This document shows, piece after piece, positions 1 through 64,000 of a stretch of 64,000 nt of DNA. Below the pieces are notes generated by a model that worked only from the letters and a program-made list of their open reading frames with translations, was not told the origin of the DNA and did no database searches. The translations under genes and the position numbers were made by a program. Location of the stretch: NCBI RefSeq assembly GCF_001975665.1, contig NZ_CP019419.1:3269501-3333500 (forward strand), written 5' to 3'. The stretch's first letter is position 1. The number at the start of each line of letters is the position of its first letter. Source of the DNA: Polaribacter reichenbachii. GTDB lineage: Bacteria; Bacteroidota; Bacteroidia; Flavobacteriales; Flavobacteriaceae.

Positions 1-75
1 TTTTATGCTTTGTATTTTTTTGTTAAATATATTAATATACAAAGGAATAACCAACTTATTTTTTTGGTTGTTGAT
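1..75. repeat. Interspersed repeat family 1, partial copy at window edge
   Basis: This is the right-hand part of the family-1 element: TTTTTTTGTTAAATATATTA followed by ATACAAAGGAATAACCAACT. The left part lies outside the window. Fuller copies lie near 1085, 3716, 6452, 7733, 50259 and 62638. It is followed at 91-127 by a family-3 fragment (TTTCCATTGACCC...CTGCGCTTAGGATTGAG). Confidence 0.7.
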
Positions 76-165
76 TTTTTCTAATATTCTTTTCCATTGA
101 CCCATCGACTGCGCTTAGGATTGAGAGTTTGCACAAAACCCACATGAAGTTTAGCCGGTGTAGTA

Positions 166-1065
166 CTACGTTTTTTTCATTTTATTTATAAGTGATTCTA
201 TAACTAATTCAATTAACAAATCTCTTTGAGTATATATCGTATCCCATTGTTCTTTATTCCAAGTATTTTCTTCTCGTTTATATATACCATGAGCTAAAAT
301 ATGTCTCATATCATCTAATTTTCGATTTCTCAAAAGGCCATTTTGATTTTCAATTTTATTAATGATACTTTTTCGTATAAATTTATTTTCTCGACCAGGA
401 GCATAATCTTCAGATAGCATTCTGTTAAAACTAGTTTTTAGATTTGTGGTTTCTTTATCATTAGACCAAAATCCTTCAATAAAAGAATATAAACTTAGTA
501 GTTCTAGTAGAATTTCGTTAATTCCCGTTATTTTATAAATTTCTTCAAGTACAGAACTATATTTAACATTCAATGAAGATAAAATGTTAAAATATTCTAT
601 TGCTTTTTCAAATGTTGTAGGATTAATTTCAAGTCTTGAAAAAGGAGAACAGTTTTTATACCCATCCCAATTAGGCATAACAATAGCTCCCTTAGGTATA
701 TACTCTGATGTACTAGAAACTAAACTTGGTGAAAAATAAACAAGTCTTAAACATAATTGAAATAAATGAGTGAAATCTGTAGAGTTTTGATTTTCATAAC
801 CATTGAGTGCTATAATAAAAATCGAATTTATCGGCAATGGTGAGTTTTTTGAGTACATCATTCCATTATTAATCAATTTGTTATATATCCAATCTTTAAA
901 AGGTTCTTTAAGTTTTTTTAAATTTTTGTAATCAGTTATTAATAAATCTATTTTCTGATTTTTAAAAATTATTTGCTTTTTGAATTCTTCACCTGAGAAA
1001 TTAATGTTGTCAATTAACCAACATCCATATCGTATATTGTCTTTTAAAAAATGAATATCATTCAT
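166..1065 (-). CDS. HEPN-like hypothetical protein
   Basis: Encodes 299 residues with no signal peptide or membrane segment, so probably cytoplasmic. The family is not recognised with certainty. The C-terminal third is helical in character and carries R254-H-I-L-A-H259, which fits the R-x4-6-H motif of HEPN domains; those domains often act as RNases or in abortive-infection modules. Charged residues (NRKLDDM) just before the motif are also typical. The N-terminal two thirds resemble nothing I can name. It stands alone between repeats, with a family-1 element 20 bp upstream of the start codon. No antitoxin-like partner (MNT or other) lies next to it, so a toxin role is only an inference from one short motif. 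Confidence 0.7.
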   Translation of the reverse strand: MNDIHFLKDNIRYGCWLIDNINFSGEEFKKQIIFKNQKIDLLITDYKNLKKLKEPFKDWIYNKLINNGMMYSKNSPLPINSIFIIALNGYENQNSTDFTHLFQLCLRLVYFSPSLVSSTSEYIPKGAIVMPNWDGYKNCSPFSRLEINPTTFEKAIEYFNILSSLNVKYSSVLEEIYKITGINEILLELLSLYSFIEGFWSNDKETTNLKTSFNRMLSEDYAPGRENKFIRKSIINKIENQNGLLRNRKLDDMRHILAHGIYKREENTWNKEQWDTIYTQRDLLIELVIESLINKMKKT

Positions 1066-1084
1066 AAATTTTTACCGAAATGTA

Positions 1085-1245
1085 GTACAACTATTGTATA
1101 AGCATCACTTTTATCAGTTTATATATACAAACTACACGGGTAATGCTAGTTTTAGTGAGTTTTGTGTTTTACAATTTTTTTGTTAAATATATTAATATAC
1201 ACAGGAATAACAAATTAATTGCTAAGGTTTTTGTGTTGGTTGTTG
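1085..1245. repeat. Interspersed repeat family 1, copy upstream of the HEPN-like gene
   Basis: Consensus on the plus strand is TATTGTATAAGCATMACTTT, then TATCAGTTTATAAATACAAA, CTACAAGGGTAATGC, a T-run with GTTAAATATATTAATATACA, and a GGTTTTTGTGTTGGTTG tail. It ends 20 bp from the start codon of the minus-strand gene at 166-1065. Read on the minus strand it could supply a promoter. Confidence 0.8.
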
Positions 1246-1392
1246 ATTTTTTCTAATGTTCTTTTCCATTGAACTATCGACTGCGCTCAGGATTAAGAAA
1301 TTCTGAAACGAGTTCAGCATAGGCTTCGCCTAAAATCTAGACTTATTATTCGCTACGCGAGTTACCTACAACCAAAATACATTTTGGTTTTG

Positions 1393-1515
1393 GTAGTTCG
1401 AATTCTACCTCCTATTCCACTATCGCATCCAGACCGTTTCACTCTTTGGACGCTTACCGTTTCATAGGACTTGAATTGCTACGTAAACTATAGTATGTCG
1501 GGGTTTTTGGAGTTT
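1393..1515. repeat. Interspersed repeat family 2, copy 1
   Basis: The element begins GAATTCTACCTCCTATTCCA, then CTATCGCATCCAGACCGTTTC. It continues through TTTGGACGCTTACCGTTTCA and TAGGACTTGAATTGCTACGT to ACTATAGTATGTCGGGGTTT. Near-identical copies lie at about 1748, 7973 (degenerate), 63024 and 63327. The biological role is unknown. Confidence 0.85.
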
Positions 1516-1539
1516 AGAATTCTATTTTTTAGTTTAAAA

Positions 1540-1720
1540 AGTTTAACTCTTTTCTTTTTTCCATTGATGACCCTTCAACTGCGCTCAGGATTGAGAAATA
1601 CTGAAACGAGTTCAGCATAGGTTTTATATAACATCTAAACTTACTATATTTGGGTTCAAAGTTTAACTCTTTTCTTTTTTCCATTGATGACCCTTCGACT
1701 GCGCTCTGGATTGAGAAACA
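1540..1720. repeat. Tandem family-3 repeats (CTGCGCTCAGGATTGAG type)
   Basis: Two direct copies about 120 bp apart of a unit with TTTAACTCTTTTCTTTTTTC, CATTGATGACCCTTC and ACTGCGCTC. Further single copies lie at 91-127, 1261-1328, 1915-1995 and 63243-63290. The first copies are followed by GAAACGAGTTCAGCATAGG. Confidence 0.75.
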
Positions 1721-1747
1721 AAAAAATCTAGACTTACTATACTTCAC

Positions 1748-1893
1748 TTGAATTCTACCTCCTATTCCACTATCGCGTCCAGACCGTTCCACTGCGTTGA
1801 GTTCCCCAATCAAGTTGAGGACAGGCTTTGGACGCTTACCGTTTCATAGGACTTGAATTGCTACGTAAACTATAGTATGTCGGGGTTTGGAGT
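1748..1893. repeat. Interspersed repeat family 2, copy 2
   Basis: Same core as the copy at 1393, but with about 25 extra bases (GCGTTGAGTTCCCCAATCAA followed by GTTGAGGACAGGC) inserted between CCAGACCGTTCCACT and TTTGGACGCTTACCG. The insertion is shared with the degenerate copy near 7973, so at least two subtypes exist. Confidence 0.85.
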
Positions 1894-2202
1894 TTAGAAT
1901 GCTATTTTAGGGTTTAAAGTTTAATTCTTTATTTTTTTATTGATGACCCTTCGATTGCGCTCAGGATAACGAATACAGCATAGGTTTTATATAATCTAGA
2001 TTTACCACTTCCCTACACTAGTTACTTAGAAGTATAGTATATTTTGGTGGTTATTTAGGGTTTTGGGAACGGTCTCCTATAAGCATAGTAAGGGATTGGA
2101 ATGCGATTAGTTTCGATTTAGTAACGACTTTTGCAAACACAAAGCTGCTATCATTTTTATCCTTAAACCCTTATTATGTTTATACAATGTTACCTACAGG
2201 CA

Positions 2203-3648
2203 TTATTCGTTTAATATTTCTGATACAAATTTTATCCATTCATATTTTGGAATTTCCTTATCAATATAGTAATCGGGTTGAATACCTTTGTCATCAATTG
2301 TCATTTCAGGAATTCTCATACTTTTTGACAAACTATAGCCTAATTCAAATTCCTCGCAAGGTGATTTAACAAAATACATATTGGAAATGTCAAGTACTCC
2401 AGTCGTTGTTGTTCCAAACAATTTTACCTTTTTACTCTGTTTAGCTGCGAGTAAGAACTGTTCGGTCGTGCTACCATTATTCTCATTAATAATTATTCCA
2501 ATGTTTTTAGGAAATTTATGAATTGTGTCAAAAGTTTCTTTTGTAATTGGGTATTCATTGAGCATCACAAATTCCCCAATATGCTTTGATAATTTATCGT
2601 ATGATTCTTGTGCCCATTTTTTTCCTTCCTCATCAAAACCGTATTCTTCTTTATTTATAAAATCTAACATTCTTTGATTGTTCAGAGGCGTGGACAACAT
2701 TTGTACTCCCACAGTTCTAATAGGATTAGTATATAGTATGGGTAGTAGTTCTTGGAAACTACCATCGCTTCCACCTCCATTATTTCTGAGGTCTATAATT
2801 AGATTTTCAGTTTTTAATATTGTTTCTTTATTGCTATTTATTACACTATCTATCTTGCTCTTTTCTGAACCCCAAAATCTTGGAATTCTTAGAAGAACTG
2901 TATTAGCATTTATTTTTTCAAAATATGGATTTTCAGCAGAAATTGCTTTGAAATACATTTCAATTTGTGGATCAGGCTTAGTTTCAGGGTAAATTCTTTC
3001 GAGGGTAATAAAACCCATTTCTAAGTAATTGTTACCTAACATTTTTGCCGATTTAAAATTTTGAGCTGAATGGTCTCGCATATAATATGTAGAAGACAAA
3101 TCCTCTTTTACTCTCAATTTGACCTGCCCTTTCGACCAAAATATCCCGTCAGCTTCTATTATGAAACCTAAATATTCATTTCCAACTTTTTTTATTCCAA
3201 TTTTATATGGTTCAGATACCCAAATTCCCTCAAAATCATTCTCGTTTTTCTCCTTTAATTGATTTTGAAACTTTTTTAAATCAATCTCAACTTTCTCCCA
3301 ATCTTTAAAACTGTCAATAATCTCTTGATTACTTTGCTTATTTTCAGATTGCGATTGTCCTTGATTAATTCTTCGGATACCAATGTGTCCAGAACGAAAA
3401 AAAGTCATCCATTGATAAATTACCTGTGTACATTCAACCGAATTACCGAGTTTAGCTATTTTTTCAAGGAAGCTTTTATTATGCTGTTTATAGGCTTCTT
3501 CTCCTTTATTGTCAATGGCAAATTGAAATCCTGCATCATTTTCTTCAAAGGTTTTCTTCACCCATTCAAAATTTGACATACAATCGCAATTCTGAGAAAA
3601 TGAAAACAAAGGGAAGAATAAAAGTAATGTTAGTGTTAATTTCTTCAT
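2203..3648 (-). CDS. Secreted S41-family serine peptidase (C-terminal processing peptidase type)
   Basis: Start taken at the methionine of MKKLTLTLLLFF because it opens a classic signal peptide ending SFSQ. An upstream in-frame ATG at 3675 would add nine residues (MKSLMKSIK) ahead of the signal. The peptidase S41 fold is shown by LIIDLRNNGGGSDGSFQ in the middle and by NIGIIINENNGSTTEQF, where S393 (numbered from this start) is the expected nucleophile. It is followed by FGTTTTGV, the usual strand after the nucleophile. The N-terminal half probably holds the cap or scaffolding region; no clear PDZ domain is visible. It likely degrades peptides in the periplasm or outside the cell. It is a single gene between repeats, with a family-1 element about 70 bp upstream. 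Confidence 0.85.
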   Translation of the reverse strand: MKKLTLTLLLFFPLFSFSQNCDCMSNFEWVKKTFEENDAGFQFAIDNKGEEAYKQHNKSFLEKIAKLGNSVECTQVIYQWMTFFRSGHIGIRRINQGQSQSENKQSNQEIIDSFKDWEKVEIDLKKFQNQLKEKNENDFEGIWVSEPYKIGIKKVGNEYLGFIIEADGIFWSKGQVKLRVKEDLSSTYYMRDHSAQNFKSAKMLGNNYLEMGFITLERIYPETKPDPQIEMYFKAISAENPYFEKINANTVLLRIPRFWGSEKSKIDSVINSNKETILKTENLIIDLRNNGGGSDGSFQELLPILYTNPIRTVGVQMLSTPLNNQRMLDFINKEEYGFDEEGKKWAQESYDKLSKHIGEFVMLNEYPITKETFDTIHKFPKNIGIIINENNGSTTEQFLLAAKQSKKVKLFGTTTTGVLDISNMYFVKSPCEEFELGYSLSKSMRIPEMTIDDKGIQPDYYIDKEIPKYEWIKFVSEILNE

Positions 3649-3715
3649 TTTAATACTTTTCATTAAAGACTTCATTTTTTAATATTTGTTACAGTATTGT
3701 TCTGCTTGTAGGTAA

Positions 3716-3870
3716 CTATAGTAAAAGCATCACTTTTATCAGTTTATATATAGAAACTACAAGGGTAATGCTTCGTTTTAGTACGTTTTATACTTAGCAT
3801 TTTTTTGTTAAATATATTAATATACACAGAAATAACAAATTAATTGTTAAGGTTTTTGAATGGGTTCAGA
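3716..3870. repeat. Interspersed repeat family 1, copy upstream of S41 peptidase
   Basis: It runs from AGTAAAAGCATCACTTTTAT to GTTAAGGTTTTTGAATGGG, with the conserved CAGTTTATATATAGAAACTA, GGGTAATGCTTCGTTTTAGT and GTTAAATATATTAATATACA. It lies directly upstream of the minus-strand peptidase gene. Confidence 0.8.
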
Positions 3871-3932
3871 GTTTAAAGTTTTTAGCTCTGAGTTCTGAGT
3901 CTAAAGTTCAAATCAATTCCTTATGATCTAAA

Positions 3933-4361
3933 TTATTTGATGACTCTGACTAATTTTTTTTCTACTATTTTTTCTAACTCTTTTTTCTTAAATTCAAACC
4001 AACTTTGTTTAAAATCAGAATGGTTGATTTTATGCTTGAAATTCTGAAATGGTTTTTTATTTACTAAAGTGTTTTCCAATTCCGTCTTTAAGTTTTGGTC
4101 CGGTAACTGCTCAACAAAAAGCTGCATAATTTTAAAAGACTCAAAGCTTTCTAATGTCTCGAATTTTATAAAATCCGCTTTATGTTTTTCCACCTTTTCT
4201 AAACTGTCACTAAAAGCCTCTGTAAATTCATCATCTTCTGGAAAATGTAAAAAATTGGGGATCGCAACAATTTCGTCAGTTTTAGAATTGTAATAACAGT
4301 CAAATCCGCAATCCAATTCTTGTGCTATTTTCTTTATTATTTCTAAATGTCTTTTTTCCAT
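3933..4361 (-). CDS. UPF0158 family protein
   Basis: Encodes 142 residues, highly charged, with no signal or membrane segment. The order of features matches the UPF0158 family: an N-terminal helix (EIIKKIAQEL), an acidic strand region (CYYNSKTDEIVAIPN) ending in FPEDDEF, and a C-terminal WFEFKKKELEKIVEKKL helix typical of these small cytosolic proteins. The function of the family is unknown. The start codon overlaps a TAA stop (TAATG) of a short upstream reading frame, which hints at translational coupling with the HTH gene upstream on the same strand. Confidence 0.8.
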   Translation of the reverse strand: MEKRHLEIIKKIAQELDCGFDCYYNSKTDEIVAIPNFLHFPEDDEFTEAFSDSLEKVEKHKADFIKFETLESFESFKIMQLFVEQLPDQNLKTELENTLVNKKPFQNFKHKINHSDFKQSWFEFKKKELEKIVEKKLVRVIK

Positions 4362-4450
4362 TAAATTGTTTTTCTTGGATATTGTTCCACTTGTTTTTCT
4401 AAACCCTTTACAATTAGTTTTAATTCGTTGTTGTTAATTATAGGCTTCCA
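4361..4450 (-). other. Short open tail between the HTH gene and UPF0158, possible frameshifted C-terminus
   Basis: After the HTH gene ends, the neighbouring frame stays open for 29 codons. It reads like real protein (NNNELKLIVKGLEKQVEQ then YPRKTI) and its stop overlaps the next ATG as TAATG. A single-base slip near 4440 would fuse it to the HTH protein, giving about 95 residues. It could be a decayed or sequencing-shifted C-terminus, or chance. Confidence 0.3.
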
Positions 4451-4643
4451 TTACTGAATAGCCTTTTCCTACTTTCGTTACAACTGGAATCCCCGATTTT
4501 TCAAGTGTTTGAATGTCTCGAAAAACTGTTCTGGTACTTACATTGTGTTTTTCGGCAATATTCTTTGCATTTACAATTCGTTTCGATTGTAATTGAGTTT
4601 GGATTGCTATCAATCTTACAAGGCTCTGTTTTTCTTTGTCCAT
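4434..4643 (-). CDS. Short HTH_11/DeoR-type transcriptional regulator (YafY-like N-terminus only)
   Basis: Encodes 69 residues forming one winged helix-turn-helix: LVRLIAIQTQLQSKRIV, AKNIAEKHNVSTRTVFRDI (recognition helix), then the wing KSGIPVVTKVGKGYSVM. This is the N-terminal DNA-binding part of YafY-type regulators, which normally continue into a WYL ligand domain for about 300 residues; here the protein stops just after the wing. Either it is a minimal DNA-binding protein or a truncated gene. A protein-like frame continues in another phase just downstream (4361-4450). It probably binds its own promoter or acts with UPF0158, but the sequence gives no target. Confidence 0.7.
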   Translation of the reverse strand: MDKEKQSLVRLIAIQTQLQSKRIVNAKNIAEKHNVSTRTVFRDIQTLEKSGIPVVTKVGKGYSVMEAYN

Positions 4644-4654
4644 TCGGTTTTTTC

Positions 4655-4800
4655 AGCTTGTTGCCAACTTTTTGTGTAAGCGTTAATAAGGGAAAAAAGT
4701 GTTCGTATTTTTTCTCTGACGCTACTAATTTAGTAAAAAGGGCTGAATTTACGATAGCGAATTTAGCAGTTATTGCGTTTACCTATTGCTATATGCCGTT
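4655..4800. repeat. Cassette-boundary-like intergenic element
   Basis: It contains TTGTTGCCAACTTTTTGTGT with AAGCGTTAATAAGGG, an A-run/T-run hairpin, CTACTAATTTAGTAAAAAGG and GCATATAGCAATAGG in complement. Part of the layout, including TACTAATTTAGTA, recurs at 61735-61910. These elements occupy the 3' side of single accessory genes. Confidence 0.5.
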
Positions 4801-5802
4801 TTCTTTTTTCCAATCGGTTTTCAAATATTTTAAAGCATCTTCTAAAGCTTTTCTTGAAGGTTTAGGATTAAAATCTAATTCTTTTCTTGATTTACTAATA
4901 TCATAATCTTGTTTTAAGCCATAAAACATATCCAAGTAATGTCTTTGTAATAAAGGTTCTTTGCCTGTAAGTTTACTGCTAAACTCCATTAAACCTGCTA
5001 CAGAGTACAATAAACATTTTGGTACTTTTTTAGGTGTTTTTAGTTTAAGTTCAGGATATAATTCTGATGCTATTTTTACCGTTTCTTGTAATGTAGTATG
5101 TTGTTCATTCGATAGAATATAGCGTTCTCCATTTCTACCTTTTTGCATAGCGTTATATAGACCAAAAGCTACATCTTTTACATCAACCCAATTTAAAGTT
5201 ACGTTTGTATCTACAGGTATTTCTCCATTTAAAACTTGGAATACTAGATTGTTAGAATAACTTAATTTATAGGCTTTAGAACCAATCATTGCAGAAGGTA
5301 AAACAAGAACAGTTCTAATACCATATTTTTCACCCAATTCTAATGCTAGCTTATCTGAATCATTTTTAGAATTATAATACCAGTTTCGTCTGTCTTTGTT
5401 ATATCCATTGTCCACATTTGCAGGTAATTTTGTGAAATCTAAACTTGCTACAGAACTTACGTAAACGATATTTTTGATGCCACACTCTTTAGCAATGTCA
5501 AACACGTTTTGAGTTCCTTGCATGTTATTATCATAAATTTCCTCTTTTGGATTTTTAGCCCACATACTAAAATTAGCAGCCACTGCATATAGGTCTGTAA
5601 CTCCTTGAAATGCTTTTTTTAGAGATTCTCTGTCAGTAATATCAGCTTGAACAACTTCACAGTTTAATCCTTTAAAAGGTTTTGTATTGTTACTATTTCG
5701 AACTGTTGTTTTTACCTTTTGGTTATTGGAAAGTAAAAGTCTAATTAGATTGTTTCCTAAATGACCATTTCCGCCTGTAACTAATGAAATTTCATTGCTC
5801 AT
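4789..5802 (-). CDS. NAD(P)-dependent epimerase/dehydratase, extended SDR family
   Basis: Start placed at MSNEIS, directly before the first Rossmann strand; an upstream ATG at 5826 would add eight residues (MLKQNLRI). The nucleotide-binding motif is TGGNGHLG at residues 9-16. It is followed by VQADITDRESLKKAF (acidic binding of the adenine ring) and the catalytic YxxxK in WYYNSKNDSDK, with an upstream YVSSVASL serine strand. Its length (about 337) and PSAMIG and GERYILS motifs match dihydroflavonol-4-reductase-like enzymes, which reduce or epimerise small carbonyl compounds in the cytosol. The exact substrate cannot be read. The Crp/Fnr regulator gene lies 61 bp upstream on the same strand and may control it. 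Confidence 0.88.
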   Translation of the reverse strand: MSNEISLVTGGNGHLGNNLIRLLLSNNQKVKTTVRNSNNTKPFKGLNCEVVQADITDRESLKKAFQGVTDLYAVAANFSMWAKNPKEEIYDNNMQGTQNVFDIAKECGIKNIVYVSSVASLDFTKLPANVDNGYNKDRRNWYYNSKNDSDKLALELGEKYGIRTVLVLPSAMIGSKAYKLSYSNNLVFQVLNGEIPVDTNVTLNWVDVKDVAFGLYNAMQKGRNGERYILSNEQHTTLQETVKIASELYPELKLKTPKKVPKCLLYSVAGLMEFSSKLTGKEPLLQRHYLDMFYGLKQDYDISKSRKELDFNPKPSRKALEDALKYLKTDWKKENGI

Positions 5803-5863
5803 AATTCTTAAATTTTGTTTGAGCAAATTTAGATACCTTTTAAGAGGTTAGAAATAACATTTG

Positions 5864-6433
5864 TTAGAAAGCGATTTGTTTACGGATACGACTTAAAGAT
5901 TGAGGTTCTATTCCTAAAAAAGAAGCAATATTATCAATAGATACATTCAACGCTAATTTTGGATACTGATTTATAAATTTGAGATAACGTTCTTTTGCCG
6001 TTAAAATTTGAAAGTCTTTAACACGCTCTAGTTTACAAGCTAAATGTTGGTTGGTTACTTCTTTGACAAAGATTGCCCAAAATTTTGTTTCCTTTTGTAA
6101 AATGTCGAAATCAGGCTTTGCTATTTTTATTAGATTACAATCTGTAATGGTTTCATAATAATCTACGGATGGGGTTTCTGTCATAAAACTATCTAAGGAT
6201 GTGAAAAAATCTTGTTCCCCTACAAGATGCTGTACCACAATCTTTCCGTCAATATTTTGATATCCTTTTACAATTCCAGTATCTAAAAAATAAATGTATC
6301 GTTCCACTTTTCCTGCTTCTAACAGATTAGTTTGAGCTGGAATTTGATCAGAAACGAAATACTTTTTGATTAAATTAATTTCGTTTTGAGTTAACGTAAT
6401 TTTTGATTGTATGTAATTAATTAGATTTTCCAT
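5864..6433 (-). CDS. Crp/Fnr-family transcriptional regulator
   Basis: Encodes 189 residues with an N-terminal cyclic-nucleotide-binding-type beta barrel (about residues 15-115, including LLEAGKVERYIYFLDTGIVK and VVQHLVGEQDFF). A long helix follows, then a C-terminal HTH (about 145-185, NVSIDNIASFLGIEPQSLSR). The canonical cAMP phosphate-binding Arg-Ala pair is not evident, as in many Bacteroidetes members of this family whose effectors are unknown. It is transcribed ahead of the epimerase gene on the same strand, so it is probably a local regulator. A family-1 repeat begins 18 bp upstream of its start codon. Confidence 0.88.
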   Translation of the reverse strand: MENLINYIQSKITLTQNEINLIKKYFVSDQIPAQTNLLEAGKVERYIYFLDTGIVKGYQNIDGKIVVQHLVGEQDFFTSLDSFMTETPSVDYYETITDCNLIKIAKPDFDILQKETKFWAIFVKEVTNQHLACKLERVKDFQILTAKERYLKFINQYPKLALNVSIDNIASFLGIEPQSLSRIRKQIAF

Positions 6434-6451
6434 TGTTGTGTTGTAATGGTA

Positions 6452-6600
6452 TATAACTATTGTTTAGGCAAAACTTTTATCAGTTTATAAATACAAACTA
6501 CAAGGGGATTGCATCTATTTCACATTTTTTTTGTTAAAGATATTCATTCACAAAATAATAGCAAACTAATTGTTAAGGTTTATGTGTTGGTTTTTGAATG
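6452..6600. repeat. Interspersed repeat family 1, copy upstream of the Crp/Fnr gene
   Basis: The conserved blocks ACTTTTATCAGTTTATAAAT, ACAAACTACAAGGGGATTGC, TTTTTTTTGTTAAAGATATT and GTTAAGGTTTATGTGTTGG are present. It belongs to the same subtype as the copy near 7733 (CATCTATTT after the GC block). Confidence 0.8.
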
Positions 6601-6629
6601 CTGGATACTGGGTGTTTGGTTTAAGCATT

Positions 6630-6727
6630 ATTGTTAGCAAATAATTACTGACAAAGAAAATCCGATAGGACTTGTGCAAGTAGGCTAAAAGCAAGCAATT
6701 AATTTTGTACGTTGTTCTAAGCAGTTT
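6630..6727. repeat. Cassette-boundary-like element with imperfect hairpin
   Basis: It contains TTAGCAAATAATTACTGACA, GAAAATCCGATAGGACTTGT, GTAGGCTAAAAGCAAGCAAT and GTACGTTGTT. It parallels 61817-61910 and 63575-63676, which also sit at the 3' side of a minus-strand gene. The hairpin TCC-GATA-GGA is degenerate here; the copy at 63605 is perfect. Confidence 0.55.
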
Positions 6728-7627
6728 TTATTCACACATTGCATTTAAATAAAAACTCAAATTTTGTCCTCCTTTGTTCCAACTATCCATTGCTTTTTCT
6801 CTGAAATAGGCTGTATGAGTTGGCGAACTTGCTGTTGAAATCGCAAAATACTTACTCTTTTCATTTACTTTTACACTTTCTAGCCATTGAATTGTTACTG
6901 CAACCTCTTCGATTTCTTTGTTAAGAAAAATTTCATAAGGTTCTAAATCGACTGTAAACCAACCCAGAAAGTTGTCTTTTATTTCGAACACAATATTCTG
7001 TTGAATTATCAAATCTATAGGAAGTCCGTCTTTAATTCTATAAAAATTTACCCTGAATTTTAAAGATTTAAAGTCATTTGAAGTTATATTAAAATTCAAA
7101 TTTTTGATATGACAATTTCGCCTCATTTTAAATTTCATTCCTCTTTCTTTACTTAATCGGTCGTCAACATCTTTTTCATAATATGAGTAAAAATTTGAGT
7201 GCATCAATCCAAGTCCTTTCGACGTTCTTCCTATTTTTTTAGATTTAAGTTTTATTTTTTTTGAGCTAACAACTACTTCATCTAATTCCATATTTTGGGG
7301 TTGAAGTAAAATGGGTTTGTTTATTTTATTTAGTTTCGATACCAAGTATTTTTCAGTTTTAAAACCAATGTATGAAAAAACCACAGTGTCTTTTAAAGAT
7401 ACTTTGTCATTTAATAAAAGCTTGAATAAACCATTGCTATTAGAAACGGTTCCTACAGTTTTGTTTTTAATTCCAATATTAACATAGGCAAGAGGTTCAT
7501 TATTCTCGAAATTCCAAACTTTTCCAGTTATTGTTTTTTCTTGAGAATGAACAATTACACTTATAAAAACTGATATTATAGCGAAAAAAAAATTCATAAA
7601 AGTCGCTGATTTATGTTTAGTTATCAA
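6728..7627 (-). CDS. Secreted carboxypeptidase-regulatory-like domain protein
   Basis: Encodes 299 residues. A signal peptide ends VIVHSQ; a second possible start at 7597 (MNFFFAII) would put the signal at the very N-terminus. Residues about 30-110 form a CarboxypepD_reg-like beta sandwich (TGKVWNFENNEPLAYVNI, then VGTVSNSNGLFKL and FSYIGFKTEKYLVS), the same module found at the front of SusC-type receptors. It is followed by MELDEVVVSSKK, which resembles the link to a plug domain, but no TonB receptor barrel follows. The remaining 170 residues look like a beta-rich domain of unknown function. It is probably an outer-membrane-associated or periplasmic protein. Confidence 0.78.
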   Translation of the reverse strand: MITKHKSATFMNFFFAIISVFISVIVHSQEKTITGKVWNFENNEPLAYVNIGIKNKTVGTVSNSNGLFKLLLNDKVSLKDTVVFSYIGFKTEKYLVSKLNKINKPILLQPQNMELDEVVVSSKKIKLKSKKIGRTSKGLGLMHSNFYSYYEKDVDDRLSKERGMKFKMRRNCHIKNLNFNITSNDFKSLKFRVNFYRIKDGLPIDLIIQQNIVFEIKDNFLGWFTVDLEPYEIFLNKEIEEVAVTIQWLESVKVNEKSKYFAISTASSPTHTAYFREKAMDSWNKGGQNLSFYLNAMCE

Positions 7628-7732
7628 TGTTAAAAAATCAGAAATAATTATTAGTTAAGAATTTAATAATTGGGAAAATCTTAAGATTCAGACGCTGATT
7701 TTGTCGATTTTGAAGCTATCCTTAAATTGCTT

Positions 7733-7876
7733 ACAATTATTGTATAAGCATAATTTTTATCAGTATATAAATACAAATTACAAGAGTATTGCATCTATTT
7801 TAGATTTTTTTTGTTAAAGATATTCATTTACAAAGGAATAGCAAACTAATTGTTAAGGTTTATGTGTTGGTTTTTG
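7733..7876. repeat. Interspersed repeat family 1, copy upstream of the carboxypeptidase-regulatory-like gene
   Basis: It reads ATTATTGTATAAGCATAATT, ATCAGTATATAAATACAAAT, TACAAGAGTATTGCATCTAT, GTTAAAGATATTCATTTACA and ends GGTTTATGTGTTGGT. It begins about 105 bp upstream of the minus-strand gene. Confidence 0.8.
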
Positions 7877-7972
7877 GGGCTTTGAGTTATGAGTTTAAAG
7901 TTTAAAGTTCTGAGTTCAATATTTAAAGTTCTGAGTTTAAAATATAGTATCTAATTTTAATTTTAGTAGTTT

Positions 7973-8066
7973 GAATTCTACCTCCTATTCCACTATTGTA
8001 TCCAGACCGTTCGTTCCCCAATCTAGTTGAGGACAGGCTTTGAACACTTACCGTTTTATAAGATTT
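7973..8066. repeat. Interspersed repeat family 2, degenerate copy 3
   Basis: It keeps GAATTCTACCTCCTATTCCA, CTATTGTATCCAGACCGTTC, the TTCCCCAATCTAGTTGAGGA insertion subtype and ACTTACCGTTTTATAAGA. The 3' third (GCTACGTAAACTATAG) is missing. Confidence 0.75.
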
Positions 8067-8094
8067 GAAGATGGAATATTAAACTTTTCTGACT

Positions 8095-8177
8095 AGTACA
8101 AAATTGCTCAAGTAAATGGAGAATTAACATTACAAATTGGTAACCAAGCGTTATTTGAAAATATTATAAATCAGTAA
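8095..8177 (+). pseudogene. Possible C-terminal gene remnant
   Basis: An uninterrupted 27-codon stretch between stops on the plus strand translates to convincing protein sequence (KIAQVNGELTLQIGNQALF then ENIINQ) and ends in TAA. A stop lies immediately upstream in frame and a family-2 repeat precedes it. This fits the surviving tail of a gene cut by repeats, though chance cannot be excluded. It overlaps the last 14 bases of the permease gene on the other strand. Confidence 0.3.
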
Positions 8178-9486
8178 ATTTAATATTAAACCCTTTATAA
8201 ACATACAGTCCATACCAAGAGATAAACAGAAAGCATAACAGAGGTAAAATAAAAGAAAAATTAATTTCTGAAACCCCTAAAATTTTAATATCATTTACTT
8301 TATTACCTCCAAAATCTATAATAATACCTTGTAGTTTTGGCATTAACGCACCACCAACAATTGCCATAATTAATCCAGCAGAACCTACTTTAGATTGTTC
8401 TTCTGTTAAATCTCCTAATGCAATACCGTATATTGTAGGAAACATTAAAGACATACAAAATGAGACTGCAACCAGGCTATACAAGCCTACTATGCCTTCT
8501 ATTACAATAGCGCCAAATGTAAATACAATACCCATTAAAGCAAAGTACATTAATAATTTTCCAGAACTTACAAATCTTAATAAATAAGTACCTACAGTAC
8601 GACCAATAGTGAACAAAACAAAAGCAACCATTTGATAATAACCTGCAGTAACTGCATCTATTCCAATAGCCTCAGAATATTGATAAATATATGTCCAACA
8701 CATGATAAGGCATCCCATATGAAATATTTGTGCCATAACACCTAAAGCGTATTTTTTATTTCTAAAAAGAGATTTAAAGGTATCTCCTATTCTTGGCATT
8801 TTACCTTCATCTTTAGATTGTGGCATTTTACTTATTAAAAACAAAATAAAAATCCCAATTAGTACCAATCCTAAAATTACATACGGGTTTCTTATTACTA
8901 ATAGATCTGAAGTTTTTATTAAAATTTTTGAAGCTTCATCAAGTGTACTAAAATCTTTAATATCATCTGACTGTAAATTTTTTAAAACAAATTGTTGGGC
9001 AACAAATAAACCCACAATTAACCCAATAGGATTAAATGCTTGAGCTAAATTTAAACGTTGTGTTGCTGTTTCTTTAGCTCCCATTGATAAAGCATACGGG
9101 TTTGCAGCTGTTTCTAAAAAAGCCAAACCAAAAGTTAAGATGTACAAACCTAAACAGAAAAACCAAAATTGTTCTGTAATTGCAGCAGGATAAAATAATA
9201 AGGCGCCTGTTGCATACAAACCTAAACCAATTAAAATACCCACTTTATAAGAATATTTTCTCATAAACATTGCAGCTGGTAAGGCCATACAAAAGTAACC
9301 GCCATAAAAAGCCATTTGTACCCATGCAGCTTGTGAATTTGATAATTCTAAAACTTTTTTAAATGCTTGTACCATAGGATCTGTAACTGCATTTGCAAAA
9401 CCCCAAAGGGCAAATAAAGAAGTTACTAATATAAATGGAATTAAAATTTCTTTAGAAACTACAGGTGGTTTAGACGAGTTTTTCAT
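8164..9486 (-). CDS. fucP: FHS-family MFS sugar permease (L-fucose permease type)
   Basis: Encodes 440 residues with about 12 hydrophobic segments and no signal peptide: an inner-membrane major facilitator. FALWGFANAVTDPMVQAFKK near the N-terminus, FLETAANPYALSMG after the fourth segment and LAQAFNPIGLIVG are hallmarks of the FHS branch that contains E. coli FucP and related glucose/galactose/N-acetylglucosamine proton symporters. The substrate cannot be fixed from sequence; in Bacteroidetes PULs such permeases usually bring in one of the released monosaccharides. It is monocistronic, downstream of the regulator gene. Its promoter carries the locus operator TCCATACTTTTGAAT (9559-9573), so it belongs to the same regulon as susC and inositol oxygenase. 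Confidence 0.88.
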   Translation of the reverse strand: MKNSSKPPVVSKEILIPFILVTSLFALWGFANAVTDPMVQAFKKVLELSNSQAAWVQMAFYGGYFCMALPAAMFMRKYSYKVGILIGLGLYATGALLFYPAAITEQFWFFCLGLYILTFGLAFLETAANPYALSMGAKETATQRLNLAQAFNPIGLIVGLFVAQQFVLKNLQSDDIKDFSTLDEASKILIKTSDLLVIRNPYVILGLVLIGIFILFLISKMPQSKDEGKMPRIGDTFKSLFRNKKYALGVMAQIFHMGCLIMCWTYIYQYSEAIGIDAVTAGYYQMVAFVLFTIGRTVGTYLLRFVSSGKLLMYFALMGIVFTFGAIVIEGIVGLYSLVAVSFCMSLMFPTIYGIALGDLTEEQSKVGSAGLIMAIVGGALMPKLQGIIIDFGGNKVNDIKILGVSEINFSFILPLLCFLFISWYGLYVYKGFNIKFTDL

Positions 9487-9518
9487 ATATTTTATTTAAT
9501 AAGTTTAGTATATTTTTT

Positions 9519-9573
9519 CAAATATGCTTATTAAATAGTTATGGAACCAAGACAAATTATTCAAAAGTATGGA
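9519..9573 (-). promoter_or_regulatory. PUL operator and -7 box for the FHS permease
   Basis: On the minus strand, TCCATACTTTTGAAT (9573 to 9559) is followed after exactly 32 nt by CATATTTG (9526-9519), a near match to the Bacteroidetes -7 box TAnnTTTG, 32 nt before the ATG. The same 15-bp motif and the same 32-nt spacing occur at the susC and inositol oxygenase promoters. A second TCCAT lies 28 bp downstream of the first (it is 21 bp downstream in the other two). Confidence 0.75.
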
Positions 9574-9587
9574 TAATTTTAAATTAA

Positions 9588-12500
9588 CTACTTTATTAAA
9601 GTACTTGGGGCGTGACCAAACTGTTTTTTAAAACATCTACTAAAATATAAAGGATCATTAAAACCAACCATATTGGCAACTTCAGAAACGTTGTAATTTT
9701 TTGTTTTAAGAAGTTTTGCAGATTTTTTTAAACGAATAGTTCTTATAAATTCATTAGGAGACATGTCTGTTAATTGTGTAATTTTTCTATAAAATTTAGA
9801 AGAACTCATACCTAACTCTTTACATAAATAGCTCGAAGTTAATTCTGGATTACTAATATTTGTTTCTATAATATCTTTAATTTTTGAAATTAAATCGATA
9901 TCTATTTGAGAATGCGCTAATGATATTACATCACTTTCTGGATCTCCAGAAAATTTTTGTTTTAAATCGAAATGAATTTTTATAATATTATCTATTCTTG
10001 TTTTAAGTAGCGCTGGGTCAAAAGGTTTTACCAAATAACCATCTACCCCAATTTCGTAACCTTTTATTCTATTTTCATTTTCGGCTAATGCTGTGAGTAA
10101 AATAACAGCTATATGACTTATATTTTCATCTGTTTTTAATTCTTCTACAAAGTGAAAACCATCCATGACCGGCATCATAACATCTGCAACGCATAGTGCT
10201 GGTTTTATTTTTCTGCAAACTTCTAAACCTTCCTTACCGTTTTCGGCTTCATAAACTTTGTAAAAATCAGATAAATATTCAACCACATATTTTCGTAACT
10301 CAGGATTATCTTCAATCACCAATATTTTATGCTTTATATCTACATTGGTTTTTGCCTTTTTTACCTTTATGTTTGTATAAGATTGTGCCACTTGGTTAAT
10401 AGAAACTAATTTTTCTTCGTTTGCTTTAGAAACTGTAAAATTAAATATATCATCATCAGAAAAAGCGCCTAAAAAAACAGGTAATTCTACCGTAAAAATA
10501 CTGCCTTCATTTGGTGTACTTTGTACTTTAATTTTTCCTTTATGAATATTAATTAAAGCCTTAACAAAAGACAAACCAATACCGGTTCCGGTGGTATTAT
10601 CTTTACTATTTTGCGCTTGGTAAAATCGTGTAAATATTTTTTCTTGACTTTCTAAAGGAATTCCAATACCATCATCACTTACCTCTATAATCAGTTTTTT
10701 ATTCTTTTTTCCTTTAAAACCTATAAACAAATCTACGTTTCCATAATTATTTGTAAACTTCATCGCATTAGATAATAAGTTATATAATATTTTATTATAC
10801 TTATCCATATCTATCCAACATTCTAAGTTTTTTTCTTCAATATTTATATTAAAGTTGATGTTTTTTGTTTGAGATAATTCTATAAAAGAATTAAAGATAT
10901 TTTTGGTACCCGTTAAAATATCTACTTTAGAAATTTTAAGCTTTAATTCTCCAGTTTCTGCTCTTCTAAAGTCTAAAATTTGATTTACGAGTCTTAGTAA
11001 CCGATTGGCATTTTGGTTTATTAAATCGCCTCTACTTCTTGTATAAGCATTTATACCTTCTTGATCTAGTAATTGTTTTACAGGACCTAATATTAATGTT
11101 AATGGTGTTCTTAACTCATGAGATATATTAGTAAAAAAACGCAATTTTTCGTTATTCAACTTCTCGTCACGTTCTCGTTTTACTTTTTCTAATAACAGTT
11201 CTTGTTTTAAGTTAAAACGTATTTTAATTTGCTTTCTTAAAAAATAAACCAAAAATATAAGTAATAATATAATGATGGAAATCCCTTTATAGGTTAACCA
11301 AAATGTTTGTAGTACTTTAATTTTATACGATGAAACCTCACTCCAATTACCATCACTATTACTAGATCTAACTTTAAAAACGTAATCGTTAGCATACAAG
11401 TTGGTGTATTGTACTGTTCTAGATTCATTGTTTGTATCTATCCATTGCTTGTCAAAACCTTCTAACATGTATTGAAACTTGTTCAGCCTTTCATTGGTAT
11501 AAGATGGTGTAGAAAACTGAATTGAAAAGTTTCTATTCATATAATCTAATGTAGCCTCTTTACCGAAGTTTAAATCTTTTGTAAACGGAACTTGGCCATT
11601 AATATTATCACCAGGAAATACTTCTTTATTCTGAACTTTAAATTCTGTAATTATAGGTTTTGGAGAGTACTTATTTTCTTTAATAGTATAAGGAGAAAAC
11701 CAAATAACCCCTTCTTTACCGGCTACATAAATATGTGTATTATTAAAATTATAAAAACCGCTAGAGCTAAAAACATCTAATCTATTACCGCTATTTACAT
11801 GATAAGCATTTACAGTTTTAGCCGAAACACTGTATTTTACAATGGTATTATTATTCATATTTAACCACAGATCGCCTGTATTATCTGCAGTAATATTTGT
11901 AATCCATTTACCTTCGTACTCTTTTAATTCGGATATTGTTTTAAAATTGTCTTTATCAGAACTATACAAGGCTAATCCTTTGCGAGTTGCTGCCCATAAA
12001 TTATTATTTTCATCAATAAACACATCGCTCACATTTTCATGAGGCAAAGTAAATTTGTTATTAGGTTCATGACTATATTGCTTTGTAATTTTTGTAATGA
12101 AATTATATTTTAACAACCCTGCCTCTGTGGCAAACCATAGGTTATTATTATTTTTAATTATTTTGTTGATGTTAAAATTTGGTAATAATAAACCATGTGT
12201 TTTTTTAGGCTGTAATGTTTTAGCATCTAAAACCTTGGCACCTCCATAAGCACCGGCTATAATTGTTGTTTCATCATATTTTACAAATGTAAATATGGGG
12301 TTATTTACAAATCCAATATTTACTACTTTAGAGCTATTTTTAATATAGTTATAGACCAATATTTTACCACTCCATAAACCACAATAAAATATTTTACCAT
12401 CGGTAGAATAAATACTAGCTATATTATATTTGGTGTTGTGTAGCGGAGAAAAATTTTTATCTTCAGAAATAAAAAGTCCGTTGTGCCATGTAGCGACTAT

Positions 12501-13637
12501 AACATTATCATCAAAAGTTTTAGAAAACCCTCTAACTCTTGGCGCTTGATTGTCTATATATAATGAAATATCTTTATTTAAGTTGAATTGATTTTCATAA
12601 GGATCATACTTATCTAAACCATCTTCGGTACCAATCCATAAAACACCAGAAGCATCAAAATATAGCGCAGATATAAGGTTATCTACTAAAGATGTATCAT
12701 CGGAAAGTATAGAATAATGCCATTGAAAATATCCTTTAGAGATGTCTTCTAATTGATTACAAACCAAAAGACCACCCAAGGTTCCTACCCAATACTTACC
12801 ATCTGGAGCACGAGCAACAGATAAAAAATACGGACCAAGATTTTCGCGTACGGTTTTACTTTCTATATATAAATTGCTAAAGGTATTTGTTTCACTATCT
12901 AATTTATACAAACCAACTCTTGTACCCACGAATATGCTTGAATTCGCATCTTCGTAAATAAAATTCACATAAGGGTTTTTATCATTTGAATTTGGTATGT
13001 TTAAAGAATATGTTACAAGTTCTGAAATACCACCTTTAGTATCTAAAGAAATTCGTGCTATAGATCCTGAACCAAAACTACCAATCCAAATATTTCCTTT
13101 TTTGTCTTCGAAAATCTCTTTAATATATTCAAACCCTGGTAAATCAATTTTTTCGAAACGGTTTTCTTCTGGATAAAACAAAAACACACCGGCTGTTTTT
13201 GTACCCACCCAAACTCGTTTAAACTTATCGACATGAACCGAACGAATTTCCTCGTCAGTTAAGCTATTCGGATTATCTTTTTCTGGTAAAAAGGTGCTAA
13301 ATGTTCTTGTATCTGTTTTAAAAAGAGTTAAGCCTTTTCTTGTGCCTATCCATAAATTATTAGAAGCCTCATCGAGTTCTAAATCTGTTATATCATCATT
13401 TAATAATTCATTGTTATCTAACGATGAACTTAAATATGATTTAAATTGATAGCCATCAAAACGATTTAATCCTGAAAATGTACCTAGCCACAAAAAACCA
13501 TGTTTATCTTGTACAATATGTCTAACAGAATTATGAGATAAACCATCTGTATCGTTATAATGTTCGAATTTTAAATTTTGAGCATTACCAACAAAAAAAG
13601 GAATAAAACAAATAATTAAGGCAATATACTTCTTCAT
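9588..13637 (-). CDS. Hybrid two-component system sensor/regulator (HTCS) of the PUL
   Basis: Encodes 1349 residues in one chain. In order: a signal peptide (ending VGNAQ), about 14 two-component propeller (Reg_prop) repeats such as LWLGTFSGLNRFD and LWIGTEDGLDKYD forming the periplasmic sensor, a Y_Y_Y domain (about 690-780), and one membrane helix (ISIIILLLIFLVYFL). The histidine kinase follows, with H840 in ISHELRTPL, N-box NAMKFTNN, and G-boxes DDGIGI and GTGIGLS. Next come a receiver with phospho-acceptor D1152 in VADVMMPVMDG and a C-terminal AraC HTH (GFNDPLYFSRCFKKQFG). Such proteins bind an oligosaccharide in the periplasm and activate the adjacent PUL. It sits at the end of the enzyme operon, 44 bp after the phosphoesterase. 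The shared motif TCCATnnTTTTGAAT is its likely target. Confidence 0.95.
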   Translation of the reverse strand: MKKYIALIICFIPFFVGNAQNLKFEHYNDTDGLSHNSVRHIVQDKHGFLWLGTFSGLNRFDGYQFKSYLSSSLDNNELLNDDITDLELDEASNNLWIGTRKGLTLFKTDTRTFSTFLPEKDNPNSLTDEEIRSVHVDKFKRVWVGTKTAGVFLFYPEENRFEKIDLPGFEYIKEIFEDKKGNIWIGSFGSGSIARISLDTKGGISELVTYSLNIPNSNDKNPYVNFIYEDANSSIFVGTRVGLYKLDSETNTFSNLYIESKTVRENLGPYFLSVARAPDGKYWVGTLGGLLVCNQLEDISKGYFQWHYSILSDDTSLVDNLISALYFDASGVLWIGTEDGLDKYDPYENQFNLNKDISLYIDNQAPRVRGFSKTFDDNVIVATWHNGLFISEDKNFSPLHNTKYNIASIYSTDGKIFYCGLWSGKILVYNYIKNSSKVVNIGFVNNPIFTFVKYDETTIIAGAYGGAKVLDAKTLQPKKTHGLLLPNFNINKIIKNNNNLWFATEAGLLKYNFITKITKQYSHEPNNKFTLPHENVSDVFIDENNNLWAATRKGLALYSSDKDNFKTISELKEYEGKWITNITADNTGDLWLNMNNNTIVKYSVSAKTVNAYHVNSGNRLDVFSSSGFYNFNNTHIYVAGKEGVIWFSPYTIKENKYSPKPIITEFKVQNKEVFPGDNINGQVPFTKDLNFGKEATLDYMNRNFSIQFSTPSYTNERLNKFQYMLEGFDKQWIDTNNESRTVQYTNLYANDYVFKVRSSNSDGNWSEVSSYKIKVLQTFWLTYKGISIIILLLIFLVYFLRKQIKIRFNLKQELLLEKVKRERDEKLNNEKLRFFTNISHELRTPLTLILGPVKQLLDQEGINAYTRSRGDLINQNANRLLRLVNQILDFRRAETGELKLKISKVDILTGTKNIFNSFIELSQTKNINFNINIEEKNLECWIDMDKYNKILYNLLSNAMKFTNNYGNVDLFIGFKGKKNKKLIIEVSDDGIGIPLESQEKIFTRFYQAQNSKDNTTGTGIGLSFVKALINIHKGKIKVQSTPNEGSIFTVELPVFLGAFSDDDIFNFTVSKANEEKLVSINQVAQSYTNIKVKKAKTNVDIKHKILVIEDNPELRKYVVEYLSDFYKVYEAENGKEGLEVCRKIKPALCVADVMMPVMDGFHFVEELKTDENISHIAVILLTALAENENRIKGYEIGVDGYLVKPFDPALLKTRIDNIIKIHFDLKQKFSGDPESDVISLAHSQIDIDLISKIKDIIETNISNPELTSSYLCKELGMSSSKFYRKITQLTDMSPNEFIRTIRLKKSAKLLKTKNYNVSEVANMVGFNDPLYFSRCFKKQFGHAPSTLIK

Positions 13638-13681
13638 AAATTAAAAATTCCTGAACTGGATATTATTGTTATTAAAGGTTA

Positions 13682-15535
13682 CTAATATAATGGATTAACA
13701 GTGGTTATAGTGTAAGATTCTAAATCTATTTTAAAATGATTAGCGGGTTTGCCATTCATAGTTTTTAAAAATATGGTAGCCCAAAGCTTTAATTCTTTAT
13801 GATTAGATTTCTTTAAGCTATTACAAAGCTCTTTATAAGCCTTTAAACGAGGTTTTTTAATATCTGTAAAAGCCAATTTATCGGCGCTTCTGAGCTTGTA
13901 AAAATCATTAATCATATCTAAACCTGTCCAATTTTCAAAAGAAACTAAACTTAAATTTTGTTTATTTAATTCGGCTTCATTTTTAAATGCTTTTAATAAT
14001 AAATCTTTACCTGTAGCATTTAACATAACCTTTTTAAAGGCTTCTGGCCAATCGCTTTTTAAAAAACGTAAGCGTACTAATTCTTCTAAATGCCAAGTTG
14101 TAAATTCTTTATAGGTTTTTGCTTTTAAAACGTCTTTATTCCAAATTACAGCATTATTTTTAGACGACAAATATTCGTGTTCTTGCTTATACAACGGAAA
14201 TAACGAATTAAAATTAGGAACAGCATCTATAACAATAGTTTCCACCTCAAAATTAGAATGCGACTTAAGTGTAAGTAATTTATATCCTGGAATGTATGCT
14301 GCTAATGATGGTATTTGAATGTTTATAAGTGACTTTCCGTTCTTAAAATTTCGAATCCCAGTATCATTAATGTGCATATGCCCCCCAAAATGAACCTTTA
14401 CGCCTGCCTCTGAAAGTGCTTGAGCAACGGTATGGTTTGGCACTCTGTGTAACTGCATTTTATTGGCTCCAAATAGCGCTTTCATTTCTGATGTAGCATC
14501 ATCATTAAAATCGACCATTGGGTAATGGCTAAATACAATTAGGGTTTTACCTAAATCATTTGCTCTTTTAGTTACAGATTTAATCCATTTTAGTAAATGT
14601 ACTTTATGGGTTAAAACATTATTGTAACCAATACTTGCGCCATTAAAATTCTCGGGATTATTATTGTTTTCATTAAGCATTTCCTTTGGAACATAAACAT
14701 TAGCATCTATAGCCAAAAACCATAAATTATCGGCAGGTTCAACTAAATACGAAACATCAGGAATAGTTTGTTGTGTTTCTGGTAATTTATATGTTCTATT
14801 AGTTATTTCAGCTTGTTTTTCTGCTTCCTTAAAATCATAATTTTTATAGGAATAGTTGGTAAATGGTGTTTCCCAATACACATCGTTTTTTTTAGGAAAG
14901 AAACCAAAATCTTTTAATTCGTTTAACACACCTTGGTAACCCAACTTCGCAATATCTTCTGTTATTACCGGTTCTAAATCATCTTCGGTTTTTTGTGTAA
15001 ATAGCTCTCGTTTGCTAAAAATTGCTTGAGATTTCCCTCCTATACCTAAAAAATCGATTTTTCCGGCATCTTGATAAAAGGGTTTTACAGGATCGTGATT
15101 TCCTGTGGTGGTTATAAACTGAATGTCATACTTTTCGCGGTAGCTATTCAGAATTCGTTTTAATCCTCTAATATTTATTAGTTGTCCATCGTCGCTAAAA
15201 TCGCCAGGTAATACCACATATTTAACACCGCGTTTTGCCACATCGTCTAAAGCTGCTAAAAAAGCAAAATAGTTTTCGTTAAAAAGCCTCGTAGATTTTA
15301 ACTGCGCTCCCATAGTTCTGGCTAAGGTGTATTTTCCTGTTAAAGGGTTTAAAACACCGTTATAATCATTATCTTGAAAACTGCCATAAATATCCCCCAA
15401 ATGCACATCGGATAAGAATGCGATTTTAATATTTGCTTCTTTGTTATCGTTCTTTTTATGGCAAGCTGTTAAAATAAACAAAAGGACTAATAAGCCAGGT
15501 AAAGCATTTGAAAAATTATTTTTAGTCATTTTCAT
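13682..15535 (-). CDS. Calcineurin-like metallophosphoesterase lipoprotein
   Basis: Encodes 617 residues. A lipoprotein signal (LVLLFILTAC, Cys about residue 25) is followed by all five metallophosphoesterase blocks: IAFLSDVHLGD, VVLPGDFSDDG, TTGNHDP, FSHYPM and FGGHMHIND. The fold hydrolyses phosphomonoesters or diesters with two metal ions. The protein is long for the family: large insertions lie between the GNHD and SHYP blocks, and about 200 C-terminal residues follow the GHMH block. It is probably anchored in the periplasm or at the outer membrane. It lies 105 bp downstream of the GH115 gene and upstream of the regulator, so it belongs to the PUL. A phosphoesterase is unusual in a plain polysaccharide locus and suggests a phosphate-bearing glycan such as an inositol-phosphate glycan (inference). 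Confidence 0.88.
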   Translation of the reverse strand: MKMTKNNFSNALPGLLVLLFILTACHKKNDNKEANIKIAFLSDVHLGDIYGSFQDNDYNGVLNPLTGKYTLARTMGAQLKSTRLFNENYFAFLAALDDVAKRGVKYVVLPGDFSDDGQLINIRGLKRILNSYREKYDIQFITTTGNHDPVKPFYQDAGKIDFLGIGGKSQAIFSKRELFTQKTEDDLEPVITEDIAKLGYQGVLNELKDFGFFPKKNDVYWETPFTNYSYKNYDFKEAEKQAEITNRTYKLPETQQTIPDVSYLVEPADNLWFLAIDANVYVPKEMLNENNNNPENFNGASIGYNNVLTHKVHLLKWIKSVTKRANDLGKTLIVFSHYPMVDFNDDATSEMKALFGANKMQLHRVPNHTVAQALSEAGVKVHFGGHMHINDTGIRNFKNGKSLINIQIPSLAAYIPGYKLLTLKSHSNFEVETIVIDAVPNFNSLFPLYKQEHEYLSSKNNAVIWNKDVLKAKTYKEFTTWHLEELVRLRFLKSDWPEAFKKVMLNATGKDLLLKAFKNEAELNKQNLSLVSFENWTGLDMINDFYKLRSADKLAFTDIKKPRLKAYKELCNSLKKSNHKELKLWATIFLKTMNGKPANHFKIDLESYTITTVNPLY

Positions 15536-15640
15536 AAATTATAATAAAAACAAATTACTTGAAATTTTACTGTTTTAAAAGCAAACTTAATATTTATTAA
15601 TCTTAATCAGTTTTAAATATGGTAGCTTATTTTAGGCGAT

Positions 15641-18622
15641 TTAATTTATTATTTTTGTTTCCTTAGGAAAAGCATAGCTCGATTTCCAACCGCCTAAGTC
15701 TATTAAAATTTGATCTAACATTACGCCAGGATCTACCATCCAAACTTTTAAAGTATGTTTTCCGGCTTTATTTACAATTTGGGACACCTTTTGTACTGCG
15801 GCGTTTTTAAGTACATTTTGTTTCCATATATCACTACGTCCAAAGGTTTGAAAATTTACAATAACAGGCGCTGCATTATCTATGGCAACTGCCACACGCA
15901 CGCCATATTCTGCATGAGGTGCATGCGTAGGTACCGCTTGAAGATTTACGGCTACTTCACCAAAATTAAAGCTATAAAAATCGTATTCTAAAACAGGGCT
16001 ATGCTTTAAAATATCGGCTATATTCACCACTGGTTTTGCGTTTCTTGGTAATGTTGTTATCACATTATTGGTATATCCTAAACCTTCAAAAACAGTCCAA
16101 TTAGCTGCTTTACCTTTTTCCTTTCGGGTGAAATGTTCTGCGTTAATAGACACATATCCTTTATCTTCAACAAAACCGTTGTAGTTTTTTAAGTCTTCGA
16201 ATTTAGGATTGTAAACTGAAACGCCAATGCTTGTTGTTTTTCCTTCGGATATAAAATCGATGGCACTATTCACTTTAAAACTAGGCGGAATTAACTGAAA
16301 ATCGTGACCAAGTGGGGCTTCCTTTTTATTTTCACCTTTGGGCACTTTATCCCAATCTATACTAACCCAAATACGTTTTTCGGGTGTACCTGAAGCTGAG
16401 TTTAGCGTACCTTTACTTTCCGATAATTTAATCCAATCTACTTTTGGTTTTGCTTCCCAATTAATACTGCCACTCCCCTTTACAAAAACATCTATAAAGT
16501 AAGTGCTGTTGGTATAGCTATTAAACACAGGTAAAACATCGGCATAACTATTTACAATTTTATCATTCACTTCCATTTGATAACCTTCTAAGGCCAAACC
16601 TAAAGTTGCTTGCTCTTCGGTTTCAATATGTGAGGTTGCAGGTTGTGAGAAAACAGGTAAAAAACGCGGTGTCATGGTCATAATATGGTTCCATTTTCCG
16701 TTTTGTAGTTCTGTATTATAATAATTGGTTTCTTTTTCTATGCGTTTAAACGCCGCTCTAGATAAATCGCCAAAGGTATTTGCACTTACTCGACCTTGTT
16801 TTGCCGTAAATTTATTTTTAAAACTATATAACCATTTCTCATTTAGTTTTGATGCTCCAATTATGGGGTAATATACCAACTGATAGAAAGCATCTTTACG
16901 ATTATTGCGTATGGTTTTGTATAAATCCTCGGTGGTTTTAACTAGTTTTTTATGACTATCAATACGTGCTGAAACCTCATCACTATAATGAAATTGAGTT
17001 AACTCGGTTTTGCCTGCTTTAGTTACAGGTTCTACTTGACTCCATGCCATAAACTCAGGGCGTCTAATATAAGATAACCTGTTATTTTCGTATAAAACAT
17101 TGGTGATTTCTGTGGCAGATTCGGTTCCAAATTCTCTTGTTGCCCAAGTATTCATATGTGTTTTTACGGCTGTACTTTTTTCAAAATTATCCATATTCCA
17201 GGCCATGTCTAAAAATAACTCTATGCTGTACTCATGAGGTTTAATATCACCACAATTTAGAATCCATAAATCTTTTGATTTAAACTCGAAAGCTTTCGCC
17301 ATTTCTTCCCACATTAAAACAGGGTTTGAAGAGTTTAACCATAAATAATCATGTGGTCTTCCCCAATACGATGTATGGTAGTAAACACCCGCACCACCTT
17401 TACGTTTTTGCTCTTCCGGATTACTTAATTGACGTATATAACCATAGTTATCATCGGTCCAAACTAGCGTAATATCTTCAGGTAAGTTTAGTCCGCTTTG
17501 GTAATAATTTAAGACCTCTTTATAAGGTACAAAAGCTTGTGGAGTAGTTGTTGGATCTTTTTTAGTTTCTTGTTTTAAAATAGCTCTTTGATCTCTAATA
17601 ACGCGCTCTAAAAGTTTTACTTGTGAGTCGGTATCATCTTCACCAACAATCATTGGCGAATCATGTTCACCACGCATACCAACTGTATAAATACCATCGT
17701 ATTTTGCGGTTTCTTTAGCTCGTTTTTTAAATAATTTTTTAATCACTTCAGCATTGGTATCATATCGATATTCTCCCATAGCTTCATGATCCCATTCGGT
17801 GTTTATATTGCTTAACATAGGTTCTGCATGCGAGCTACCTATAACAATGGCATAATTGTCTGCCACCACTTTATTTTCTGGGTAATGGTAAAAGGCTTTG
17901 GTACTTTTATGCATTGCAGGCCAAATGGTGTTAGCGCGTAAACGCAGTAATAATTCAAATACTTTGGCATAGGTTTTTGGACCAATATCACCCGTTTCTG
18001 GTTCGTAATTTAAAGCAGCCCAACGTTGCAAACCCCAATCTTCATCATTTAAAAATACACCTCTATATTTTACCGAAGGTTCTCCATATATTTTTGAATT
18101 GATAGTTAGTACTAACTCCTCTTTTTTATCGGGGGTAACATCGGCCCACCATTCCCAAGGCGAAACGTTTAACATTCTGGATACTTCTAACAATCCATAT
18201 GCCGTTGCTCTTCTATCGGATCCCACAATAACCAAGGCTTTGTCAATGCCTTTTAAAGGGTTGTCTACAACTTCAATTTTATAAGTCTCCCATTTTCCTT
18301 GTACTTGAGAAACCTCTATTTTTTGTTTTGAAACTAAATCATCAATCCATTTACTTTTGCCCAAGGTTCCAGCAATAATGGAAAACTTACCAACGGTGTT
18401 TATCTTAATCGTTTTATTAGAAATATTTTGAATATCGCGCACTAAAATACGAGCAGCAATGTCTACTACTTTAGCATCCTTTTTATCGATTAGAATACTT
18501 GCTTTTACTTCTGCAGAAACAATAGTAAACAACTGTTGTGCATCTAAATTATTCGACAAAACAAGGAACAACAATAGCAGACTATGATACTTAGTTTTAA
18601 ACATTTTATTTGTTTTTTTCAT
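15641..18622 (-). CDS. GH115 family glycoside hydrolase, probable alpha-glucuronidase
   Basis: Encodes 993 residues with a signal peptide (LLLLFLVLSNNLDAQQ); the ATG at 18604 is an alternative start. GH115 enzymes release alpha-linked glucuronic or 4-O-methyl-glucuronic acid. Family features: an N-terminal GH20b-like alpha/beta domain (IVGSDRRATAYGLLEVS, SPWEWWADV), then the barrel with RGVFLNDEDWGLQRWA, LRANTIWPAMHKSTKAF, IGSSHAEPML, MRGEHDSPM and VWTDDNYGYIR. Helical and beta-sandwich C-terminal domains follow (about 690-990, with INAEHFTR and a malectin/CBM-like end). It lies one base after the acetyltransferase gene. A shorter homologue is encoded at 50564-53023. Xylan enzymes are absent nearby, so the target need not be glucuronoxylan. 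Confidence 0.93.
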   Translation of the reverse strand: MKKTNKMFKTKYHSLLLLFLVLSNNLDAQQLFTIVSAEVKASILIDKKDAKVVDIAARILVRDIQNISNKTIKINTVGKFSIIAGTLGKSKWIDDLVSKQKIEVSQVQGKWETYKIEVVDNPLKGIDKALVIVGSDRRATAYGLLEVSRMLNVSPWEWWADVTPDKKEELVLTINSKIYGEPSVKYRGVFLNDEDWGLQRWAALNYEPETGDIGPKTYAKVFELLLRLRANTIWPAMHKSTKAFYHYPENKVVADNYAIVIGSSHAEPMLSNINTEWDHEAMGEYRYDTNAEVIKKLFKKRAKETAKYDGIYTVGMRGEHDSPMIVGEDDTDSQVKLLERVIRDQRAILKQETKKDPTTTPQAFVPYKEVLNYYQSGLNLPEDITLVWTDDNYGYIRQLSNPEEQKRKGGAGVYYHTSYWGRPHDYLWLNSSNPVLMWEEMAKAFEFKSKDLWILNCGDIKPHEYSIELFLDMAWNMDNFEKSTAVKTHMNTWATREFGTESATEITNVLYENNRLSYIRRPEFMAWSQVEPVTKAGKTELTQFHYSDEVSARIDSHKKLVKTTEDLYKTIRNNRKDAFYQLVYYPIIGASKLNEKWLYSFKNKFTAKQGRVSANTFGDLSRAAFKRIEKETNYYNTELQNGKWNHIMTMTPRFLPVFSQPATSHIETEEQATLGLALEGYQMEVNDKIVNSYADVLPVFNSYTNSTYFIDVFVKGSGSINWEAKPKVDWIKLSESKGTLNSASGTPEKRIWVSIDWDKVPKGENKKEAPLGHDFQLIPPSFKVNSAIDFISEGKTTSIGVSVYNPKFEDLKNYNGFVEDKGYVSINAEHFTRKEKGKAANWTVFEGLGYTNNVITTLPRNAKPVVNIADILKHSPVLEYDFYSFNFGEVAVNLQAVPTHAPHAEYGVRVAVAIDNAAPVIVNFQTFGRSDIWKQNVLKNAAVQKVSQIVNKAGKHTLKVWMVDPGVMLDQILIDLGGWKSSYAFPKETKIIN

Positions 18623-18623
18623 G

Positions 18624-19769
18624 TTATAGTTTTATATAAATTCGCTTTTTGTGCAACCACCAACCCATAGACCAACAAAGCATCGTAAATGCAATGGCCG
18701 TTAAAAAAGCACCAAAACTTCCAGGACATATTTTTTGAAAAACATGTTGACTTACCCACTCAAAAACATCTAATCTGGATGCTGTTGGTATTAATCGTAA
18801 AGTGATGTAAAACAATTCGGAAAACAGGTAAATAAACAGCGGATTTTTCCCAAACACATTAAAAAATTCGGTGCCTCTGGTTTTTTTTTTTAGTTCGATA
18901 GCATAAATTAAAATTGCCATAACCGATACATCGATACCAACGGTAAGAAGCACAAACGAACTTGTCCATAATTTTTTGCTAATTGGAAAAACTAAATCCC
19001 ACCAAAAGGCTAAAGCGGCTAATAAAAAACCAAGCATTAATAACTTAGCAATACCTTCGAAAGATTTACCTTTCTGCTGAATAAATCGCCCCGCTAAAAA
19101 TCCTACGATAACATTTACTACCGATGGTAACGTGCTTAAAAGACCTTCGGGATCGAAAGGAATGCTGTCTTTTTTATAAATATGTCCTTCTCCTAAAATG
19201 GCTAAGTCTAATTTAGTAATAGCGTTTGTTGCCATTTCTAATTCTAAACCTGGTACACCGAATACATATAAAAGCCCCCAATACGCCAATAAAATAATTA
19301 CTGATATTACTATGACAATCTTAGGTTTTAAATAGTAAAATAACACGGAAGCCATAAAATAACACAGGGCTATACGTTGCAAAACGCCCATAATTCTAGT
19401 TTCGGAAATAGGTTTTAATTCTAAACTGCCATTTACACCCGTTCTAAAAAACGGAAACCAGTACATTAAATACCCAATAAGAAATATTAAAACCGTTCGT
19501 TTTAATACTTTTTTCCAGAATACGGTGGCAGATCCCGTTTTCAATTTTTCCATAGAAAAACTCATGGCGTTTCCCATGGCGAATAAAAACGAAGGGAAAA
19601 CCAAATCTGCTAGTGTAAAACCAAACCATTGTGCATGCACTAAATACGGATAAAGGTCTGCGCCTGTACCTGGTGTATTTACCACAATCATTAAAAAAAT
19701 GGTAAGGCCTCTAAAAACATCAAGAGACAAAAATCGGTTAGATTTTGTTATAGAAGTCTCTGTCATCAT
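18624..19769 (-). CDS. HGSNAT-like membrane acetyltransferase (DUF5009/DUF1624 type)
   Basis: Encodes 381 residues with about 10 membrane segments and no cleavable signal. The N-terminus NRFLSLDVFRGLTIFLMIV and the block H45-AQWFGFTLADLVFPSFLF match the heparan-alpha-glucosaminide N-acetyltransferase family. In human HGSNAT the equivalent histidine (in HATWNGLTVADLVFPWF) carries the acetyl group from cytosolic acetyl-CoA across the membrane onto terminal alpha-glucosamine; here it is H45. The gene abuts the GH89 gene (no spacing), so the two products probably act in turn: N-acetylation of a terminal alpha-GlcN makes it a substrate for GH89. Activity on this substrate is inference from homology and gene order. 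Confidence 0.88.
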   Translation of the reverse strand: MMTETSITKSNRFLSLDVFRGLTIFLMIVVNTPGTGADLYPYLVHAQWFGFTLADLVFPSFLFAMGNAMSFSMEKLKTGSATVFWKKVLKRTVLIFLIGYLMYWFPFFRTGVNGSLELKPISETRIMGVLQRIALCYFMASVLFYYLKPKIVIVISVIILLAYWGLLYVFGVPGLELEMATNAITKLDLAILGEGHIYKKDSIPFDPEGLLSTLPSVVNVIVGFLAGRFIQQKGKSFEGIAKLLMLGFLLAALAFWWDLVFPISKKLWTSSFVLLTVGIDVSVMAILIYAIELKKKTRGTEFFNVFGKNPLFIYLFSELFYITLRLIPTASRLDVFEWVSQHVFQKICPGSFGAFLTAIAFTMLCWSMGWWLHKKRIYIKL

Positions 19770-21995
19770 TTAATAATTGTATTGAATAGGTTGCATTTTA
19801 GCGGTAATAGGCTGAATACGATTTCTGTATTTTTTGTGTAATGCCTTAACAACTTCTCGAGCGTTCCCTTGGGCTGTTACAGGAAAATCTTTTCGGGCGG
19901 TTACCCAATTCCATTCCCATTTTTTTATAGTTTTATCGAATGCATTTTGATCAAAATTGTTCCAATCTTTTTTAACGGTGGCAAAAAACTGTTCCCATCT
20001 TGGTTTGTAAAAATCAGAAAGTAATCCGCTCCATTGTCGGTTGCTGTACTCATGCAATCTATTATTAGCATCTCCCCACAGCGTAATTAAATCTCTTGCA
20101 TTTTGTTCGTAAAGTGCTTTTTCTTGTTCGGTTTGCCCCCAACTTCTCGCATCGGCAATCCAAGGACCTAACAAGAAATCTTTTCGGGTGCCTAAAAGCG
20201 TATCCATATCATCAATTAAGGCGATAAATTCGTTACTATATTTATCAAAATCGGCTTTATTATTTGCCCTGTACGCTGTAGTTATTTGCTGTTGCAATGG
20301 CAATGCGTAGTTTGCTAGAACTTGTCGGGTTACATCGACTAAATCGTATTCAAAACCATCCGAATCTTTATGTAACGGTATTGTTTTTACAAACAAATCC
20401 CAAGCGGGTAATAAATCTTCTGGTGCATAATTTAGTTTGGTTCTAGCCCATCGTCTATAGCCTTCAAAAGTAGGTCTTGCCACAATAATAGATTCGGCAC
20501 CATCACGAATTACTTGTCCGTTGTAAACGGTTTTCACCATAATATCCCAAGCTTTCAAAATGTCTGTATTCGATTGCCCATAACGGTTTAAAGTATAGCG
20601 CTCTAACCAAGTTTTTAAATCTATTGGTGTATCTCGCCAGGTGTTATCGGTCATTAATTCATATAAAACAGGATTTTGCTCAATAGATTCCATGGTTAAT
20701 CCAATTCCTTTTAACTTGCCGGCATGGGCATTATTTAAAGCTTTGGCAGGTTCATTGGCAACGGTTTCTATACGCCCAAACATACTAATATTACCACCAA
20801 AACTGTGTAACATATTCCAAATCCATTGCTTTCCGTAAAAGGCTTCGGTACGTTTCCAAACCGGTTCTATTTCTGAGGCTAAATCGAGAATAATCATTTT
20901 ATCGTCTGGAACAGGCGTTAACAAACCCTTAATTTGTGGTGCTTGCCAAAAATCTCTATGACTGTAAAACAGCCACCCTTGCATCACCCAAACGGCATCG
21001 GGATCGGCAGATTTCATACCTTCATAAACCTTACTACTTAAATTAGATAAATATTCGGGGTCGTTAGAGGGCGGTGTATTTTCATTAAATGTATCGGCAG
21101 AATACAAATGATCTGTGCCGTAAATACGTTGTTGGCTTTCTAAGAATTTCTTTCCGATTTCAGCAAATAACGGATCGTTAGCATCTAAAATATACGTATC
21201 AGAAAAATCGTTTCCCCAATTGGTTTGTTTTAAATTAGCTTCTGGAAAAAAAGTTTTAAAAGACGCAGGAACATGCCCTGTAAACGCCGGTAAAACAGGT
21301 TTCATACCTAATGCTCTTTCGCGTTTTAAAATCTTTATTTGTAAATCGCGGTGCGTGTCTTTCCAATGTTGCGATAACGGACCGCCCCAACCATCTAAAT
21401 TTCCCATCCAAAACCACGAAAAATAAGCTGGCCCACTAAAAAAAGTACTTAAATCGGCATCTGTAAAACCATAAGACTTATAAACTTCGTCCCAAATATA
21501 CTCTTCGCCTGTAATGGCTAGAGGCATATTAATACCGTGTAAAGCCATCCAATCGATTTCTTTTTCCCAACGTTCCCAATCCCACCAACTCATAGTGTAA
21601 TTAAACGTACAGTAGTTTAAATAATAGCGGTATTCGTAAGGTGTTTTTTTATGAACTAGTGTTTTTAAAGCAGGTAGTTTTTTGGGTAAGTTAAGGTTTG
21701 TACCATTCCAAGTAATTTGGCTATTTGTGTATTCTTTTAAATAATAATAAAAAGCAGAAGCAATAGAAACGCCGTTATTACCTCGTAAAATAATTTTATC
21801 GTTTTTAGATTCAATTTCAAACCAATCTTCTTCTTCCGAAATTTTATCAATTTCTACAATAAACTGCGAAGCATGGTTTGGCGCAATACGTTTTATAAGC
21901 GCCATTTCTGGTAATTCGGTATTGGTAGCTTGCTTTTCTTTTTTACAAGAAACAAACAGTACAAAAACAAAAAACAGGCTTATACTTAACTTCAT
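19770..21995 (-). CDS. GH89 family alpha-N-acetylglucosaminidase
   Basis: Encodes 741 residues with a lipoprotein-type signal (LFFVFVLFVSC). It is a full-length homologue of human NAGLU: an N-terminal alpha/beta domain, a TIM barrel with YRYYLNYCTFNYTMSWWDW and WMALHGINMPLAITGEEYIW, and an all-helical C-terminal domain. Catalytic residues by alignment with the family: E305 in SADTFNENTPP (acid/base) and E436 in GLTMESIEQNPV (nucleophile). The enzyme removes terminal alpha-linked GlcNAc by a retaining mechanism. It lies 5 bp after the GH2 gene and directly abuts the acetyltransferase gene, inside the PUL operon. Known substrates of the family are heparan-type and mucin-type GlcNAc-alpha termini; the natural substrate here may differ. 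Confidence 0.95.
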   Translation of the reverse strand: MKLSISLFFVFVLFVSCKKEKQATNTELPEMALIKRIAPNHASQFIVEIDKISEEEDWFEIESKNDKIILRGNNGVSIASAFYYYLKEYTNSQITWNGTNLNLPKKLPALKTLVHKKTPYEYRYYLNYCTFNYTMSWWDWERWEKEIDWMALHGINMPLAITGEEYIWDEVYKSYGFTDADLSTFFSGPAYFSWFWMGNLDGWGGPLSQHWKDTHRDLQIKILKRERALGMKPVLPAFTGHVPASFKTFFPEANLKQTNWGNDFSDTYILDANDPLFAEIGKKFLESQQRIYGTDHLYSADTFNENTPPSNDPEYLSNLSSKVYEGMKSADPDAVWVMQGWLFYSHRDFWQAPQIKGLLTPVPDDKMIILDLASEIEPVWKRTEAFYGKQWIWNMLHSFGGNISMFGRIETVANEPAKALNNAHAGKLKGIGLTMESIEQNPVLYELMTDNTWRDTPIDLKTWLERYTLNRYGQSNTDILKAWDIMVKTVYNGQVIRDGAESIIVARPTFEGYRRWARTKLNYAPEDLLPAWDLFVKTIPLHKDSDGFEYDLVDVTRQVLANYALPLQQQITTAYRANNKADFDKYSNEFIALIDDMDTLLGTRKDFLLGPWIADARSWGQTEQEKALYEQNARDLITLWGDANNRLHEYSNRQWSGLLSDFYKPRWEQFFATVKKDWNNFDQNAFDKTIKKWEWNWVTARKDFPVTAQGNAREVVKALHKKYRNRIQPITAKMQPIQYNY

Positions 21996-22000
21996 TTCTT

Positions 22001-26897
<4,897 letters not shown>

Positions 26898-26925
26898 AAA
26901 ACAAGACTAAAAAATAGGTTTTACA

Positions 26926-27492
26926 TTACTTTTCTGCAATGGTAGTTAATGTACAATTTACACCCAAAGGATTTTTTGCAATTTTACAAATTAACGGAAA
27001 CTCGGGGTTATTTAAAATCCATAATTCGGTTTCATCAATCTCTGCTTTTACAAACAAAACATCTACAACTTTACCATCTATAACCACTTCGTTTGCAATT
27101 TTAGTTTTATCTAAATTATAGGTTGTGTTGTTATAAACGAACTTGTTGTGAGTTACCAAATCGGAAAAAGCCGATTTAGAAATCATAAAAAAAGTATCGG
27201 TGGGCGCTAAAGTTAATATTTCTGGTGATTCCCCTTGATTAAAACTTAAACCTGTACCGTTACTTAATGCTTCTGGCAAAATAGCGTACGTTCGTTTTAT
27301 TTTACGTAAATCCCAATCTATAATTAGTGTATCGCCCACAAAAGTAGGACGTAAATTTACCGGTCTTGTTTGTCCGTACAATTTACAAATATATTGCAGT
27401 TCTGTGTTGTTTGTTATCTCTGGAATATGCCCTTGCGCTTGTCCTGTATTATATAGTAAGCAACCAATGGCAAAAAGAATTATTTTTTTCAT
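26926..27492 (-). CDS. Unknown secreted protein of the PUL
   Basis: Encodes 188 residues with a signal peptide (ILFAIGCLLYNTGQAQG), so periplasmic or surface-exposed. I do not recognise a family. The mature part is beta-rich with alternating hydrophobic strands (TLIIDWDLRKIKRTYAI, DTFFMISKSAF, VVIDGKVVDVLFVKAEI) and a pattern of aspartates and threonines but no evident catalytic motif. One cysteine pair (IC near the N-terminus, IC/NC near the C-terminus) could form disulphides. It lies 3 bp downstream of a GH92 gene and 28 bp upstream of the GH28-like gene, so it is co-transcribed with the enzymes. A glycan-binding or accessory role is plausible but not shown. Confidence 0.75.
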   Translation of the reverse strand: MKKIILFAIGCLLYNTGQAQGHIPEITNNTELQYICKLYGQTRPVNLRPTFVGDTLIIDWDLRKIKRTYAILPEALSNGTGLSFNQGESPEILTLAPTDTFFMISKSAFSDLVTHNKFVYNNTTYNLDKTKIANEVVIDGKVVDVLFVKAEIDETELWILNNPEFPLICKIAKNPLGVNCTLTTIAEK

Positions 27493-27495
27493 GTT

Positions 27496-29763
27496 CTATA
27501 TTTTTTTAGGTGGTAAAATAGTAGTTCCCCAAGCCGAAGGTTTTGCACTCATGGTAAATATAAGCTCACCACCTTTTACAATATCTTCGTGCATAATCCA
27601 TGCTTTATCGTATGGTTTTCCGTTTAAATAAGCTTGTTTGATATACCTGTTTTTAGCACTTAAATTTTTAGTGGAAATTTTAAAATACACGCCCTTTTGC
27701 ACTTCTATTTTAGTTTCTTCTAGCATCGGCGTATTTATTAAATAATATGGCTGACCAGCGTTAGGATAAAGCCCCATCATATGAAAAGCTAACCAAGAAG
27801 ACATGGCACCAGAATCGTCGTTACCAGGTAAACCAAAGTTAGTGGCGTTAAAGTTGTTTCTAATAATTTCACCAATTCTATCGCTACTTAAATCCGGTCT
27901 TCCAATCCAGTGATACAACGTTGGTGTTAAAAACGAAGGCTCGTTGGCTACGTTGTATAAATCTTTATCAAAAAAGGTATTCAGCCTATTTTTAAATACC
28001 TCGTTTCCGCCAGATTTTTTAATAATCTTTGGAATGTCGTGAGGCAAACTAAACGAATATTCCCACGAGTCGCCTTCGTAAAAGAACACGCACCAATGGC
28101 AAACATACCAAGGTGATTCTTTTACATGCGTTGTATATTTAAAGGTTGGCTTTTGTATTTTTGACGTTCCAAAAACAATATCATCTAACCAATTACCATC
28201 TTCATCTTTAGGCATAATAAAGCCTTTAAAACCTTCATCTTCATAATTATCGCGCCACAGGTTTTCCCAATAACTCGATTGTTTCATGTAACGCTCGTAA
28301 ATATCATTATACCCCAAGCCTTTTGCTACGGTCGCAATATTATAATCGTTGTAAGCATAATCTATGGTTCTGTTTCCTGCGCGCGGAATTCCGTAAGGAA
28401 TATACCCCAAACTTAAATACTCATTTAAACCACCACGACCTTCGGCTTCTTCGTTTCCTCCTGGCGGTACTTCGGCATCTTTAAGCATTGCTTGTAAAGC
28501 CAACTCATAATCGATACCTTTTAATTTTTTAACAAAAGCATCAGCTAAAACAACCTCAGCATTAGAACCACCTTGTGTACGTCCGTTTGCATTTCCACTT
28601 CGGCCTTCTGGTAAATAGCCATCTCTTTTATAAATATTAAGCATAGCGTTTACAATTTCGACTTCGCGCTCTGGATCTATAAGCGTAATTAACGGACTTG
28701 AAGTTCTAAAGGTATCCCAAATACAATAAAAATCGTCGTAGTATGGCACTTCGTTCCAAAGTGGATTTTCGCCACTTCTATCTACTGGCATTAACATAGT
28801 ATGATACAAACCGGTGTAGAACATTTTTTTATATTCTTCGGATGTATCTTCGGCGATAGTAATACGTTTGATAATTTTTTCCCATTTATTTTCTAAGCTT
28901 GATAACACCTTGTTAAAATCCCAATGTGGAATTTCGACTTTAATATTATTTTTAGCTTTAGAAGAACTTAAATATGAAATTCCAATTTTTACATTTAAAG
29001 TTTTATTTCCTTTATTTCCGAAGGAAAGCAAAGCCCCTGTTTTTTCGCTAGAATCGAATTGTAATGGTTCGTTAGCGACTAGTTTTCCGTTTTTCCAGGT
29101 TACATATTTAGCAATAGGCTGATCGAATTCTGCCCAGAAAAACACCGTGTAAGCTGGTCCATTATTCCAACCTCCTCTAATTCTGCTGTAGCCTCTAACT
29201 TCGGTATCTGAAATAATTTCAATTTCAGAACCCACAAATTGTTGAGATTCTCTACTATTGGGAATTTCTTTTTCTCCTAAGAAAAAGCCTGGGTCTATTT
29301 TAAATTCTTTACTCGCTGCTTTGGGATATGTAATACGATAGAAAGCAACTTTCTCGCCAGTGGTAATTTCTGTTTTAATATTATTTTCTTTAAAAACAGT
29401 TTCATAATAACCAAGTTTTACGTTTTCTTCTGCACGAAAAGAGGTTTGATCTATTTTATCTAAAGTGCCAGAAAAAGGCATCACTTGTATATTTCCATAT
29501 TTTGGTCCGCCACCAGTTCCACTAACATGTACCTGACTAAAACCCGTGACTTCTTTTGGCATTGGCAACCAACCACTATTTGGCGATACCGTACAATCTG
29601 GACTTGGTTTTACCATGCCGTAAGGACAAGAAGGCCCAATAAAAACACGCCCTGTTCCTTCTGAACCTATCATAGGATCTATATATTTATGAAGTACTTC
29701 TTGAGCATTAATCATATTAAAAAGTACTCCCGTAAACACTATAAGTAATATCTTTTTTCTCAT
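27496..29763 (-). CDS. GH92 family alpha-mannosidase (secreted)
   Basis: Encodes 755 residues with a signal peptide ending NMINAQ. GH92 enzymes are calcium-dependent, inverting exo-alpha-mannosidases. Family blocks in order: YIDPMIGSEGTGRVFIGPS, YGMVKPSPD, GFSQVHVSGTGG, the barrel region YDDFYCIWDTFRTSSPL with EGRSGNANGRTQGGSNAEVV, DSWEYSFSLPHDI, and the catalytic-centre loop GNDDSGAMSSW (about residues 645-655). Length and domain plan (N-terminal beta-sandwich, C-terminal (alpha/alpha)6 barrel) are normal. It is second of two adjacent GH92 genes (7 bp apart). The two are only distantly alike, so they probably cleave different mannosidic linkages. Confidence 0.94.
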   Translation of the reverse strand: MRKKILLIVFTGVLFNMINAQEVLHKYIDPMIGSEGTGRVFIGPSCPYGMVKPSPDCTVSPNSGWLPMPKEVTGFSQVHVSGTGGGPKYGNIQVMPFSGTLDKIDQTSFRAEENVKLGYYETVFKENNIKTEITTGEKVAFYRITYPKAASKEFKIDPGFFLGEKEIPNSRESQQFVGSEIEIISDTEVRGYSRIRGGWNNGPAYTVFFWAEFDQPIAKYVTWKNGKLVANEPLQFDSSEKTGALLSFGNKGNKTLNVKIGISYLSSSKAKNNIKVEIPHWDFNKVLSSLENKWEKIIKRITIAEDTSEEYKKMFYTGLYHTMLMPVDRSGENPLWNEVPYYDDFYCIWDTFRTSSPLITLIDPEREVEIVNAMLNIYKRDGYLPEGRSGNANGRTQGGSNAEVVLADAFVKKLKGIDYELALQAMLKDAEVPPGGNEEAEGRGGLNEYLSLGYIPYGIPRAGNRTIDYAYNDYNIATVAKGLGYNDIYERYMKQSSYWENLWRDNYEDEGFKGFIMPKDEDGNWLDDIVFGTSKIQKPTFKYTTHVKESPWYVCHWCVFFYEGDSWEYSFSLPHDIPKIIKKSGGNEVFKNRLNTFFDKDLYNVANEPSFLTPTLYHWIGRPDLSSDRIGEIIRNNFNATNFGLPGNDDSGAMSSWLAFHMMGLYPNAGQPYYLINTPMLEETKIEVQKGVYFKISTKNLSAKNRYIKQAYLNGKPYDKAWIMHEDIVKGGELIFTMSAKPSAWGTTILPPKKI

Positions 29764-29770
29764 AATTAAT

Positions 29771-32128
29771 TTATCTTTTTTCGGTAAGTAAACCAGCTGA
29801 ATTATTACTAACTTCTTTATTCATCTTTAAAACTAATGTACCTCCATTAGTAATATCATTATGTTTTATGCTATAATTATTTAACTTCTTATTATCAAAC
29901 TCAACATCATTTACATAGATATTCTCTGCGGAATTGTTTTCTGCTTGGATAACAAATTCTTTTCCCGTGGCATACTCTGGATGTAACTTTATGGTTATTT
30001 TTTTAAATGCAGGACTACCAATTTGATACTCAGGATTTTCTTCGGTTCCACCATTCATTTGAAAGATTCCCATTTTCATTAAAACAGCTAAACTTCCCAT
30101 TAACCCTTGATCTTCATCACCATTATAACCAGTTGAAGAAGACAAACCTGAAAATACATTTTCTACAACTTGTCTAGACCAATATTGTGTTAAATCTGGA
30201 CGCCCAATTTTATTAAAAATAAATGCAGTTTGTATGGAAGGCTGATTTCCGTAGTTAATAGGAATTCTGCTATATTCTGGATGTAATTCTGCGGCATGTG
30301 ATGTACCTGAAGTAAATTTTAATTTTGCAGCCGTTTTAAACTGTGTGTTTAATTTTTTAACAGCGATTTCATTTCCACCCATTAAACTAGCTAAACCTTC
30401 AATATCTTGAGGTACAAACCAAGTAGATTGAGCACCATTAGATTCTGTAAATCCAGTTTCATACTGATACGGATCGAAATCTTTTTTCCAATTTCCGTTG
30501 ATATCTTTAGGTGCCATCCAACCAACTTCTGTATTAAAAACATTTTTATAGTTTTCAGAACGTTTTAAAAAGTATTTGTAATCATCAGTTTTATTTAGTT
30601 TTTTCGCCAATTGAGCTAGAGTCCAATCTTGATAAGCATACTCGTTTGTTTGGCTTGTACCATCCATATGAATACCAAATTTACCTTCTTTATGAGCTAT
30701 TGGGAATGGGTATGGAACATAGCCATTTTTAATATAATAGTTTAAACCACCTCCAATATCTGTGTTATGTTCATAACCTGCTTTACCCATAATACCGTTA
30801 AGCATATGATTCTTTTTTAAAGCAGCATAAACAGTTTCTAAGCTATCTTTTAATATATTTTTTTGAATAGCTGTAACTATAAAGGGAGTAGATGTAGCTC
30901 CGGTCATTACATATGTATAATTACCTCCTGAAGGACCACGAGGTATAAGGCCACCATCTTTATAATACTGCATTAAAGAGTGTGTAAACTCATCCATTAT
31001 TTCCGGATAAACTAAGCCCCAAAGGGTATTGATAGTCCATTGTGCACCCCAAAAAGAATCAGAATTGTAATGATTAAATTTTGGTTTTCCGTTGGCATCT
31101 AATGGTAATTGACCTATTCTAAAGGTTTCGCCAGTATTATCTGGGTAAGCACCATTGTAATCGCTAATTACACGTCTACCTTGAAGTGCATGCCATAAAT
31201 CGGTATAAAAACGGCTTTGTTCTTTCTCTGTTCCGCCTTCAATTTTAATACGTTCTAGTAAACCGTTCCATTCTGTCTTAGAATTAGCAACTACACTATC
31301 AAAATCCCAATCTGGTAACTCTTCATTTATATTATTATTGGCGTTTTCTATGGATGTATATGAAATTCCTACCTTCATTAATAAAGCATTATCAACATCA
31401 CTTACATTTAATAGGTAATTATTCGTGATGCTATCTTGCTCTATTGATGTTAATGGAACGTTTAATTTTATTTTGAAGAACACTGTAACTGGTTTTGGTC
31501 TGCGGTGTGTGGGTTGCATTACCAATTGACCAGAAAGTTCTTTATCACTATCCTTTTTTAAGGTGCCTTGTGTGTTTTCACAAGGTCCCAACATTGTATT
31601 TAGATTAAAAAGGATGGCTTTTTGAATATTTTTTTTCGGATAGGTATACTTATGGAAACCTACTCGTTTTGTACTTGTTAATTCTGTTGTTATCTTATAA
31701 CGTTCTAGTTCAGTATAGTGATAACCTGGAAGTGCTTGTTCTTTGTTGTGACTGAATTTTGAGTAAAAATCTGTAAAAATGTGCTCTTTATTTTCTGTGT
31801 TTACGGTTACTGGCATCACTGATAAACCAGACATTTGCCAAGCATGAATATGGCTAAAGCCTTTAATGGTGTCTTTGGCATACCGATAACCACTTCCCCA
31901 AGCTCCATTTATTTCGGTATCTGGACTTAAATTTACCATTCCAAAAGGTCTATTTGCAGAAGAAAAGAAAAACCACCTAGAATTTTCTGTATCGAGCATA
32001 GGGAATACTTTTTCTACTAGTTGTTCTTTTTGAATAGGAGTCTTTTTTTCATCTTTACAAGAGGCTAAAAAGAGAGCTATTAGTGCTATCCCTACAATTT
32101 TTCTTAAATGAATTCTGTATAATTCCAT
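29771..32128 (-). CDS. GH92 family glycosidase, divergent (lipoprotein)
   Basis: Encodes 785 residues with a lipoprotein signal (GIALIALFLASC). GH92 blocks are present (FSSANRPFGMVNLSPDTE, GFSHIHAWQMSG, DSFWGAQWTINTLWGLVYPE, GLIPRGPSGGNYTYVMTG). The catalytic-centre loop is GDEDQGLMGSLAVL (about residue 670) instead of the usual GNDDxGxMSSW, so one aspartate position is replaced by glutamate and the aromatic after the loop is changed. It belongs to the branch of GH92 often annotated only as putative alpha-mannosidase. First enzyme gene after SusD, separated from it by 166 bp with a hairpin (32204-32241). Confidence 0.88.
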   Translation of the reverse strand: MELYRIHLRKIVGIALIALFLASCKDEKKTPIQKEQLVEKVFPMLDTENSRWFFFSSANRPFGMVNLSPDTEINGAWGSGYRYAKDTIKGFSHIHAWQMSGLSVMPVTVNTENKEHIFTDFYSKFSHNKEQALPGYHYTELERYKITTELTSTKRVGFHKYTYPKKNIQKAILFNLNTMLGPCENTQGTLKKDSDKELSGQLVMQPTHRRPKPVTVFFKIKLNVPLTSIEQDSITNNYLLNVSDVDNALLMKVGISYTSIENANNNINEELPDWDFDSVVANSKTEWNGLLERIKIEGGTEKEQSRFYTDLWHALQGRRVISDYNGAYPDNTGETFRIGQLPLDANGKPKFNHYNSDSFWGAQWTINTLWGLVYPEIMDEFTHSLMQYYKDGGLIPRGPSGGNYTYVMTGATSTPFIVTAIQKNILKDSLETVYAALKKNHMLNGIMGKAGYEHNTDIGGGLNYYIKNGYVPYPFPIAHKEGKFGIHMDGTSQTNEYAYQDWTLAQLAKKLNKTDDYKYFLKRSENYKNVFNTEVGWMAPKDINGNWKKDFDPYQYETGFTESNGAQSTWFVPQDIEGLASLMGGNEIAVKKLNTQFKTAAKLKFTSGTSHAAELHPEYSRIPINYGNQPSIQTAFIFNKIGRPDLTQYWSRQVVENVFSGLSSSTGYNGDEDQGLMGSLAVLMKMGIFQMNGGTEENPEYQIGSPAFKKITIKLHPEYATGKEFVIQAENNSAENIYVNDVEFDNKKLNNYSIKHNDITNGGTLVLKMNKEVSNNSAGLLTEKR

Positions 32129-32203
32129 TCGTTTATAAAGCTATGATGATTTGGGGTTTGGATAAGTATTATATATCCTTTAACAATAGTATCAATTATT
32201 TTA

Positions 32204-32241
32204 AAGAAAAAAATATAAGCAGGCAATCTTACAAACCTGCC
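32204..32241 (-). terminator. Hairpin with T-run between SusD and the enzyme genes
   Basis: Minus-strand reading gives GCAGG-loop of 12-CCTGC followed by a T-rich stretch (TATATTTTTTTC). It lies in the only sizeable gap between susD and the first GH92 gene. It probably acts as a partial terminator or mRNA-stabilising hairpin that keeps susCD transcripts above those of the enzymes. Confidence 0.55.
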
Positions 32242-32294
32242 TATATTCAAATAAAAACCTAATTCAAATTAACTAATTCTATATATTTTTTTTA

Positions 32295-33920
32295 TTAATT
32301 ATAATCTGGATTTTGTGTAATGCTACCACTTGTAAGATCTATTTCTTTTTGAGGAATTGGTCTTAATAAGTGTTTTGATTTTAAAGCATTGTTTAACGCT
32401 GCGTGTGGATTGTGCATTAAAGTTCTTTCAATTAATTTTCCAGTTCTTTTTAAATCCATCCATCTGTTAACTTCACCAGTTAATTCTCTAGCTCTTTCAT
32501 CTAATATAAAATCTAAAGTAACCTCCGCATTTGTTACTGCTGTAGTTAAGCCAGCTCTTGATCTTAAAGTTGTAAGATGTGCTGCAGCTGTACTTATTTC
32601 AGATGCTTTAAAACGTGCTTCTGCTGCAATTAAATATGCTTCACCAGATCTCATAATTACCATATCTCTTTCTCCTTGAGAAGATTGATCTGGTTGTGTA
32701 AATGGAACTCCTGGATCATCGAATTTTGTAAATTGAGGATATTGAACAATTGTAATACCATCACTATCAAAATAAGTTCCTGGGTTAATTACTGCATATG
32801 GTACTGCATCAATTTCAGCTTGTGTCCAAACTGTTTTTGGAAAAAAGATAGCTAGTTCTCCAGCAGACATTGCTTCACCATTTTTACCAGTATAGTCTTC
32901 AGTTGCATAGATTTCTCTTGTAAAAGTTGCATCTGCTCTTTCATCTGCATCATCAAAAAGACTATAGTAGAAAGGGGTTGGCATTGGGCCTAATCCTTTT
33001 ACAGTTCTAGATAAACCTGGATAATCAAAAAATCTAAATTTATATAACATATGTCTTGAATTTCCCCAACCTCTACTCACAGAACTATTACCAAATAAGT
33101 ATGAGAAAACAACTTCAGAATTTCTTTGGTTATCAATACTAACTAAATTCGAAAAAGATGGTACTAAAGGATGATTAGTAATTACACTTTCTGCCAATAC
33201 AGCAGCGTCTTTAAAATCTGTTGCACCTGCAAATGTTTTATATCCTCTAGTTAAAAGTACCTTAGATCTAAGATGTCTTACAGCGTCTTTTGTTACTCTA
33301 CCATATTCACTTACTGAGCTAGGAACATTTGTTAAAGCATCATCTAAATCTTGAAGAATTTGTGTATAAACGGCCTCTTCACTTGCTCTAGAATAATCTG
33401 TGTCTGCATTAGATATTTGATTTAATACTAATGGTACACCACCATAATTTTCAACTAAATTAAAATAAGACATAGCTCTAAAAAACTTAGCTTCACCAAT
33501 ACCAATAGATTTGGTATTTGCATCTACACCTTGAATTAAATCTGCATTATCAATAGCAATGTTTGCAGCAGAAATAATGCCGTATTGATTAGACCAATAT
33601 ACACCAACAGCCCAGTTTAATGGCGTAAAGTTTACATAATCGTTTACATCATCTATACCAGAGATAGAGGTTCCTCTTGTAACAATATCTGTTCCAAGGT
33701 CTTCTAAAGCATAGTATAAATTTGAAGTATAACGAGTAGAACTTTCTCTAGAACGTTGATAAACAGTAGCTACCAATTGGTTAAAAGTTTCTGGTTTTGA
33801 ACTAGCGTTCTCTATACTTAGAAAAGAATTGTTTTCCTCTTCTAAGTAGCTTTCGCAACTGGTACCTAACATACCAAGTGAAAGTAGTATTATAATTAAT
33901 CTATAATTTATATTTTTCAT
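32295..33920 (-). CDS. susD: SusD/RagB-family glycan-binding lipoprotein
   Basis: Encodes 541 residues with a lipoprotein signal (IILLSLGMLGTSC, Cys about 23). The fold is shown by the SusD-like N-terminal TPR region (ISAANIAIDNADLIQGVD, IGEAKFFRAMSYFNLVENYGGVPLVL). The RagB C-terminal end has MRSGEAYLIAAEARFKASE, LDFILDERARELTGEVNRWMDLKRTGKL and the final LLRPIPQKEIDLTSG. It sits on the outer membrane over the SusC pore and captures the glycan. It lies 28 bp downstream of the susC gene and is certainly co-transcribed with it. The sequence does not reveal its ligand. Confidence 0.96.
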   Translation of the reverse strand: MKNINYRLIIILLSLGMLGTSCESYLEEENNSFLSIENASSKPETFNQLVATVYQRSRESSTRYTSNLYYALEDLGTDIVTRGTSISGIDDVNDYVNFTPLNWAVGVYWSNQYGIISAANIAIDNADLIQGVDANTKSIGIGEAKFFRAMSYFNLVENYGGVPLVLNQISNADTDYSRASEEAVYTQILQDLDDALTNVPSSVSEYGRVTKDAVRHLRSKVLLTRGYKTFAGATDFKDAAVLAESVITNHPLVPSFSNLVSIDNQRNSEVVFSYLFGNSSVSRGWGNSRHMLYKFRFFDYPGLSRTVKGLGPMPTPFYYSLFDDADERADATFTREIYATEDYTGKNGEAMSAGELAIFFPKTVWTQAEIDAVPYAVINPGTYFDSDGITIVQYPQFTKFDDPGVPFTQPDQSSQGERDMVIMRSGEAYLIAAEARFKASEISTAAAHLTTLRSRAGLTTAVTNAEVTLDFILDERARELTGEVNRWMDLKRTGKLIERTLMHNPHAALNNALKSKHLLRPIPQKEIDLTSGSITQNPDYN

Positions 33921-33948
33921 ATTTCTTAAATTTAATTTAATGAATAAT

Positions 33949-36900
33949 TTAGAAGCTTAAGTTTACACCAGTCATAAAAGTACGAGACATAAATGCTGCT
34001 CCGTATTGGTTTCTTCCTGCATTTTCAGGATCCCATCCATCATAATTTGTAAATACAAAAGGATTTTGAACTGTAGCGTAAATTCTAAATTTGCTAACTT
34101 TAAATTTGTCTAAAATTGTTGATGGTATTTGGTAACCTAAAGTTATATAACCAACTTTAGTAAAAGAAATGTCTTTATATTGAATTGCATGCCCCCAAGG
34201 ACCTGGGTTTCCTGGTTGATTCCAATCATTAGATTGGTTTTCTGGTGTCCAATAATTTACATTATAACCGTTAAAAGTTCTATTTGGTTCTTCTTGCCAG
34301 CCCCAAGCGTAATTACTATGAAAATTACTTCTCATTTTAGCACCTTGACTTGTATTTATCATAAAAGAAAAATCGAAATTTTTATAGTTTAAAGTACTTG
34401 TAAAACCACCTGTCCATTTTGGTGTAACTTGTCCTATAACTTTTCTATCTGCAGATGTAATATCTCCACTACCATCTACATCTGTAACTTTAACTTGACC
34501 AGGAAGTTGATCGTAAGTTGCAGCCTCAGCAGCTTCATCTAACTGCCAGATACCTGCATATTCATAATCAAATATTGCACCAATAGGTTCGCCAACTCTA
34601 TGAATTAGACTTGTACCACCGACGTTAAAAAAGATATCTTGATCTTTTGCAAGTTTTGTTAACTCATTTTTATTAGATGCAAAATTAAAGTTTGTAGTCC
34701 ATCTTAAATCACCATTATCAATATTAGTAGTATTTAAAGAAATTTCTATTCCTTGGTTTGTAGATTCTCCAATGTTTTCAAAAATTGAATAAAAACCAGT
34801 TAAAGAAGGTAATTCTTTACCAAAAATTATATCTGTATTTTTTCTGTTGTAAAGATCTATAGAACCACTAATTTTATTGTCTAAGAAGCCATAGTCAAAC
34901 CCAATATTTACCTCAGTTGTTCTTTCCCAAGAAAGGTCTTTATTAGCGATACCTGTAATATATGCTGTAGATACAGAAGAATCTCCTAAATTTGTAGCAT
35001 CAGCACCTAATAAAGATTGTGAAGAAAGTGGAGCCAAACCACCTCCTTGACCGTTGTTACCTGTTTGACCATAACTAAGTCTTAACTTAGCATTAGAAAA
35101 AACTTGTTGATCATGCATAAAATCTTCTTCGATAATTTTCCAAGCAAATGCAGCTGAAGGGAAAAATGCCCATTTGTTATCTGCTGCTAAAATTGAAGCA
35201 CCATCATATCTACCAGTTACTGTAAATAGGTATTTATCTAAAAAGTTATAGTTAATTCTACCCGTATAAGATTCTAAAGTTTGTTTAGAAAAACCACTAG
35301 ATACATCTCTAATATCTAAACCAGCTCCTAAATTATAGAATGTAAAGTCGTCTGTTGTAAAGTTTCTTACTTGATTGTTATAGTACTCAGATCTTTCTAA
35401 AAATCTAGACATAACAGCTGTAATATCTAAAGCATGATCCGCTTTTTCAAATTTATAATTAAAAATATTATCCCAAGAATAAGAAAAATAGTTTCTGTTT
35501 TGTACTACAGCTCTTCTGTTAGAAGCATTTCCACTTACACTTTTTGTTAATAGTCCACGAAATTCACCATATCTTTCATACTTTAAATTTGGTGAGAATT
35601 TAGAAGTTATTGTTAAACCTTTTGTAGGTTTTATTTTTAAGGCAATATCTCCTATAAATTGTAAAAATTTAGTTTCTCTAGTATCGTTTTTTGTATCTAA
35701 AATTGGATTTGTAATTTGAGTTTCTTTGTTCGTTGGAAAAAAACGTAAACTACCATCATCATTATAAGGTAATCCAATTGGTTTTAAACGAACAGCACTT
35801 CTAAAAGCTTCTAAACTACCTTGATTTTGTATAGCAGTTGTTATATAATTGCTTATACTTAAATTTAACCAATTTGTTAAATCGCTATTTAAACTACTTC
35901 TTAGATTATATCTTGTATAATCCTCACCCTCTACATTTCCTTCGTCTTTAGTATATGCTAAACCTGCAGAATATGTAGTTTTGTCGTTACCGCCACTTAA
36001 TCCTAAAGTATGATTAGATTGAAAACCATTTTTAACAATTAAGTCTACCCAATCTGTACTTACTCCATTAGCTACATTGTTTAATTCTTCTGCATCAAAA
36101 ATATTGTCTGAAGCTAAATTTACATCACTTGCTCTATAGTTTATATTACCAGAAGCAAATTGTCTACCAACCGCTACATCTTTAATAAATTGTACATATT
36201 CTTGTCCGTTATATAAAGAAGGCATGTGGTAAGCCTGTTTAAATCCTGCATAATTACTGTATTCTATTCTTAATTTTCCATTTTTACCACGTTTAGTTTC
36301 AATTAAAACCACACCGTTACTTCCTCTAGAACCATAAACAGCTGTTGCAGAAGCATCTTTTAGAATATCCATTCTATTAATATCTGCAGGATTTAAGAAA
36401 GAAATATCATCAACAAAAATACCATCTACAATAAATAAAGGATTTTGCCCTGGGTTAAAACCTCCACTATCTGATGTGTTAATTGTACTTGCACCACGAA
36501 TACGAATATTAAAACCACCTGAACCTGGTTTGTTATCTGTTCGTTGAATTACCACACCCGCAGCTTGTCCTTGAAGAGCTGAAACTGCATCTACTTTATT
36601 GGTTTGTTGTATTGTTTTAGTACCAATTGAATTAACAGATCCTGTTAAATCGCTCTTTTTAACAGAGCCATAACCAATAATAACAATCTCATCTAATTGC
36701 GCTGAATCTTCTTTTAGTGTAACATTAAGAGTTTTACCTCCTTTATAAGTTACCTCTAAAGTCTTATAACCTATGTATGAAAACATAAGTACATCGCCTT
36801 CTTTAGCCTTAATCTTGAAGTTTCCATCAAAATCTGTAGCACTACCAACAGAACTTCCTTTTACCAAGATATTTACACCAGGTAAAGGATTATCTAAGAC

Positions 36901-36993
36901 ATCTTTTACAATACCAGAGATATTGTCTTGTGCCCAAGAAATCGACGAAAAACATAGCGACATAGCTATTAATAAAATTTTAAGTTTTTTCAT
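33949..36993 (-). CDS. susC: SusC/RagA-family TonB-dependent outer-membrane transporter
   Basis: Encodes 1014 residues: signal peptide (CFSSISWAQ), carboxypeptidase-regulatory-like domain (about 22-100, SGIVKDVLDNPLPGVNILVK), a TonB-box-like stretch (LDEIVIIGYG), plug domain (FNIRIRGASTINTSD, NPLFIVDGIFVDD, VYGSRGSNGVVLIETKRG) and a 22-strand barrel ending GVNLSF. It imports oligosaccharides across the outer membrane with energy from TonB-ExbBD and pairs with the SusD lipoprotein encoded next. It is the first gene of the PUL operon. Its promoter contains the locus operator at 37075-37089 and it is divergent from the inositol oxygenase gene. Confidence 0.96.
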   Translation of the reverse strand: MKKLKILLIAMSLCFSSISWAQDNISGIVKDVLDNPLPGVNILVKGSSVGSATDFDGNFKIKAKEGDVLMFSYIGYKTLEVTYKGGKTLNVTLKEDSAQLDEIVIIGYGSVKKSDLTGSVNSIGTKTIQQTNKVDAVSALQGQAAGVVIQRTDNKPGSGGFNIRIRGASTINTSDSGGFNPGQNPLFIVDGIFVDDISFLNPADINRMDILKDASATAVYGSRGSNGVVLIETKRGKNGKLRIEYSNYAGFKQAYHMPSLYNGQEYVQFIKDVAVGRQFASGNINYRASDVNLASDNIFDAEELNNVANGVSTDWVDLIVKNGFQSNHTLGLSGGNDKTTYSAGLAYTKDEGNVEGEDYTRYNLRSSLNSDLTNWLNLSISNYITTAIQNQGSLEAFRSAVRLKPIGLPYNDDGSLRFFPTNKETQITNPILDTKNDTRETKFLQFIGDIALKIKPTKGLTITSKFSPNLKYERYGEFRGLLTKSVSGNASNRRAVVQNRNYFSYSWDNIFNYKFEKADHALDITAVMSRFLERSEYYNNQVRNFTTDDFTFYNLGAGLDIRDVSSGFSKQTLESYTGRINYNFLDKYLFTVTGRYDGASILAADNKWAFFPSAAFAWKIIEEDFMHDQQVFSNAKLRLSYGQTGNNGQGGGLAPLSSQSLLGADATNLGDSSVSTAYITGIANKDLSWERTTEVNIGFDYGFLDNKISGSIDLYNRKNTDIIFGKELPSLTGFYSIFENIGESTNQGIEISLNTTNIDNGDLRWTTNFNFASNKNELTKLAKDQDIFFNVGGTSLIHRVGEPIGAIFDYEYAGIWQLDEAAEAATYDQLPGQVKVTDVDGSGDITSADRKVIGQVTPKWTGGFTSTLNYKNFDFSFMINTSQGAKMRSNFHSNYAWGWQEEPNRTFNGYNVNYWTPENQSNDWNQPGNPGPWGHAIQYKDISFTKVGYITLGYQIPSTILDKFKVSKFRIYATVQNPFVFTNYDGWDPENAGRNQYGAAFMSRTFMTGVNLSF

Positions 36994-37034
36994 TCTAATT
37001 TGTTTAGTTAAAAATATTTGTTATAATCTTTTGT

Positions 37035-37089
37035 TAAAATTATGGTTAATGATTCTTATTATTATGGATATATTATTCAAAAGGATGGA
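37035..37089 (-). promoter_or_regulatory. PUL operator and -7 box for susC
   Basis: Minus-strand TCCATCCTTTTGAAT (37089 to 37075), then exactly 32 nt, then TAATTTTA (37042-37035), a near match to TAnnTTTG, 41 nt before the susC ATG. A second TCCAT begins 21 bp after the first (37068), a direct repeat two helical turns apart as expected for a dimeric AraC-type regulator such as the HTCS. Confidence 0.75.
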
Positions 37090-37131
37090 AATTTATCAAT
37101 AACTAAAAAAAAGATATAATTATTTAATTAA

Positions 37132-37186
37132 TCCATATTTTTGAATTTTTAATCCATATAGATATTCTTGGTGTATGCTAATTTTG
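37132..37186 (+). promoter_or_regulatory. PUL operator and -7 box for inositol oxygenase
   Basis: Plus-strand TCCATATTTTTGAAT (37132-37146), then exactly 32 nt, then TAATTTTG (37179-37186), a full match to the Bacteroidetes -7 box TAnnTTTG, 35 nt before the ATG at 37222. A second TCCAT begins 21 bp after the first (37153). Together with the susC site this makes a divergent control region. Confidence 0.78.
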
Positions 37187-37221
37187 ATAGTATTAGGCTA
37201 TTAACAATTAAAACATATATC

Positions 37222-38100
37222 ATGGGAAATCTAACCAATAAGAACACTTCTAACCCAATGGATAATATTGATGATTGGGAAGAAAATTTAAAAGAACGTT
37301 ACCCAGATCCTGAAACACCAATTAAAGAAAAAGAAGAATTTAGAAACTATGTAGATTCTGAAAGATTAGAAACTGTAAGAGAATTTTACAGGATAAATCA
37401 TGAATTTCAAACTTATGATTTCGTTTGTAAAAAGGAAGAAGAATTTCTAAAGTTTGATAAAAAAGAATTGTCATTATGGGAAGCTATAGATTTTTTAAAC
37501 ACTTTGGTAGATGATAGTGATCCGGACATCGATTTAGATCAGTTTCAACATTTATTACAAACTTCAGAAGCAATAAGAGCAGATGGTCATCCAGATTGGT
37601 TTGTTTTAACAGGCTTTATTCATGATATGGGTAAAGTTTTATGTCTGTTTGGCGAACCACAATGGGCAGTTGTTGGAGATACATTTCCTGTAGGTTGTAA
37701 ATTTTCTGATAAAATAGTGTATCCTGAGTTTTTTGCAGCAAATCCAGATTCTACAAACGAAAAATACAATACTAAGTATGGTGTTTACTCTCCTAATTGC
37801 GGACTTGATCATGTAAAAATGAGTTGGGGACATGATGAATATTTGTATCAGATAATGAAAGATTATTTACCAGAACCCGCATTGTATATTATTAGGTATC
37901 ATTCTTTTTATTCTCAGCATAGAGAAGAAGCGTATTTGCATTTAATGAATGAAAAAGATATTGAAATGTTTGAATGGGTAAAGAAATTTAATCCTTATGA
38001 TTTATATACAAAAGCACCTGTAAAACCAGATGCAGAAGCTTTGAGACCTTATTATGAAGAACTAGTTAAAAAATATTTACCAAATAAATTAAACCTTTAA
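37222..38100 (+). CDS. miox: myo-Inositol oxygenase (MIOX)
   Basis: Encodes 292 residues from the chosen ATG (MGNLTNKN); an ATG at 37168 lies in the promoter region upstream of the -7 box and is unlikely. The enzyme cleaves myo-inositol with O2 to D-glucuronate using a di-iron centre in an HD-like fold. It shows near-complete agreement with animal MIOX. The iron ligands are seen in [12 protein letters not shown] (His), [13 protein letters not shown] (His-Asp), [11 protein letters not shown] (His), [10 protein letters not shown] (His) and [11 protein letters not shown] (Asp). Substrate loops [18 protein letters not shown] and [12 protein letters not shown] are also kept. It is cytosolic. It lies 23 bp upstream of a sodium:solute symporter gene and is divergent from susC with a shared operator type, so inositol is probably a product of this PUL. 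Confidence 0.95.
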
Positions 38101-38123
38101 TAATAACCAAACCAACCTTTACA

Positions 38124-39695
38124 ATGTTATTTACTTATTTAGGCTTTTTCGGATTTACTTTATTCGTTATACTTTACACAACTTATAAACTTCGAAAAGA
38201 TAAGTTTACAACTACAAAAGGTTATTTTTTAGCCGGTAAAAGTTTAACAGGGCCCATTATTGCTGGTTCTATGATATTAACCAATATTTCTACCGAACAT
38301 TTAATTGGTATGAATGGTAGTTCTTATAAAAACGGAATTATTATAATAGCTTGGGAAGTTACATCAGCAATTGCATTGGTTATTGCTGCTATCTTTTTTA
38401 TTCCGAAGTTTATTAAAATGGGGTTAACTACAATTCCAGAATTCTTAGAAAGGCGTTTTGATGGTGCTATCAGGTCTATAGTAGCATTTTTATTAATGTC
38501 TTCTTTTGTGGTTACCTTACTACCTATAGTATTGTATTCTGGTGCTATTAATATTGAAAGTGTTTTCGATTTTTCTTTAATGTTTAATATTTCTAAAGAA
38601 CAATCTTTAATATATACAGTTTTAGTAATAGGAATTATTGGTTCTCTTTATGCAATTTTTGGTGGATTAAAAGCTGTAGCATATTCAGATTCTTTAAACG
38701 GAATTGGTTTAATGTTAGGTGGTTTATTAATACCTATTATTGCACTTTACCAAATAGGAGAAGGAGATATGTTTAGCGGTTTAACAACTGTTTACAATTT
38801 TGCACCAGATAAGTTTGATATTATAGGGAAACCAGATTCTGTGTTGCCTTTTTCGGTATTATTTACCGGTTTAATGATAAACCAGTTGTATTTCTGGGGA
38901 ATGAATCAAGCAATTATACAAAGAGCTTTTGGAGCAAAAAATTTAGTAGAAGCACAAAAAGGATTAATTTATACCGGAGTTTTAAAGTTATTTGTGCCTG
39001 CAATTATTGTATTACCAGGTCTTATAGCTTATTATTACTTTCAAGACCAATATTATGAAACGCCAGATTTAATTTATCCGCTTTTGGTTAAAAAAGTATT
39101 ACCTACATATTTATATGGCTTTTTTGCTGCAGTTATTTTAGGAGCTGTATTAAGTACATTTAATAGTGTGTTAAATTCTGCAAGTACAATTTTCTGTCTA
39201 GATATTTATAAAAAAATAATTAATAAAAACGCTTCAGACCCTAAATTGGTTAAATTTGGTAAAATTTCTTCTGTAGTTTTAGCCTTAATTTCTATTGCTG
39301 TAGCACCTATGGTTGCTTATGCACCAGAAGGTTTATATCAATTATTACAACAATTAAATGGTATATTTTTTATACCAATTTCATCTATAATTATTGCTGG
39401 TATATTTTTTAAACAAATAAATACTTTAGGCGCTAAAGTGGGTCTTTTCTTTGGTTTTGTATTCTATATTTTATCAACATTTATATTGAATATAGACATC
39501 CATTTTGTCCATTTATGGGGAATAGAATTTGTTTTAAACTTTATAATTATGTTTTTAGTTTCTCACTTTTACCCATCAAAAGAACAAATAAAATACAAGG
39601 AAGAAAAATCAGAAGAAAAATCTTGGTCTTATGTTAAACCAGCAGGTTTTATACTAGTTTTCTTAACCATCTTAATTTATATTTTACTTTCTTAA
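38124..39695 (+). CDS. Sodium:solute symporter (SSS/SLC5 family), possible inositol or sugar transporter
   Basis: Encodes 523 residues with about 13-14 membrane helices and no cleaved signal, in the inner membrane. SLC5-family features: GYFLAGKSLTGPIIAGSMIL at helix 1, LTNISTEHLIGMNGSSYKNG, ITTIPEFLERRFDG-type loop after helix 2, GLKAVAYSDSLNGIGLMLGG and MNQAIIQRAFGAKNLVEAQK. SLC5 transporters couple sodium to uptake of sugars, myo-inositol and related solutes. Encoded directly after MIOX and surely co-transcribed, so uptake of myo-inositol (or of glucuronate) is the likely job, by context only. Confidence 0.9.
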   Translation: MLFTYLGFFGFTLFVILYTTYKLRKDKFTTTKGYFLAGKSLTGPIIAGSMILTNISTEHLIGMNGSSYKNGIIIIAWEVTSAIALVIAAIFFIPKFIKMGLTTIPEFLERRFDGAIRSIVAFLLMSSFVVTLLPIVLYSGAINIESVFDFSLMFNISKEQSLIYTVLVIGIIGSLYAIFGGLKAVAYSDSLNGIGLMLGGLLIPIIALYQIGEGDMFSGLTTVYNFAPDKFDIIGKPDSVLPFSVLFTGLMINQLYFWGMNQAIIQRAFGAKNLVEAQKGLIYTGVLKLFVPAIIVLPGLIAYYYFQDQYYETPDLIYPLLVKKVLPTYLYGFFAAVILGAVLSTFNSVLNSASTIFCLDIYKKIINKNASDPKLVKFGKISSVVLALISIAVAPMVAYAPEGLYQLLQQLNGIFFIPISSIIIAGIFFKQINTLGAKVGLFFGFVFYILSTFILNIDIHFVHLWGIEFVLNFIIMFLVSHFYPSKEQIKYKEEKSEEKSWSYVKPAGFILVFLTILIYILLS

Positions 39696-39981
39696 TAACA
39701 TAAGATGGTAATTTGCTATTAATTTTTAAACCTTTATTTATTTTCTATTCCCCTTTTGTCTTTGCTTAGGATAAATTTTAAGAACCAAAAATCTATCCTT
39801 ATTTTATCTTTATTTAGTACTTTAATTATTCAGTATTTCAATCTTTATATTGGTTGTATATGTGGTAAGTAAATATTTGCAATTCATTATAATGAAACCA
39901 AGAATATTTAAAGTTCATATACACACCATTTCCATTGGTTCTGCAATTCCTGGGGAAGTGTGGTAGTTGTATAAACAATTG
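39696..39981. other. Intergenic stretch with a family-4 repeat fragment
   Basis: Contains CCCTTTTGTCTTTGCTTAGG and ATAAATTTTAAGAACCAAAA (39753-39803). Related fragments occur near 55252, 62878, 63160, 63285 and 63468. No gene is supported. Confidence 0.6.
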
Positions 39982-40063
39982 TGGGGAGAGCAGGATTCGA
40001 ACCTGCGAAGACGTAGTCAACGGAGTTACAGTCCGTCCTCGTTGGCCGCTTGAGTATCTCCCC
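39982..40063 (-). tRNA. tRNA-Tyr (GUA)
   Basis: Minus-strand cloverleaf of 82 nt with acceptor stem GGGGAGA/TCTCCCC, anticodon GTA (plus strand TAC at 40027-40029) in loop CTGTAAC, a long variable arm as in bacterial tRNA-Tyr, and TTCGAATCC in the T arm. CCA is not encoded. It follows tRNA-Thr on the same strand. Confidence 0.95.
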
Positions 40064-40120
40064 TAGTTATTTACTGTTTTAAAGAACCTAAACATTACTT
40101 CTGTAATGTTGTGTTATTTG

Positions 40121-40194
40121 AGCCGATGGAGGGACTCGAACCCACGACCTGCTGATTACAAATCAGCTGCTCTAGCCAGCTGAGCTACATCGGC
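40121..40194 (-). tRNA. tRNA-Thr (UGU)
   Basis: Minus-strand 74-nt cloverleaf with acceptor stem GCCGATG/CATCGGC, D arm GCTCAGCTGGCTAGAGC, anticodon TGT in CTGATTTGTAATCAG, and T arm GGGTTCGAGTCCC. CCA is not encoded. It lies 57 nt upstream of tRNA-Tyr, probably one transcript. Confidence 0.95.
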
Positions 40195-40414
40195 TTTTGT
40201 TGTAAATAACTGCCTTTTATCATAAAGGTGCGCGAATATACTAAGTTTTGAAATAAATCCTAATAATTATTTTATTTTTTTGAGGTTATTTGTCTATAAA
40301 CTTCTGACAAAATTGATGAAAACAACCTATGTTATTGGTAATTAAATAAATATATAAACTGTAAGATTTAAAGGTTATTTCTGTTTTTTTTTATTAATGA
40401 GAAGAACAAAAAAT

Positions 40415-41128
40415 TTATAATTTGCTTTTCCCTATTCTATGAAAAAAAGAATTTTTATAAGTATTCCCTAAGGGTACCTCTTTTCCATTTATTTGTACAG
40501 TTATAGAACTTGTTTTTTCTATATGCTTTAGTGCTACAATAAATGATTTATGAATTTGTATAAAATTGCTTTTGGGCAAACTATCACTAATGTATTTTAA
40601 AGTATTGTATGTTATAATTTGCTTGTTTGGTGTATGAATTGCAACATAGTTTTTTAAGCTTTCGATATACAAGATTTCTGAAATTATTATCTTTTCGAAG
40701 TTGTTTTTTCCATCGGTTTTTACAAACAAAAACTCTTCTGTTGCTGTACTCGTGTTTTTATTTTCTTTATCTAAAACATTGAGTTTGGCTACTGCTTTAT
40801 AAAAACGTTCAAATTCTATCGGTTTTAAAAGATAATCTATTGCATTAAGCTCGTAACTTTCTAACGCAAATTGTGGGTATGCTGTTGTAAAGATAATTTT
40901 GGTTTTATCATTCACAATTTTAGATAATTGTATGCCTGTAAGGTTTGGCATTTGTATGTCTAAAAATACCAAGTCTATGGCTTCTTTTTCTATTATATGT
41001 AATGCCTCTAAAGAATTGGTTGTTGTAGCCACAAGTTCTAAAAATGCAATTTTATCTACATACTTCTTTAACAAACGTATTGCTGGTGGTTCGTCATCTA
41101 CTATAATACATTTTATAGACGTGTTCAT
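40415..41128 (-). CDS. LytTR-family response regulator
   Basis: Encodes 237 residues: receiver domain (about 5-120) with acidic pocket IIVDDEPPA and phospho-acceptor in LVFLDIQMPNLTG, then a LytTR DNA-binding domain (about 140-235; ILYIESLKNYVAIHTP, NFIQIHKSFIVALKHI). Its start codon overlaps the stop of the LytS-type kinase by 4 bp, so the two form a two-component pair. LytTR proteins bind direct repeats; possible sites lie in the 42.2 kb intergenic region ahead of the kinase gene. It is the terminal gene of the pair. Confidence 0.93.
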   Translation of the reverse strand: MNTSIKCIIVDDEPPAIRLLKKYVDKIAFLELVATTTNSLEALHIIEKEAIDLVFLDIQMPNLTGIQLSKIVNDKTKIIFTTAYPQFALESYELNAIDYLLKPIEFERFYKAVAKLNVLDKENKNTSTATEEFLFVKTDGKNNFEKIIISEILYIESLKNYVAIHTPNKQIITYNTLKYISDSLPKSNFIQIHKSFIVALKHIEKTSSITVQINGKEVPLGNTYKNSFFHRIGKSKL

Positions 41129-42138
41129 AAAGGCATTTTTAGATAGGTGTTAAAATAAGGAGTTTCTTTTGTATAAACTAATTTATAGTTTGTATTAAAT
41201 AATGTAGTTAATCTACGTTTTACATTCTGTGTGCCTATACCAGATTCCATAAATTTATCTGAGGTTAATATTTTATTTCTTGTACTTACCTCAATAAATT
41301 GTTCGTGTATAATTATATTTATTGTTGCAGGATTTTTTTTATCATTTACAACGCCGTGTTTAAATAGGTTTTCAATAAAATGTATTAGGATGAGCGATGG
41401 TATTTCCTGGTTTTTTAGGTTTCCGGTAACTTGAAAGGTTACTGAAAAGTCACTTTCGAAGCGTTTGTTAAAGAAATGAATATAATCTTTTAGAAACTGA
41501 ATTTCATTTTTTAATAAAACCACATCTTTTTGAGAATCGTAAGTGACATAGCGTAATAATTCTGAAAGTTTATGAATATCTTTAGCTGTTTCTGGCTTAT
41601 CATCAATTAATTCTACATAAAAAGCGTTAAGCGTATTAAATAAAAAATGCGGACTTATTTGAGATTTTAAGAGATTTAATTCTGCTTTGTTATGGTCGTT
41701 TGTTTCCATAAACTTTATTGCTAAATAAATAAGTGTACTATATAAAATAGCTTTTATAGCATAGTAAGAATTGTCTATAATATAAAATATTGGTCTTCTA
41801 GACGTTTCATAATAATTATGGATACCTGTAAAATTAAATAATACTATTTCTTGTAAAACATATCTTAACCCCGCAAATAACAAGATTAAACCTACAATTG
41901 CTACTATAAATTGAACAACTTTTGTTTTCTTTAAATAGTCTGGACACACTATTATAAAATTGATAAAATAGATGATTATGGAGCTAATATAAAACGTTAT
42001 TCTAAATGCAAAAAAATGTAGCTCAAGGTTTTTTGTTAACTCTTCATTCTCTAGCAGAATGAAAGTTTGAAAGCATTCCATCACTAATAAGAAAGCAGCA
42101 AGAATTAAGTGGTATTTCCATTTTTTGTTAATCTTCAT
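41125..42138 (-). CDS. LytS-type sensor histidine kinase (PF06580)
   Basis: Encodes 337 residues. Four hydrophobic segments in the N-terminal 150 residues form a membrane sensor. The kinase follows, with the phospho-accepting histidine in LLKSQISPHFLFNTLNAFY and LHKLSELLRYVTYDS. The ATP-binding half shows LILIHFIENLFKHGVV (N-box) and GIGTQNVKRRL (G-box). This is the usual partner of LytTR regulators in Bacteroidetes; it overlaps the regulator gene by 4 bp. The signal sensed is not evident. Confidence 0.92.
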   Translation of the reverse strand: MKINKKWKYHLILAAFLLVMECFQTFILLENEELTKNLELHFFAFRITFYISSIIIYFINFIIVCPDYLKKTKVVQFIVAIVGLILLFAGLRYVLQEIVLFNFTGIHNYYETSRRPIFYIIDNSYYAIKAILYSTLIYLAIKFMETNDHNKAELNLLKSQISPHFLFNTLNAFYVELIDDKPETAKDIHKLSELLRYVTYDSQKDVVLLKNEIQFLKDYIHFFNKRFESDFSVTFQVTGNLKNQEIPSLILIHFIENLFKHGVVNDKKNPATINIIIHEQFIEVSTRNKILTSDKFMESGIGTQNVKRRLTTLFNTNYKLVYTKETPYFNTYLKMPL

Positions 42139-42219
42139 ACTACAAATATATCTTTAAAAGTGTTTCTTATTATGTTTGAGGTATAAATATGGAGTTTTAT
42201 AGTACAAAACGACAAAACT

Positions 42220-42266
42220 ATACAACAAAACTAAATGTTGTATGTATAGTATACTTCATACTATAC
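42220..42266. promoter_or_regulatory. Nested dyads in a divergent intergenic region
   Basis: Two inverted repeats: ATACAACA-8 nt-TGTTGTAT (42220-42243) and, abutting it, GTATAGTAT-ACTTC-ATACTATAC (42244-42266, perfect 9-bp arms). They lie between the LytS gene (minus) and the DUF5694 gene (plus) and look like operator sites, perhaps for the adjacent LytTR regulator. Confidence 0.5.
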
Positions 42267-42387
42267 AAAATAAGGTTTATGTAAAAGGATAAAAATACAG
42301 GTACTACTAAACTACTTTTGTACTCAACAAATATAAAAACAACCTTATGGCTAAAGCTATAGGTTTGTTTTCTAAAACACAATTAAA

Positions 42388-43260
42388 ATGAATACAGACA
42401 CTATTCTGAAAAAAATACTTCTTATTTTAAGTATAACCCTTATGTCTTGCAACAATACTCCTATTGCAGAAAAAACAACAGCAGAATACCAAAGTACACC
42501 AAGTGATAAAGTGGAAGTGTTGCTTGTAGGCACATCTCATTGGAATAATTATAACTCTAAAGGACTTGATGTTGCACAAACCAATCAGATGGATATTTTG
42601 TCACCAAGGTATCAAAGCGATTTACTAGAGATCGTTGAAAAAATAAAAGAGTTTCATCCTGATAAAATTTTTGTTGAAAGAACCTTAGTATATCAACCAA
42701 AATTGGACTCTCTTTTTAACCTGTATTCAACTAACGATTGGGGTAAAGAGCGAAGAAATGAAATTTACCAGCTTGGTTTTAGACTCGCTAAAGAATTGAA
42801 ACACGAACGAGTATATGGTGTTGACTATAGAGAGATGGAGTTTCCGTATGATAGTTTAATGAAATCTATGAAACAGGCGAACCAAATAGCGCTTATGGAA
42901 AGTTTTAATAATGATATAAAGCAATATGAAACAAACTATAACCAACTTATAGCTGAACAAAAGCCTCTTAAAGATATTCTTTATTATTTAAATGATCCGG
43001 AACAAAGAAAACTAGATTTATCTTGGTATTTGAATGGTGCGAATAAAGGAGGTGATTTGGAGACAACGGTTGGTTCTTATTTAGCTTCTGAATGGATAAA
43101 AAGGAATATTTATATCTACGGATTAATTCAAAAATATACCGAACCAAAAGATGAACGCATTATGATTCTTATGGGAGCTAGCCATATAGGGGTTTTAGAA
43201 AATTTAATATCGTATCATCCTGAATGGAAAACCGTTGAATTAAAAGAAATTATGGAATAA
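42388..43260 (+). CDS. DUF5694 lipoprotein (TraB/GumN-like)
   Basis: Encodes 290 residues with a lipoprotein signal (ILLILSITLMSC, Cys about 21). The mature part begins with VEVLLVGTSHWNNYNSKG, contains PDKIFVERTLVY and ends with ERIMILMGASHIGVLENLI. This is the order GTxH, E, GxxH shared by DUF5694 and the wider TraB/Tiki/GumN group, some of which are metalloproteases. The function of DUF5694 itself is not known to me. It is probably membrane-anchored in the periplasm. It stands divergent to the LytS/LytTR pair with dyads between them, so it may be their target. Confidence 0.82.
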   Translation: MNTDTILKKILLILSITLMSCNNTPIAEKTTAEYQSTPSDKVEVLLVGTSHWNNYNSKGLDVAQTNQMDILSPRYQSDLLEIVEKIKEFHPDKIFVERTLVYQPKLDSLFNLYSTNDWGKERRNEIYQLGFRLAKELKHERVYGVDYREMEFPYDSLMKSMKQANQIALMESFNNDIKQYETNYNQLIAEQKPLKDILYYLNDPEQRKLDLSWYLNGANKGGDLETTVGSYLASEWIKRNIYIYGLIQKYTEPKDERIMILMGASHIGVLENLISYHPEWKTVELKEIME

Positions 43261-43267
43261 TAATATA

Positions 43268-43326
43268 AAGGTTTTGGACTCAACAGTCAACAACAAATCA
43301 ATATTTGTATTTGAGTCCAAAACCTT
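43268..43326. terminator. Perfect 16-bp inverted repeat between convergent genes
   Basis: AAGGTTTTGGACTCAA (43268-43283) and its exact complement TTGAGTCCAAAACCTT (43311-43326) with a 27-nt loop. It starts 8 bp after the DUF5694 stop and lies on the 3' side of the convergent ABC/M1 gene. It probably acts as a bidirectional terminator or mRNA end, although no clean T-run follows. Confidence 0.6.
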
Positions 43327-43511
43327 AAATTCTTCTAATTCTAGTGGTTACTTTTTTTGTAAAGAGAACAATTAGTAAGGCGAAAAATAGTTTAGCGTTA
43401 AAAGCATAACAAACCTCATAAATGTTGCTTGAACCTATGGAAAGGTAATTCAACAGCTAATGACAAGTCTGTCTTGGGTTCTTAAACTCATAATTAGAAA
43501 CCAAATACCTT

Positions 43512-46500
43512 TTACAACTCCAAATTGGAAACTGTTTCAAATAATTCTGTAATTAGGTGCTGTTCTGCTTTTGGTGTTACCTCTCTAAAATAGCCTAACA
43601 AATCTTGTGTTGTGGCATATCTGTTGGTTGCTGTTTTTAGTTTTCCGGTTTTGGTATTCCAATCTTTTAAGAAAAGGCCTAAGGCTTTATTTACCTGCTT
43701 CTCTCCTATTGCTTTTTGGAACTTGTACATGGCAATTGCTCCTTTAGCGTAATAGATATAATCTTGATTCTCTACCATTGCCAATGATGGTTCTTTGTGA
43801 CTTTCTCTATCTTTTCCTTCTAAATATTTCTCTTTCTGTAGCTCTAAAAATTGCATTACTTTTTCTTCGGAATACTTTTGTTTTAAAACCATCATAGCTG
43901 CATATTGAGATAAGGTTTCTAAGATCATTAATTGTCCTTTTACATTTGCAGCTTCTACTTGCATGCCAAACCATTGATGCGCAATTTCGTGAGCCGTTAC
44001 ATAAAATGCCATATCTACATCTTTTTCATCATCTATATTTAAAACAAAACCTATGGCTTCTGAAAAGGGAATGGTACCTGGAAATGATTGTGCAAAATGG
44101 GCATAACGTGGGAACTCCATAATGCGTAGTTGATTGTATTGATAAGGACTAAAGTTTTTGCTGTAATAATCTAAGGATGCTTTCATGGCCATCATCATTC
44201 TATCTACATTATAATTATGAGCTTTATGATAGTAAATTTCAAGATTTACGGGATTAGATGCTGTATCTTGATATGTTATCCATTTGTCTTTTTTAACGGT
44301 ATAATTCGCAGAAACCATGGAATAAAAGTTCATCATTGGTTGTTTCATTTTATAATGATAATAATTACGATTATTGGCGGTCCATTTTCTCAATAAATCC
44401 CCAGGAACTAAAGCCGTTTGATCTTTAGATGTGCCCATAATCATTTCAAAATGAATACCGTCTGAATCGCTACCAGATCTTGCAATTTTAAGGGCATTGG
44501 CATCGTCTCTATTCGCTTTATGGTTTCTTATGGGTAAATGATAATCTGCTCGTTCATCGTTATCATTAAGCTCGTATTTTTTAGAATATCCTAGCGTTGG
44601 CAAATCTGAATTCTTAAAGAATGTACCATTGTAATTGATGTTTGCATTCGAGTTTCCAGATTCAAATCCGTTGGTGGTAAAGCTTTGTTTGAAATGCATT
44701 TTTATAGTATCCCCAGGTTTTAAAGGGGTGTCTAGCTTAAAAATTGAATAGTCAAACTTTTTATATTGATGATTGGTTGTCCACTTTTTATCAAAAGAAA
44801 TGCTATCTAATGTAATCTGCTCTTCTAGAAGTTTTTGAATGTGAATGGATTTTATGTCTTCAGAATTGGTGTTTTTCAAAATATAATAGCCTTCTACTGT
44901 GTAATCTCTTGTGGAAGGATACAATTCCACTTTTAAATTCACATCTACTATTTTTGGTTGTGGTATAAATTCATATTGTTTGAGCTCTTTTTCATATGCA
45001 ATTCTAAAGGCAGTCGCTTTAGCATCTGACCAATAGGTATTTAAAATATTGGTATTGTAAAAGATAAAAGCCCCTACTAGTACAAAGACCAAACTAACCA
45101 AAGCTGTCAATTTAAATAGTGGCTTACTAAACCTGTATTTGCTTGCTTTTATACGCTTTAATAGATTCGTTTCTGTACCTCTTACCATTACTAAAGAGCC
45201 TAGAATTAACAGTAGTAATCCGAATAAAAACCAATACGATTTTATCATAAGATAGGGTTGTAAGAAATGCCCATAGCCATTCATATCAGAATAAGCACTT
45301 AATGCGCTACCACCAAAGAGATATAAATCGTGATTGAATCCGAATACATCCAAAGCACTATTGAGCATAAAAAATACGATGACTAACAGAATACCTACAA
45401 ATTTATGATTTACTACAGATTGTATAAAAAATGCAACAAAGGTATATAAAGCTAAAAAGGGTAAGATATCTATAAAGAAACCAGAGAGATATACCCCAAA
45501 TTCGTACTTATAATAGCCATTTACAGTTTGGAATATAATCCCTGAAATTATTAACGCAAACATTAATACTACGTAAATGAAGTTTAACCCCAAATACTTA
45601 CCCAATAGTTTGCAAAAGCTAGACATTGGGGTGGCATCGTAAATAAGATCTAGTTTTACGCTTCTTTCTTTCCAAACCAATTCGCCTGAATAAAATACTA
45701 GCAAAATGATAAAGAAATACATTGAAGTTTCTTTCAGTTCTTCTACTATAAAATAAGTGGCAGGATAACTGTCTACGCCATAAACAGTGCCTAAGTTTAC
45801 GGAATTGATTAAGATGATAATCATACCAGAAATAACGATTCCCCAAAAGGAGGCTTGTTTAAAAATACTGGTAAAATAAAACCACGTAAATTGTTTTAGT
45901 TGCTGCCATTTAGAGGCTATACCATAATGTTTATTTACTGTAGGTATTTGTACATTATGGATTTCTTTAGTGATTATAGCAGTTAATGTTTGTGCCTTTT
46001 TATTTTTAGAACGCTTTTCTTTTACCACATTAAAATTGAATCTTTTATAGCCAAATACTAAGGCCATGATTCCTAGAGAAATCCAAAATAGTTTATTGTA
46101 AAGCATTACTCCCATAAAAGGAAGCGCATCTGTACTCTTTTGTACTACTGAAAAGGATTTGGTAACAAAGGTTGATGTGGTTAATGAAAACGGATCTAAA
46201 ATGGCTTGCCAAAACTCATTGGTAATGGCTTTTGTAAGCATAAATATTACAAATAAAAAGATGCCTTGTGTGTATACAACCACAAGATTTCTGCTTAATG
46301 CTCCTGTTACAAAAAACAAAGCCGCTCCGAAAAACAAGGTCGGTAAAGTAATGTATACAAAAGTTTTTATGTACACCATAGCATTAAATGCTAATACATC
46401 TTCTGGGGAATGCCAAGGCATGAATTCGCCCAACATCATCCCAAATAAAATACCTGAAAAGGCAAAAACTAATACTGTAAAGGCACCTAAAAAACGACCA

Positions 46501-46802
46501 ATTAAGTAATCCTTTTTACGCATTGGTGTAGAAAACAATAAGGATTCTATGTTGTATTCAAAATCTCTAAGTACAGATACGCCCATAATCATTGAGGCTA
46601 GAATCATAAAAAGACCAGTAATGGCGCCCATTGTTTTTGCAATGACTAAGGGTGAGTTTTTCTTCATTAGTCCCATATCATTTCCTTGAAAAACAAAGTC
46701 TACACCAACAATAGAAAATAGGAATAGAAACAGAAAAAACACATAAGTATCTGGTCTTTTACTACGATATTGTATTTCGAATTTATAAATATTGTACCAC
46801 AT
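43512..46802 (-). CDS. ABC transporter permease fused to M1-family metallopeptidase
   Basis: Encodes 1096 residues. The first about 570 residues are an ABC-2-type permease with about 12 membrane helices in two sets (around 20-250 and 300-570). The C-terminal about 500 residues form an extracytoplasmic M1 aminopeptidase-like domain with HEIAHQW (H938, E939, H942) and the third zinc ligand in LMILETLSQY. The usual GxMEN substrate motif is not apparent; RIMEFPRYAHFAQSFPG stands in its place. This fusion is common in Bacteroidetes next to an ABC ATPase and probably exports or processes peptides. The stop/start junction with the upstream ATPase gene is 1 bp, so they form one operon. The LytS/LytTR pair encoded divergently upstream may control it. 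Confidence 0.9.
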   Translation of the reverse strand: MWYNIYKFEIQYRSKRPDTYVFFLFLFLFSIVGVDFVFQGNDMGLMKKNSPLVIAKTMGAITGLFMILASMIMGVSVLRDFEYNIESLLFSTPMRKKDYLIGRFLGAFTVLVFAFSGILFGMMLGEFMPWHSPEDVLAFNAMVYIKTFVYITLPTLFFGAALFFVTGALSRNLVVVYTQGIFLFVIFMLTKAITNEFWQAILDPFSLTTSTFVTKSFSVVQKSTDALPFMGVMLYNKLFWISLGIMALVFGYKRFNFNVVKEKRSKNKKAQTLTAIITKEIHNVQIPTVNKHYGIASKWQQLKQFTWFYFTSIFKQASFWGIVISGMIIILINSVNLGTVYGVDSYPATYFIVEELKETSMYFFIILLVFYSGELVWKERSVKLDLIYDATPMSSFCKLLGKYLGLNFIYVVLMFALIISGIIFQTVNGYYKYEFGVYLSGFFIDILPFLALYTFVAFFIQSVVNHKFVGILLVIVFFMLNSALDVFGFNHDLYLFGGSALSAYSDMNGYGHFLQPYLMIKSYWFLFGLLLLILGSLVMVRGTETNLLKRIKASKYRFSKPLFKLTALVSLVFVLVGAFIFYNTNILNTYWSDAKATAFRIAYEKELKQYEFIPQPKIVDVNLKVELYPSTRDYTVEGYYILKNTNSEDIKSIHIQKLLEEQITLDSISFDKKWTTNHQYKKFDYSIFKLDTPLKPGDTIKMHFKQSFTTNGFESGNSNANINYNGTFFKNSDLPTLGYSKKYELNDNDERADYHLPIRNHKANRDDANALKIARSGSDSDGIHFEMIMGTSKDQTALVPGDLLRKWTANNRNYYHYKMKQPMMNFYSMVSANYTVKKDKWITYQDTASNPVNLEIYYHKAHNYNVDRMMMAMKASLDYYSKNFSPYQYNQLRIMEFPRYAHFAQSFPGTIPFSEAIGFVLNIDDEKDVDMAFYVTAHEIAHQWFGMQVEAANVKGQLMILETLSQYAAMMVLKQKYSEEKVMQFLELQKEKYLEGKDRESHKEPSLAMVENQDYIYYAKGAIAMYKFQKAIGEKQVNKALGLFLKDWNTKTGKLKTATNRYATTQDLLGYFREVTPKAEQHLITELFETVSNLEL

Positions 46803-47692
46803 TATTTATTGGTTTTAAGGTTTGTATTGTTAAAGATTTGAGAGAAATAGACATCTTCTAATGCTGCATCTATTTGTATAAATCCGTCACCCGGATTAAC
46901 ATCACTCAAAATATGAATGGTGGGTTTACCTAGAAATAACTTATCGCTAATTACTTTATAATTTTGCTTATACTCGTTTAATTCTTGTTTGTTGATGGTC
47001 TTTTTGTAGACTTTACCTTTTAGCTCTTCTAATATTTGCAACGGATTCCCTTTTAAAGAAACCTGCCCTTGGTTTATAATTGCCATATTTGTACAAAGCT
47101 CTTTTACATCATCTACAATATGGGTAGATAAAATAACGATCGTATGTTCGCCCAATTCGCTTAAGACATTGTAAAATCGGTTGCGTTCTACAGGATCTAA
47201 ACCTGCAGTAGGTTCATCTACAATTAGTAATTTAGGATTATTAAGTAAGGCTTGTGCAATACCAAAACGCTGCTTCATTCCGCCAGAAAAGCCTTTTAAG
47301 TTTTGCTTTCTTACCTGGTATAAGTTGGTTTTATGTAATAAGGATTCTACCAATTCTTTACGCTCCCCTTTATTTGTGATGCCTTTTAGTACTGCAAAAT
47401 GATTCAGTAATACTTCTGCTGATATTTTAGGATATAAACCAAACTGCTGTGGTAAATAGCCTAATACTTGACGTAATTCGTTTTTTTGTTTTAATACATT
47501 GATATCTCCTAAAGCAATAGTACCAGTATCTGCCTCTTGTAATGTTGCTATGGTTCTCATTAAAGTAGATTTACCAGCACCATTTGGGCCTAATAAACCA
47601 AACATACCTGTAGGAATTTCTAGAGAAATGTTTTGTAATGCCTTAACTCCATTTGCATAGGTTTTTGATAAATTGTCGATTATGAGTTCCAT
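46802..47692 (-). CDS. ABC transporter ATP-binding protein
   Basis: Start taken at MELIIDNLSKTYANG, which is where members of this family begin; an ATG at 47725 adds 11 residues. Full nucleotide-binding domain: Walker A LLGPNGAGKST, Q-loop GYLPQQFG, signature LKGFSGGMKQR, Walker B LLIVDEPTAGLDP and switch histidine ILSTHIVDD. A short C-terminal extension (about 225-297) follows, as in BcrA/Nod-type exporters. It pairs with the permease/peptidase fusion downstream. Divergent from the LytS/LytTR genes at 47904. Confidence 0.94.
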   Translation of the reverse strand: MELIIDNLSKTYANGVKALQNISLEIPTGMFGLLGPNGAGKSTLMRTIATLQEADTGTIALGDINVLKQKNELRQVLGYLPQQFGLYPKISAEVLLNHFAVLKGITNKGERKELVESLLHKTNLYQVRKQNLKGFSGGMKQRFGIAQALLNNPKLLIVDEPTAGLDPVERNRFYNVLSELGEHTIVILSTHIVDDVKELCTNMAIINQGQVSLKGNPLQILEELKGKVYKKTINKQELNEYKQNYKVISDKLFLGKPTIHILSDVNPGDGFIQIDAALEDVYFSQIFNNTNLKTNK

Positions 47693-47800
47693 ATTATTTG
47701 AGTTTAGATTGCTAATTTGATACAAACATATTGTGGTTTAGGAGCATTAAAAAATGTTTGGGACACAAGGATGTTAAGGAGTGATGAACTACTAATTTGA

Positions 47801-47822
47801 GGTTATAACTTTATTTATAACC
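47801..47822. promoter_or_regulatory. Dyad between ABC operon and LytS/LytTR genes
   Basis: GGTTATAA-CTTTAT-TTATAACC, perfect 8-bp arms, in the divergent 211-bp spacer. It is flanked about 40 bp out on the left and 14 bp out on the right by GGGACA and TGTCCC. A plausible binding site for the adjacent LytTR regulator. Confidence 0.4.
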
Positions 47823-47903
47823 ATTTGAAAGTTGTTTGTCCCTGATTGGATACCGTTTATCAACTTATTTGTGTAAGGGGAATTATTTAATTAATATTGA
47901 CTT

Positions 47904-48698
47904 ATGAAGTGGAAAATATCCGAAGACAAAAAAAAGAGTATTAAGCGTTATTATGTCATAACCTTGTTAGTTACAGGTGTAATTGTAGTGTTGTTTAATG
48001 ATTATTTTGGCAAGCAAGAAGGCTTTTTAGAGTTTATTGCTCTGTACTTTATATTGCTCTTTATTTCAGTAGCCTATTGGGTTTTTAAACAAATAAAGTC
48101 TATTATTCGATTAAAGCATGAAAAGGAAAAGACAGAAATAATGCATTTAAAGAGTCAGGTTAATCCGCATTTCTTTTTTAATATGCTCAATAATCTTTAT
48201 GGTTTGGTAGATGAAGACTCCAAAAAAGCCCAAGCCCTTATTTTAAAGCTTTCTGATATGATGCGTTATAGTATTTACGAGGGTGATAAAGACACTGTAT
48301 TGCTATCCGAAGAAATTAGCTATTTAGAAAATTATATTGAGTTGCATAAAATGCGTTATCATAAAACCATAGATGTGCAGTTTCATAAGGATACCAACAA
48401 TACGGATTATGAAATTATGCCACTGCTTTTTATTATTCTTTTAGAGAATGCCTTTAAGCACGGCGTAGAAAATTTAAGTACGAATGCTTATGTACATATC
48501 CATTTAAAAGCCCATAATAATCAAGTCTTTTTTGAAATAGAAAACAATTTTGATGCTATTGATACAGAACAACAAGTAGCCGGTATTGGTTTGCAAAATT
48601 TAAAAAGAAGACTGGCATTGGTGTATCCGAAAAAACATAACTTAAGCCTTTTTAACAACAATGGCATTTATACTGCTAAATTGAATATTAAATTATGA
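47904..48698 (+). CDS. LytS-type sensor histidine kinase, short form
   Basis: Encodes 264 residues with two N-terminal membrane helices (about 15-70; VITLLVTGVIVVLF and FIALYFILLFISVAYWVF). A coiled linker follows, then the kinase: His in LKSQVNPHFFFNMLNNLYG, LKLSDMMRYSIYEGD, N-box FIILLENAFKHGVE and G-box GIGLQNLKRRL. With almost no periplasmic part it may sense the membrane or the adjacent ABC transporter. Its stop overlaps the start of the LytTR gene by 4 bp. Confidence 0.92.
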   Translation: MKWKISEDKKKSIKRYYVITLLVTGVIVVLFNDYFGKQEGFLEFIALYFILLFISVAYWVFKQIKSIIRLKHEKEKTEIMHLKSQVNPHFFFNMLNNLYGLVDEDSKKAQALILKLSDMMRYSIYEGDKDTVLLSEEISYLENYIELHKMRYHKTIDVQFHKDTNNTDYEIMPLLFIILLENAFKHGVENLSTNAYVHIHLKAHNNQVFFEIENNFDAIDTEQQVAGIGLQNLKRRLALVYPKKHNLSLFNNNGIYTAKLNIKL

Positions 48699-49399
48699 TT
48701 CGATACTTAATTATAGACGATGAACCTATGGCACATACTATTATTAAAAAGTATTGTGCCCTGTTGCCTAATTTAGAATTTAAAGCCAGTTGTTACGATG
48801 CTATAGAAGCTTTATTGTATTTGAATGCACATGAAATAGATCTTATTTTCTTAGATTTAAATATGCCTAAATTAAAAGGCTTTGAGTTTTTAAAAACGTT
48901 AGCTAATCCGCCAAAAGTAATTGTAACTACTGCCTATAGTGAGTTTGCTATTGACGGTTATGCGTTAAATGTTGTTGATTATTTATTAAAACCTTTTAGT
49001 TTCGAACGCTTTTTAAGTGCGATAAATAAAGTAATTTCTTCGAATGCTACAAGTCTTAACCATGACAGTAATTCTGATACACTATCTGTAAAAAAGCATA
49101 TTTTTCTTAAACAGCACAACAGCTATGTGCAAGTGGAACTCGCATCCATTTTATTTATTGAGGCTTCTGGTAATTATACCAAAGTGGTTACTGATCGTAC
49201 TACTATTTCTATTAGAGAAAAAATATCTGATACTTTAGCAATGCTTACAAATAGAGACTTTATACAGGTCCATAAGTCATTTGCAGTTGCTAAAAAACAT
49301 ATTACTAGTATTGAAGGCAATCGGATTTATATTCAAGATTATGTAGTGCCTGTTGGTAAAATGTATAAGGGGAATGTGAATGGGCTTTTTGGGGGTTAG
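48695..49399 (+). CDS. LytTR-family response regulator
   Basis: Encodes 234 residues: receiver (YLIIDDEPMAH, phospho-acceptor in LIFLDLNMPKLKGFE, switch TTAYSEFAIDGY and KPFSFERF) and LytTR domain (about 140-230; ILFIEASGNYTKVVTD, FIQVHKSFAVAKKHI). Forms a pair with the kinase upstream and is probably the regulator of the divergent ABC operon. It resembles the regulator at 40415-41128 only at family level. Confidence 0.93.
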   Translation: MIRYLIIDDEPMAHTIIKKYCALLPNLEFKASCYDAIEALLYLNAHEIDLIFLDLNMPKLKGFEFLKTLANPPKVIVTTAYSEFAIDGYALNVVDYLLKPFSFERFLSAINKVISSNATSLNHDSNSDTLSVKKHIFLKQHNSYVQVELASILFIEASGNYTKVVTDRTTISIREKISDTLAMLTNRDFIQVHKSFAVAKKHITSIEGNRIYIQDYVVPVGKMYKGNVNGLFGG

Positions 49400-49447
49400 C
49401 TGTTGGGTGTTGGCTTTTGGGTGTTGTGTTTATTTCATATTAAGTAT

Positions 49448-50230
49448 TTAATCATTAATAGTGCATTTTTGTTTAAGTAGTTTTTGCATATTATCTACTT
49501 CATTTTCAATTAAGTTTAATAGCTCTAGGCGTCGTGAATTATTTAAACCAATATTAAGCGAAGTACTGTATAATCTAGGTTTTATATCTATAGGGATAAA
49601 TCGAGGAATATCTTCTTGTAGTTTTCGCCTAATGCTATCCGTAAAAATTTGATTATTGTAAAATTCATCATTAGCATTAAAGATCCCCATATCTAACCAG
49701 TTTCTAAAACTAGAAATTTGTTTAAAGTCAAGATCGAAATTATTAAGAATAGTTTTGCTGTAGCCATCTGTAATTTTAAAATAGGCGTTTAGAGCTTTGA
49801 TAATTGTTTTGTCTTTTATTAGACCTAGATTACCACTAGATTTTATGTCTTGAAATGTGGCGTTGTTGGGTTGAAAGGTGTTGGTGCCTAACCGTATTGA
49901 AAATCTTAAACTCTTACCAAATTCAGTGGCATCGGATTTGTTTTCTTGAATGATTGAAATCATTTTATTTGAATAATCTATACGTTCTTGCACTAGTGTT
50001 TTAAGTACTTTAACTTGTTGTTTGTCTTGGTTTAGATTATCTAGCAGAAGACAATAATAGTTTTTCTCTAAAGTATTAGCTTTTCTATTTTCATTCCAAG
50101 TATTTATCTGTAATGCAATCAAAATTCCAATCACAACCAGAATGATTTCACCGATAGCATATTTAAAATACTTTTCAGTTTTTCCTTCCGAAAGCAAGTT
50201 TTGTCTAATTTTTCTAAAGAATTTTATCAT
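49448..50230 (-). CDS. DUF6090 family membrane protein
   Basis: Start taken at MIKFFRKIRQNLL, the standard beginning of this family; an upstream ATG at 50260 adds ten residues. Encodes about 260 residues with an amphipathic N-terminus, SEGKTEKYFKYAIGEIILV, one membrane helix (ILVVIGILIALQIN) and then TWNENRK, the signature of DUF6090. The rest is a helical domain of unknown function, probably outside the membrane. Members occur in many copies in Flavobacteria and the role is unknown. A family-1 repeat begins 28 bp upstream, as for other single accessory genes in this window. Confidence 0.85.
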   Translation of the reverse strand: MIKFFRKIRQNLLSEGKTEKYFKYAIGEIILVVIGILIALQINTWNENRKANTLEKNYYCLLLDNLNQDKQQVKVLKTLVQERIDYSNKMISIIQENKSDATEFGKSLRFSIRLGTNTFQPNNATFQDIKSSGNLGLIKDKTIIKALNAYFKITDGYSKTILNNFDLDFKQISSFRNWLDMGIFNANDEFYNNQIFTDSIRRKLQEDIPRFIPIDIKPRLYSTSLNIGLNNSRRLELLNLIENEVDNMQKLLKQKCTIND

Positions 50231-50258
50231 TGGTTCGTGGTTTCTGGTAATGCAGCAC

Positions 50259-50395
50259 AATTATAGTAAAAGCATAACTTTTATCAGTTTATAAATACAA
50301 ACCTAAGGTAATGCTTAGTTTTTAGTACGTTTTACATTTTTTTTGTTAAATATATTAATTCACAAAGAAATGGCAAACTATTTTTTTGGATGTTG
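50259..50395. repeat. Interspersed repeat family 1, copy upstream of DUF6090
   Basis: Reads AATTATAGTAAAAGCATAAC, TTTTATCAGTTTATAAATAC, AAACCTAAGGTAATGCTTAG, TTTTTAGTACGTTTTACATT and GTTAAATATATTAATTCACA. Distant by more than 42 kb from the cluster of copies at 1-8 kb, yet in the same position and orientation relative to a minus-strand gene. Confidence 0.8.
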
Positions 50396-50440
50396 GATGT
50401 TTGGTGATTTGCTAAATTTACCCTATTTTTTTCTAAAACA

Positions 50441-50473
50441 AAATCCGCAGCATTGTGGATTTTGCGGACTTTG
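50441..50473 (-). terminator. Rho-independent terminator of the orphan GH115 gene
   Basis: Minus-strand AAAGTCCGCA...TGCGGATTTT with a loop of about 13 nt, followed by GTTTTAG and a T-rich run; one mismatch in the stem. It lies about 90 bp downstream of the GH115 stop codon. Confidence 0.6.
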
Positions 50474-50563
50474 TTAAGATGTATTGTACTTTGTGTTTAG
50501 GACTGAAAACCCTATTATTTAAGCTATTGTTGTAAGTGGTATTTATTATTTTTTCTGTTGGAC

Positions 50564-53023
50564 TTATTTAACTATTTCGTAGTGTTTTTGGTAGTTTTCT
50601 GGGGTTATTGCAATTTGATCTAATACAATACCTGTTTGATTTACATAGACTTTTAATGTTTGTTTGCCTACTTTGTCAATTGTTATGGGGCAAGTAATGG
50701 ATGCAAAATTGCGTAATACATTTTCTTTCCATGTTTTACTCCTTCCTTTTGTATTTATAGAAAATTCGTTAATGGGTTTCTCATTTAGTTGTACAGCTAT
50801 TTTATGATCAAAATTATTAGCATGCGTTGGCAGACTACGAATTTCTAGTTGATAAGTACCCGCCTTTTGAATATTAAATGTATATTCTACATAAGGCTTT
50901 TGGTTGTTAAACGTATGTTGTTTAAAAGGAAATAGGGTTAAACTTGAATTACTATATCCTAAACCCTCAATAACTTTCCATTGGTAGTCCTCTATATTAT
51001 GGGCTTTTGAATATTCTTTTGCCTGTATAAATATTGGCTCTATTTGTACCGGTTTTATCTGCTGAGTTTTTTCGGTAGGTAGCGTGTTGTTTACGTGATA
51101 GCTTGGCATTTTAAATGCTGGCAGATTACGCGGTTGCATTGACATCATGTTATTCCATTTGCCATTACTGATATTTTGATTGTACTTCTCTGTAATGGTA
51201 ATTATGCTATTATATGCTTTTTGTGCTTGCTCTGCTAACTTATTTTTCTCTGCAATGTCTTTACTTAAAAAAGATTGTTGCGCATATAGAAATTTTTGAT
51301 TCATTAGTGCTGCGCCAGTTATCGGATATTCTACAAGTTGAAAGAAGGCATCTACACGTTCTTTTGATATGGAAGGTTTTATTGCGTTTACTCTATTCAT
51401 TAATTCGGTATATGCCTCTATTCTGCGTTTTGACTCATCTTGATTGAACTCGGTTCTTCTTGTAGTGGTTGTTGGTTCGGTTTGGCTCCAGCCCATGTAT
51501 TCTGGCTTGCGTAAAAAGGCTAGACGATAATATTCGTCTAAAATATCGGCAATTTCTTCGGCATTTTTTTCGCCAAACTCTCGCGTACTCCAATTTACCA
51601 AATGCTTTTTTATTGTTGCTTCATTGATACTATTGACATCCCAAGCAAGGTCAAGAAAAAATTCCATAGAGTATTCACCGGGTTTGATATCACCTACATT
51701 GGCAATCCATATTTTTTTAGCCCCGTTTTGATAGGCTCTTGACATCTCGTACCAGATTAAACCCGGTTGGGTTGTAGAGAGCCAAAGGTAATCATGGGGT
51801 CTGCCCCAATAGCTTAAATGATAATATACACCACTACCCCCTTTACGCTGTTGTTCATCAGTATTACTACGTCTACGGATATAACCATAATTATCGTCTG
51901 TCCACATTAGGGTAATATCCTCTGGAACATTTAGACCATCGTTATATAAATCTAAAACTTCTTTGTAAAGTGTAAAGACTTGAGCTATATCTTGGATGGG
52001 TTTGTTTATGGTATTGCTAAGCATTGTACGTTGATCGACAATAATTTTTTCAAGCAATTTTACCTTTTCTTCTTGTGTGGCATTTCCTTCCATTCCGGAA
52101 TCATGTATACCACGCATCCCCATAGAAATAAGGTTATCACCATTTTTAGTTTCGGTTATTCTTTCTTGCCAATATTCCTTTATTTTATCGCTATTGGTAA
52201 AGTAATTGAAATCGCCATATATTTTTTTGTCCCATTCATCGACATTATTTCTAAGCATTGGTTCTGCATGAGAAGTACCTATGGATATTTTATATTTTTC
52301 TGCCATAGCTCGATTTCCTGGAATGCTATAAAATGCTTTTGTGGATGGGTGCATTGCTGGCCATATTGTATTTGCTTTAAGCCTTAGTAATAATTGAAAT
52401 ATTTTTTCATACGTTTTGGGACCAATATCGCCTGTTTGTTTTTCGAATGTTTTTGCCGCCCAAGGTTGTAATCCCCAATCTTCATCATTTAAAAAGATAC
52501 CACGATATTGTACGGAAGGACTATCTTCTATACCCTCATGAGGCAAGTTTAGTACTATTGATTCTTGTTTTTTAGGATGCACATCTGCCCACCATTGCCA
52601 AGGTGAAATCCCTATTCGTTTGGCTACATCGAAAATACCATACACAGTACCTCTAACATCACTACCCACAATAAAGAGATTGTCTTGATGGTTTTTTATG
52701 AGGAATTTTTCCCATTTGTTCTTTAGCTGGTTGTTGTAGTTAACTGGTAGGTTTTTTATTAATGTATCTTTAAATTGCCCGATATAAATTCCTTTGTTTT
52801 CTGGCTGAAATTTATCTGTGTAGTTTATGGTAATTTTTCTACCCACGATGCTTTCTATATCTTTTGCCAAATCATTTGCCGCCCATTTTATGAGTTGATC
52901 AGCATCTTTATGTATATAAACATTAGTATTTGATGACTTTTTACTGATTACAAAACTATTCGTGTTTTTATTTTGACAGGATAGTATTACAAAAAATGTT
53001 ATGTATAGAATATATACTTTCAT
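50564..53023 (-). CDS. GH115 family glycoside hydrolase, orphan copy (lipoprotein)
   Basis: Encodes 819 residues with a lipoprotein signal (YITFFVILSC). It shares all main GH115 blocks with the PUL copy: FIVGSDVRGTVYGIFDVA, SPWQWWADVHP, RGIFLNDEDWGLQPWA, LKANTIWPAMHPSTKAF, IGTSHAEPML, GMRGIHDSGMEG and LMWTDDNYGYIRR. It is about 170 residues shorter because the beta-sandwich after the helical domain is missing; a malectin-like C-terminal domain (about 700-819, IQAKEYSKA...GLGYSNSSLTLFP) remains. The likely activity is alpha-glucuronidase. It stands alone, 11 kb from the PUL, with no copy of the PUL operator upstream, so it may be under separate control. Confidence 0.92.
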   Translation of the reverse strand: MKVYILYITFFVILSCQNKNTNSFVISKKSSNTNVYIHKDADQLIKWAANDLAKDIESIVGRKITINYTDKFQPENKGIYIGQFKDTLIKNLPVNYNNQLKNKWEKFLIKNHQDNLFIVGSDVRGTVYGIFDVAKRIGISPWQWWADVHPKKQESIVLNLPHEGIEDSPSVQYRGIFLNDEDWGLQPWAAKTFEKQTGDIGPKTYEKIFQLLLRLKANTIWPAMHPSTKAFYSIPGNRAMAEKYKISIGTSHAEPMLRNNVDEWDKKIYGDFNYFTNSDKIKEYWQERITETKNGDNLISMGMRGIHDSGMEGNATQEEKVKLLEKIIVDQRTMLSNTINKPIQDIAQVFTLYKEVLDLYNDGLNVPEDITLMWTDDNYGYIRRRSNTDEQQRKGGSGVYYHLSYWGRPHDYLWLSTTQPGLIWYEMSRAYQNGAKKIWIANVGDIKPGEYSMEFFLDLAWDVNSINEATIKKHLVNWSTREFGEKNAEEIADILDEYYRLAFLRKPEYMGWSQTEPTTTTRRTEFNQDESKRRIEAYTELMNRVNAIKPSISKERVDAFFQLVEYPITGAALMNQKFLYAQQSFLSKDIAEKNKLAEQAQKAYNSIITITEKYNQNISNGKWNNMMSMQPRNLPAFKMPSYHVNNTLPTEKTQQIKPVQIEPIFIQAKEYSKAHNIEDYQWKVIEGLGYSNSSLTLFPFKQHTFNNQKPYVEYTFNIQKAGTYQLEIRSLPTHANNFDHKIAVQLNEKPINEFSINTKGRSKTWKENVLRNFASITCPITIDKVGKQTLKVYVNQTGIVLDQIAITPENYQKHYEIVK

Positions 53024-53555
53024 GCTTTAAAGTTGTGGTTTTAGTAATTGACAACGTTTATGTGTCTATTTTGTTGTGTGGCTTACCCCATAAAATTAGC
53101 TAATAATTCGTTGTAAAAAAAATCTGTGCCGATTATTAGCAATAAGTAATTGATTCTGTGGGATATTGTAAAACGTTTCTTATTCTGCTTTTCATTTTAT
53201 GTGGAAGTTTTTTTATAAGACTGCATACCCTGTTATTCTTTAGAGGATAGAAAAATGATAAATTTATGGAAGAAGCTTCATTATTATAAAACTCTTTTAG
53301 AAATTGAAAGTACATACCGTTTTTTTCTTTAGGCTTTAGTTTGCTAAAAACCTTTTTACGACAAAACCATACTGCCTCTTTTAATTTTTAGTTATACGTA
53401 TTGCACTTTATGGTTCTGCCCCTTTTAGTATCTGGATGCGCCCTTATAGGACTTGCTGTAAAAAAGTATAGAGGTAACTTTTTTACCAGTTACCTCTTAC
53501 TTTTAATACTAAGGTATTTAACGCCCTTGTACTTACTTTTATGCTATTGCATTTG
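53024..53555. other. Intergenic region, mostly featureless
   Basis: 532 bp between two minus-strand genes. Apart from the terminator at 53464-53497 nothing was recognised; a 74-codon plus-strand frame at 53401-53625 runs across the terminator and into the antisense of the next gene and is not credible. Confidence 0.6.
53464..53497 (-). terminator. Rho-independent terminator
   Basis: Minus-strand AGAGGTAAC-10 nt-GTTACCTCT, perfect 9-bp stem (53470-53497), followed after four bases by a run of T (TATACTTTTTT). It lies about 60 bp downstream of the stop codon of the hypothetical gene at 53556-54356. Confidence 0.75.
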
Positions 53556-54356
53556 TTACCCAACAGCGCTTATTCTCATTGCGTTGGTACTTGATAATTC
53601 ATATAATTCTGTATTTATTTGTTGATAAAATATAATTCCGGTAGCCATAATAACGCCTACAGTATTTGGCAGCGGACTGCTAAACCCTAAGTCTACGGTT
53701 AAGGTTGTGACAGCCCCTAGCTCTCCTACTACAGGAAAAGCGTTGCTGTATGTAATACCGTTGACTTTGTTTTCTGTTGGCGCTACAGGTTCATACTTTT
53801 TTAAGCCAGCACTGTAAGTGTAGTTACTTAATACAGTACTTACTAAAATTAGTTTAAAGTGCGTTGCCCCTTCTGGTGGTCTTAAGAAATTGGATGCATT
53901 AAAGTCTGGCACCACCCAAGTAGCAATGCTTCGATTAGCATCTAAGGTTGGTGCTGTATATTCTGGGTAAAAGACAGTACTTAATGGTACTTTACTATTA
54001 AACTCAAACCCTTCTAAGACTTCGCTATTATCTAAAATTTCAAATTCTCGACGCCCACGTAAACCCGAACCTAGCGAATTGACACGTTTCATAATGCCGG
54101 TAATTCTACCGGTTATGGTGCTGTCTTTAATGTTTTTGATAATAGAACTAAACCCTTGTCTTAGTGCTTTGCCGACTGTTGCGGATGCACCAAATTCTGA
54201 CATGTTTTCTCGTGTTCTTTTGTAATTTGGATCTGAGTTGATTCTGCTTTTGTCTACTCCTCCAGTGGTTTTTACAATGCTATTGCCACCACTTTCGTAA
54301 AAAGTTAATCCACCCAAAGACCCTTGTAGCTTGATAAAGCCTTTTTGTTTTGCCAT
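53556..54356 (-). CDS. Conserved Bacteroidetes hypothetical protein (MAKQKGFIKLQG type)
   Basis: Encodes 266 residues, no signal peptide. The N-terminus KQKGFIKLQGSLGGLTFYES, followed by KTTGGVDKSRI, PNYKRTRENMSEFG and ATVGKALRQGF, is a recurring pattern in hypothetical proteins of Flavobacteria, which I recall as being present in several copies per genome. The second half is beta-rich and ends in a strand pattern (VTTLTVDLGFSSPLPNTVGVIM). The basic, glycine-rich opening and repeated occurrence recall phage or contractile-particle structural proteins, but no phage genes lie nearby and no function can be assigned. Single gene with its own terminator. Confidence 0.75.
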   Translation of the reverse strand: MAKQKGFIKLQGSLGGLTFYESGGNSIVKTTGGVDKSRINSDPNYKRTRENMSEFGASATVGKALRQGFSSIIKNIKDSTITGRITGIMKRVNSLGSGLRGRREFEILDNSEVLEGFEFNSKVPLSTVFYPEYTAPTLDANRSIATWVVPDFNASNFLRPPEGATHFKLILVSTVLSNYTYSAGLKKYEPVAPTENKVNGITYSNAFPVVGELGAVTTLTVDLGFSSPLPNTVGVIMATGIIFYQQINTELYELSSTNAMRISAVG

Positions 54357-55475
54357 TTTATAAGTGTATTGTGATTGCTATTCTTTTTTACTTCTACTAC
54401 TTTTGTAAGCCTAGAAATTATAGCCATCTGATTGATAAAATAAATTTGTAGTTTTTACAAATTCTTTAAAATTCATTAGTCTAATGATATAGGATATCCG
54501 GTATTACGTTGTAACGTAATTAATTGGGTGTAAGAAATGTATAGCAATTAAAAGTGGGACGAATATATAACAAAATTTATTATAAAACAAATATAATTGT
54601 TATTTTTTAGTGATTTATGCGTTTTATTAAGATAATATCTGTTGTTCTGCTATTTTTTTACGTTTTATAGTATGAATTTGATAGTTTTTATTTTTGGGAT
54701 TTTAAAACTTGATGTTTTGTATTTAGGTTTTTGCGTATTGCATTGAAATTATAAAAATTGTATTAAAAAGTACCTTTATTTGATTTATTTTGGTTGGAAA
54801 AAAATGCTTTTTTTAAGTCAAAAAATTTTAGTGTTTTTGGTGGTTGTTTTTTGAGGTTGTTTTTGAAGTGCTTTTTTGGTCTTTTTTTGGCCTTTTTTGG
54901 GGTATTTTTTGAGGTGGCTTACTATGGCTTTCCTATGACGTTGATATGACGTTGATATGACGTTGCTATGGGAGTGGTATTATGTTGTTGATTTTGAGTG
55001 TTATTTTTGGGTATTTTTTTGCCGTTTTTTTGGTGCTTTTTTGGGGTGTTTTTTTTGGGTTTGGAGTTTACATTTTAAAAATTAAAATTGTTGAAGAATT
55101 TGGAGGTTTTTTGGGTGTTTTTTGGTGGTTTTTCTTCTATTTTTTGATGATTTTGCTTGAGATTTATTTTATATAGAAACAATAATTTAGAGCATTTGTG
55201 CTTTATTTATTTTCTGAATTTTTAGCTTTTATTTGCTTTTTTTATTGCTTTTTTGTCTTTGTTTGGGATTAATTTGAATGAACAATAATTTAGACTTATC
55301 TATTTTTATGAGAGTTATTTATACGTTTTTGTGTATTAAAAATAGCGGATTTTATGCACTAACTTTTCGGATTGTAACAGACCTTTAATTTATTCATTTC
55401 TTTTGATTAAGCGATTAAAACGCTTTTTTTTATTACGTTGTTGTGTTTTCGTACTTTATTTTCTATTCTGTTTGT
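54357..55475. other. G/T-skewed non-coding region with 11-bp tandem repeat
   Basis: Between about 54780 and 55180 the plus strand is almost free of C and dominated by runs such as TTTTTTGGTGCTTTTTTGG. A 64-codon hydrophobic frame (54982-55176) is a by-product of this composition. Inside lies TATGACGTTGA in three tandem copies (54934-54966, last copy ending GC). A family-4 repeat fragment follows at 55252-55305. No gene is supported. Confidence 0.7.
54934..54966 (+). repeat. 11-bp tandem repeat, three copies
   Basis: TATGACGTTGA, TATGACGTTGA, TATGACGTTGC in direct tandem, each with an ACGT core. Preceded by TACTATGGCTTTCC and followed by TATGGGAG. It may be a protein-binding array or a slippage product. 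Confidence 0.85.
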
Positions 55476-55554
55476 AGCGTTGGCAAATACATACTCTTTT
55501 GCAATTTTTGACTTGAGTGAATTGCAAATGTGTATGGCTTTAAGCGTTGGCTTA
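55476..55554. repeat. Left boundary repeat of the defence cassette
   Basis: AGCGTTGGCAA (55476-55486), CTCTTTTG (55494-55501) and AGCGTTGGCTTA (55543-55554). The same three blocks in the same order flank the other end of the operon at 61639-61683, with identical 18-bp offset between the first two. Here a hairpin (TTGCAATT at 55499-55506 with AATTGCAA at 55520-55527, plus CATAC/GTATG) lies between them. The last three bases are the stop codon of the final operon gene. Confidence 0.75.
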
Positions 55555-56523
55555 ACCATTAAACATAATTTTATATTTGTCAATAGACTTGTCCCATTGA
55601 GCATTTTTTAAAATTTCTACGCTGGGATTTTGTATGCACAAAGGTTCATAATCTTCTTGATTAATTTTTTTTCTATTTATTAAATATAGCCAATATTCAG
55701 TAAGTTTTCTTTTAGCAACTTCCATTTCATTCCTTGACCAAAAAAAATAAGGACTTTCTCCTTCATAAGATTTGACCTCAATAAAACGTGTTGGCTTTTC
55801 ATCTTGAACTGTGTTGAATGAAGCGATATCATAACCAGCATTGACAATATATTCAGCTATCCATTGAATTTCTTTTACACCATTTAATCGATTATGTTCA
55901 TATTTTAAAACAAATTTTTCAGCTTCTTCTCCATAAATTTGTTGTTGCTCCATTAATTTTTTAAACTCTTCTATGCCTATTTTTCTCTTCTTTATTTGAG
56001 GAAGAATTACTTTATCAAAAATCTTTTTGTAGCGTGTATTTATGATTAAATTGTTAATTTCATTTGTAGGATGAACTTTCAAAACATTAAAATCTATTAA
56101 GAGTTGTTTTAAGTTACTATACTTAAAGCCAAAAGCAGAACTCTTTAATTGTAACGATTGGTAAACTATATCTTGAGAAAAATTTTCTGAACTAAAAATT
56201 TCGTAAATTTCATTAACTGATTCAAGACTTAAAAAGAGACGTTCTACAAATTTATCATTCATTTGATTCTTACTGTTTAAATAATTCTCAAATTTCTGAT
56301 CGAGTTCTATATTGCCATTAACTTCGATAATTAGATTTATGCGAAAAGCAAGTAAAATGCAACCTTCAAAAACTGAATGATTGTCAATGACTCTGTTAAA
56401 AAAGAGCTGGTTTATATCTCCAATTCTCCATTTTTGTTTTTCAGAATCTTTAAGTGTAGTTAATAACTCAAAGAAAAAGTTTGGCGTACCAAGATTATCA
56501 AATTTTCTAAGATCTTTTAGCAT
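55552..56523 (-). CDS. DUF3883 / PD-(D/E)xK nuclease-like protein
   Basis: Encodes 323 residues. The N-terminal about 190 residues are helical and unrecognised. The C-terminal part is a DUF3883 domain: GEEAEKFVLKYEHNRL, then IVNAGYDIASF with D232, FIEVKSYEG with E249 and K251, and the FFWSRNEMEVAKRKL/YWLYLIN end. The D...ExK arrangement is that of PD-(D/E)xK nucleases, and DUF3883 is often seen in restriction and defence genes. Last of four genes on the minus strand; its start overlaps the helicase gene by 17 bp, so translation is coupled. It is probably the DNA-cutting effector of the set, which otherwise lacks an obvious endonuclease. That role is inference. Confidence 0.83.
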   Translation of the reverse strand: MLKDLRKFDNLGTPNFFFELLTTLKDSEKQKWRIGDINQLFFNRVIDNHSVFEGCILLAFRINLIIEVNGNIELDQKFENYLNSKNQMNDKFVERLFLSLESVNEIYEIFSSENFSQDIVYQSLQLKSSAFGFKYSNLKQLLIDFNVLKVHPTNEINNLIINTRYKKIFDKVILPQIKKRKIGIEEFKKLMEQQQIYGEEAEKFVLKYEHNRLNGVKEIQWIAEYIVNAGYDIASFNTVQDEKPTRFIEVKSYEGESPYFFWSRNEMEVAKRKLTEYWLYLINRKKINQEDYEPLCIQNPSVEILKNAQWDKSIDKYKIMFNG

Positions 56524-58495
56524 AGTCTTTTAAAAGAGCTTTAATAATATCAGTTTCATCATTATCGTTAATTCTTGAAAATAAAGGAATATCATCATTA
56601 ATGATTTTTTCCATCCTCTCAATCTTATCATTCAGTCTATTATTAATTACTGAATCAATAGAATTTTGAGAAATGACATAATAATAATAAGTGATTTGAT
56701 TTTCATCAAGACCAACCCTATGAATTCTATCTTTGGATTGTATAAAATTGGATGCATTATAATCTCTTTCAAGATATATAGCGTTGTGACAACCTTTATG
56801 TAATGAAATAGATTCAGCAACAGAGAATGGATTTGCGATTACTACCTGAAAATCCATATTCTTAGGATTATTGAATTTTTCAATTGTTATTTCACGAGAT
56901 TCTTGAGGAATTTCTCCAATCAATAATTCTGACTTGATACCATTTGATTCTAAAAATACTTTTAATTCTTTTGCATTTTGAATGAATATCGTCCAAATAA
57001 TAGCTTTTCCGCCTGAAATTAAAATTACATCATTTAAAAGATTAAGTATTGTATTAAATTTTTCTGGCACAGCAAGTTTGTGATAGTTTACTATTTTGGT
57101 AAAAAATTCTGCATCACTAACAAACTCGTCATATCCTGATGTAAAACTTGTATTGGGATCCTGATCTGAGAAGTCTCCTCCTTGCTCCAATGAATCAATT
57201 AATGTTTTACTTAATAATGAGGGATTAGTTGATGCTTGTCTTAACCTAATTAGTTTCGCCCTATTTAAAACATCTTTAACTGTGGCAGATTGATTCTCTC
57301 TAAAATCTTGAATGTATTGCTCTTCAATAAAGTCGTAAATCTCCCTTTGGTGTGAGTCCATAGGAACTTCAATAACATTTTCAATTACTTGAGGAAGTTG
57401 TAAATCTTCTTTTTTTATTCTGATGAAAAAGGGCGAGATATTATTTTTTAGTTCTTCCACTTTATTACTTTCTGCTATGCTATTTACAGTTAAATCTTGA
57501 AGATTTTGGTAGTGAAGACCTAAAATTTCTTTGTATTTATAAGGGTATATAAATTTGTATAAATTATAAATATCTTGATAACCGTTGGGAACAGGTGTTC
57601 CTGTCAAAATAACGCGCGAAATAGCTTCTTTAGAAATCTCTGTAACACTTCTTCCCCAAACTCCTTCGTGATTTTTAATACGATGAGCTTCATCAACCAC
57701 AACCATTGTTCGATTGGTTTTTAGAAAGTCAGTAATACTGTTTTGTAAATTCGGAACTCCTCCGTGATAAATAAGTGTTACTTCTGCGGGATTTCCAGAA
57801 TAAAGGTGCTCAAGTTTTTCATCTTTAGAAATAGTATTATCTCCTGACAATCTTTGAAAAGAAGTGCTGAAGCCAAAACAAGATTTATATTCATTTTCCC
57901 AAGGTGCAAATGATGACAATGGACCAATAACCAATAATTTATCAACTCTTTGTCTATGATCTTTAGGTAGATTTTTAAGATATGCATATGCACCATAAAC
58001 TATAGACGTTTTTCCAGCACCAGGAACAGCAAAATTACAAGAGTTTTGAGCGAACGCCATATGAAAGGAAGAAAGCAATTGCAAAGGATATAAAGTTCTC
58101 ACTAAATTCTTATCAATTGAATTTTTAAATTCAGTAAATTTTTCTACTAATTCTGGATTATCTTTGAATTCATTGTTTCTTATAGAATTTGCATTTTCTT
58201 CAAATTCAGCAAATAGTTTTTCCTCTCTATCAAAACTTTTTACAGCTTGTGCAACATTTTCTAATAGCTGTGTTTCTATACCGACTCGCGCTAATAAATT
58301 TTGAATTTCTTGAAGAACTTGAACTTGTGAGACTTCTTCGAAAGGAATTAATATATTATTTTCATCTTTCTTAAAGTTCAATCTATTTAATGAAATTGAT
58401 AATCTTTTATTATTTAAAATATAGTCTGTTGAACCAGATAAAACATAGAATGAATTCTCTTCCTTGCATAAAATGTCTACTTGAATATTTCTCAT
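56507..58495 (-). CDS. SNF2-family helicase/translocase of the defence operon
   Basis: Encodes 662 residues. Superfamily 2 SNF2 motifs in order: Q-like region YPLQLLSSFHMAFAQ, Walker A VPGAGKTS with K162, motif Ia VIGPLSSFAPWENE, DEAH box VVVDEAHRIKNH (D268-H271), motif III ILTGTPVPNG. The second RecA lobe has KAIIWTIFIQNAKEL, motif V NPFSVAESISLHKGCH and motif VI QSKDRIHRVG. The N-terminal about 130 residues precede the motor and are unrecognised; they may bind partner or target. SNF2 proteins translocate on duplex DNA without unwinding, and in restriction systems they drive the nuclease along DNA. It starts 2 bp after the ParB-like gene and overlaps the DUF3883 gene by 17 bp. Confidence 0.92.
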   Translation of the reverse strand: MRNIQVDILCKEENSFYVLSGSTDYILNNKRLSISLNRLNFKKDENNILIPFEEVSQVQVLQEIQNLLARVGIETQLLENVAQAVKSFDREEKLFAEFEENANSIRNNEFKDNPELVEKFTEFKNSIDKNLVRTLYPLQLLSSFHMAFAQNSCNFAVPGAGKTSIVYGAYAYLKNLPKDHRQRVDKLLVIGPLSSFAPWENEYKSCFGFSTSFQRLSGDNTISKDEKLEHLYSGNPAEVTLIYHGGVPNLQNSITDFLKTNRTMVVVDEAHRIKNHEGVWGRSVTEISKEAISRVILTGTPVPNGYQDIYNLYKFIYPYKYKEILGLHYQNLQDLTVNSIAESNKVEELKNNISPFFIRIKKEDLQLPQVIENVIEVPMDSHQREIYDFIEEQYIQDFRENQSATVKDVLNRAKLIRLRQASTNPSLLSKTLIDSLEQGGDFSDQDPNTSFTSGYDEFVSDAEFFTKIVNYHKLAVPEKFNTILNLLNDVILISGGKAIIWTIFIQNAKELKVFLESNGIKSELLIGEIPQESREITIEKFNNPKNMDFQVVIANPFSVAESISLHKGCHNAIYLERDYNASNFIQSKDRIHRVGLDENQITYYYYVISQNSIDSVINNRLNDKIERMEKIINDDIPLFSRINDNDETDIIKALLKDYAKRS

Positions 58496-58497
58496 TA

Positions 58498-59886
58498 TTA
58501 TTTAAATAAGTAATAACCAAGATTCTGAATTTTCTTCACTTTCTTTTTTGCATCATCTATTTCGTCTTCTGGGATTTTAGAAATATCAATTTTTTCTAAT
58601 AAACCTACTATGTGTGATAAAACACGATTAGGGGAAGTTCTATTTAATGAATCAAAAACGTTATTTCCCAATTTTTCAACTAAATCTTGAACTTCTGGAT
58701 TTGAAAAATTCTTATGTCCTTTATTTATAGAATCAAAAGAATCAATACTATTTTGAACACCTTTTCCAGGTTTGTCTGCAGCTCTGTTGTATTGTAATTT
58801 TTGATTGTGTTTACGTACATTTTCTTTAAAAGAATCTTTAACTTTTTCTTTATACTTTGTGTCTCTATCGTCAAGATGGGACTTTAAGTTTGGTGAATCG
58901 TAATTGATTTCGATTTCTTTAATTTCGTTTGTGCTATCAAAATGTTCCAAACTAAAACTTGACCAAATATTTTTATCGCCGAAAAAATGATTTTCTTTAA
59001 GACCGTGAGCTAAAAGCCTAAATTCTTTACCTTCATACTTAACACGGATATAATCGAATGCAATAGATTTTAATTCATCGACATCTAAATTTGAATATGC
59101 CCATCCAGCCTTTTTACTTTCACTATTGTAATAATTATTTATCCAATTAGTTAATGTTATGAATTGATCTTCACGACCATCTAACTGAGTATATATTCCA
59201 TCGTAATCTAATGTCTGTAAATATTCATCCATTGTATCAATAACACCAAGATATTCTCTCACTTTAGATGTCTTTTCTCCCATCCAATCTGAAATTCTCT
59301 TAATAGCCTCATCTTCTCCAATTGTTGGCTTCAATTTGTCTAATATAGTTTTAGCTTTTAAATATTTTTCGATAGGGTTATAACCAAGCTTTTCATCTTC
59401 TCCCATTTGATAAGTTGTTTCCAACTTCTCAATTTCTATTGGGTTTTCTTCAAGAGTGACAGGTAAGATAATTGCTTTAAAATAGTCATATTCTGGAATA
59501 CGATTTAGAAGCATTGCTCGCCTATTTCCATCTATAATAATTCCATCTTTTGTTATTATGCCAACTCTTTGTTGGCCGAATTTCGAAATGCTCGAAAGCG
59601 TTTTTTTATTTCTATCTTCTTTAGATTCCCATAATAATTGCTCAATTTTTGCCTTTCCTTCATCTGTCTCAACATCAATTGAATGCTTCTGTTTTTCTAA
59701 GGATTTTGTACGACTTAAAATTCTACCGTTAAATTTATTGTAAACCAAATATTCAAGTGGAATCTTATAGACAGCCATAGATTCTAATTTATCTTCCCAC
59801 ATTATTTCTTGCTTCAATAAATCTTTGTTGTCTTTATTTCTGTCTATAACTGATTGAATTTTGTCAATCCTAATTTTCTTGTTCAT
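58498..59886 (-). CDS. ParB/Srx-fold protein of the defence operon
   Basis: Encodes 462 residues. The central ParB-like module (about 90-150) shows SSISKFGQQRVGIITKDG and IIIDGNRRAMLLNRI, with the DGxRR signature at 119-123, the nucleotide-binding motif of ParB/sulfiredoxin folds. A helical region follows (GYNPIEKYLKAKTILDKL, EAIKRISDWMGEKTSKVREY) that resembles the ParB HTH. The C-terminal half is charged and unassigned. ParB-type proteins bind DNA and may hydrolyse CTP or ATP; DndB-like proteins with a related DGQHR module act as regulators in DNA-modification systems. Sits between the methyltransferase (3-bp gap) and helicase (2-bp gap), so it is integral to the set, perhaps a sensor or clamp (inference). 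Confidence 0.85.
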   Translation of the reverse strand: MNKKIRIDKIQSVIDRNKDNKDLLKQEIMWEDKLESMAVYKIPLEYLVYNKFNGRILSRTKSLEKQKHSIDVETDEGKAKIEQLLWESKEDRNKKTLSSISKFGQQRVGIITKDGIIIDGNRRAMLLNRIPEYDYFKAIILPVTLEENPIEIEKLETTYQMGEDEKLGYNPIEKYLKAKTILDKLKPTIGEDEAIKRISDWMGEKTSKVREYLGVIDTMDEYLQTLDYDGIYTQLDGREDQFITLTNWINNYYNSESKKAGWAYSNLDVDELKSIAFDYIRVKYEGKEFRLLAHGLKENHFFGDKNIWSSFSLEHFDSTNEIKEIEINYDSPNLKSHLDDRDTKYKEKVKDSFKENVRKHNQKLQYNRAADKPGKGVQNSIDSFDSINKGHKNFSNPEVQDLVEKLGNNVFDSLNRTSPNRVLSHIVGLLEKIDISKIPEDEIDDAKKKVKKIQNLGYYLFK

Positions 59887-59889
59887 AAA

Positions 59890-61596
59890 CTATTTACTAT
59901 TTGCAGTTGAAGATATTTTGTTAATAGCATAAAGTGCTAATAATTGAGTCTTAGGGATTGTACTTTTTTCTTTAAAGATTTTTTTGTTTTTCTGTTCAAA
60001 GATTTCTGTTGATAAATCTGTTTTTTTTATGATTTCAGCTAATTTTTCAATTAACTCAGTTGGTTCCATCAAATTATCTATAGAATTTTGAACTTCATAC
60101 ATATATTGTAAGTCGGATTTAGAACCAATTAACTCAGAAAACCCATTGTTGATTATTTTAATAAATTGTTTTCCACCTTTAAATGTTTTTATTTCATCTT
60201 CTAATTTGTGATAATAATTGTTTTGAACATTTTGAATTGGAAAGCCTTCTCCTGTTCCATATTGAATTGAAGTAAACCATTTATTTTTAGTCTTGCTATT
60301 TTGATCTATCCTGTAATTTGATAGAGTCACAGTTAAATTACCATCTTTAATTGCGTGTCTTCTAAATCTTGATTTTTTATTTCTTTTAGGTTGATTCTCA
60401 AAAGAATTTTCCGAAAATGTATTTAAATTATAATCACTATTAATATTAGTTTCTAATTCTAAAACGTAATCTTTAAGTTGTGGTCTTTTTAGTTGATGTA
60501 AAAGTTCATTTGCAAATGCTCGACTAACAGAAGGACAAACTGCATTACCTACAAGTCGCCATTTGTTATTAGCAGAACCTATAAATTGATATGTATAAGG
60601 AAAGCCCATAATACTTGCTGCTTCTCTTACAGTAGGGTTTCTGAACTCACCGTTTCCTTTTCTATTATACTCGGATTTATAAATTATAGCCTCTCTTGAA
60701 GTTCCACTTTTTGTTGCTGTAACAGTTCTACTTGGATTATTTAGATTTTCAGGAAATGACATTCTTCCCATATAGGGATGATTAGTTTTGAGATATTTTG
60801 ATTGTCTCCACTCACTCTTGTATAAACCTGTATCGTAAAATTGGTCTGTAAGATTTGATTGAGCTATTTTTATAGATGGATATATTGGATCTTGAATTTC
60901 TTTTTCAAATATTGTTGAGTTTGGTCTTGGAATTTTAGCAAGAAGGTTTTTTAAGCTTTTCCATTTTTCTAACCCAGACTTTTCATTTTTGGAATGTGTT
61001 GGTTTTGGTATGATTAGCTTATTTTTTTCTATATATTCTCCTGAAATAGCACGTTTACGTGATTGATAAGAACCATAATCAGCTGAATTTATTAATGGTT
61101 GGTTATCTTTTAATATTATAGCTTTCTTATTTGGGCTTAAGCGATTTTCTTTTGCCCATTTTGCCAAGCCTAAATCTTTGAATGTATAGTAATCAGCTAA
61201 ATAATTTCTTGAGTTTGATACATTTTCCATATACCAAGCTTTTAACTGTGAATCTCTTTGAAATTTTTTCACAGCAACTATTCTCAGAAAGACTTTAGTT
61301 AAAGTAACACCCGATTCTTTGTCGGCTTTTCCAGAAATATTAGAGCTTGAAAATGAAACGCAAGGTGGACTTCCAATAATCACATCAGTATTGGGCAAAT
61401 TATCTATTTCATCGATTGAATCTTTAAAATCTAAAATATTTTTTACAGATGATTCCGTTTTGAAATTATGATTAAACGTGTTTATCGCAGGTTGCCAATT
61501 ATCATAACCTTGTATTATTTCATATCCTGCCTGTCGAAATCCTTCTGAGAATCCTCCAGCTCCACAAAAAAAGTCAATTACGGTTAGTTTTTTCAA
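59890..61596 (-). CDS. C5-cytosine DNA methyltransferase with C-terminal extension
   Basis: Encodes 568 residues. Dcm-type motifs: I DFFCGAGGFSEGF, IV GSPPCVSFS with catalytic C79, VI WYMENVSNS, VIII YQSRKRAI, IX ATKSGTSREAI region and X WRLVGNAVCPSVSRAFA. The target-recognition region lies around 215-310. It transfers a methyl group from S-adenosylmethionine to cytosine. About 190 residues after motif X (380-568) are an extra domain not found in minimal Dcm enzymes, basic at first (NKKSRFRRHAIKDG). First gene of the four-gene operon; the boundary repeat ends at 61639, 43 bp upstream of its start. It likely marks self DNA for protection from the helicase-nuclease pair. Confidence 0.93.
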   Translation of the reverse strand: MKKLTVIDFFCGAGGFSEGFRQAGYEIIQGYDNWQPAINTFNHNFKTESSVKNILDFKDSIDEIDNLPNTDVIIGSPPCVSFSSSNISGKADKESGVTLTKVFLRIVAVKKFQRDSQLKAWYMENVSNSRNYLADYYTFKDLGLAKWAKENRLSPNKKAIILKDNQPLINSADYGSYQSRKRAISGEYIEKNKLIIPKPTHSKNEKSGLEKWKSLKNLLAKIPRPNSTIFEKEIQDPIYPSIKIAQSNLTDQFYDTGLYKSEWRQSKYLKTNHPYMGRMSFPENLNNPSRTVTATKSGTSREAIIYKSEYNRKGNGEFRNPTVREAASIMGFPYTYQFIGSANNKWRLVGNAVCPSVSRAFANELLHQLKRPQLKDYVLELETNINSDYNLNTFSENSFENQPKRNKKSRFRRHAIKDGNLTVTLSNYRIDQNSKTKNKWFTSIQYGTGEGFPIQNVQNNYYHKLEDEIKTFKGGKQFIKIINNGFSELIGSKSDLQYMYEVQNSIDNLMEPTELIEKLAEIIKKTDLSTEIFEQKNKKIFKEKSTIPKTQLLALYAINKISSTANSK

Positions 61597-61638
61597 GAAA
61601 TTTAAGTTTTAACAAATTTAATAAATTATTCTAATTAA

Positions 61639-61683
61639 AGCGTTGGCAAGAAACAGCTCTTTTGTTTTTTTAGCGTTGGCTTA
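61639..61683. repeat. Right boundary repeat of the defence cassette
   Basis: AGCGTTGGCAA (61639-61649), CTCTTTTG (61657-61664) and AGCGTTGGCTTA (61672-61683), direct copies of the blocks at 55476-55554. The hairpin found between blocks two and three on the left is absent here. Confidence 0.75.
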
Positions 61684-61734
61684 TGTGTCGGCAAAAAAAC
61701 CAAATGTACTGTTTATGCGGTTGGATTTTTTAGT

Positions 61735-61910
61735 TAAAATGTTTGTTTTTAGAACGATTTCCGCATTATGCACAACGTGTTTATATATGGTTTGTTGCGT
61801 GGTTTAAGCTACTAATTTAGTAAATAATTACTGAATGGAAAATTCTCAAGGGTTTTGGTAATTGGGCTAAAAGCGAGCAATAAAGTTTATACACTGTTGG
61901 CAAGTCGTTT
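61735..61910. repeat. Cassette-boundary-like element at the 3' side of the HNH gene
   Basis: Contains CGCATTATGCACAACGTGTT, TATATATGGTTTGTTGCG, CTACTAATTTAGTAAATAAT, the imperfect hairpin AAAATTCTCAAGGGTTTT, GGGCTAAAAGCGAGCAATAA and TATACACTGTTGGCAAG. The two outer parts are roughly inverted (CAACGTGTTTATATATGG against CAACAGTGTATAAACTTT), so the element could fold on itself. Related elements: 4655, 6630, 63575. Confidence 0.6.
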
Positions 61911-62600
61911 TCACCATAAAACTTCACACGCAAGATAATTCCCAATTAATATACGCACTTTTATATTTTCAGTTGTTGATGTAACACAGTATTGATAAAT
62001 TCCTTCTTGAACAACTGTCCAATTATCAATAGGAATTCCATTTGGAGTAATATACATATTTTGCATTGCTCGACTTCCAATTTCAAGTGATTGTTGTAAT
62101 TCAGTTACTGAAAGAAATGAATTCTGCTCTTCTTCTGTCAAAGTATGAATTGGAACAAAACCTAAATGTTTTGGTTTTTCATATTGTCTATCACTATTTT
62201 CATATTTCACGTGTCCAAAAGCTAATTTCAAGATAACATTCTCAATTCTTTCTGGTTCAATTTTAAAATATGATTCTCCATTTTCATTTACAAAAGCATT
62301 GTCCAATCGAATTTTTAATTTTGTTTGTCGTTTTAAAGTTTTTACGATACTTTTATTTGATAATCCTTTCAAATTAGTTGTACCTGAAATTAAACATTCA
62401 ATCAAACAAGCAAAATACTCTTCGTCTAATGAAAACCCGTTATTACATTTTAAACAACTTGGAACTACTGGAAGATTTTCAGGATAAGGTTTTCCAAGAA
62501 GAATTTTAGAAGGTACGTGGTCTCGTGTGTCTGGAAGTTTTCCGCAATAAGCACATTGATTTTCTAATCTAATATCACTAAATGTTTCTATATGTCTCAA
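61911..62600 (-). CDS. HNH endonuclease-like protein
   Basis: Encodes 229 residues. Zinc-finger-type HNH motif near the N-terminus: C16-AYC19, D27-HVPSK (catalytic His28 region), then C49-LKC52-NNGFS, an arrangement typical of HNH domains with two CxxC pairs. The C-terminal about 150 residues are unrecognised and may bind the target. HNH proteins cleave nucleic acids and occur in restriction, phage and mobile elements. It lies upstream of the methyltransferase operon on the same strand, but 314 bp and two repeat elements separate them. It is therefore probably its own cassette rather than a fifth operon gene. A family-1 repeat begins 38 bp upstream. Confidence 0.82.
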   Translation of the reverse strand: MRHIETFSDIRLENQCAYCGKLPDTRDHVPSKILLGKPYPENLPVVPSCLKCNNGFSLDEEYFACLIECLISGTTNLKGLSNKSIVKTLKRQTKLKIRLDNAFVNENGESYFKIEPERIENVILKLAFGHVKYENSDRQYEKPKHLGFVPIHTLTEEEQNSFLSVTELQQSLEIGSRAMQNMYITPNGIPIDNWTVVQEGIYQYCVTSTTENIKVRILIGNYLACEVLW

Positions 62601-62637
62601 TTTTTAATTCAATTTCAGAATTTTTTTAAATGTTTGC

Positions 62638-62770
62638 CAACTATTGTTAAGCATTACTTTAATCCGCTTATAAATACAAACTGCATGGGTAATGCTTAGT
62701 TTTGGTAGGTTTTACATTTTTTTTGTTAAAGATATTTATTTACTTAGTAATAGCCAACTTTTTTTGGGTG
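62638..62770. repeat. Interspersed repeat family 1, copy upstream of the HNH gene
   Basis: Blocks ATTGTTAAGCATTACTTTAA, CCGCTTATAAATACAAACTG, CATGGGTAATGCTTAGTTTT, GGTAGGTTTTACATTTTTTT and GTTAAAGATATTTATTTACT. It lies directly upstream of the HNH gene in the standard orientation. Confidence 0.78.
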
Positions 62771-63023
62771 TTGGGATTTGGAGGTTTTTTTAAGACCTTG
62801 CTACTGGGTTCAAGGGGACTTTGGAGTGTTAATAAGGTTTGAGTTATTAGTTTTGAGTTTAGTTCGTTTACTTTGCTCTTTTGTCTTTAGTTGGGATTTA
62901 TTTTAAGGAATAATATTTTAGATTTATTATACTTTATTTGAATTTTGTTTTCTTTTATTTCATTTTCTTTTTTCCATTGATGAAAAAAGAAACAAAAAAA
63001 TCTAGACTTACTATACTTCACTT

Positions 63024-63140
63024 GAATTCTACCTCCTATTCCACTATCGTGTCCAGACCGTTCCACTGCGCTTCACTCTTTGGACACTTGCCGTTTCATA
63101 GGACTTGAATTACTACGTAAACCATAGTATGTCAGGGGTT
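63024..63140. repeat. Interspersed repeat family 2, copy 4
   Basis: GAATTCTACCTCCTATTCCA, CTATCGTGTCCAGACCGTTC, CACTGCGCTTCACTCTTTGG, ACACTTGCCGTTTCATAGGA, then CTTGAATTACTACGTAAACC and ATAGTATGTCAGGGG. It lacks the long insertion of the 1748 copy. Confidence 0.85.
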
Positions 63141-63326
63141 GGAGTTTAATTCTTTTGTTTTTTTGACTCTTTGGTTTTGTTTGGGGTAAATTTGAAGGAA
63201 TAATAGTTTAGATTTATTATTTGTTTTGGGAGTTGTTTTTTCTTTATGTTCTTTTCCATTGACCCTTCGACTGTGCTCAGGATAAATTCCAAGAACCAAA
63301 AATCTAGACTTACTATACTTTACTCG

Positions 63327-63450
63327 AATTCTACGTCCTATTCCACTATCGCGTCCAGACCGTTCCACTGCGTTTCACTCTTTGGACACTTGCCGTTTCA
63401 TAGGACTTGAATTGCTACGTAAACCATAGTATGTCGGGGTTTGGAGTTTA
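63327..63450. repeat. Interspersed repeat family 2, copy 5
   Basis: Nearly identical to the copy at 63024 (GAATTCTACGTCCTATTCCA ... TATGTCGGGGTTTGGAG), about 300 bp away in the same orientation. Confidence 0.85.
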
Positions 63451-63574
63451 ATTCTTTTTATTTATTGCCCATTTGTCTTTGCTTGGGATTAATTTTAAGG
63501 AATAATATTTTTTAATTTTATTTTCTTGGATTCAATGTTGTAACGGTTTTGTATAAGATTAGTTACGTTTTTTA

Positions 63575-63676
63575 AGCACTAAAGTTAGCAAATAAAACCT
63601 AATAGAAAATCCGCGAGGATTTTCGTAAGTAGGCTGAACTAACAATAAATTATATATGTTGTTGTGTGTAGTGTTT
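63575..63676. repeat. Cassette-boundary-like element with perfect hairpin
   Basis: TTAGCAAATAAAACCTAATA, then GAAAATCC-GCGA-GGATTTTC (63605-63624, perfect 8-bp stem with a GNRA-type loop), GTAAGTAGGCTGAACTAACA and TATATATGTTGTTGTGTGTA. It lies immediately 3' of the minus-strand gene at the window edge, as related elements do at 6630 and 61817. Confidence 0.65.
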
Positions 63677-64000
63677 TTAATATCTAACTTTTATTTCAGT
63701 TCCATTTTTCATATTAAAGATTGATTTCAAAATTCTAGTTAGTTCTTTATGAATAAATTCAATTTCATTTTTTGTTTCAGATTTATACCATTTTGAGTAA
63801 TTAGGTGAAATATTTCCTTCGTTATCTTTTTCATTCGGTTTTGAAAACTCAAGATTTAAAATTTCCTCAATTTTATTTTCAGAGTATTTTTTATTTTCAT
63901 TGAGAAATTCATTACTCACAATTTCTGTGTAAAATTCCTTACTCTTAACAAAACCTTTGTATTGAATATAATAAGAGTCAAATTCAATAATTAAATATTC
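63677..64000 (-). CDS. Hypothetical protein, 5' end beyond the window
   Basis: The reading frame is open from the window edge (EYLIIEFDSYYIQYKGFVKS) through EFYTEIVSNEFLNENKKYSE to the stop at 63677, so at least 107 codons are present and the start lies outside. A GTG at 63917-63919 is in frame but not needed as a start. The visible part is acidic-basic mixed, with no signal and no recognised domain; DNEGNISPNYSKWYKSETKN and IEFIHKELTRILKSIFN suggest an alpha/beta immunity-type protein, but this is only an impression. A hairpin repeat element lies directly after the stop. Confidence 0.65.
   Translation of the reverse strand, partial: EYLIIEFDSYYIQYKGFVKSKEFYTEIVSNEFLNENKKYSENKIEEILNLEFSKPNEKDNEGNISPNYSKWYKSETKNEIEFIHKELTRILKSIFNMKNGTEIKVRY

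Follow-up and report, generated by a model that had tools for sequence, protein, structure and literature searches.

A PUL-type locus of Polaribacter reichenbachii with a myo-inositol oxygenase gene and its probable link to glucuronate-bearing inositol-phosphate glycans

Which substrate would call for mannosidases, an alpha-glucuronidase, a phosphoesterase and a myo-inositol oxygenase (MIOX) next to a SusC/SusD pair? This is the question raised by a locus in a 64,000-nucleotide stretch of the Polaribacter reichenbachii genome, referred to below as the window. Judging from the gene set and from comparison with relatives, the locus is probably a PUL-type system for GlcA-bearing inositol-phosphate glycans, the likeliest among these being the head groups of plant or algal glycosyl inositol phosphorylceramides (GIPCs). 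GIPCs are among the most abundant plant sphingolipids and, to our knowledge, their breakdown by microbes is poorly described; for a PUL-type system, glycolipid head groups of plant or algal membranes would be an uncommon substrate.

Extent and gene content of the locus

The whole unit spans positions 8164-39695. The initial annotation placed the gene set within 13682-39695, and profile searches confirmed all the families that it named; however, the HTCS that it included lies outside that range (9588-13637), and GH28, a 188-aa secreted protein and a FucP-type MFS transporter had been omitted. The unit comprises the following features.

8164..9486, minus strand: FucP-type sugar:H+ MFS transporter (NCBIfam TIGR00885, 493.6 bits, cut-off 280.4; motif upstream)
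9562..9574, minus strand: operator-like motif upstream of the MFS gene, 1 mismatch to ATCCATNTTTTTG
9588..13637, minus strand: hybrid two-component system (HTCS), a sensor/regulator carrying an AraC-type domain (Pfam Reg_prop, HisKA, HATPase_c, Response_reg, HTH_18)
13682..15535, minus strand: lipoprotein metallophosphoesterase, probable phosphodiesterase on inositol phosphate (predicted fold)
15641..18622, minus strand: GH115 alpha-glucuronidase of the MIOX-linked clade (Pfam 435 bits; tree)
18624..19769, minus strand: HGSNAT/NagX-like transmembrane acetyltransferase (NCBIfam NagX 169.6 bits, under the cut-off of 480)
19770..21995, minus strand: GH89 alpha-N-acetylglucosaminidase (Pfam NAGLU 494 bits, plus N and C domains)
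22001..25270, minus strand: GH2 LacZ-type beta-galactosidase (NCBIfam Bga2A 1035.7 bits, cut-off 999)
25299..26897, minus strand: GH28 (Pfam Glyco_hydro_28 78 bits)
26926..27492, minus strand: 188-aa secreted protein (no Pfam match at E 0.001)
27496..29763, minus strand: GH92 alpha-mannosidase, copy a (Pfam 469 bits)
29771..32128, minus strand: GH92 alpha-mannosidase, copy b (Pfam 449 bits)
32295..33920, minus strand: SusD-like binding lipoprotein (Pfam SusD_RagB 104 bits)
33949..36993, minus strand: SusC-like TonB-dependent importer (NCBIfam TIGR04056 843.5 bits, cut-off 368)
37130..37159, plus strand: operator-like direct repeat, AATCCATAT at 37130 and 37151, with exact ATCCATNTTTTTG at 37131-37143
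37222..38100, plus strand: MIOX, type I (Pfam MIOX 368.7 bits)
38124..39695, plus strand: SSF (SLC5-type) sodium:solute symporter, probable inositol importer (NCBIfam PRK10484 679 bits, cut-off 401)

The genomic hallmarks of a PUL are in place, with adjacent SusC and SusD genes (32295-36993), a dedicated sensor-regulator (the HTCS, with relatives near MIOX at 56-71% identity) and six co-directional GH genes on the minus strand. The MFS transporter scores above the cut-off of the L-fucose:H+ symporter model FucP and, judging by the one-mismatch copy of the motif upstream of its gene, probably belongs to the set. The MIOX ORF opens at a TTG at 37168, and the ATG at 37222 gives a protein of about 292 aa, the median of its homologues; the match to PF05153 is far above the cut-off of 25 bits, and the six presumed iron ligands, which we take to be four His and two Asp, are kept in 51 of 51 loci.

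Several of the enzymes require a more qualified assignment. The acetyltransferase, originally described as HGSNAT-like, does resemble NagX and HGSNAT, but it scores below the cut-offs of both the NagX equivalog model (NF046061) and Pfam Acyl_transf_3 (23.3 bits against 31). GH89 contains three NAGLU domains above cut-off, and GH115 both its catalytic domain and a C-terminal domain (153 bits), again above cut-off, the nearest solved structure being BtGH115A (5by3), presumably an arabinogalactan enzyme. GH28 belongs to its family, and its best NCBIfam match, the BT4146 rhamnogalacturonidase, falls under the cut-off (279 bits against 500); the protein could be endo- or exo-acting. The 188-aa protein has homologues in 11 of the 51 loci described below, counting the window, and adjoins a GH92 in relatives; its fold model (pLDDT 57) is too poor to use. 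The metallophosphoesterase has an invariant metal motif and a predicted fold closest to phosphodiesterases: with Foldseek, SMPDL3A is found at E about 2e-8 and Lmo2642 with a far better score, and in the VIA-align ranking GpdQ, Rv0805 and purple acid phosphatases come out ahead of the sphingomyelinase group or equal to it, the GpdQ and Rv0805 types being glycerophosphodiesterases and cyclic phosphodiesterases.

MIOX neighbourhoods in other Flavobacteriaceae

The gene combination exceeds what chance would assemble because much the same set recurs around MIOX in other genomes. Such MIOX-PUL neighbourhoods were found in named Flavobacteriaceae by a scan that retained the 80 best of 541 related stretches, a choice biased to close relatives. 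For 50 of these 80 loci the reading was widened to about 30 kb, which makes 51 with the window. Within this range, GH92 is present in 47 of the 51 loci and the metallophosphoesterase in 42; one or the other kind of GH115 occurs in 38 (40 counting two contig breaks), phosphoinositide phospholipase C (PI-PLC, PF16670) in 31 and GH28 in 24. The set is apparently co-regulated and recurs in many flavobacterial genera. The outer-sugar enzymes (GH29, GH3, GH43, GH51 and GH125) differ between loci: GH3 occurs in 14 (771 bits for its closest NCBIfam model, that of a xylosidase, whose cut-off is 1250), GH43 nearest to arabinanase models in nine, the alpha-mannosidase GH125 in seven and GH51 in five, and GH78 and DUF4861 are found in 11 and five loci, respectively. 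A NagX-type gene accompanies GH89 in 19 of 19 loci compared with one of the 32 other loci, and the 19 GH89 loci share no member with the 17 that encode GH29.

GH115 of either kind was not found within 30 kb in 13 of the 51 loci. Two of these (L009 and L013) are apparent misses at contig breaks, with the missing genes on another contig (in one case at the contig start), three (L015, L031 and L033) have MIOX without this PUL, and the others are L042 and seven Flavobacterium loci, of which five carry a 598-aa protein in the slot, with or without DUF4861 or GH28, and two have nothing there. This protein, for which neither Pfam (E under 0.05) nor NCBIfam yielded a match, is unlikely to replace GH115, as L006, L007, L010 and L022 carry both. 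PUL genes are lacking at two (G226 and G227) of another five type I loci, for which 10 kb was read.

In a tree restricted to GH115 sampled from Flavobacteriaceae, the MIOX-linked proteins form one clade with SH-aLRT 100; its 34 rows, 33 of them distinct, are MIOX-linked without exception. The genome that contains the window encodes six GH115s, and the other five fall outside this clade.

The candidate lipid-release enzyme of the relatives is PI-PLC, which is present in 42 of the 50 MIOX genomes and lies within 23 kb of MIOX in 31. In the PI-PLC tree, built without one fetched locus (L237), 33 of 34 PUL-encoded proteins belong to one clade that includes one other, non-PUL row; such an enzyme from a relative matches PF16670 at 420 bits, and the nearest solved structure is 3h4w, phosphatidylinositol-specific phospholipase C1. 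The association was also assessed in 199 genomes of the family, a set that is less biased than the MIOX-locus set, although several of its genomes, such as G302 and G061, recur among the 50 with identical coordinates; MIOX matches had to reach 50 bits to enter either type, and a PI-PLC match had to have E <1e-100, which retained 17 of the 20 genomes with a match. PI-PLC occurs in 11 of 17 genomes with type I MIOX vs 6 of 182 others (p=3.5e-10), and for the association between PI-PLC and the metallophosphoesterase the counts are 16 of 17 vs 12 of 182 (p=3e-15), whereas type II MIOX, used as a control, is not associated with PI-PLC (2 of 22, p=0.59). Across the class, 27 of 396 genomes have a PI-PLC match, and in the PI-PLC loci read from five of these genomes, MIOX, GH115 and GH92 are absent within about 10 kb. 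The profile search found no PF16670 match in the genome of the window, which does encode the metallophosphoesterase with its phosphodiesterase-type predicted fold.

The operator-like motif is present upstream of MIOX in 35 of 51 loci and of SusC in 31 of 48, compared with a mean below 0.5 for 60 permuted motifs; it was chosen by eye from recurring matches and then counted in the same loci, so that discovery and counting share data. A repeat search that compared the susC and MIOX upstream regions in 24 loci yielded a mean score of 16.9, of 22, vs 16.5 in shuffles, and a genome-wide count of the exact form shows no enrichment (five matches vs four of the reversed control; apart from the copy at 37131-37143, the other four exact matches are inside ORFs). 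The shared upstream motif suggests a tie between MIOX and susC, and control by the HTCS through this putative operator would supply the regulatory link. Genes for UxuA, UxaC and SDR occur in the loci of several relatives, some with the motif. The 11 type II MIOX loci that were read (L204-L214) all have a related SSF symporter next to MIOX as well.

Proposed pathway and alternative substrates

From the observed gene content, synteny, co-occurrence, exclusivity of the GH115 clade in the sample and shared motif, we infer the substrate, the enzymatic steps with their order, and the regulator-operator link. The head group would be freed from the lipid, in many relatives by PI-PLC; in the genome of the window, the metallophosphoesterase, an unrecognised enzyme or other organisms might perform this step. 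After import via SusC/SusD, the outer sugars would be trimmed, mannose by GH92 and beta-galactose by GH2; the NagX/HGSNAT-like membrane enzyme would N-acetylate a terminal alpha-GlcN, and GH89 would take off the resulting alpha-GlcNAc. GH115 would then take alpha-GlcA off inositol and the metallophosphoesterase would open or remove the inositol phosphate. Inositol would enter through the SSF symporter and be converted by MIOX to D-glucuronate, which, together with the released GlcA, would feed uronate catabolism. The HTCS would control susC, the MIOX-SSF genes and the MFS gene via the shared operator.

The initial annotation proposed a substrate of this kind. In its broad form, an inositol-phosphate glycan with alpha-GlcA, the proposal is supported by PI-PLC, the GH115 clade, the phosphoesterase fold and the motif. 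In its narrow form, GIPC itself appears to be the best fit, but GIPC offers no obvious bond for GH28, and GH115 is missing in cis in seven Flavobacterium loci and in L042; the absence of PF16670 from the genome of the window and the cell-wall-type GH3, GH43, GH51 and GH78 of some relatives also count against the proposal. Heparan and xylan had been judged to fit less well, which the profile searches bear out: heparin lyases, sulfatases and GH88, on the one hand, and a GH10/GH11 endo-xylanase and xylan GH43, on the other hand, are absent from the genes at 8164-39695, and both substrates were set aside for want of these defining enzymes.

Three other kinds of substrate deserve consideration. A uronic-acid plant glycan such as glucuronoxylan, arabinogalactan or a pectin side chain, with MIOX and the symporter riding along because the glucuronate that they yield is broken down by a shared pathway, is an improbable substrate: GH115 and GH28 are typical enzymes for such glycans, GH3, GH43, GH51, GH78 and DUF4861 are found in addition in relatives, as are UxuA, UxaC and SDR genes in several loci, and the genome of the window has multiple GH115s, yet the MIOX-linked clade excludes all but one of these, PI-PLC and the phosphoesterase show a statistical association with type I MIOX, and no labelled gene between the HTCS and SusC (where a few are unlabelled) encodes an endo-xylanase or pectin lyase. 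Nearly the same low probability attaches to the glycans of plant GPI anchors, derived from arabinogalactan proteins, with GH115, GH28 and the arabinose-type enzymes acting on attached arabinogalactan or pectin. The plant GPI-anchor glycan is Man3-GlcN-inositol-phosphate; GH92, NagX with GH89 (for unacetylated GlcN), PI-PLC, the phosphoesterase and MIOX suit it as well as they suit GIPC, and the GH125 mannosidase of some loci and the closeness of GH115 to BtGH115A point the same way. However, GlcN is present in every GPI core, and GH89 is absent within 30 kb from 32 of the 51 loci, most of which keep the MIOX core; the GH89 and GH29 loci do not overlap, and a GPI core offers GH115 no bond although the GH115 clade is MIOX-linked throughout the sample.

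Still less probable as the main substrate is another inositol lipid, such as fungal inositol phosphorylceramides, phosphatidylinositol mannosides or protist glycoinositolphospholipids. GH92, PI-PLC and MIOX would serve for these too, and the outer-sugar enzymes are variable enough, but these lipids mostly lack GlcA, and GH115 is found in the majority of the loci.

With GIPC head groups retained as the likeliest substrate, a more specific reading has a slightly better than even probability, namely, that the Flavobacteriaceae possess a locus family dedicated to phosphosphingolipid (GIPC) head groups. Its recurring core (the distinct GH115 clade, the phosphodiesterase, PI-PLC, the inositol symporter and MIOX) would handle GlcA-inositol-phosphate, and exchangeable modules would deal with the outer sugars of different species sets: NagX-GH89-GH2 for GlcN/Gal, GH29, often with GH3, for Fuc, and GH28/GH125.

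Relation to known systems

The SusC/SusD pair, the HTCS and the mostly exported exo-type glycosidases in one locus are typical of Bacteroidota PULs. Unlike these, the recurring core consists of MIOX, the SSF symporter, the metallophosphoesterase, GH115 and, in many relatives, PI-PLC, rather than a backbone depolymerase, and the locus has no known endo-xylanase or polysaccharide lyase. GIPC being a membrane lipid and not a polysaccharide, the proposed function, if true, would widen the PUL idea to membrane glycolipids, and a set recurring in many flavobacterial genera would suggest a recycling route for GIPC carbon, nitrogen and phosphorus. The enzymes, namely, an alpha-GlcA-inositol hydrolase and a head-group phosphodiesterase, would then be of use for sequencing and trimming GIPC glycans.

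The pairing of a membrane acetyltransferase with GH89 in all GH89 loci is reminiscent of lysosomal HGSNAT and NAGLU, a pair of heparan sulfate breakdown; unlike in that process, lyases, sulfatases and GH88 are lacking in the unit of the window and GlcA would be released via GH115 (alpha). The PUL-encoded PI-PLC of the relative is in the same family as 3h4w, but the relatives' enzymes are embedded in a glycan PUL and the genome of the window lacks the family. The metallophosphoesterase shares its predicted fold with the calcineurin-like phosphodiesterases Lmo2642, GpdQ, Rv0805 and SMPDL3A/acid sphingomyelinase but differs in being a lipoprotein with about 10-19% identity to them. GH115 of the window belongs to the same family as BtGH115A and BoAgu115A (4c90) over most of its length, whereas its clade is found only beside MIOX in the sample, which consists of Flavobacteriaceae sequences. 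A plasmid search with this GH115 retrieved 34 records, all below 60% identity.

Gene content of the unit and its conserved neighbourhood

By its parts, the unit that extends from 8164 to 39695 in the window is a PUL with an unusual recurring core. It consists of the following genes.

Minus strand, in order: FucP-type MFS transporter, hybrid two-component system (HTCS), lipoprotein metallophosphoesterase (MPE, 13682-15535), GH115, NagX/HGSNAT-like acetyltransferase (NagX), GH89, LacZ-type GH2, GH28, 188-aa secreted protein, two GH92, SusD, SusC
Plus strand, divergent from SusC: myo-inositol oxygenase (MIOX), SLC5-type sodium:solute symporter (SSF); then two tRNA genes

The initial annotation had placed this enzyme set in one SusC/SusD locus, which is confirmed here; all genes it named are correct, but GH28, the MFS and the gene for the 188-aa protein were not listed, and the HTCS falls outside the range given, 13682..39695. 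The genome (one contig, 4.13 Mb) encodes a single MIOX. This gene is rare in the genus: among 35 further congeners, not all with complete genomes, it is present in one, which matches the genome of L042, one of the loci read for comparison (identical coordinates).

Named genomes were scanned with the window MIOX as the query and, among the best 80 of 541 related stretches, which were kept, HTCS, MPE, GH92, GH28, SusC/SusD and SSF are repeatedly found close to MIOX, in species that span many genera. A phosphoinositide phospholipase C (PI-PLC, PF16670) is one neighbour cluster, present in 17 of the 81 MIOX loci at ≤10 kb. In the 51 loci that comprise the window and 50 loci extended to ∼30 kb on either side where contigs allowed, the counts are SSF 49, SusC 48, GH92 47, HTCS 46, MPE 42, GH115 including its divergent form 38, PI-PLC 31, GH28 24 and GH89 19. 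The gene order is near that of the window in the Wenyingzhuangia marina locus (L008), HTCS-MPE-GH115-PI-PLC-NagX-GH89-GH92-GH2-GH28-GH28-GH92-SusD-SusC followed by MIOX-SSF, whereas the window lacks the PI-PLC between GH115 and NagX (the gap there is 1 base), has one GH28 instead of two, adds the 188-aa protein and has GH92a elsewhere. Two loci (L009, L013) contain neither GH115 nor PI-PLC, and both genes were found on another contig. Five further loci with a MIOX of the window's type (type I), read at ∼10 kb, include three with PUL genes (G287, G246, G219) and two with none (G226, G227).

A conserved, probably exported 598-aa protein, seen in some Flavobacterium loci, occurs in 22 of the 81 MIOX loci at ≤10 kb (for example, L006:289-2121, minus strand, and L073:1018-2814, plus strand) and has no family match in Pfam or NCBIfam. 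Divergent GH115-like proteins of ∼690 aa are encoded in 19 of the 51 loci (L017, L021, L024, L027 and others), and 12 of these loci encode the main GH115 as well. Genes of the GFO/IDH/MocA and 3-keto-disaccharide hydrolase families are often nearby.

Outer-sugar enzymes and the GH115 and PI-PLC clades

The distribution of glycosidases across the 51 loci is modular. A NagX-type gene is present in all 19 GH89 loci and in 1 of the 32 others; the GH89 loci and the 17 GH29 loci do not overlap; 15 of the 16 GH2 loci also have GH89, 12 of the 17 GH29 loci also have GH3, and GH125 is found in seven. From this pattern, the recurring core would handle inositol, phosphate and GlcA, and the outer-sugar enzymes are exchanged between loci. 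That GH89 is paired with an acetyltransferase suggests a substrate ending in alpha-GlcN whose amine is free. Some of the variable enzymes would also suit cell-wall glycans: GH3 scores best against a xylosidase model, below its cut-off, the closest models for GH43 are arabinanases, and there are GH51, GH78 and DUF4861 as well. Sulfatases occur in seven loci, beyond the HTCS-to-SusC stretch as drawn.

In a quick maximum likelihood tree of 50 GH115 rows, none of them a characterised enzyme and with a small background (17 rows, drawn from 8 of 80 genomes), a single clade of 34 rows (SH-aLRT 100) consists entirely of proteins from MIOX loci. Of these proteins, 31 belong to the set of loci that includes the window, and the background draw supplied the other three (L191, L195 and L199; L199 repeats the window gene). 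The 16 rows outside (15 distinct genes) include the other five of the six GH115s of the window genome. Two of the outside genes lie <30 kb from a MIOX, not in the PUL: one in L014 and the following one in the window.

50564-53023, minus strand: second GH115 of the window (819 aa), not part of the MIOX-linked clade

Likewise, 33 of the 34 PUL PI-PLCs form one clade (100/99), which also contains one row (G252) whose locus has neither GH115 nor GH92; PI-PLCs read from elsewhere fall outside. The PI-PLCs of six extended loci (L028, L036, L037, L038, L042, L054) are ∼610-620 aa long, with some 265 extra N-terminal residues. Flavobacterium species (L222, L223, L225, L226) have a separate locus of a SusC-like gene, PI-PLC and MPE, ∼50% identical to those of the PUL; tblastn found none of the PUL glycosidases there, and this locus possibly serves plain phosphatidylinositol.

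Co-occurrence of the genes and a shared upstream motif

In a less biased set of 199 Flavobacteriaceae genomes from 198 genera, used for all three genes, 17 encode type I MIOX (>360 bits), 17 a full-length PI-PLC and 28 an MPE. PI-PLC accompanies type I MIOX in 11/17 genomes compared with 6/182 others (p=3.5e-10), MPE accompanies type I MIOX in 12/17 compared with 16/182 (p=2e-8), and MPE accompanies PI-PLC in 16/17 compared with 12/182 (p=3e-15); these tests assume independent genomes, which is not fully true, and the set overlaps the 50 extended-locus genomes in several. A distinct second MIOX (type II, 313-327 bits), found in 22 of the 199 genomes, shows no association with PI-PLC (2/22, p=0.59) and no clear association with MPE (6/22, p=0.07). 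In all 11 type II loci read (L204-L214), MIOX is adjoined by an SSF, mostly 58-65% identical to that of the window, which points to inositol as the predicted cargo of this carrier. Among the 50 genomes of named loci, 42 encode PI-PLC, in 31 cases ≤23 kb from MIOX, compared with ∼0.5 expected by random placement. One genome (G113) combines type II MIOX and SSF, PI-PLC, GH92, NagX (77%), SusC and MPE inside ∼27 kb, where GH115 was not found; its PI-PLC lies outside the main clade, so the locus may be a separate assembly of part of the system.

The motif ATCCATNTTTTTG (≤1 mismatch; 350 bp upstream to 60 bp inside the gene) is present at MIOX in 35 of the 51 loci and at the nearest SusC in 31 of 48, and at both genes in 12 of the 31 loci where these share no intergenic region. 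For 60 permuted motifs, the corresponding means were 0.27, 0.45 and 0 (maxima 2, 3 and 0). In none of the 11 type II loci does the motif occur in the 5.5 kb surrounding MIOX. It was discovered and counted in the same loci, and precedes 46 of 1621 other genes (18 unlabelled, MFS 6, SDR 5, GH92a, GH92b, GH28 and UxuA 3 each, others fewer); in the window genome, the exact motif is not enriched genome-wide (5 vs 4 in the reversed control). We consider it a candidate regulatory site common to MIOX and SusC. The copies in the window are:

37131-37143: between SusC and MIOX; two AATCCATAT half-sites, 21 bp apart
9562-9574: one mismatch; before the MFS
51705-51717: one mismatch; inside the second GH115 gene

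The likely substrate

The original reading of the locus as a PUL for an inositol-phosphate glycan is likely to be right, and glycosyl inositol phosphorylceramide (GIPC), with alpha-GlcA on inositol phosphate, is, with fair probability, the best single substrate. A GPI anchor does not explain the locus family well: to our knowledge, it always carries GlcN, and GH89 is missing in 32 of the 51 loci, most of which keep the MIOX core. Counted against GIPC are the failure to find GH115 within 30 kb in seven extended Flavobacterium loci and L042, a GH28 without an explained role, and the nearest solved relative of the window GH115, BtGH115A, which we take to be an arabinogalactan enzyme.

The enzymatic steps proposed for this substrate are all predicted from family membership. 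The 2-OH of inositol is the point of attack for most bacterial PI-PLCs, and some GIPCs carry GlcA at O-2, so that PI-PLC would have to act after GH115, unless this subfamily employs another hydroxyl. A profile search of the window genome gave no PF16670 match. This, too, counts against the reading, as it leaves release of the head group in this organism without an explanation other than MPE or neighbours.

Beyond the unit, the window contains two further gene groups:

43512-47725, minus strand: 1096-aa protein with an M1-type peptidase domain adjoining an ABC transporter ATPase, with two sensor kinase/LytTR regulator pairs on the flanks
55552-61596, minus strand: NOV_C-domain protein, SNF2 helicase, 462-aa unknown protein and C5 cytosine methylase side by side; defence-island-like, with only partial matches to the ZorD, DrmD and MTase models (PADLOC)
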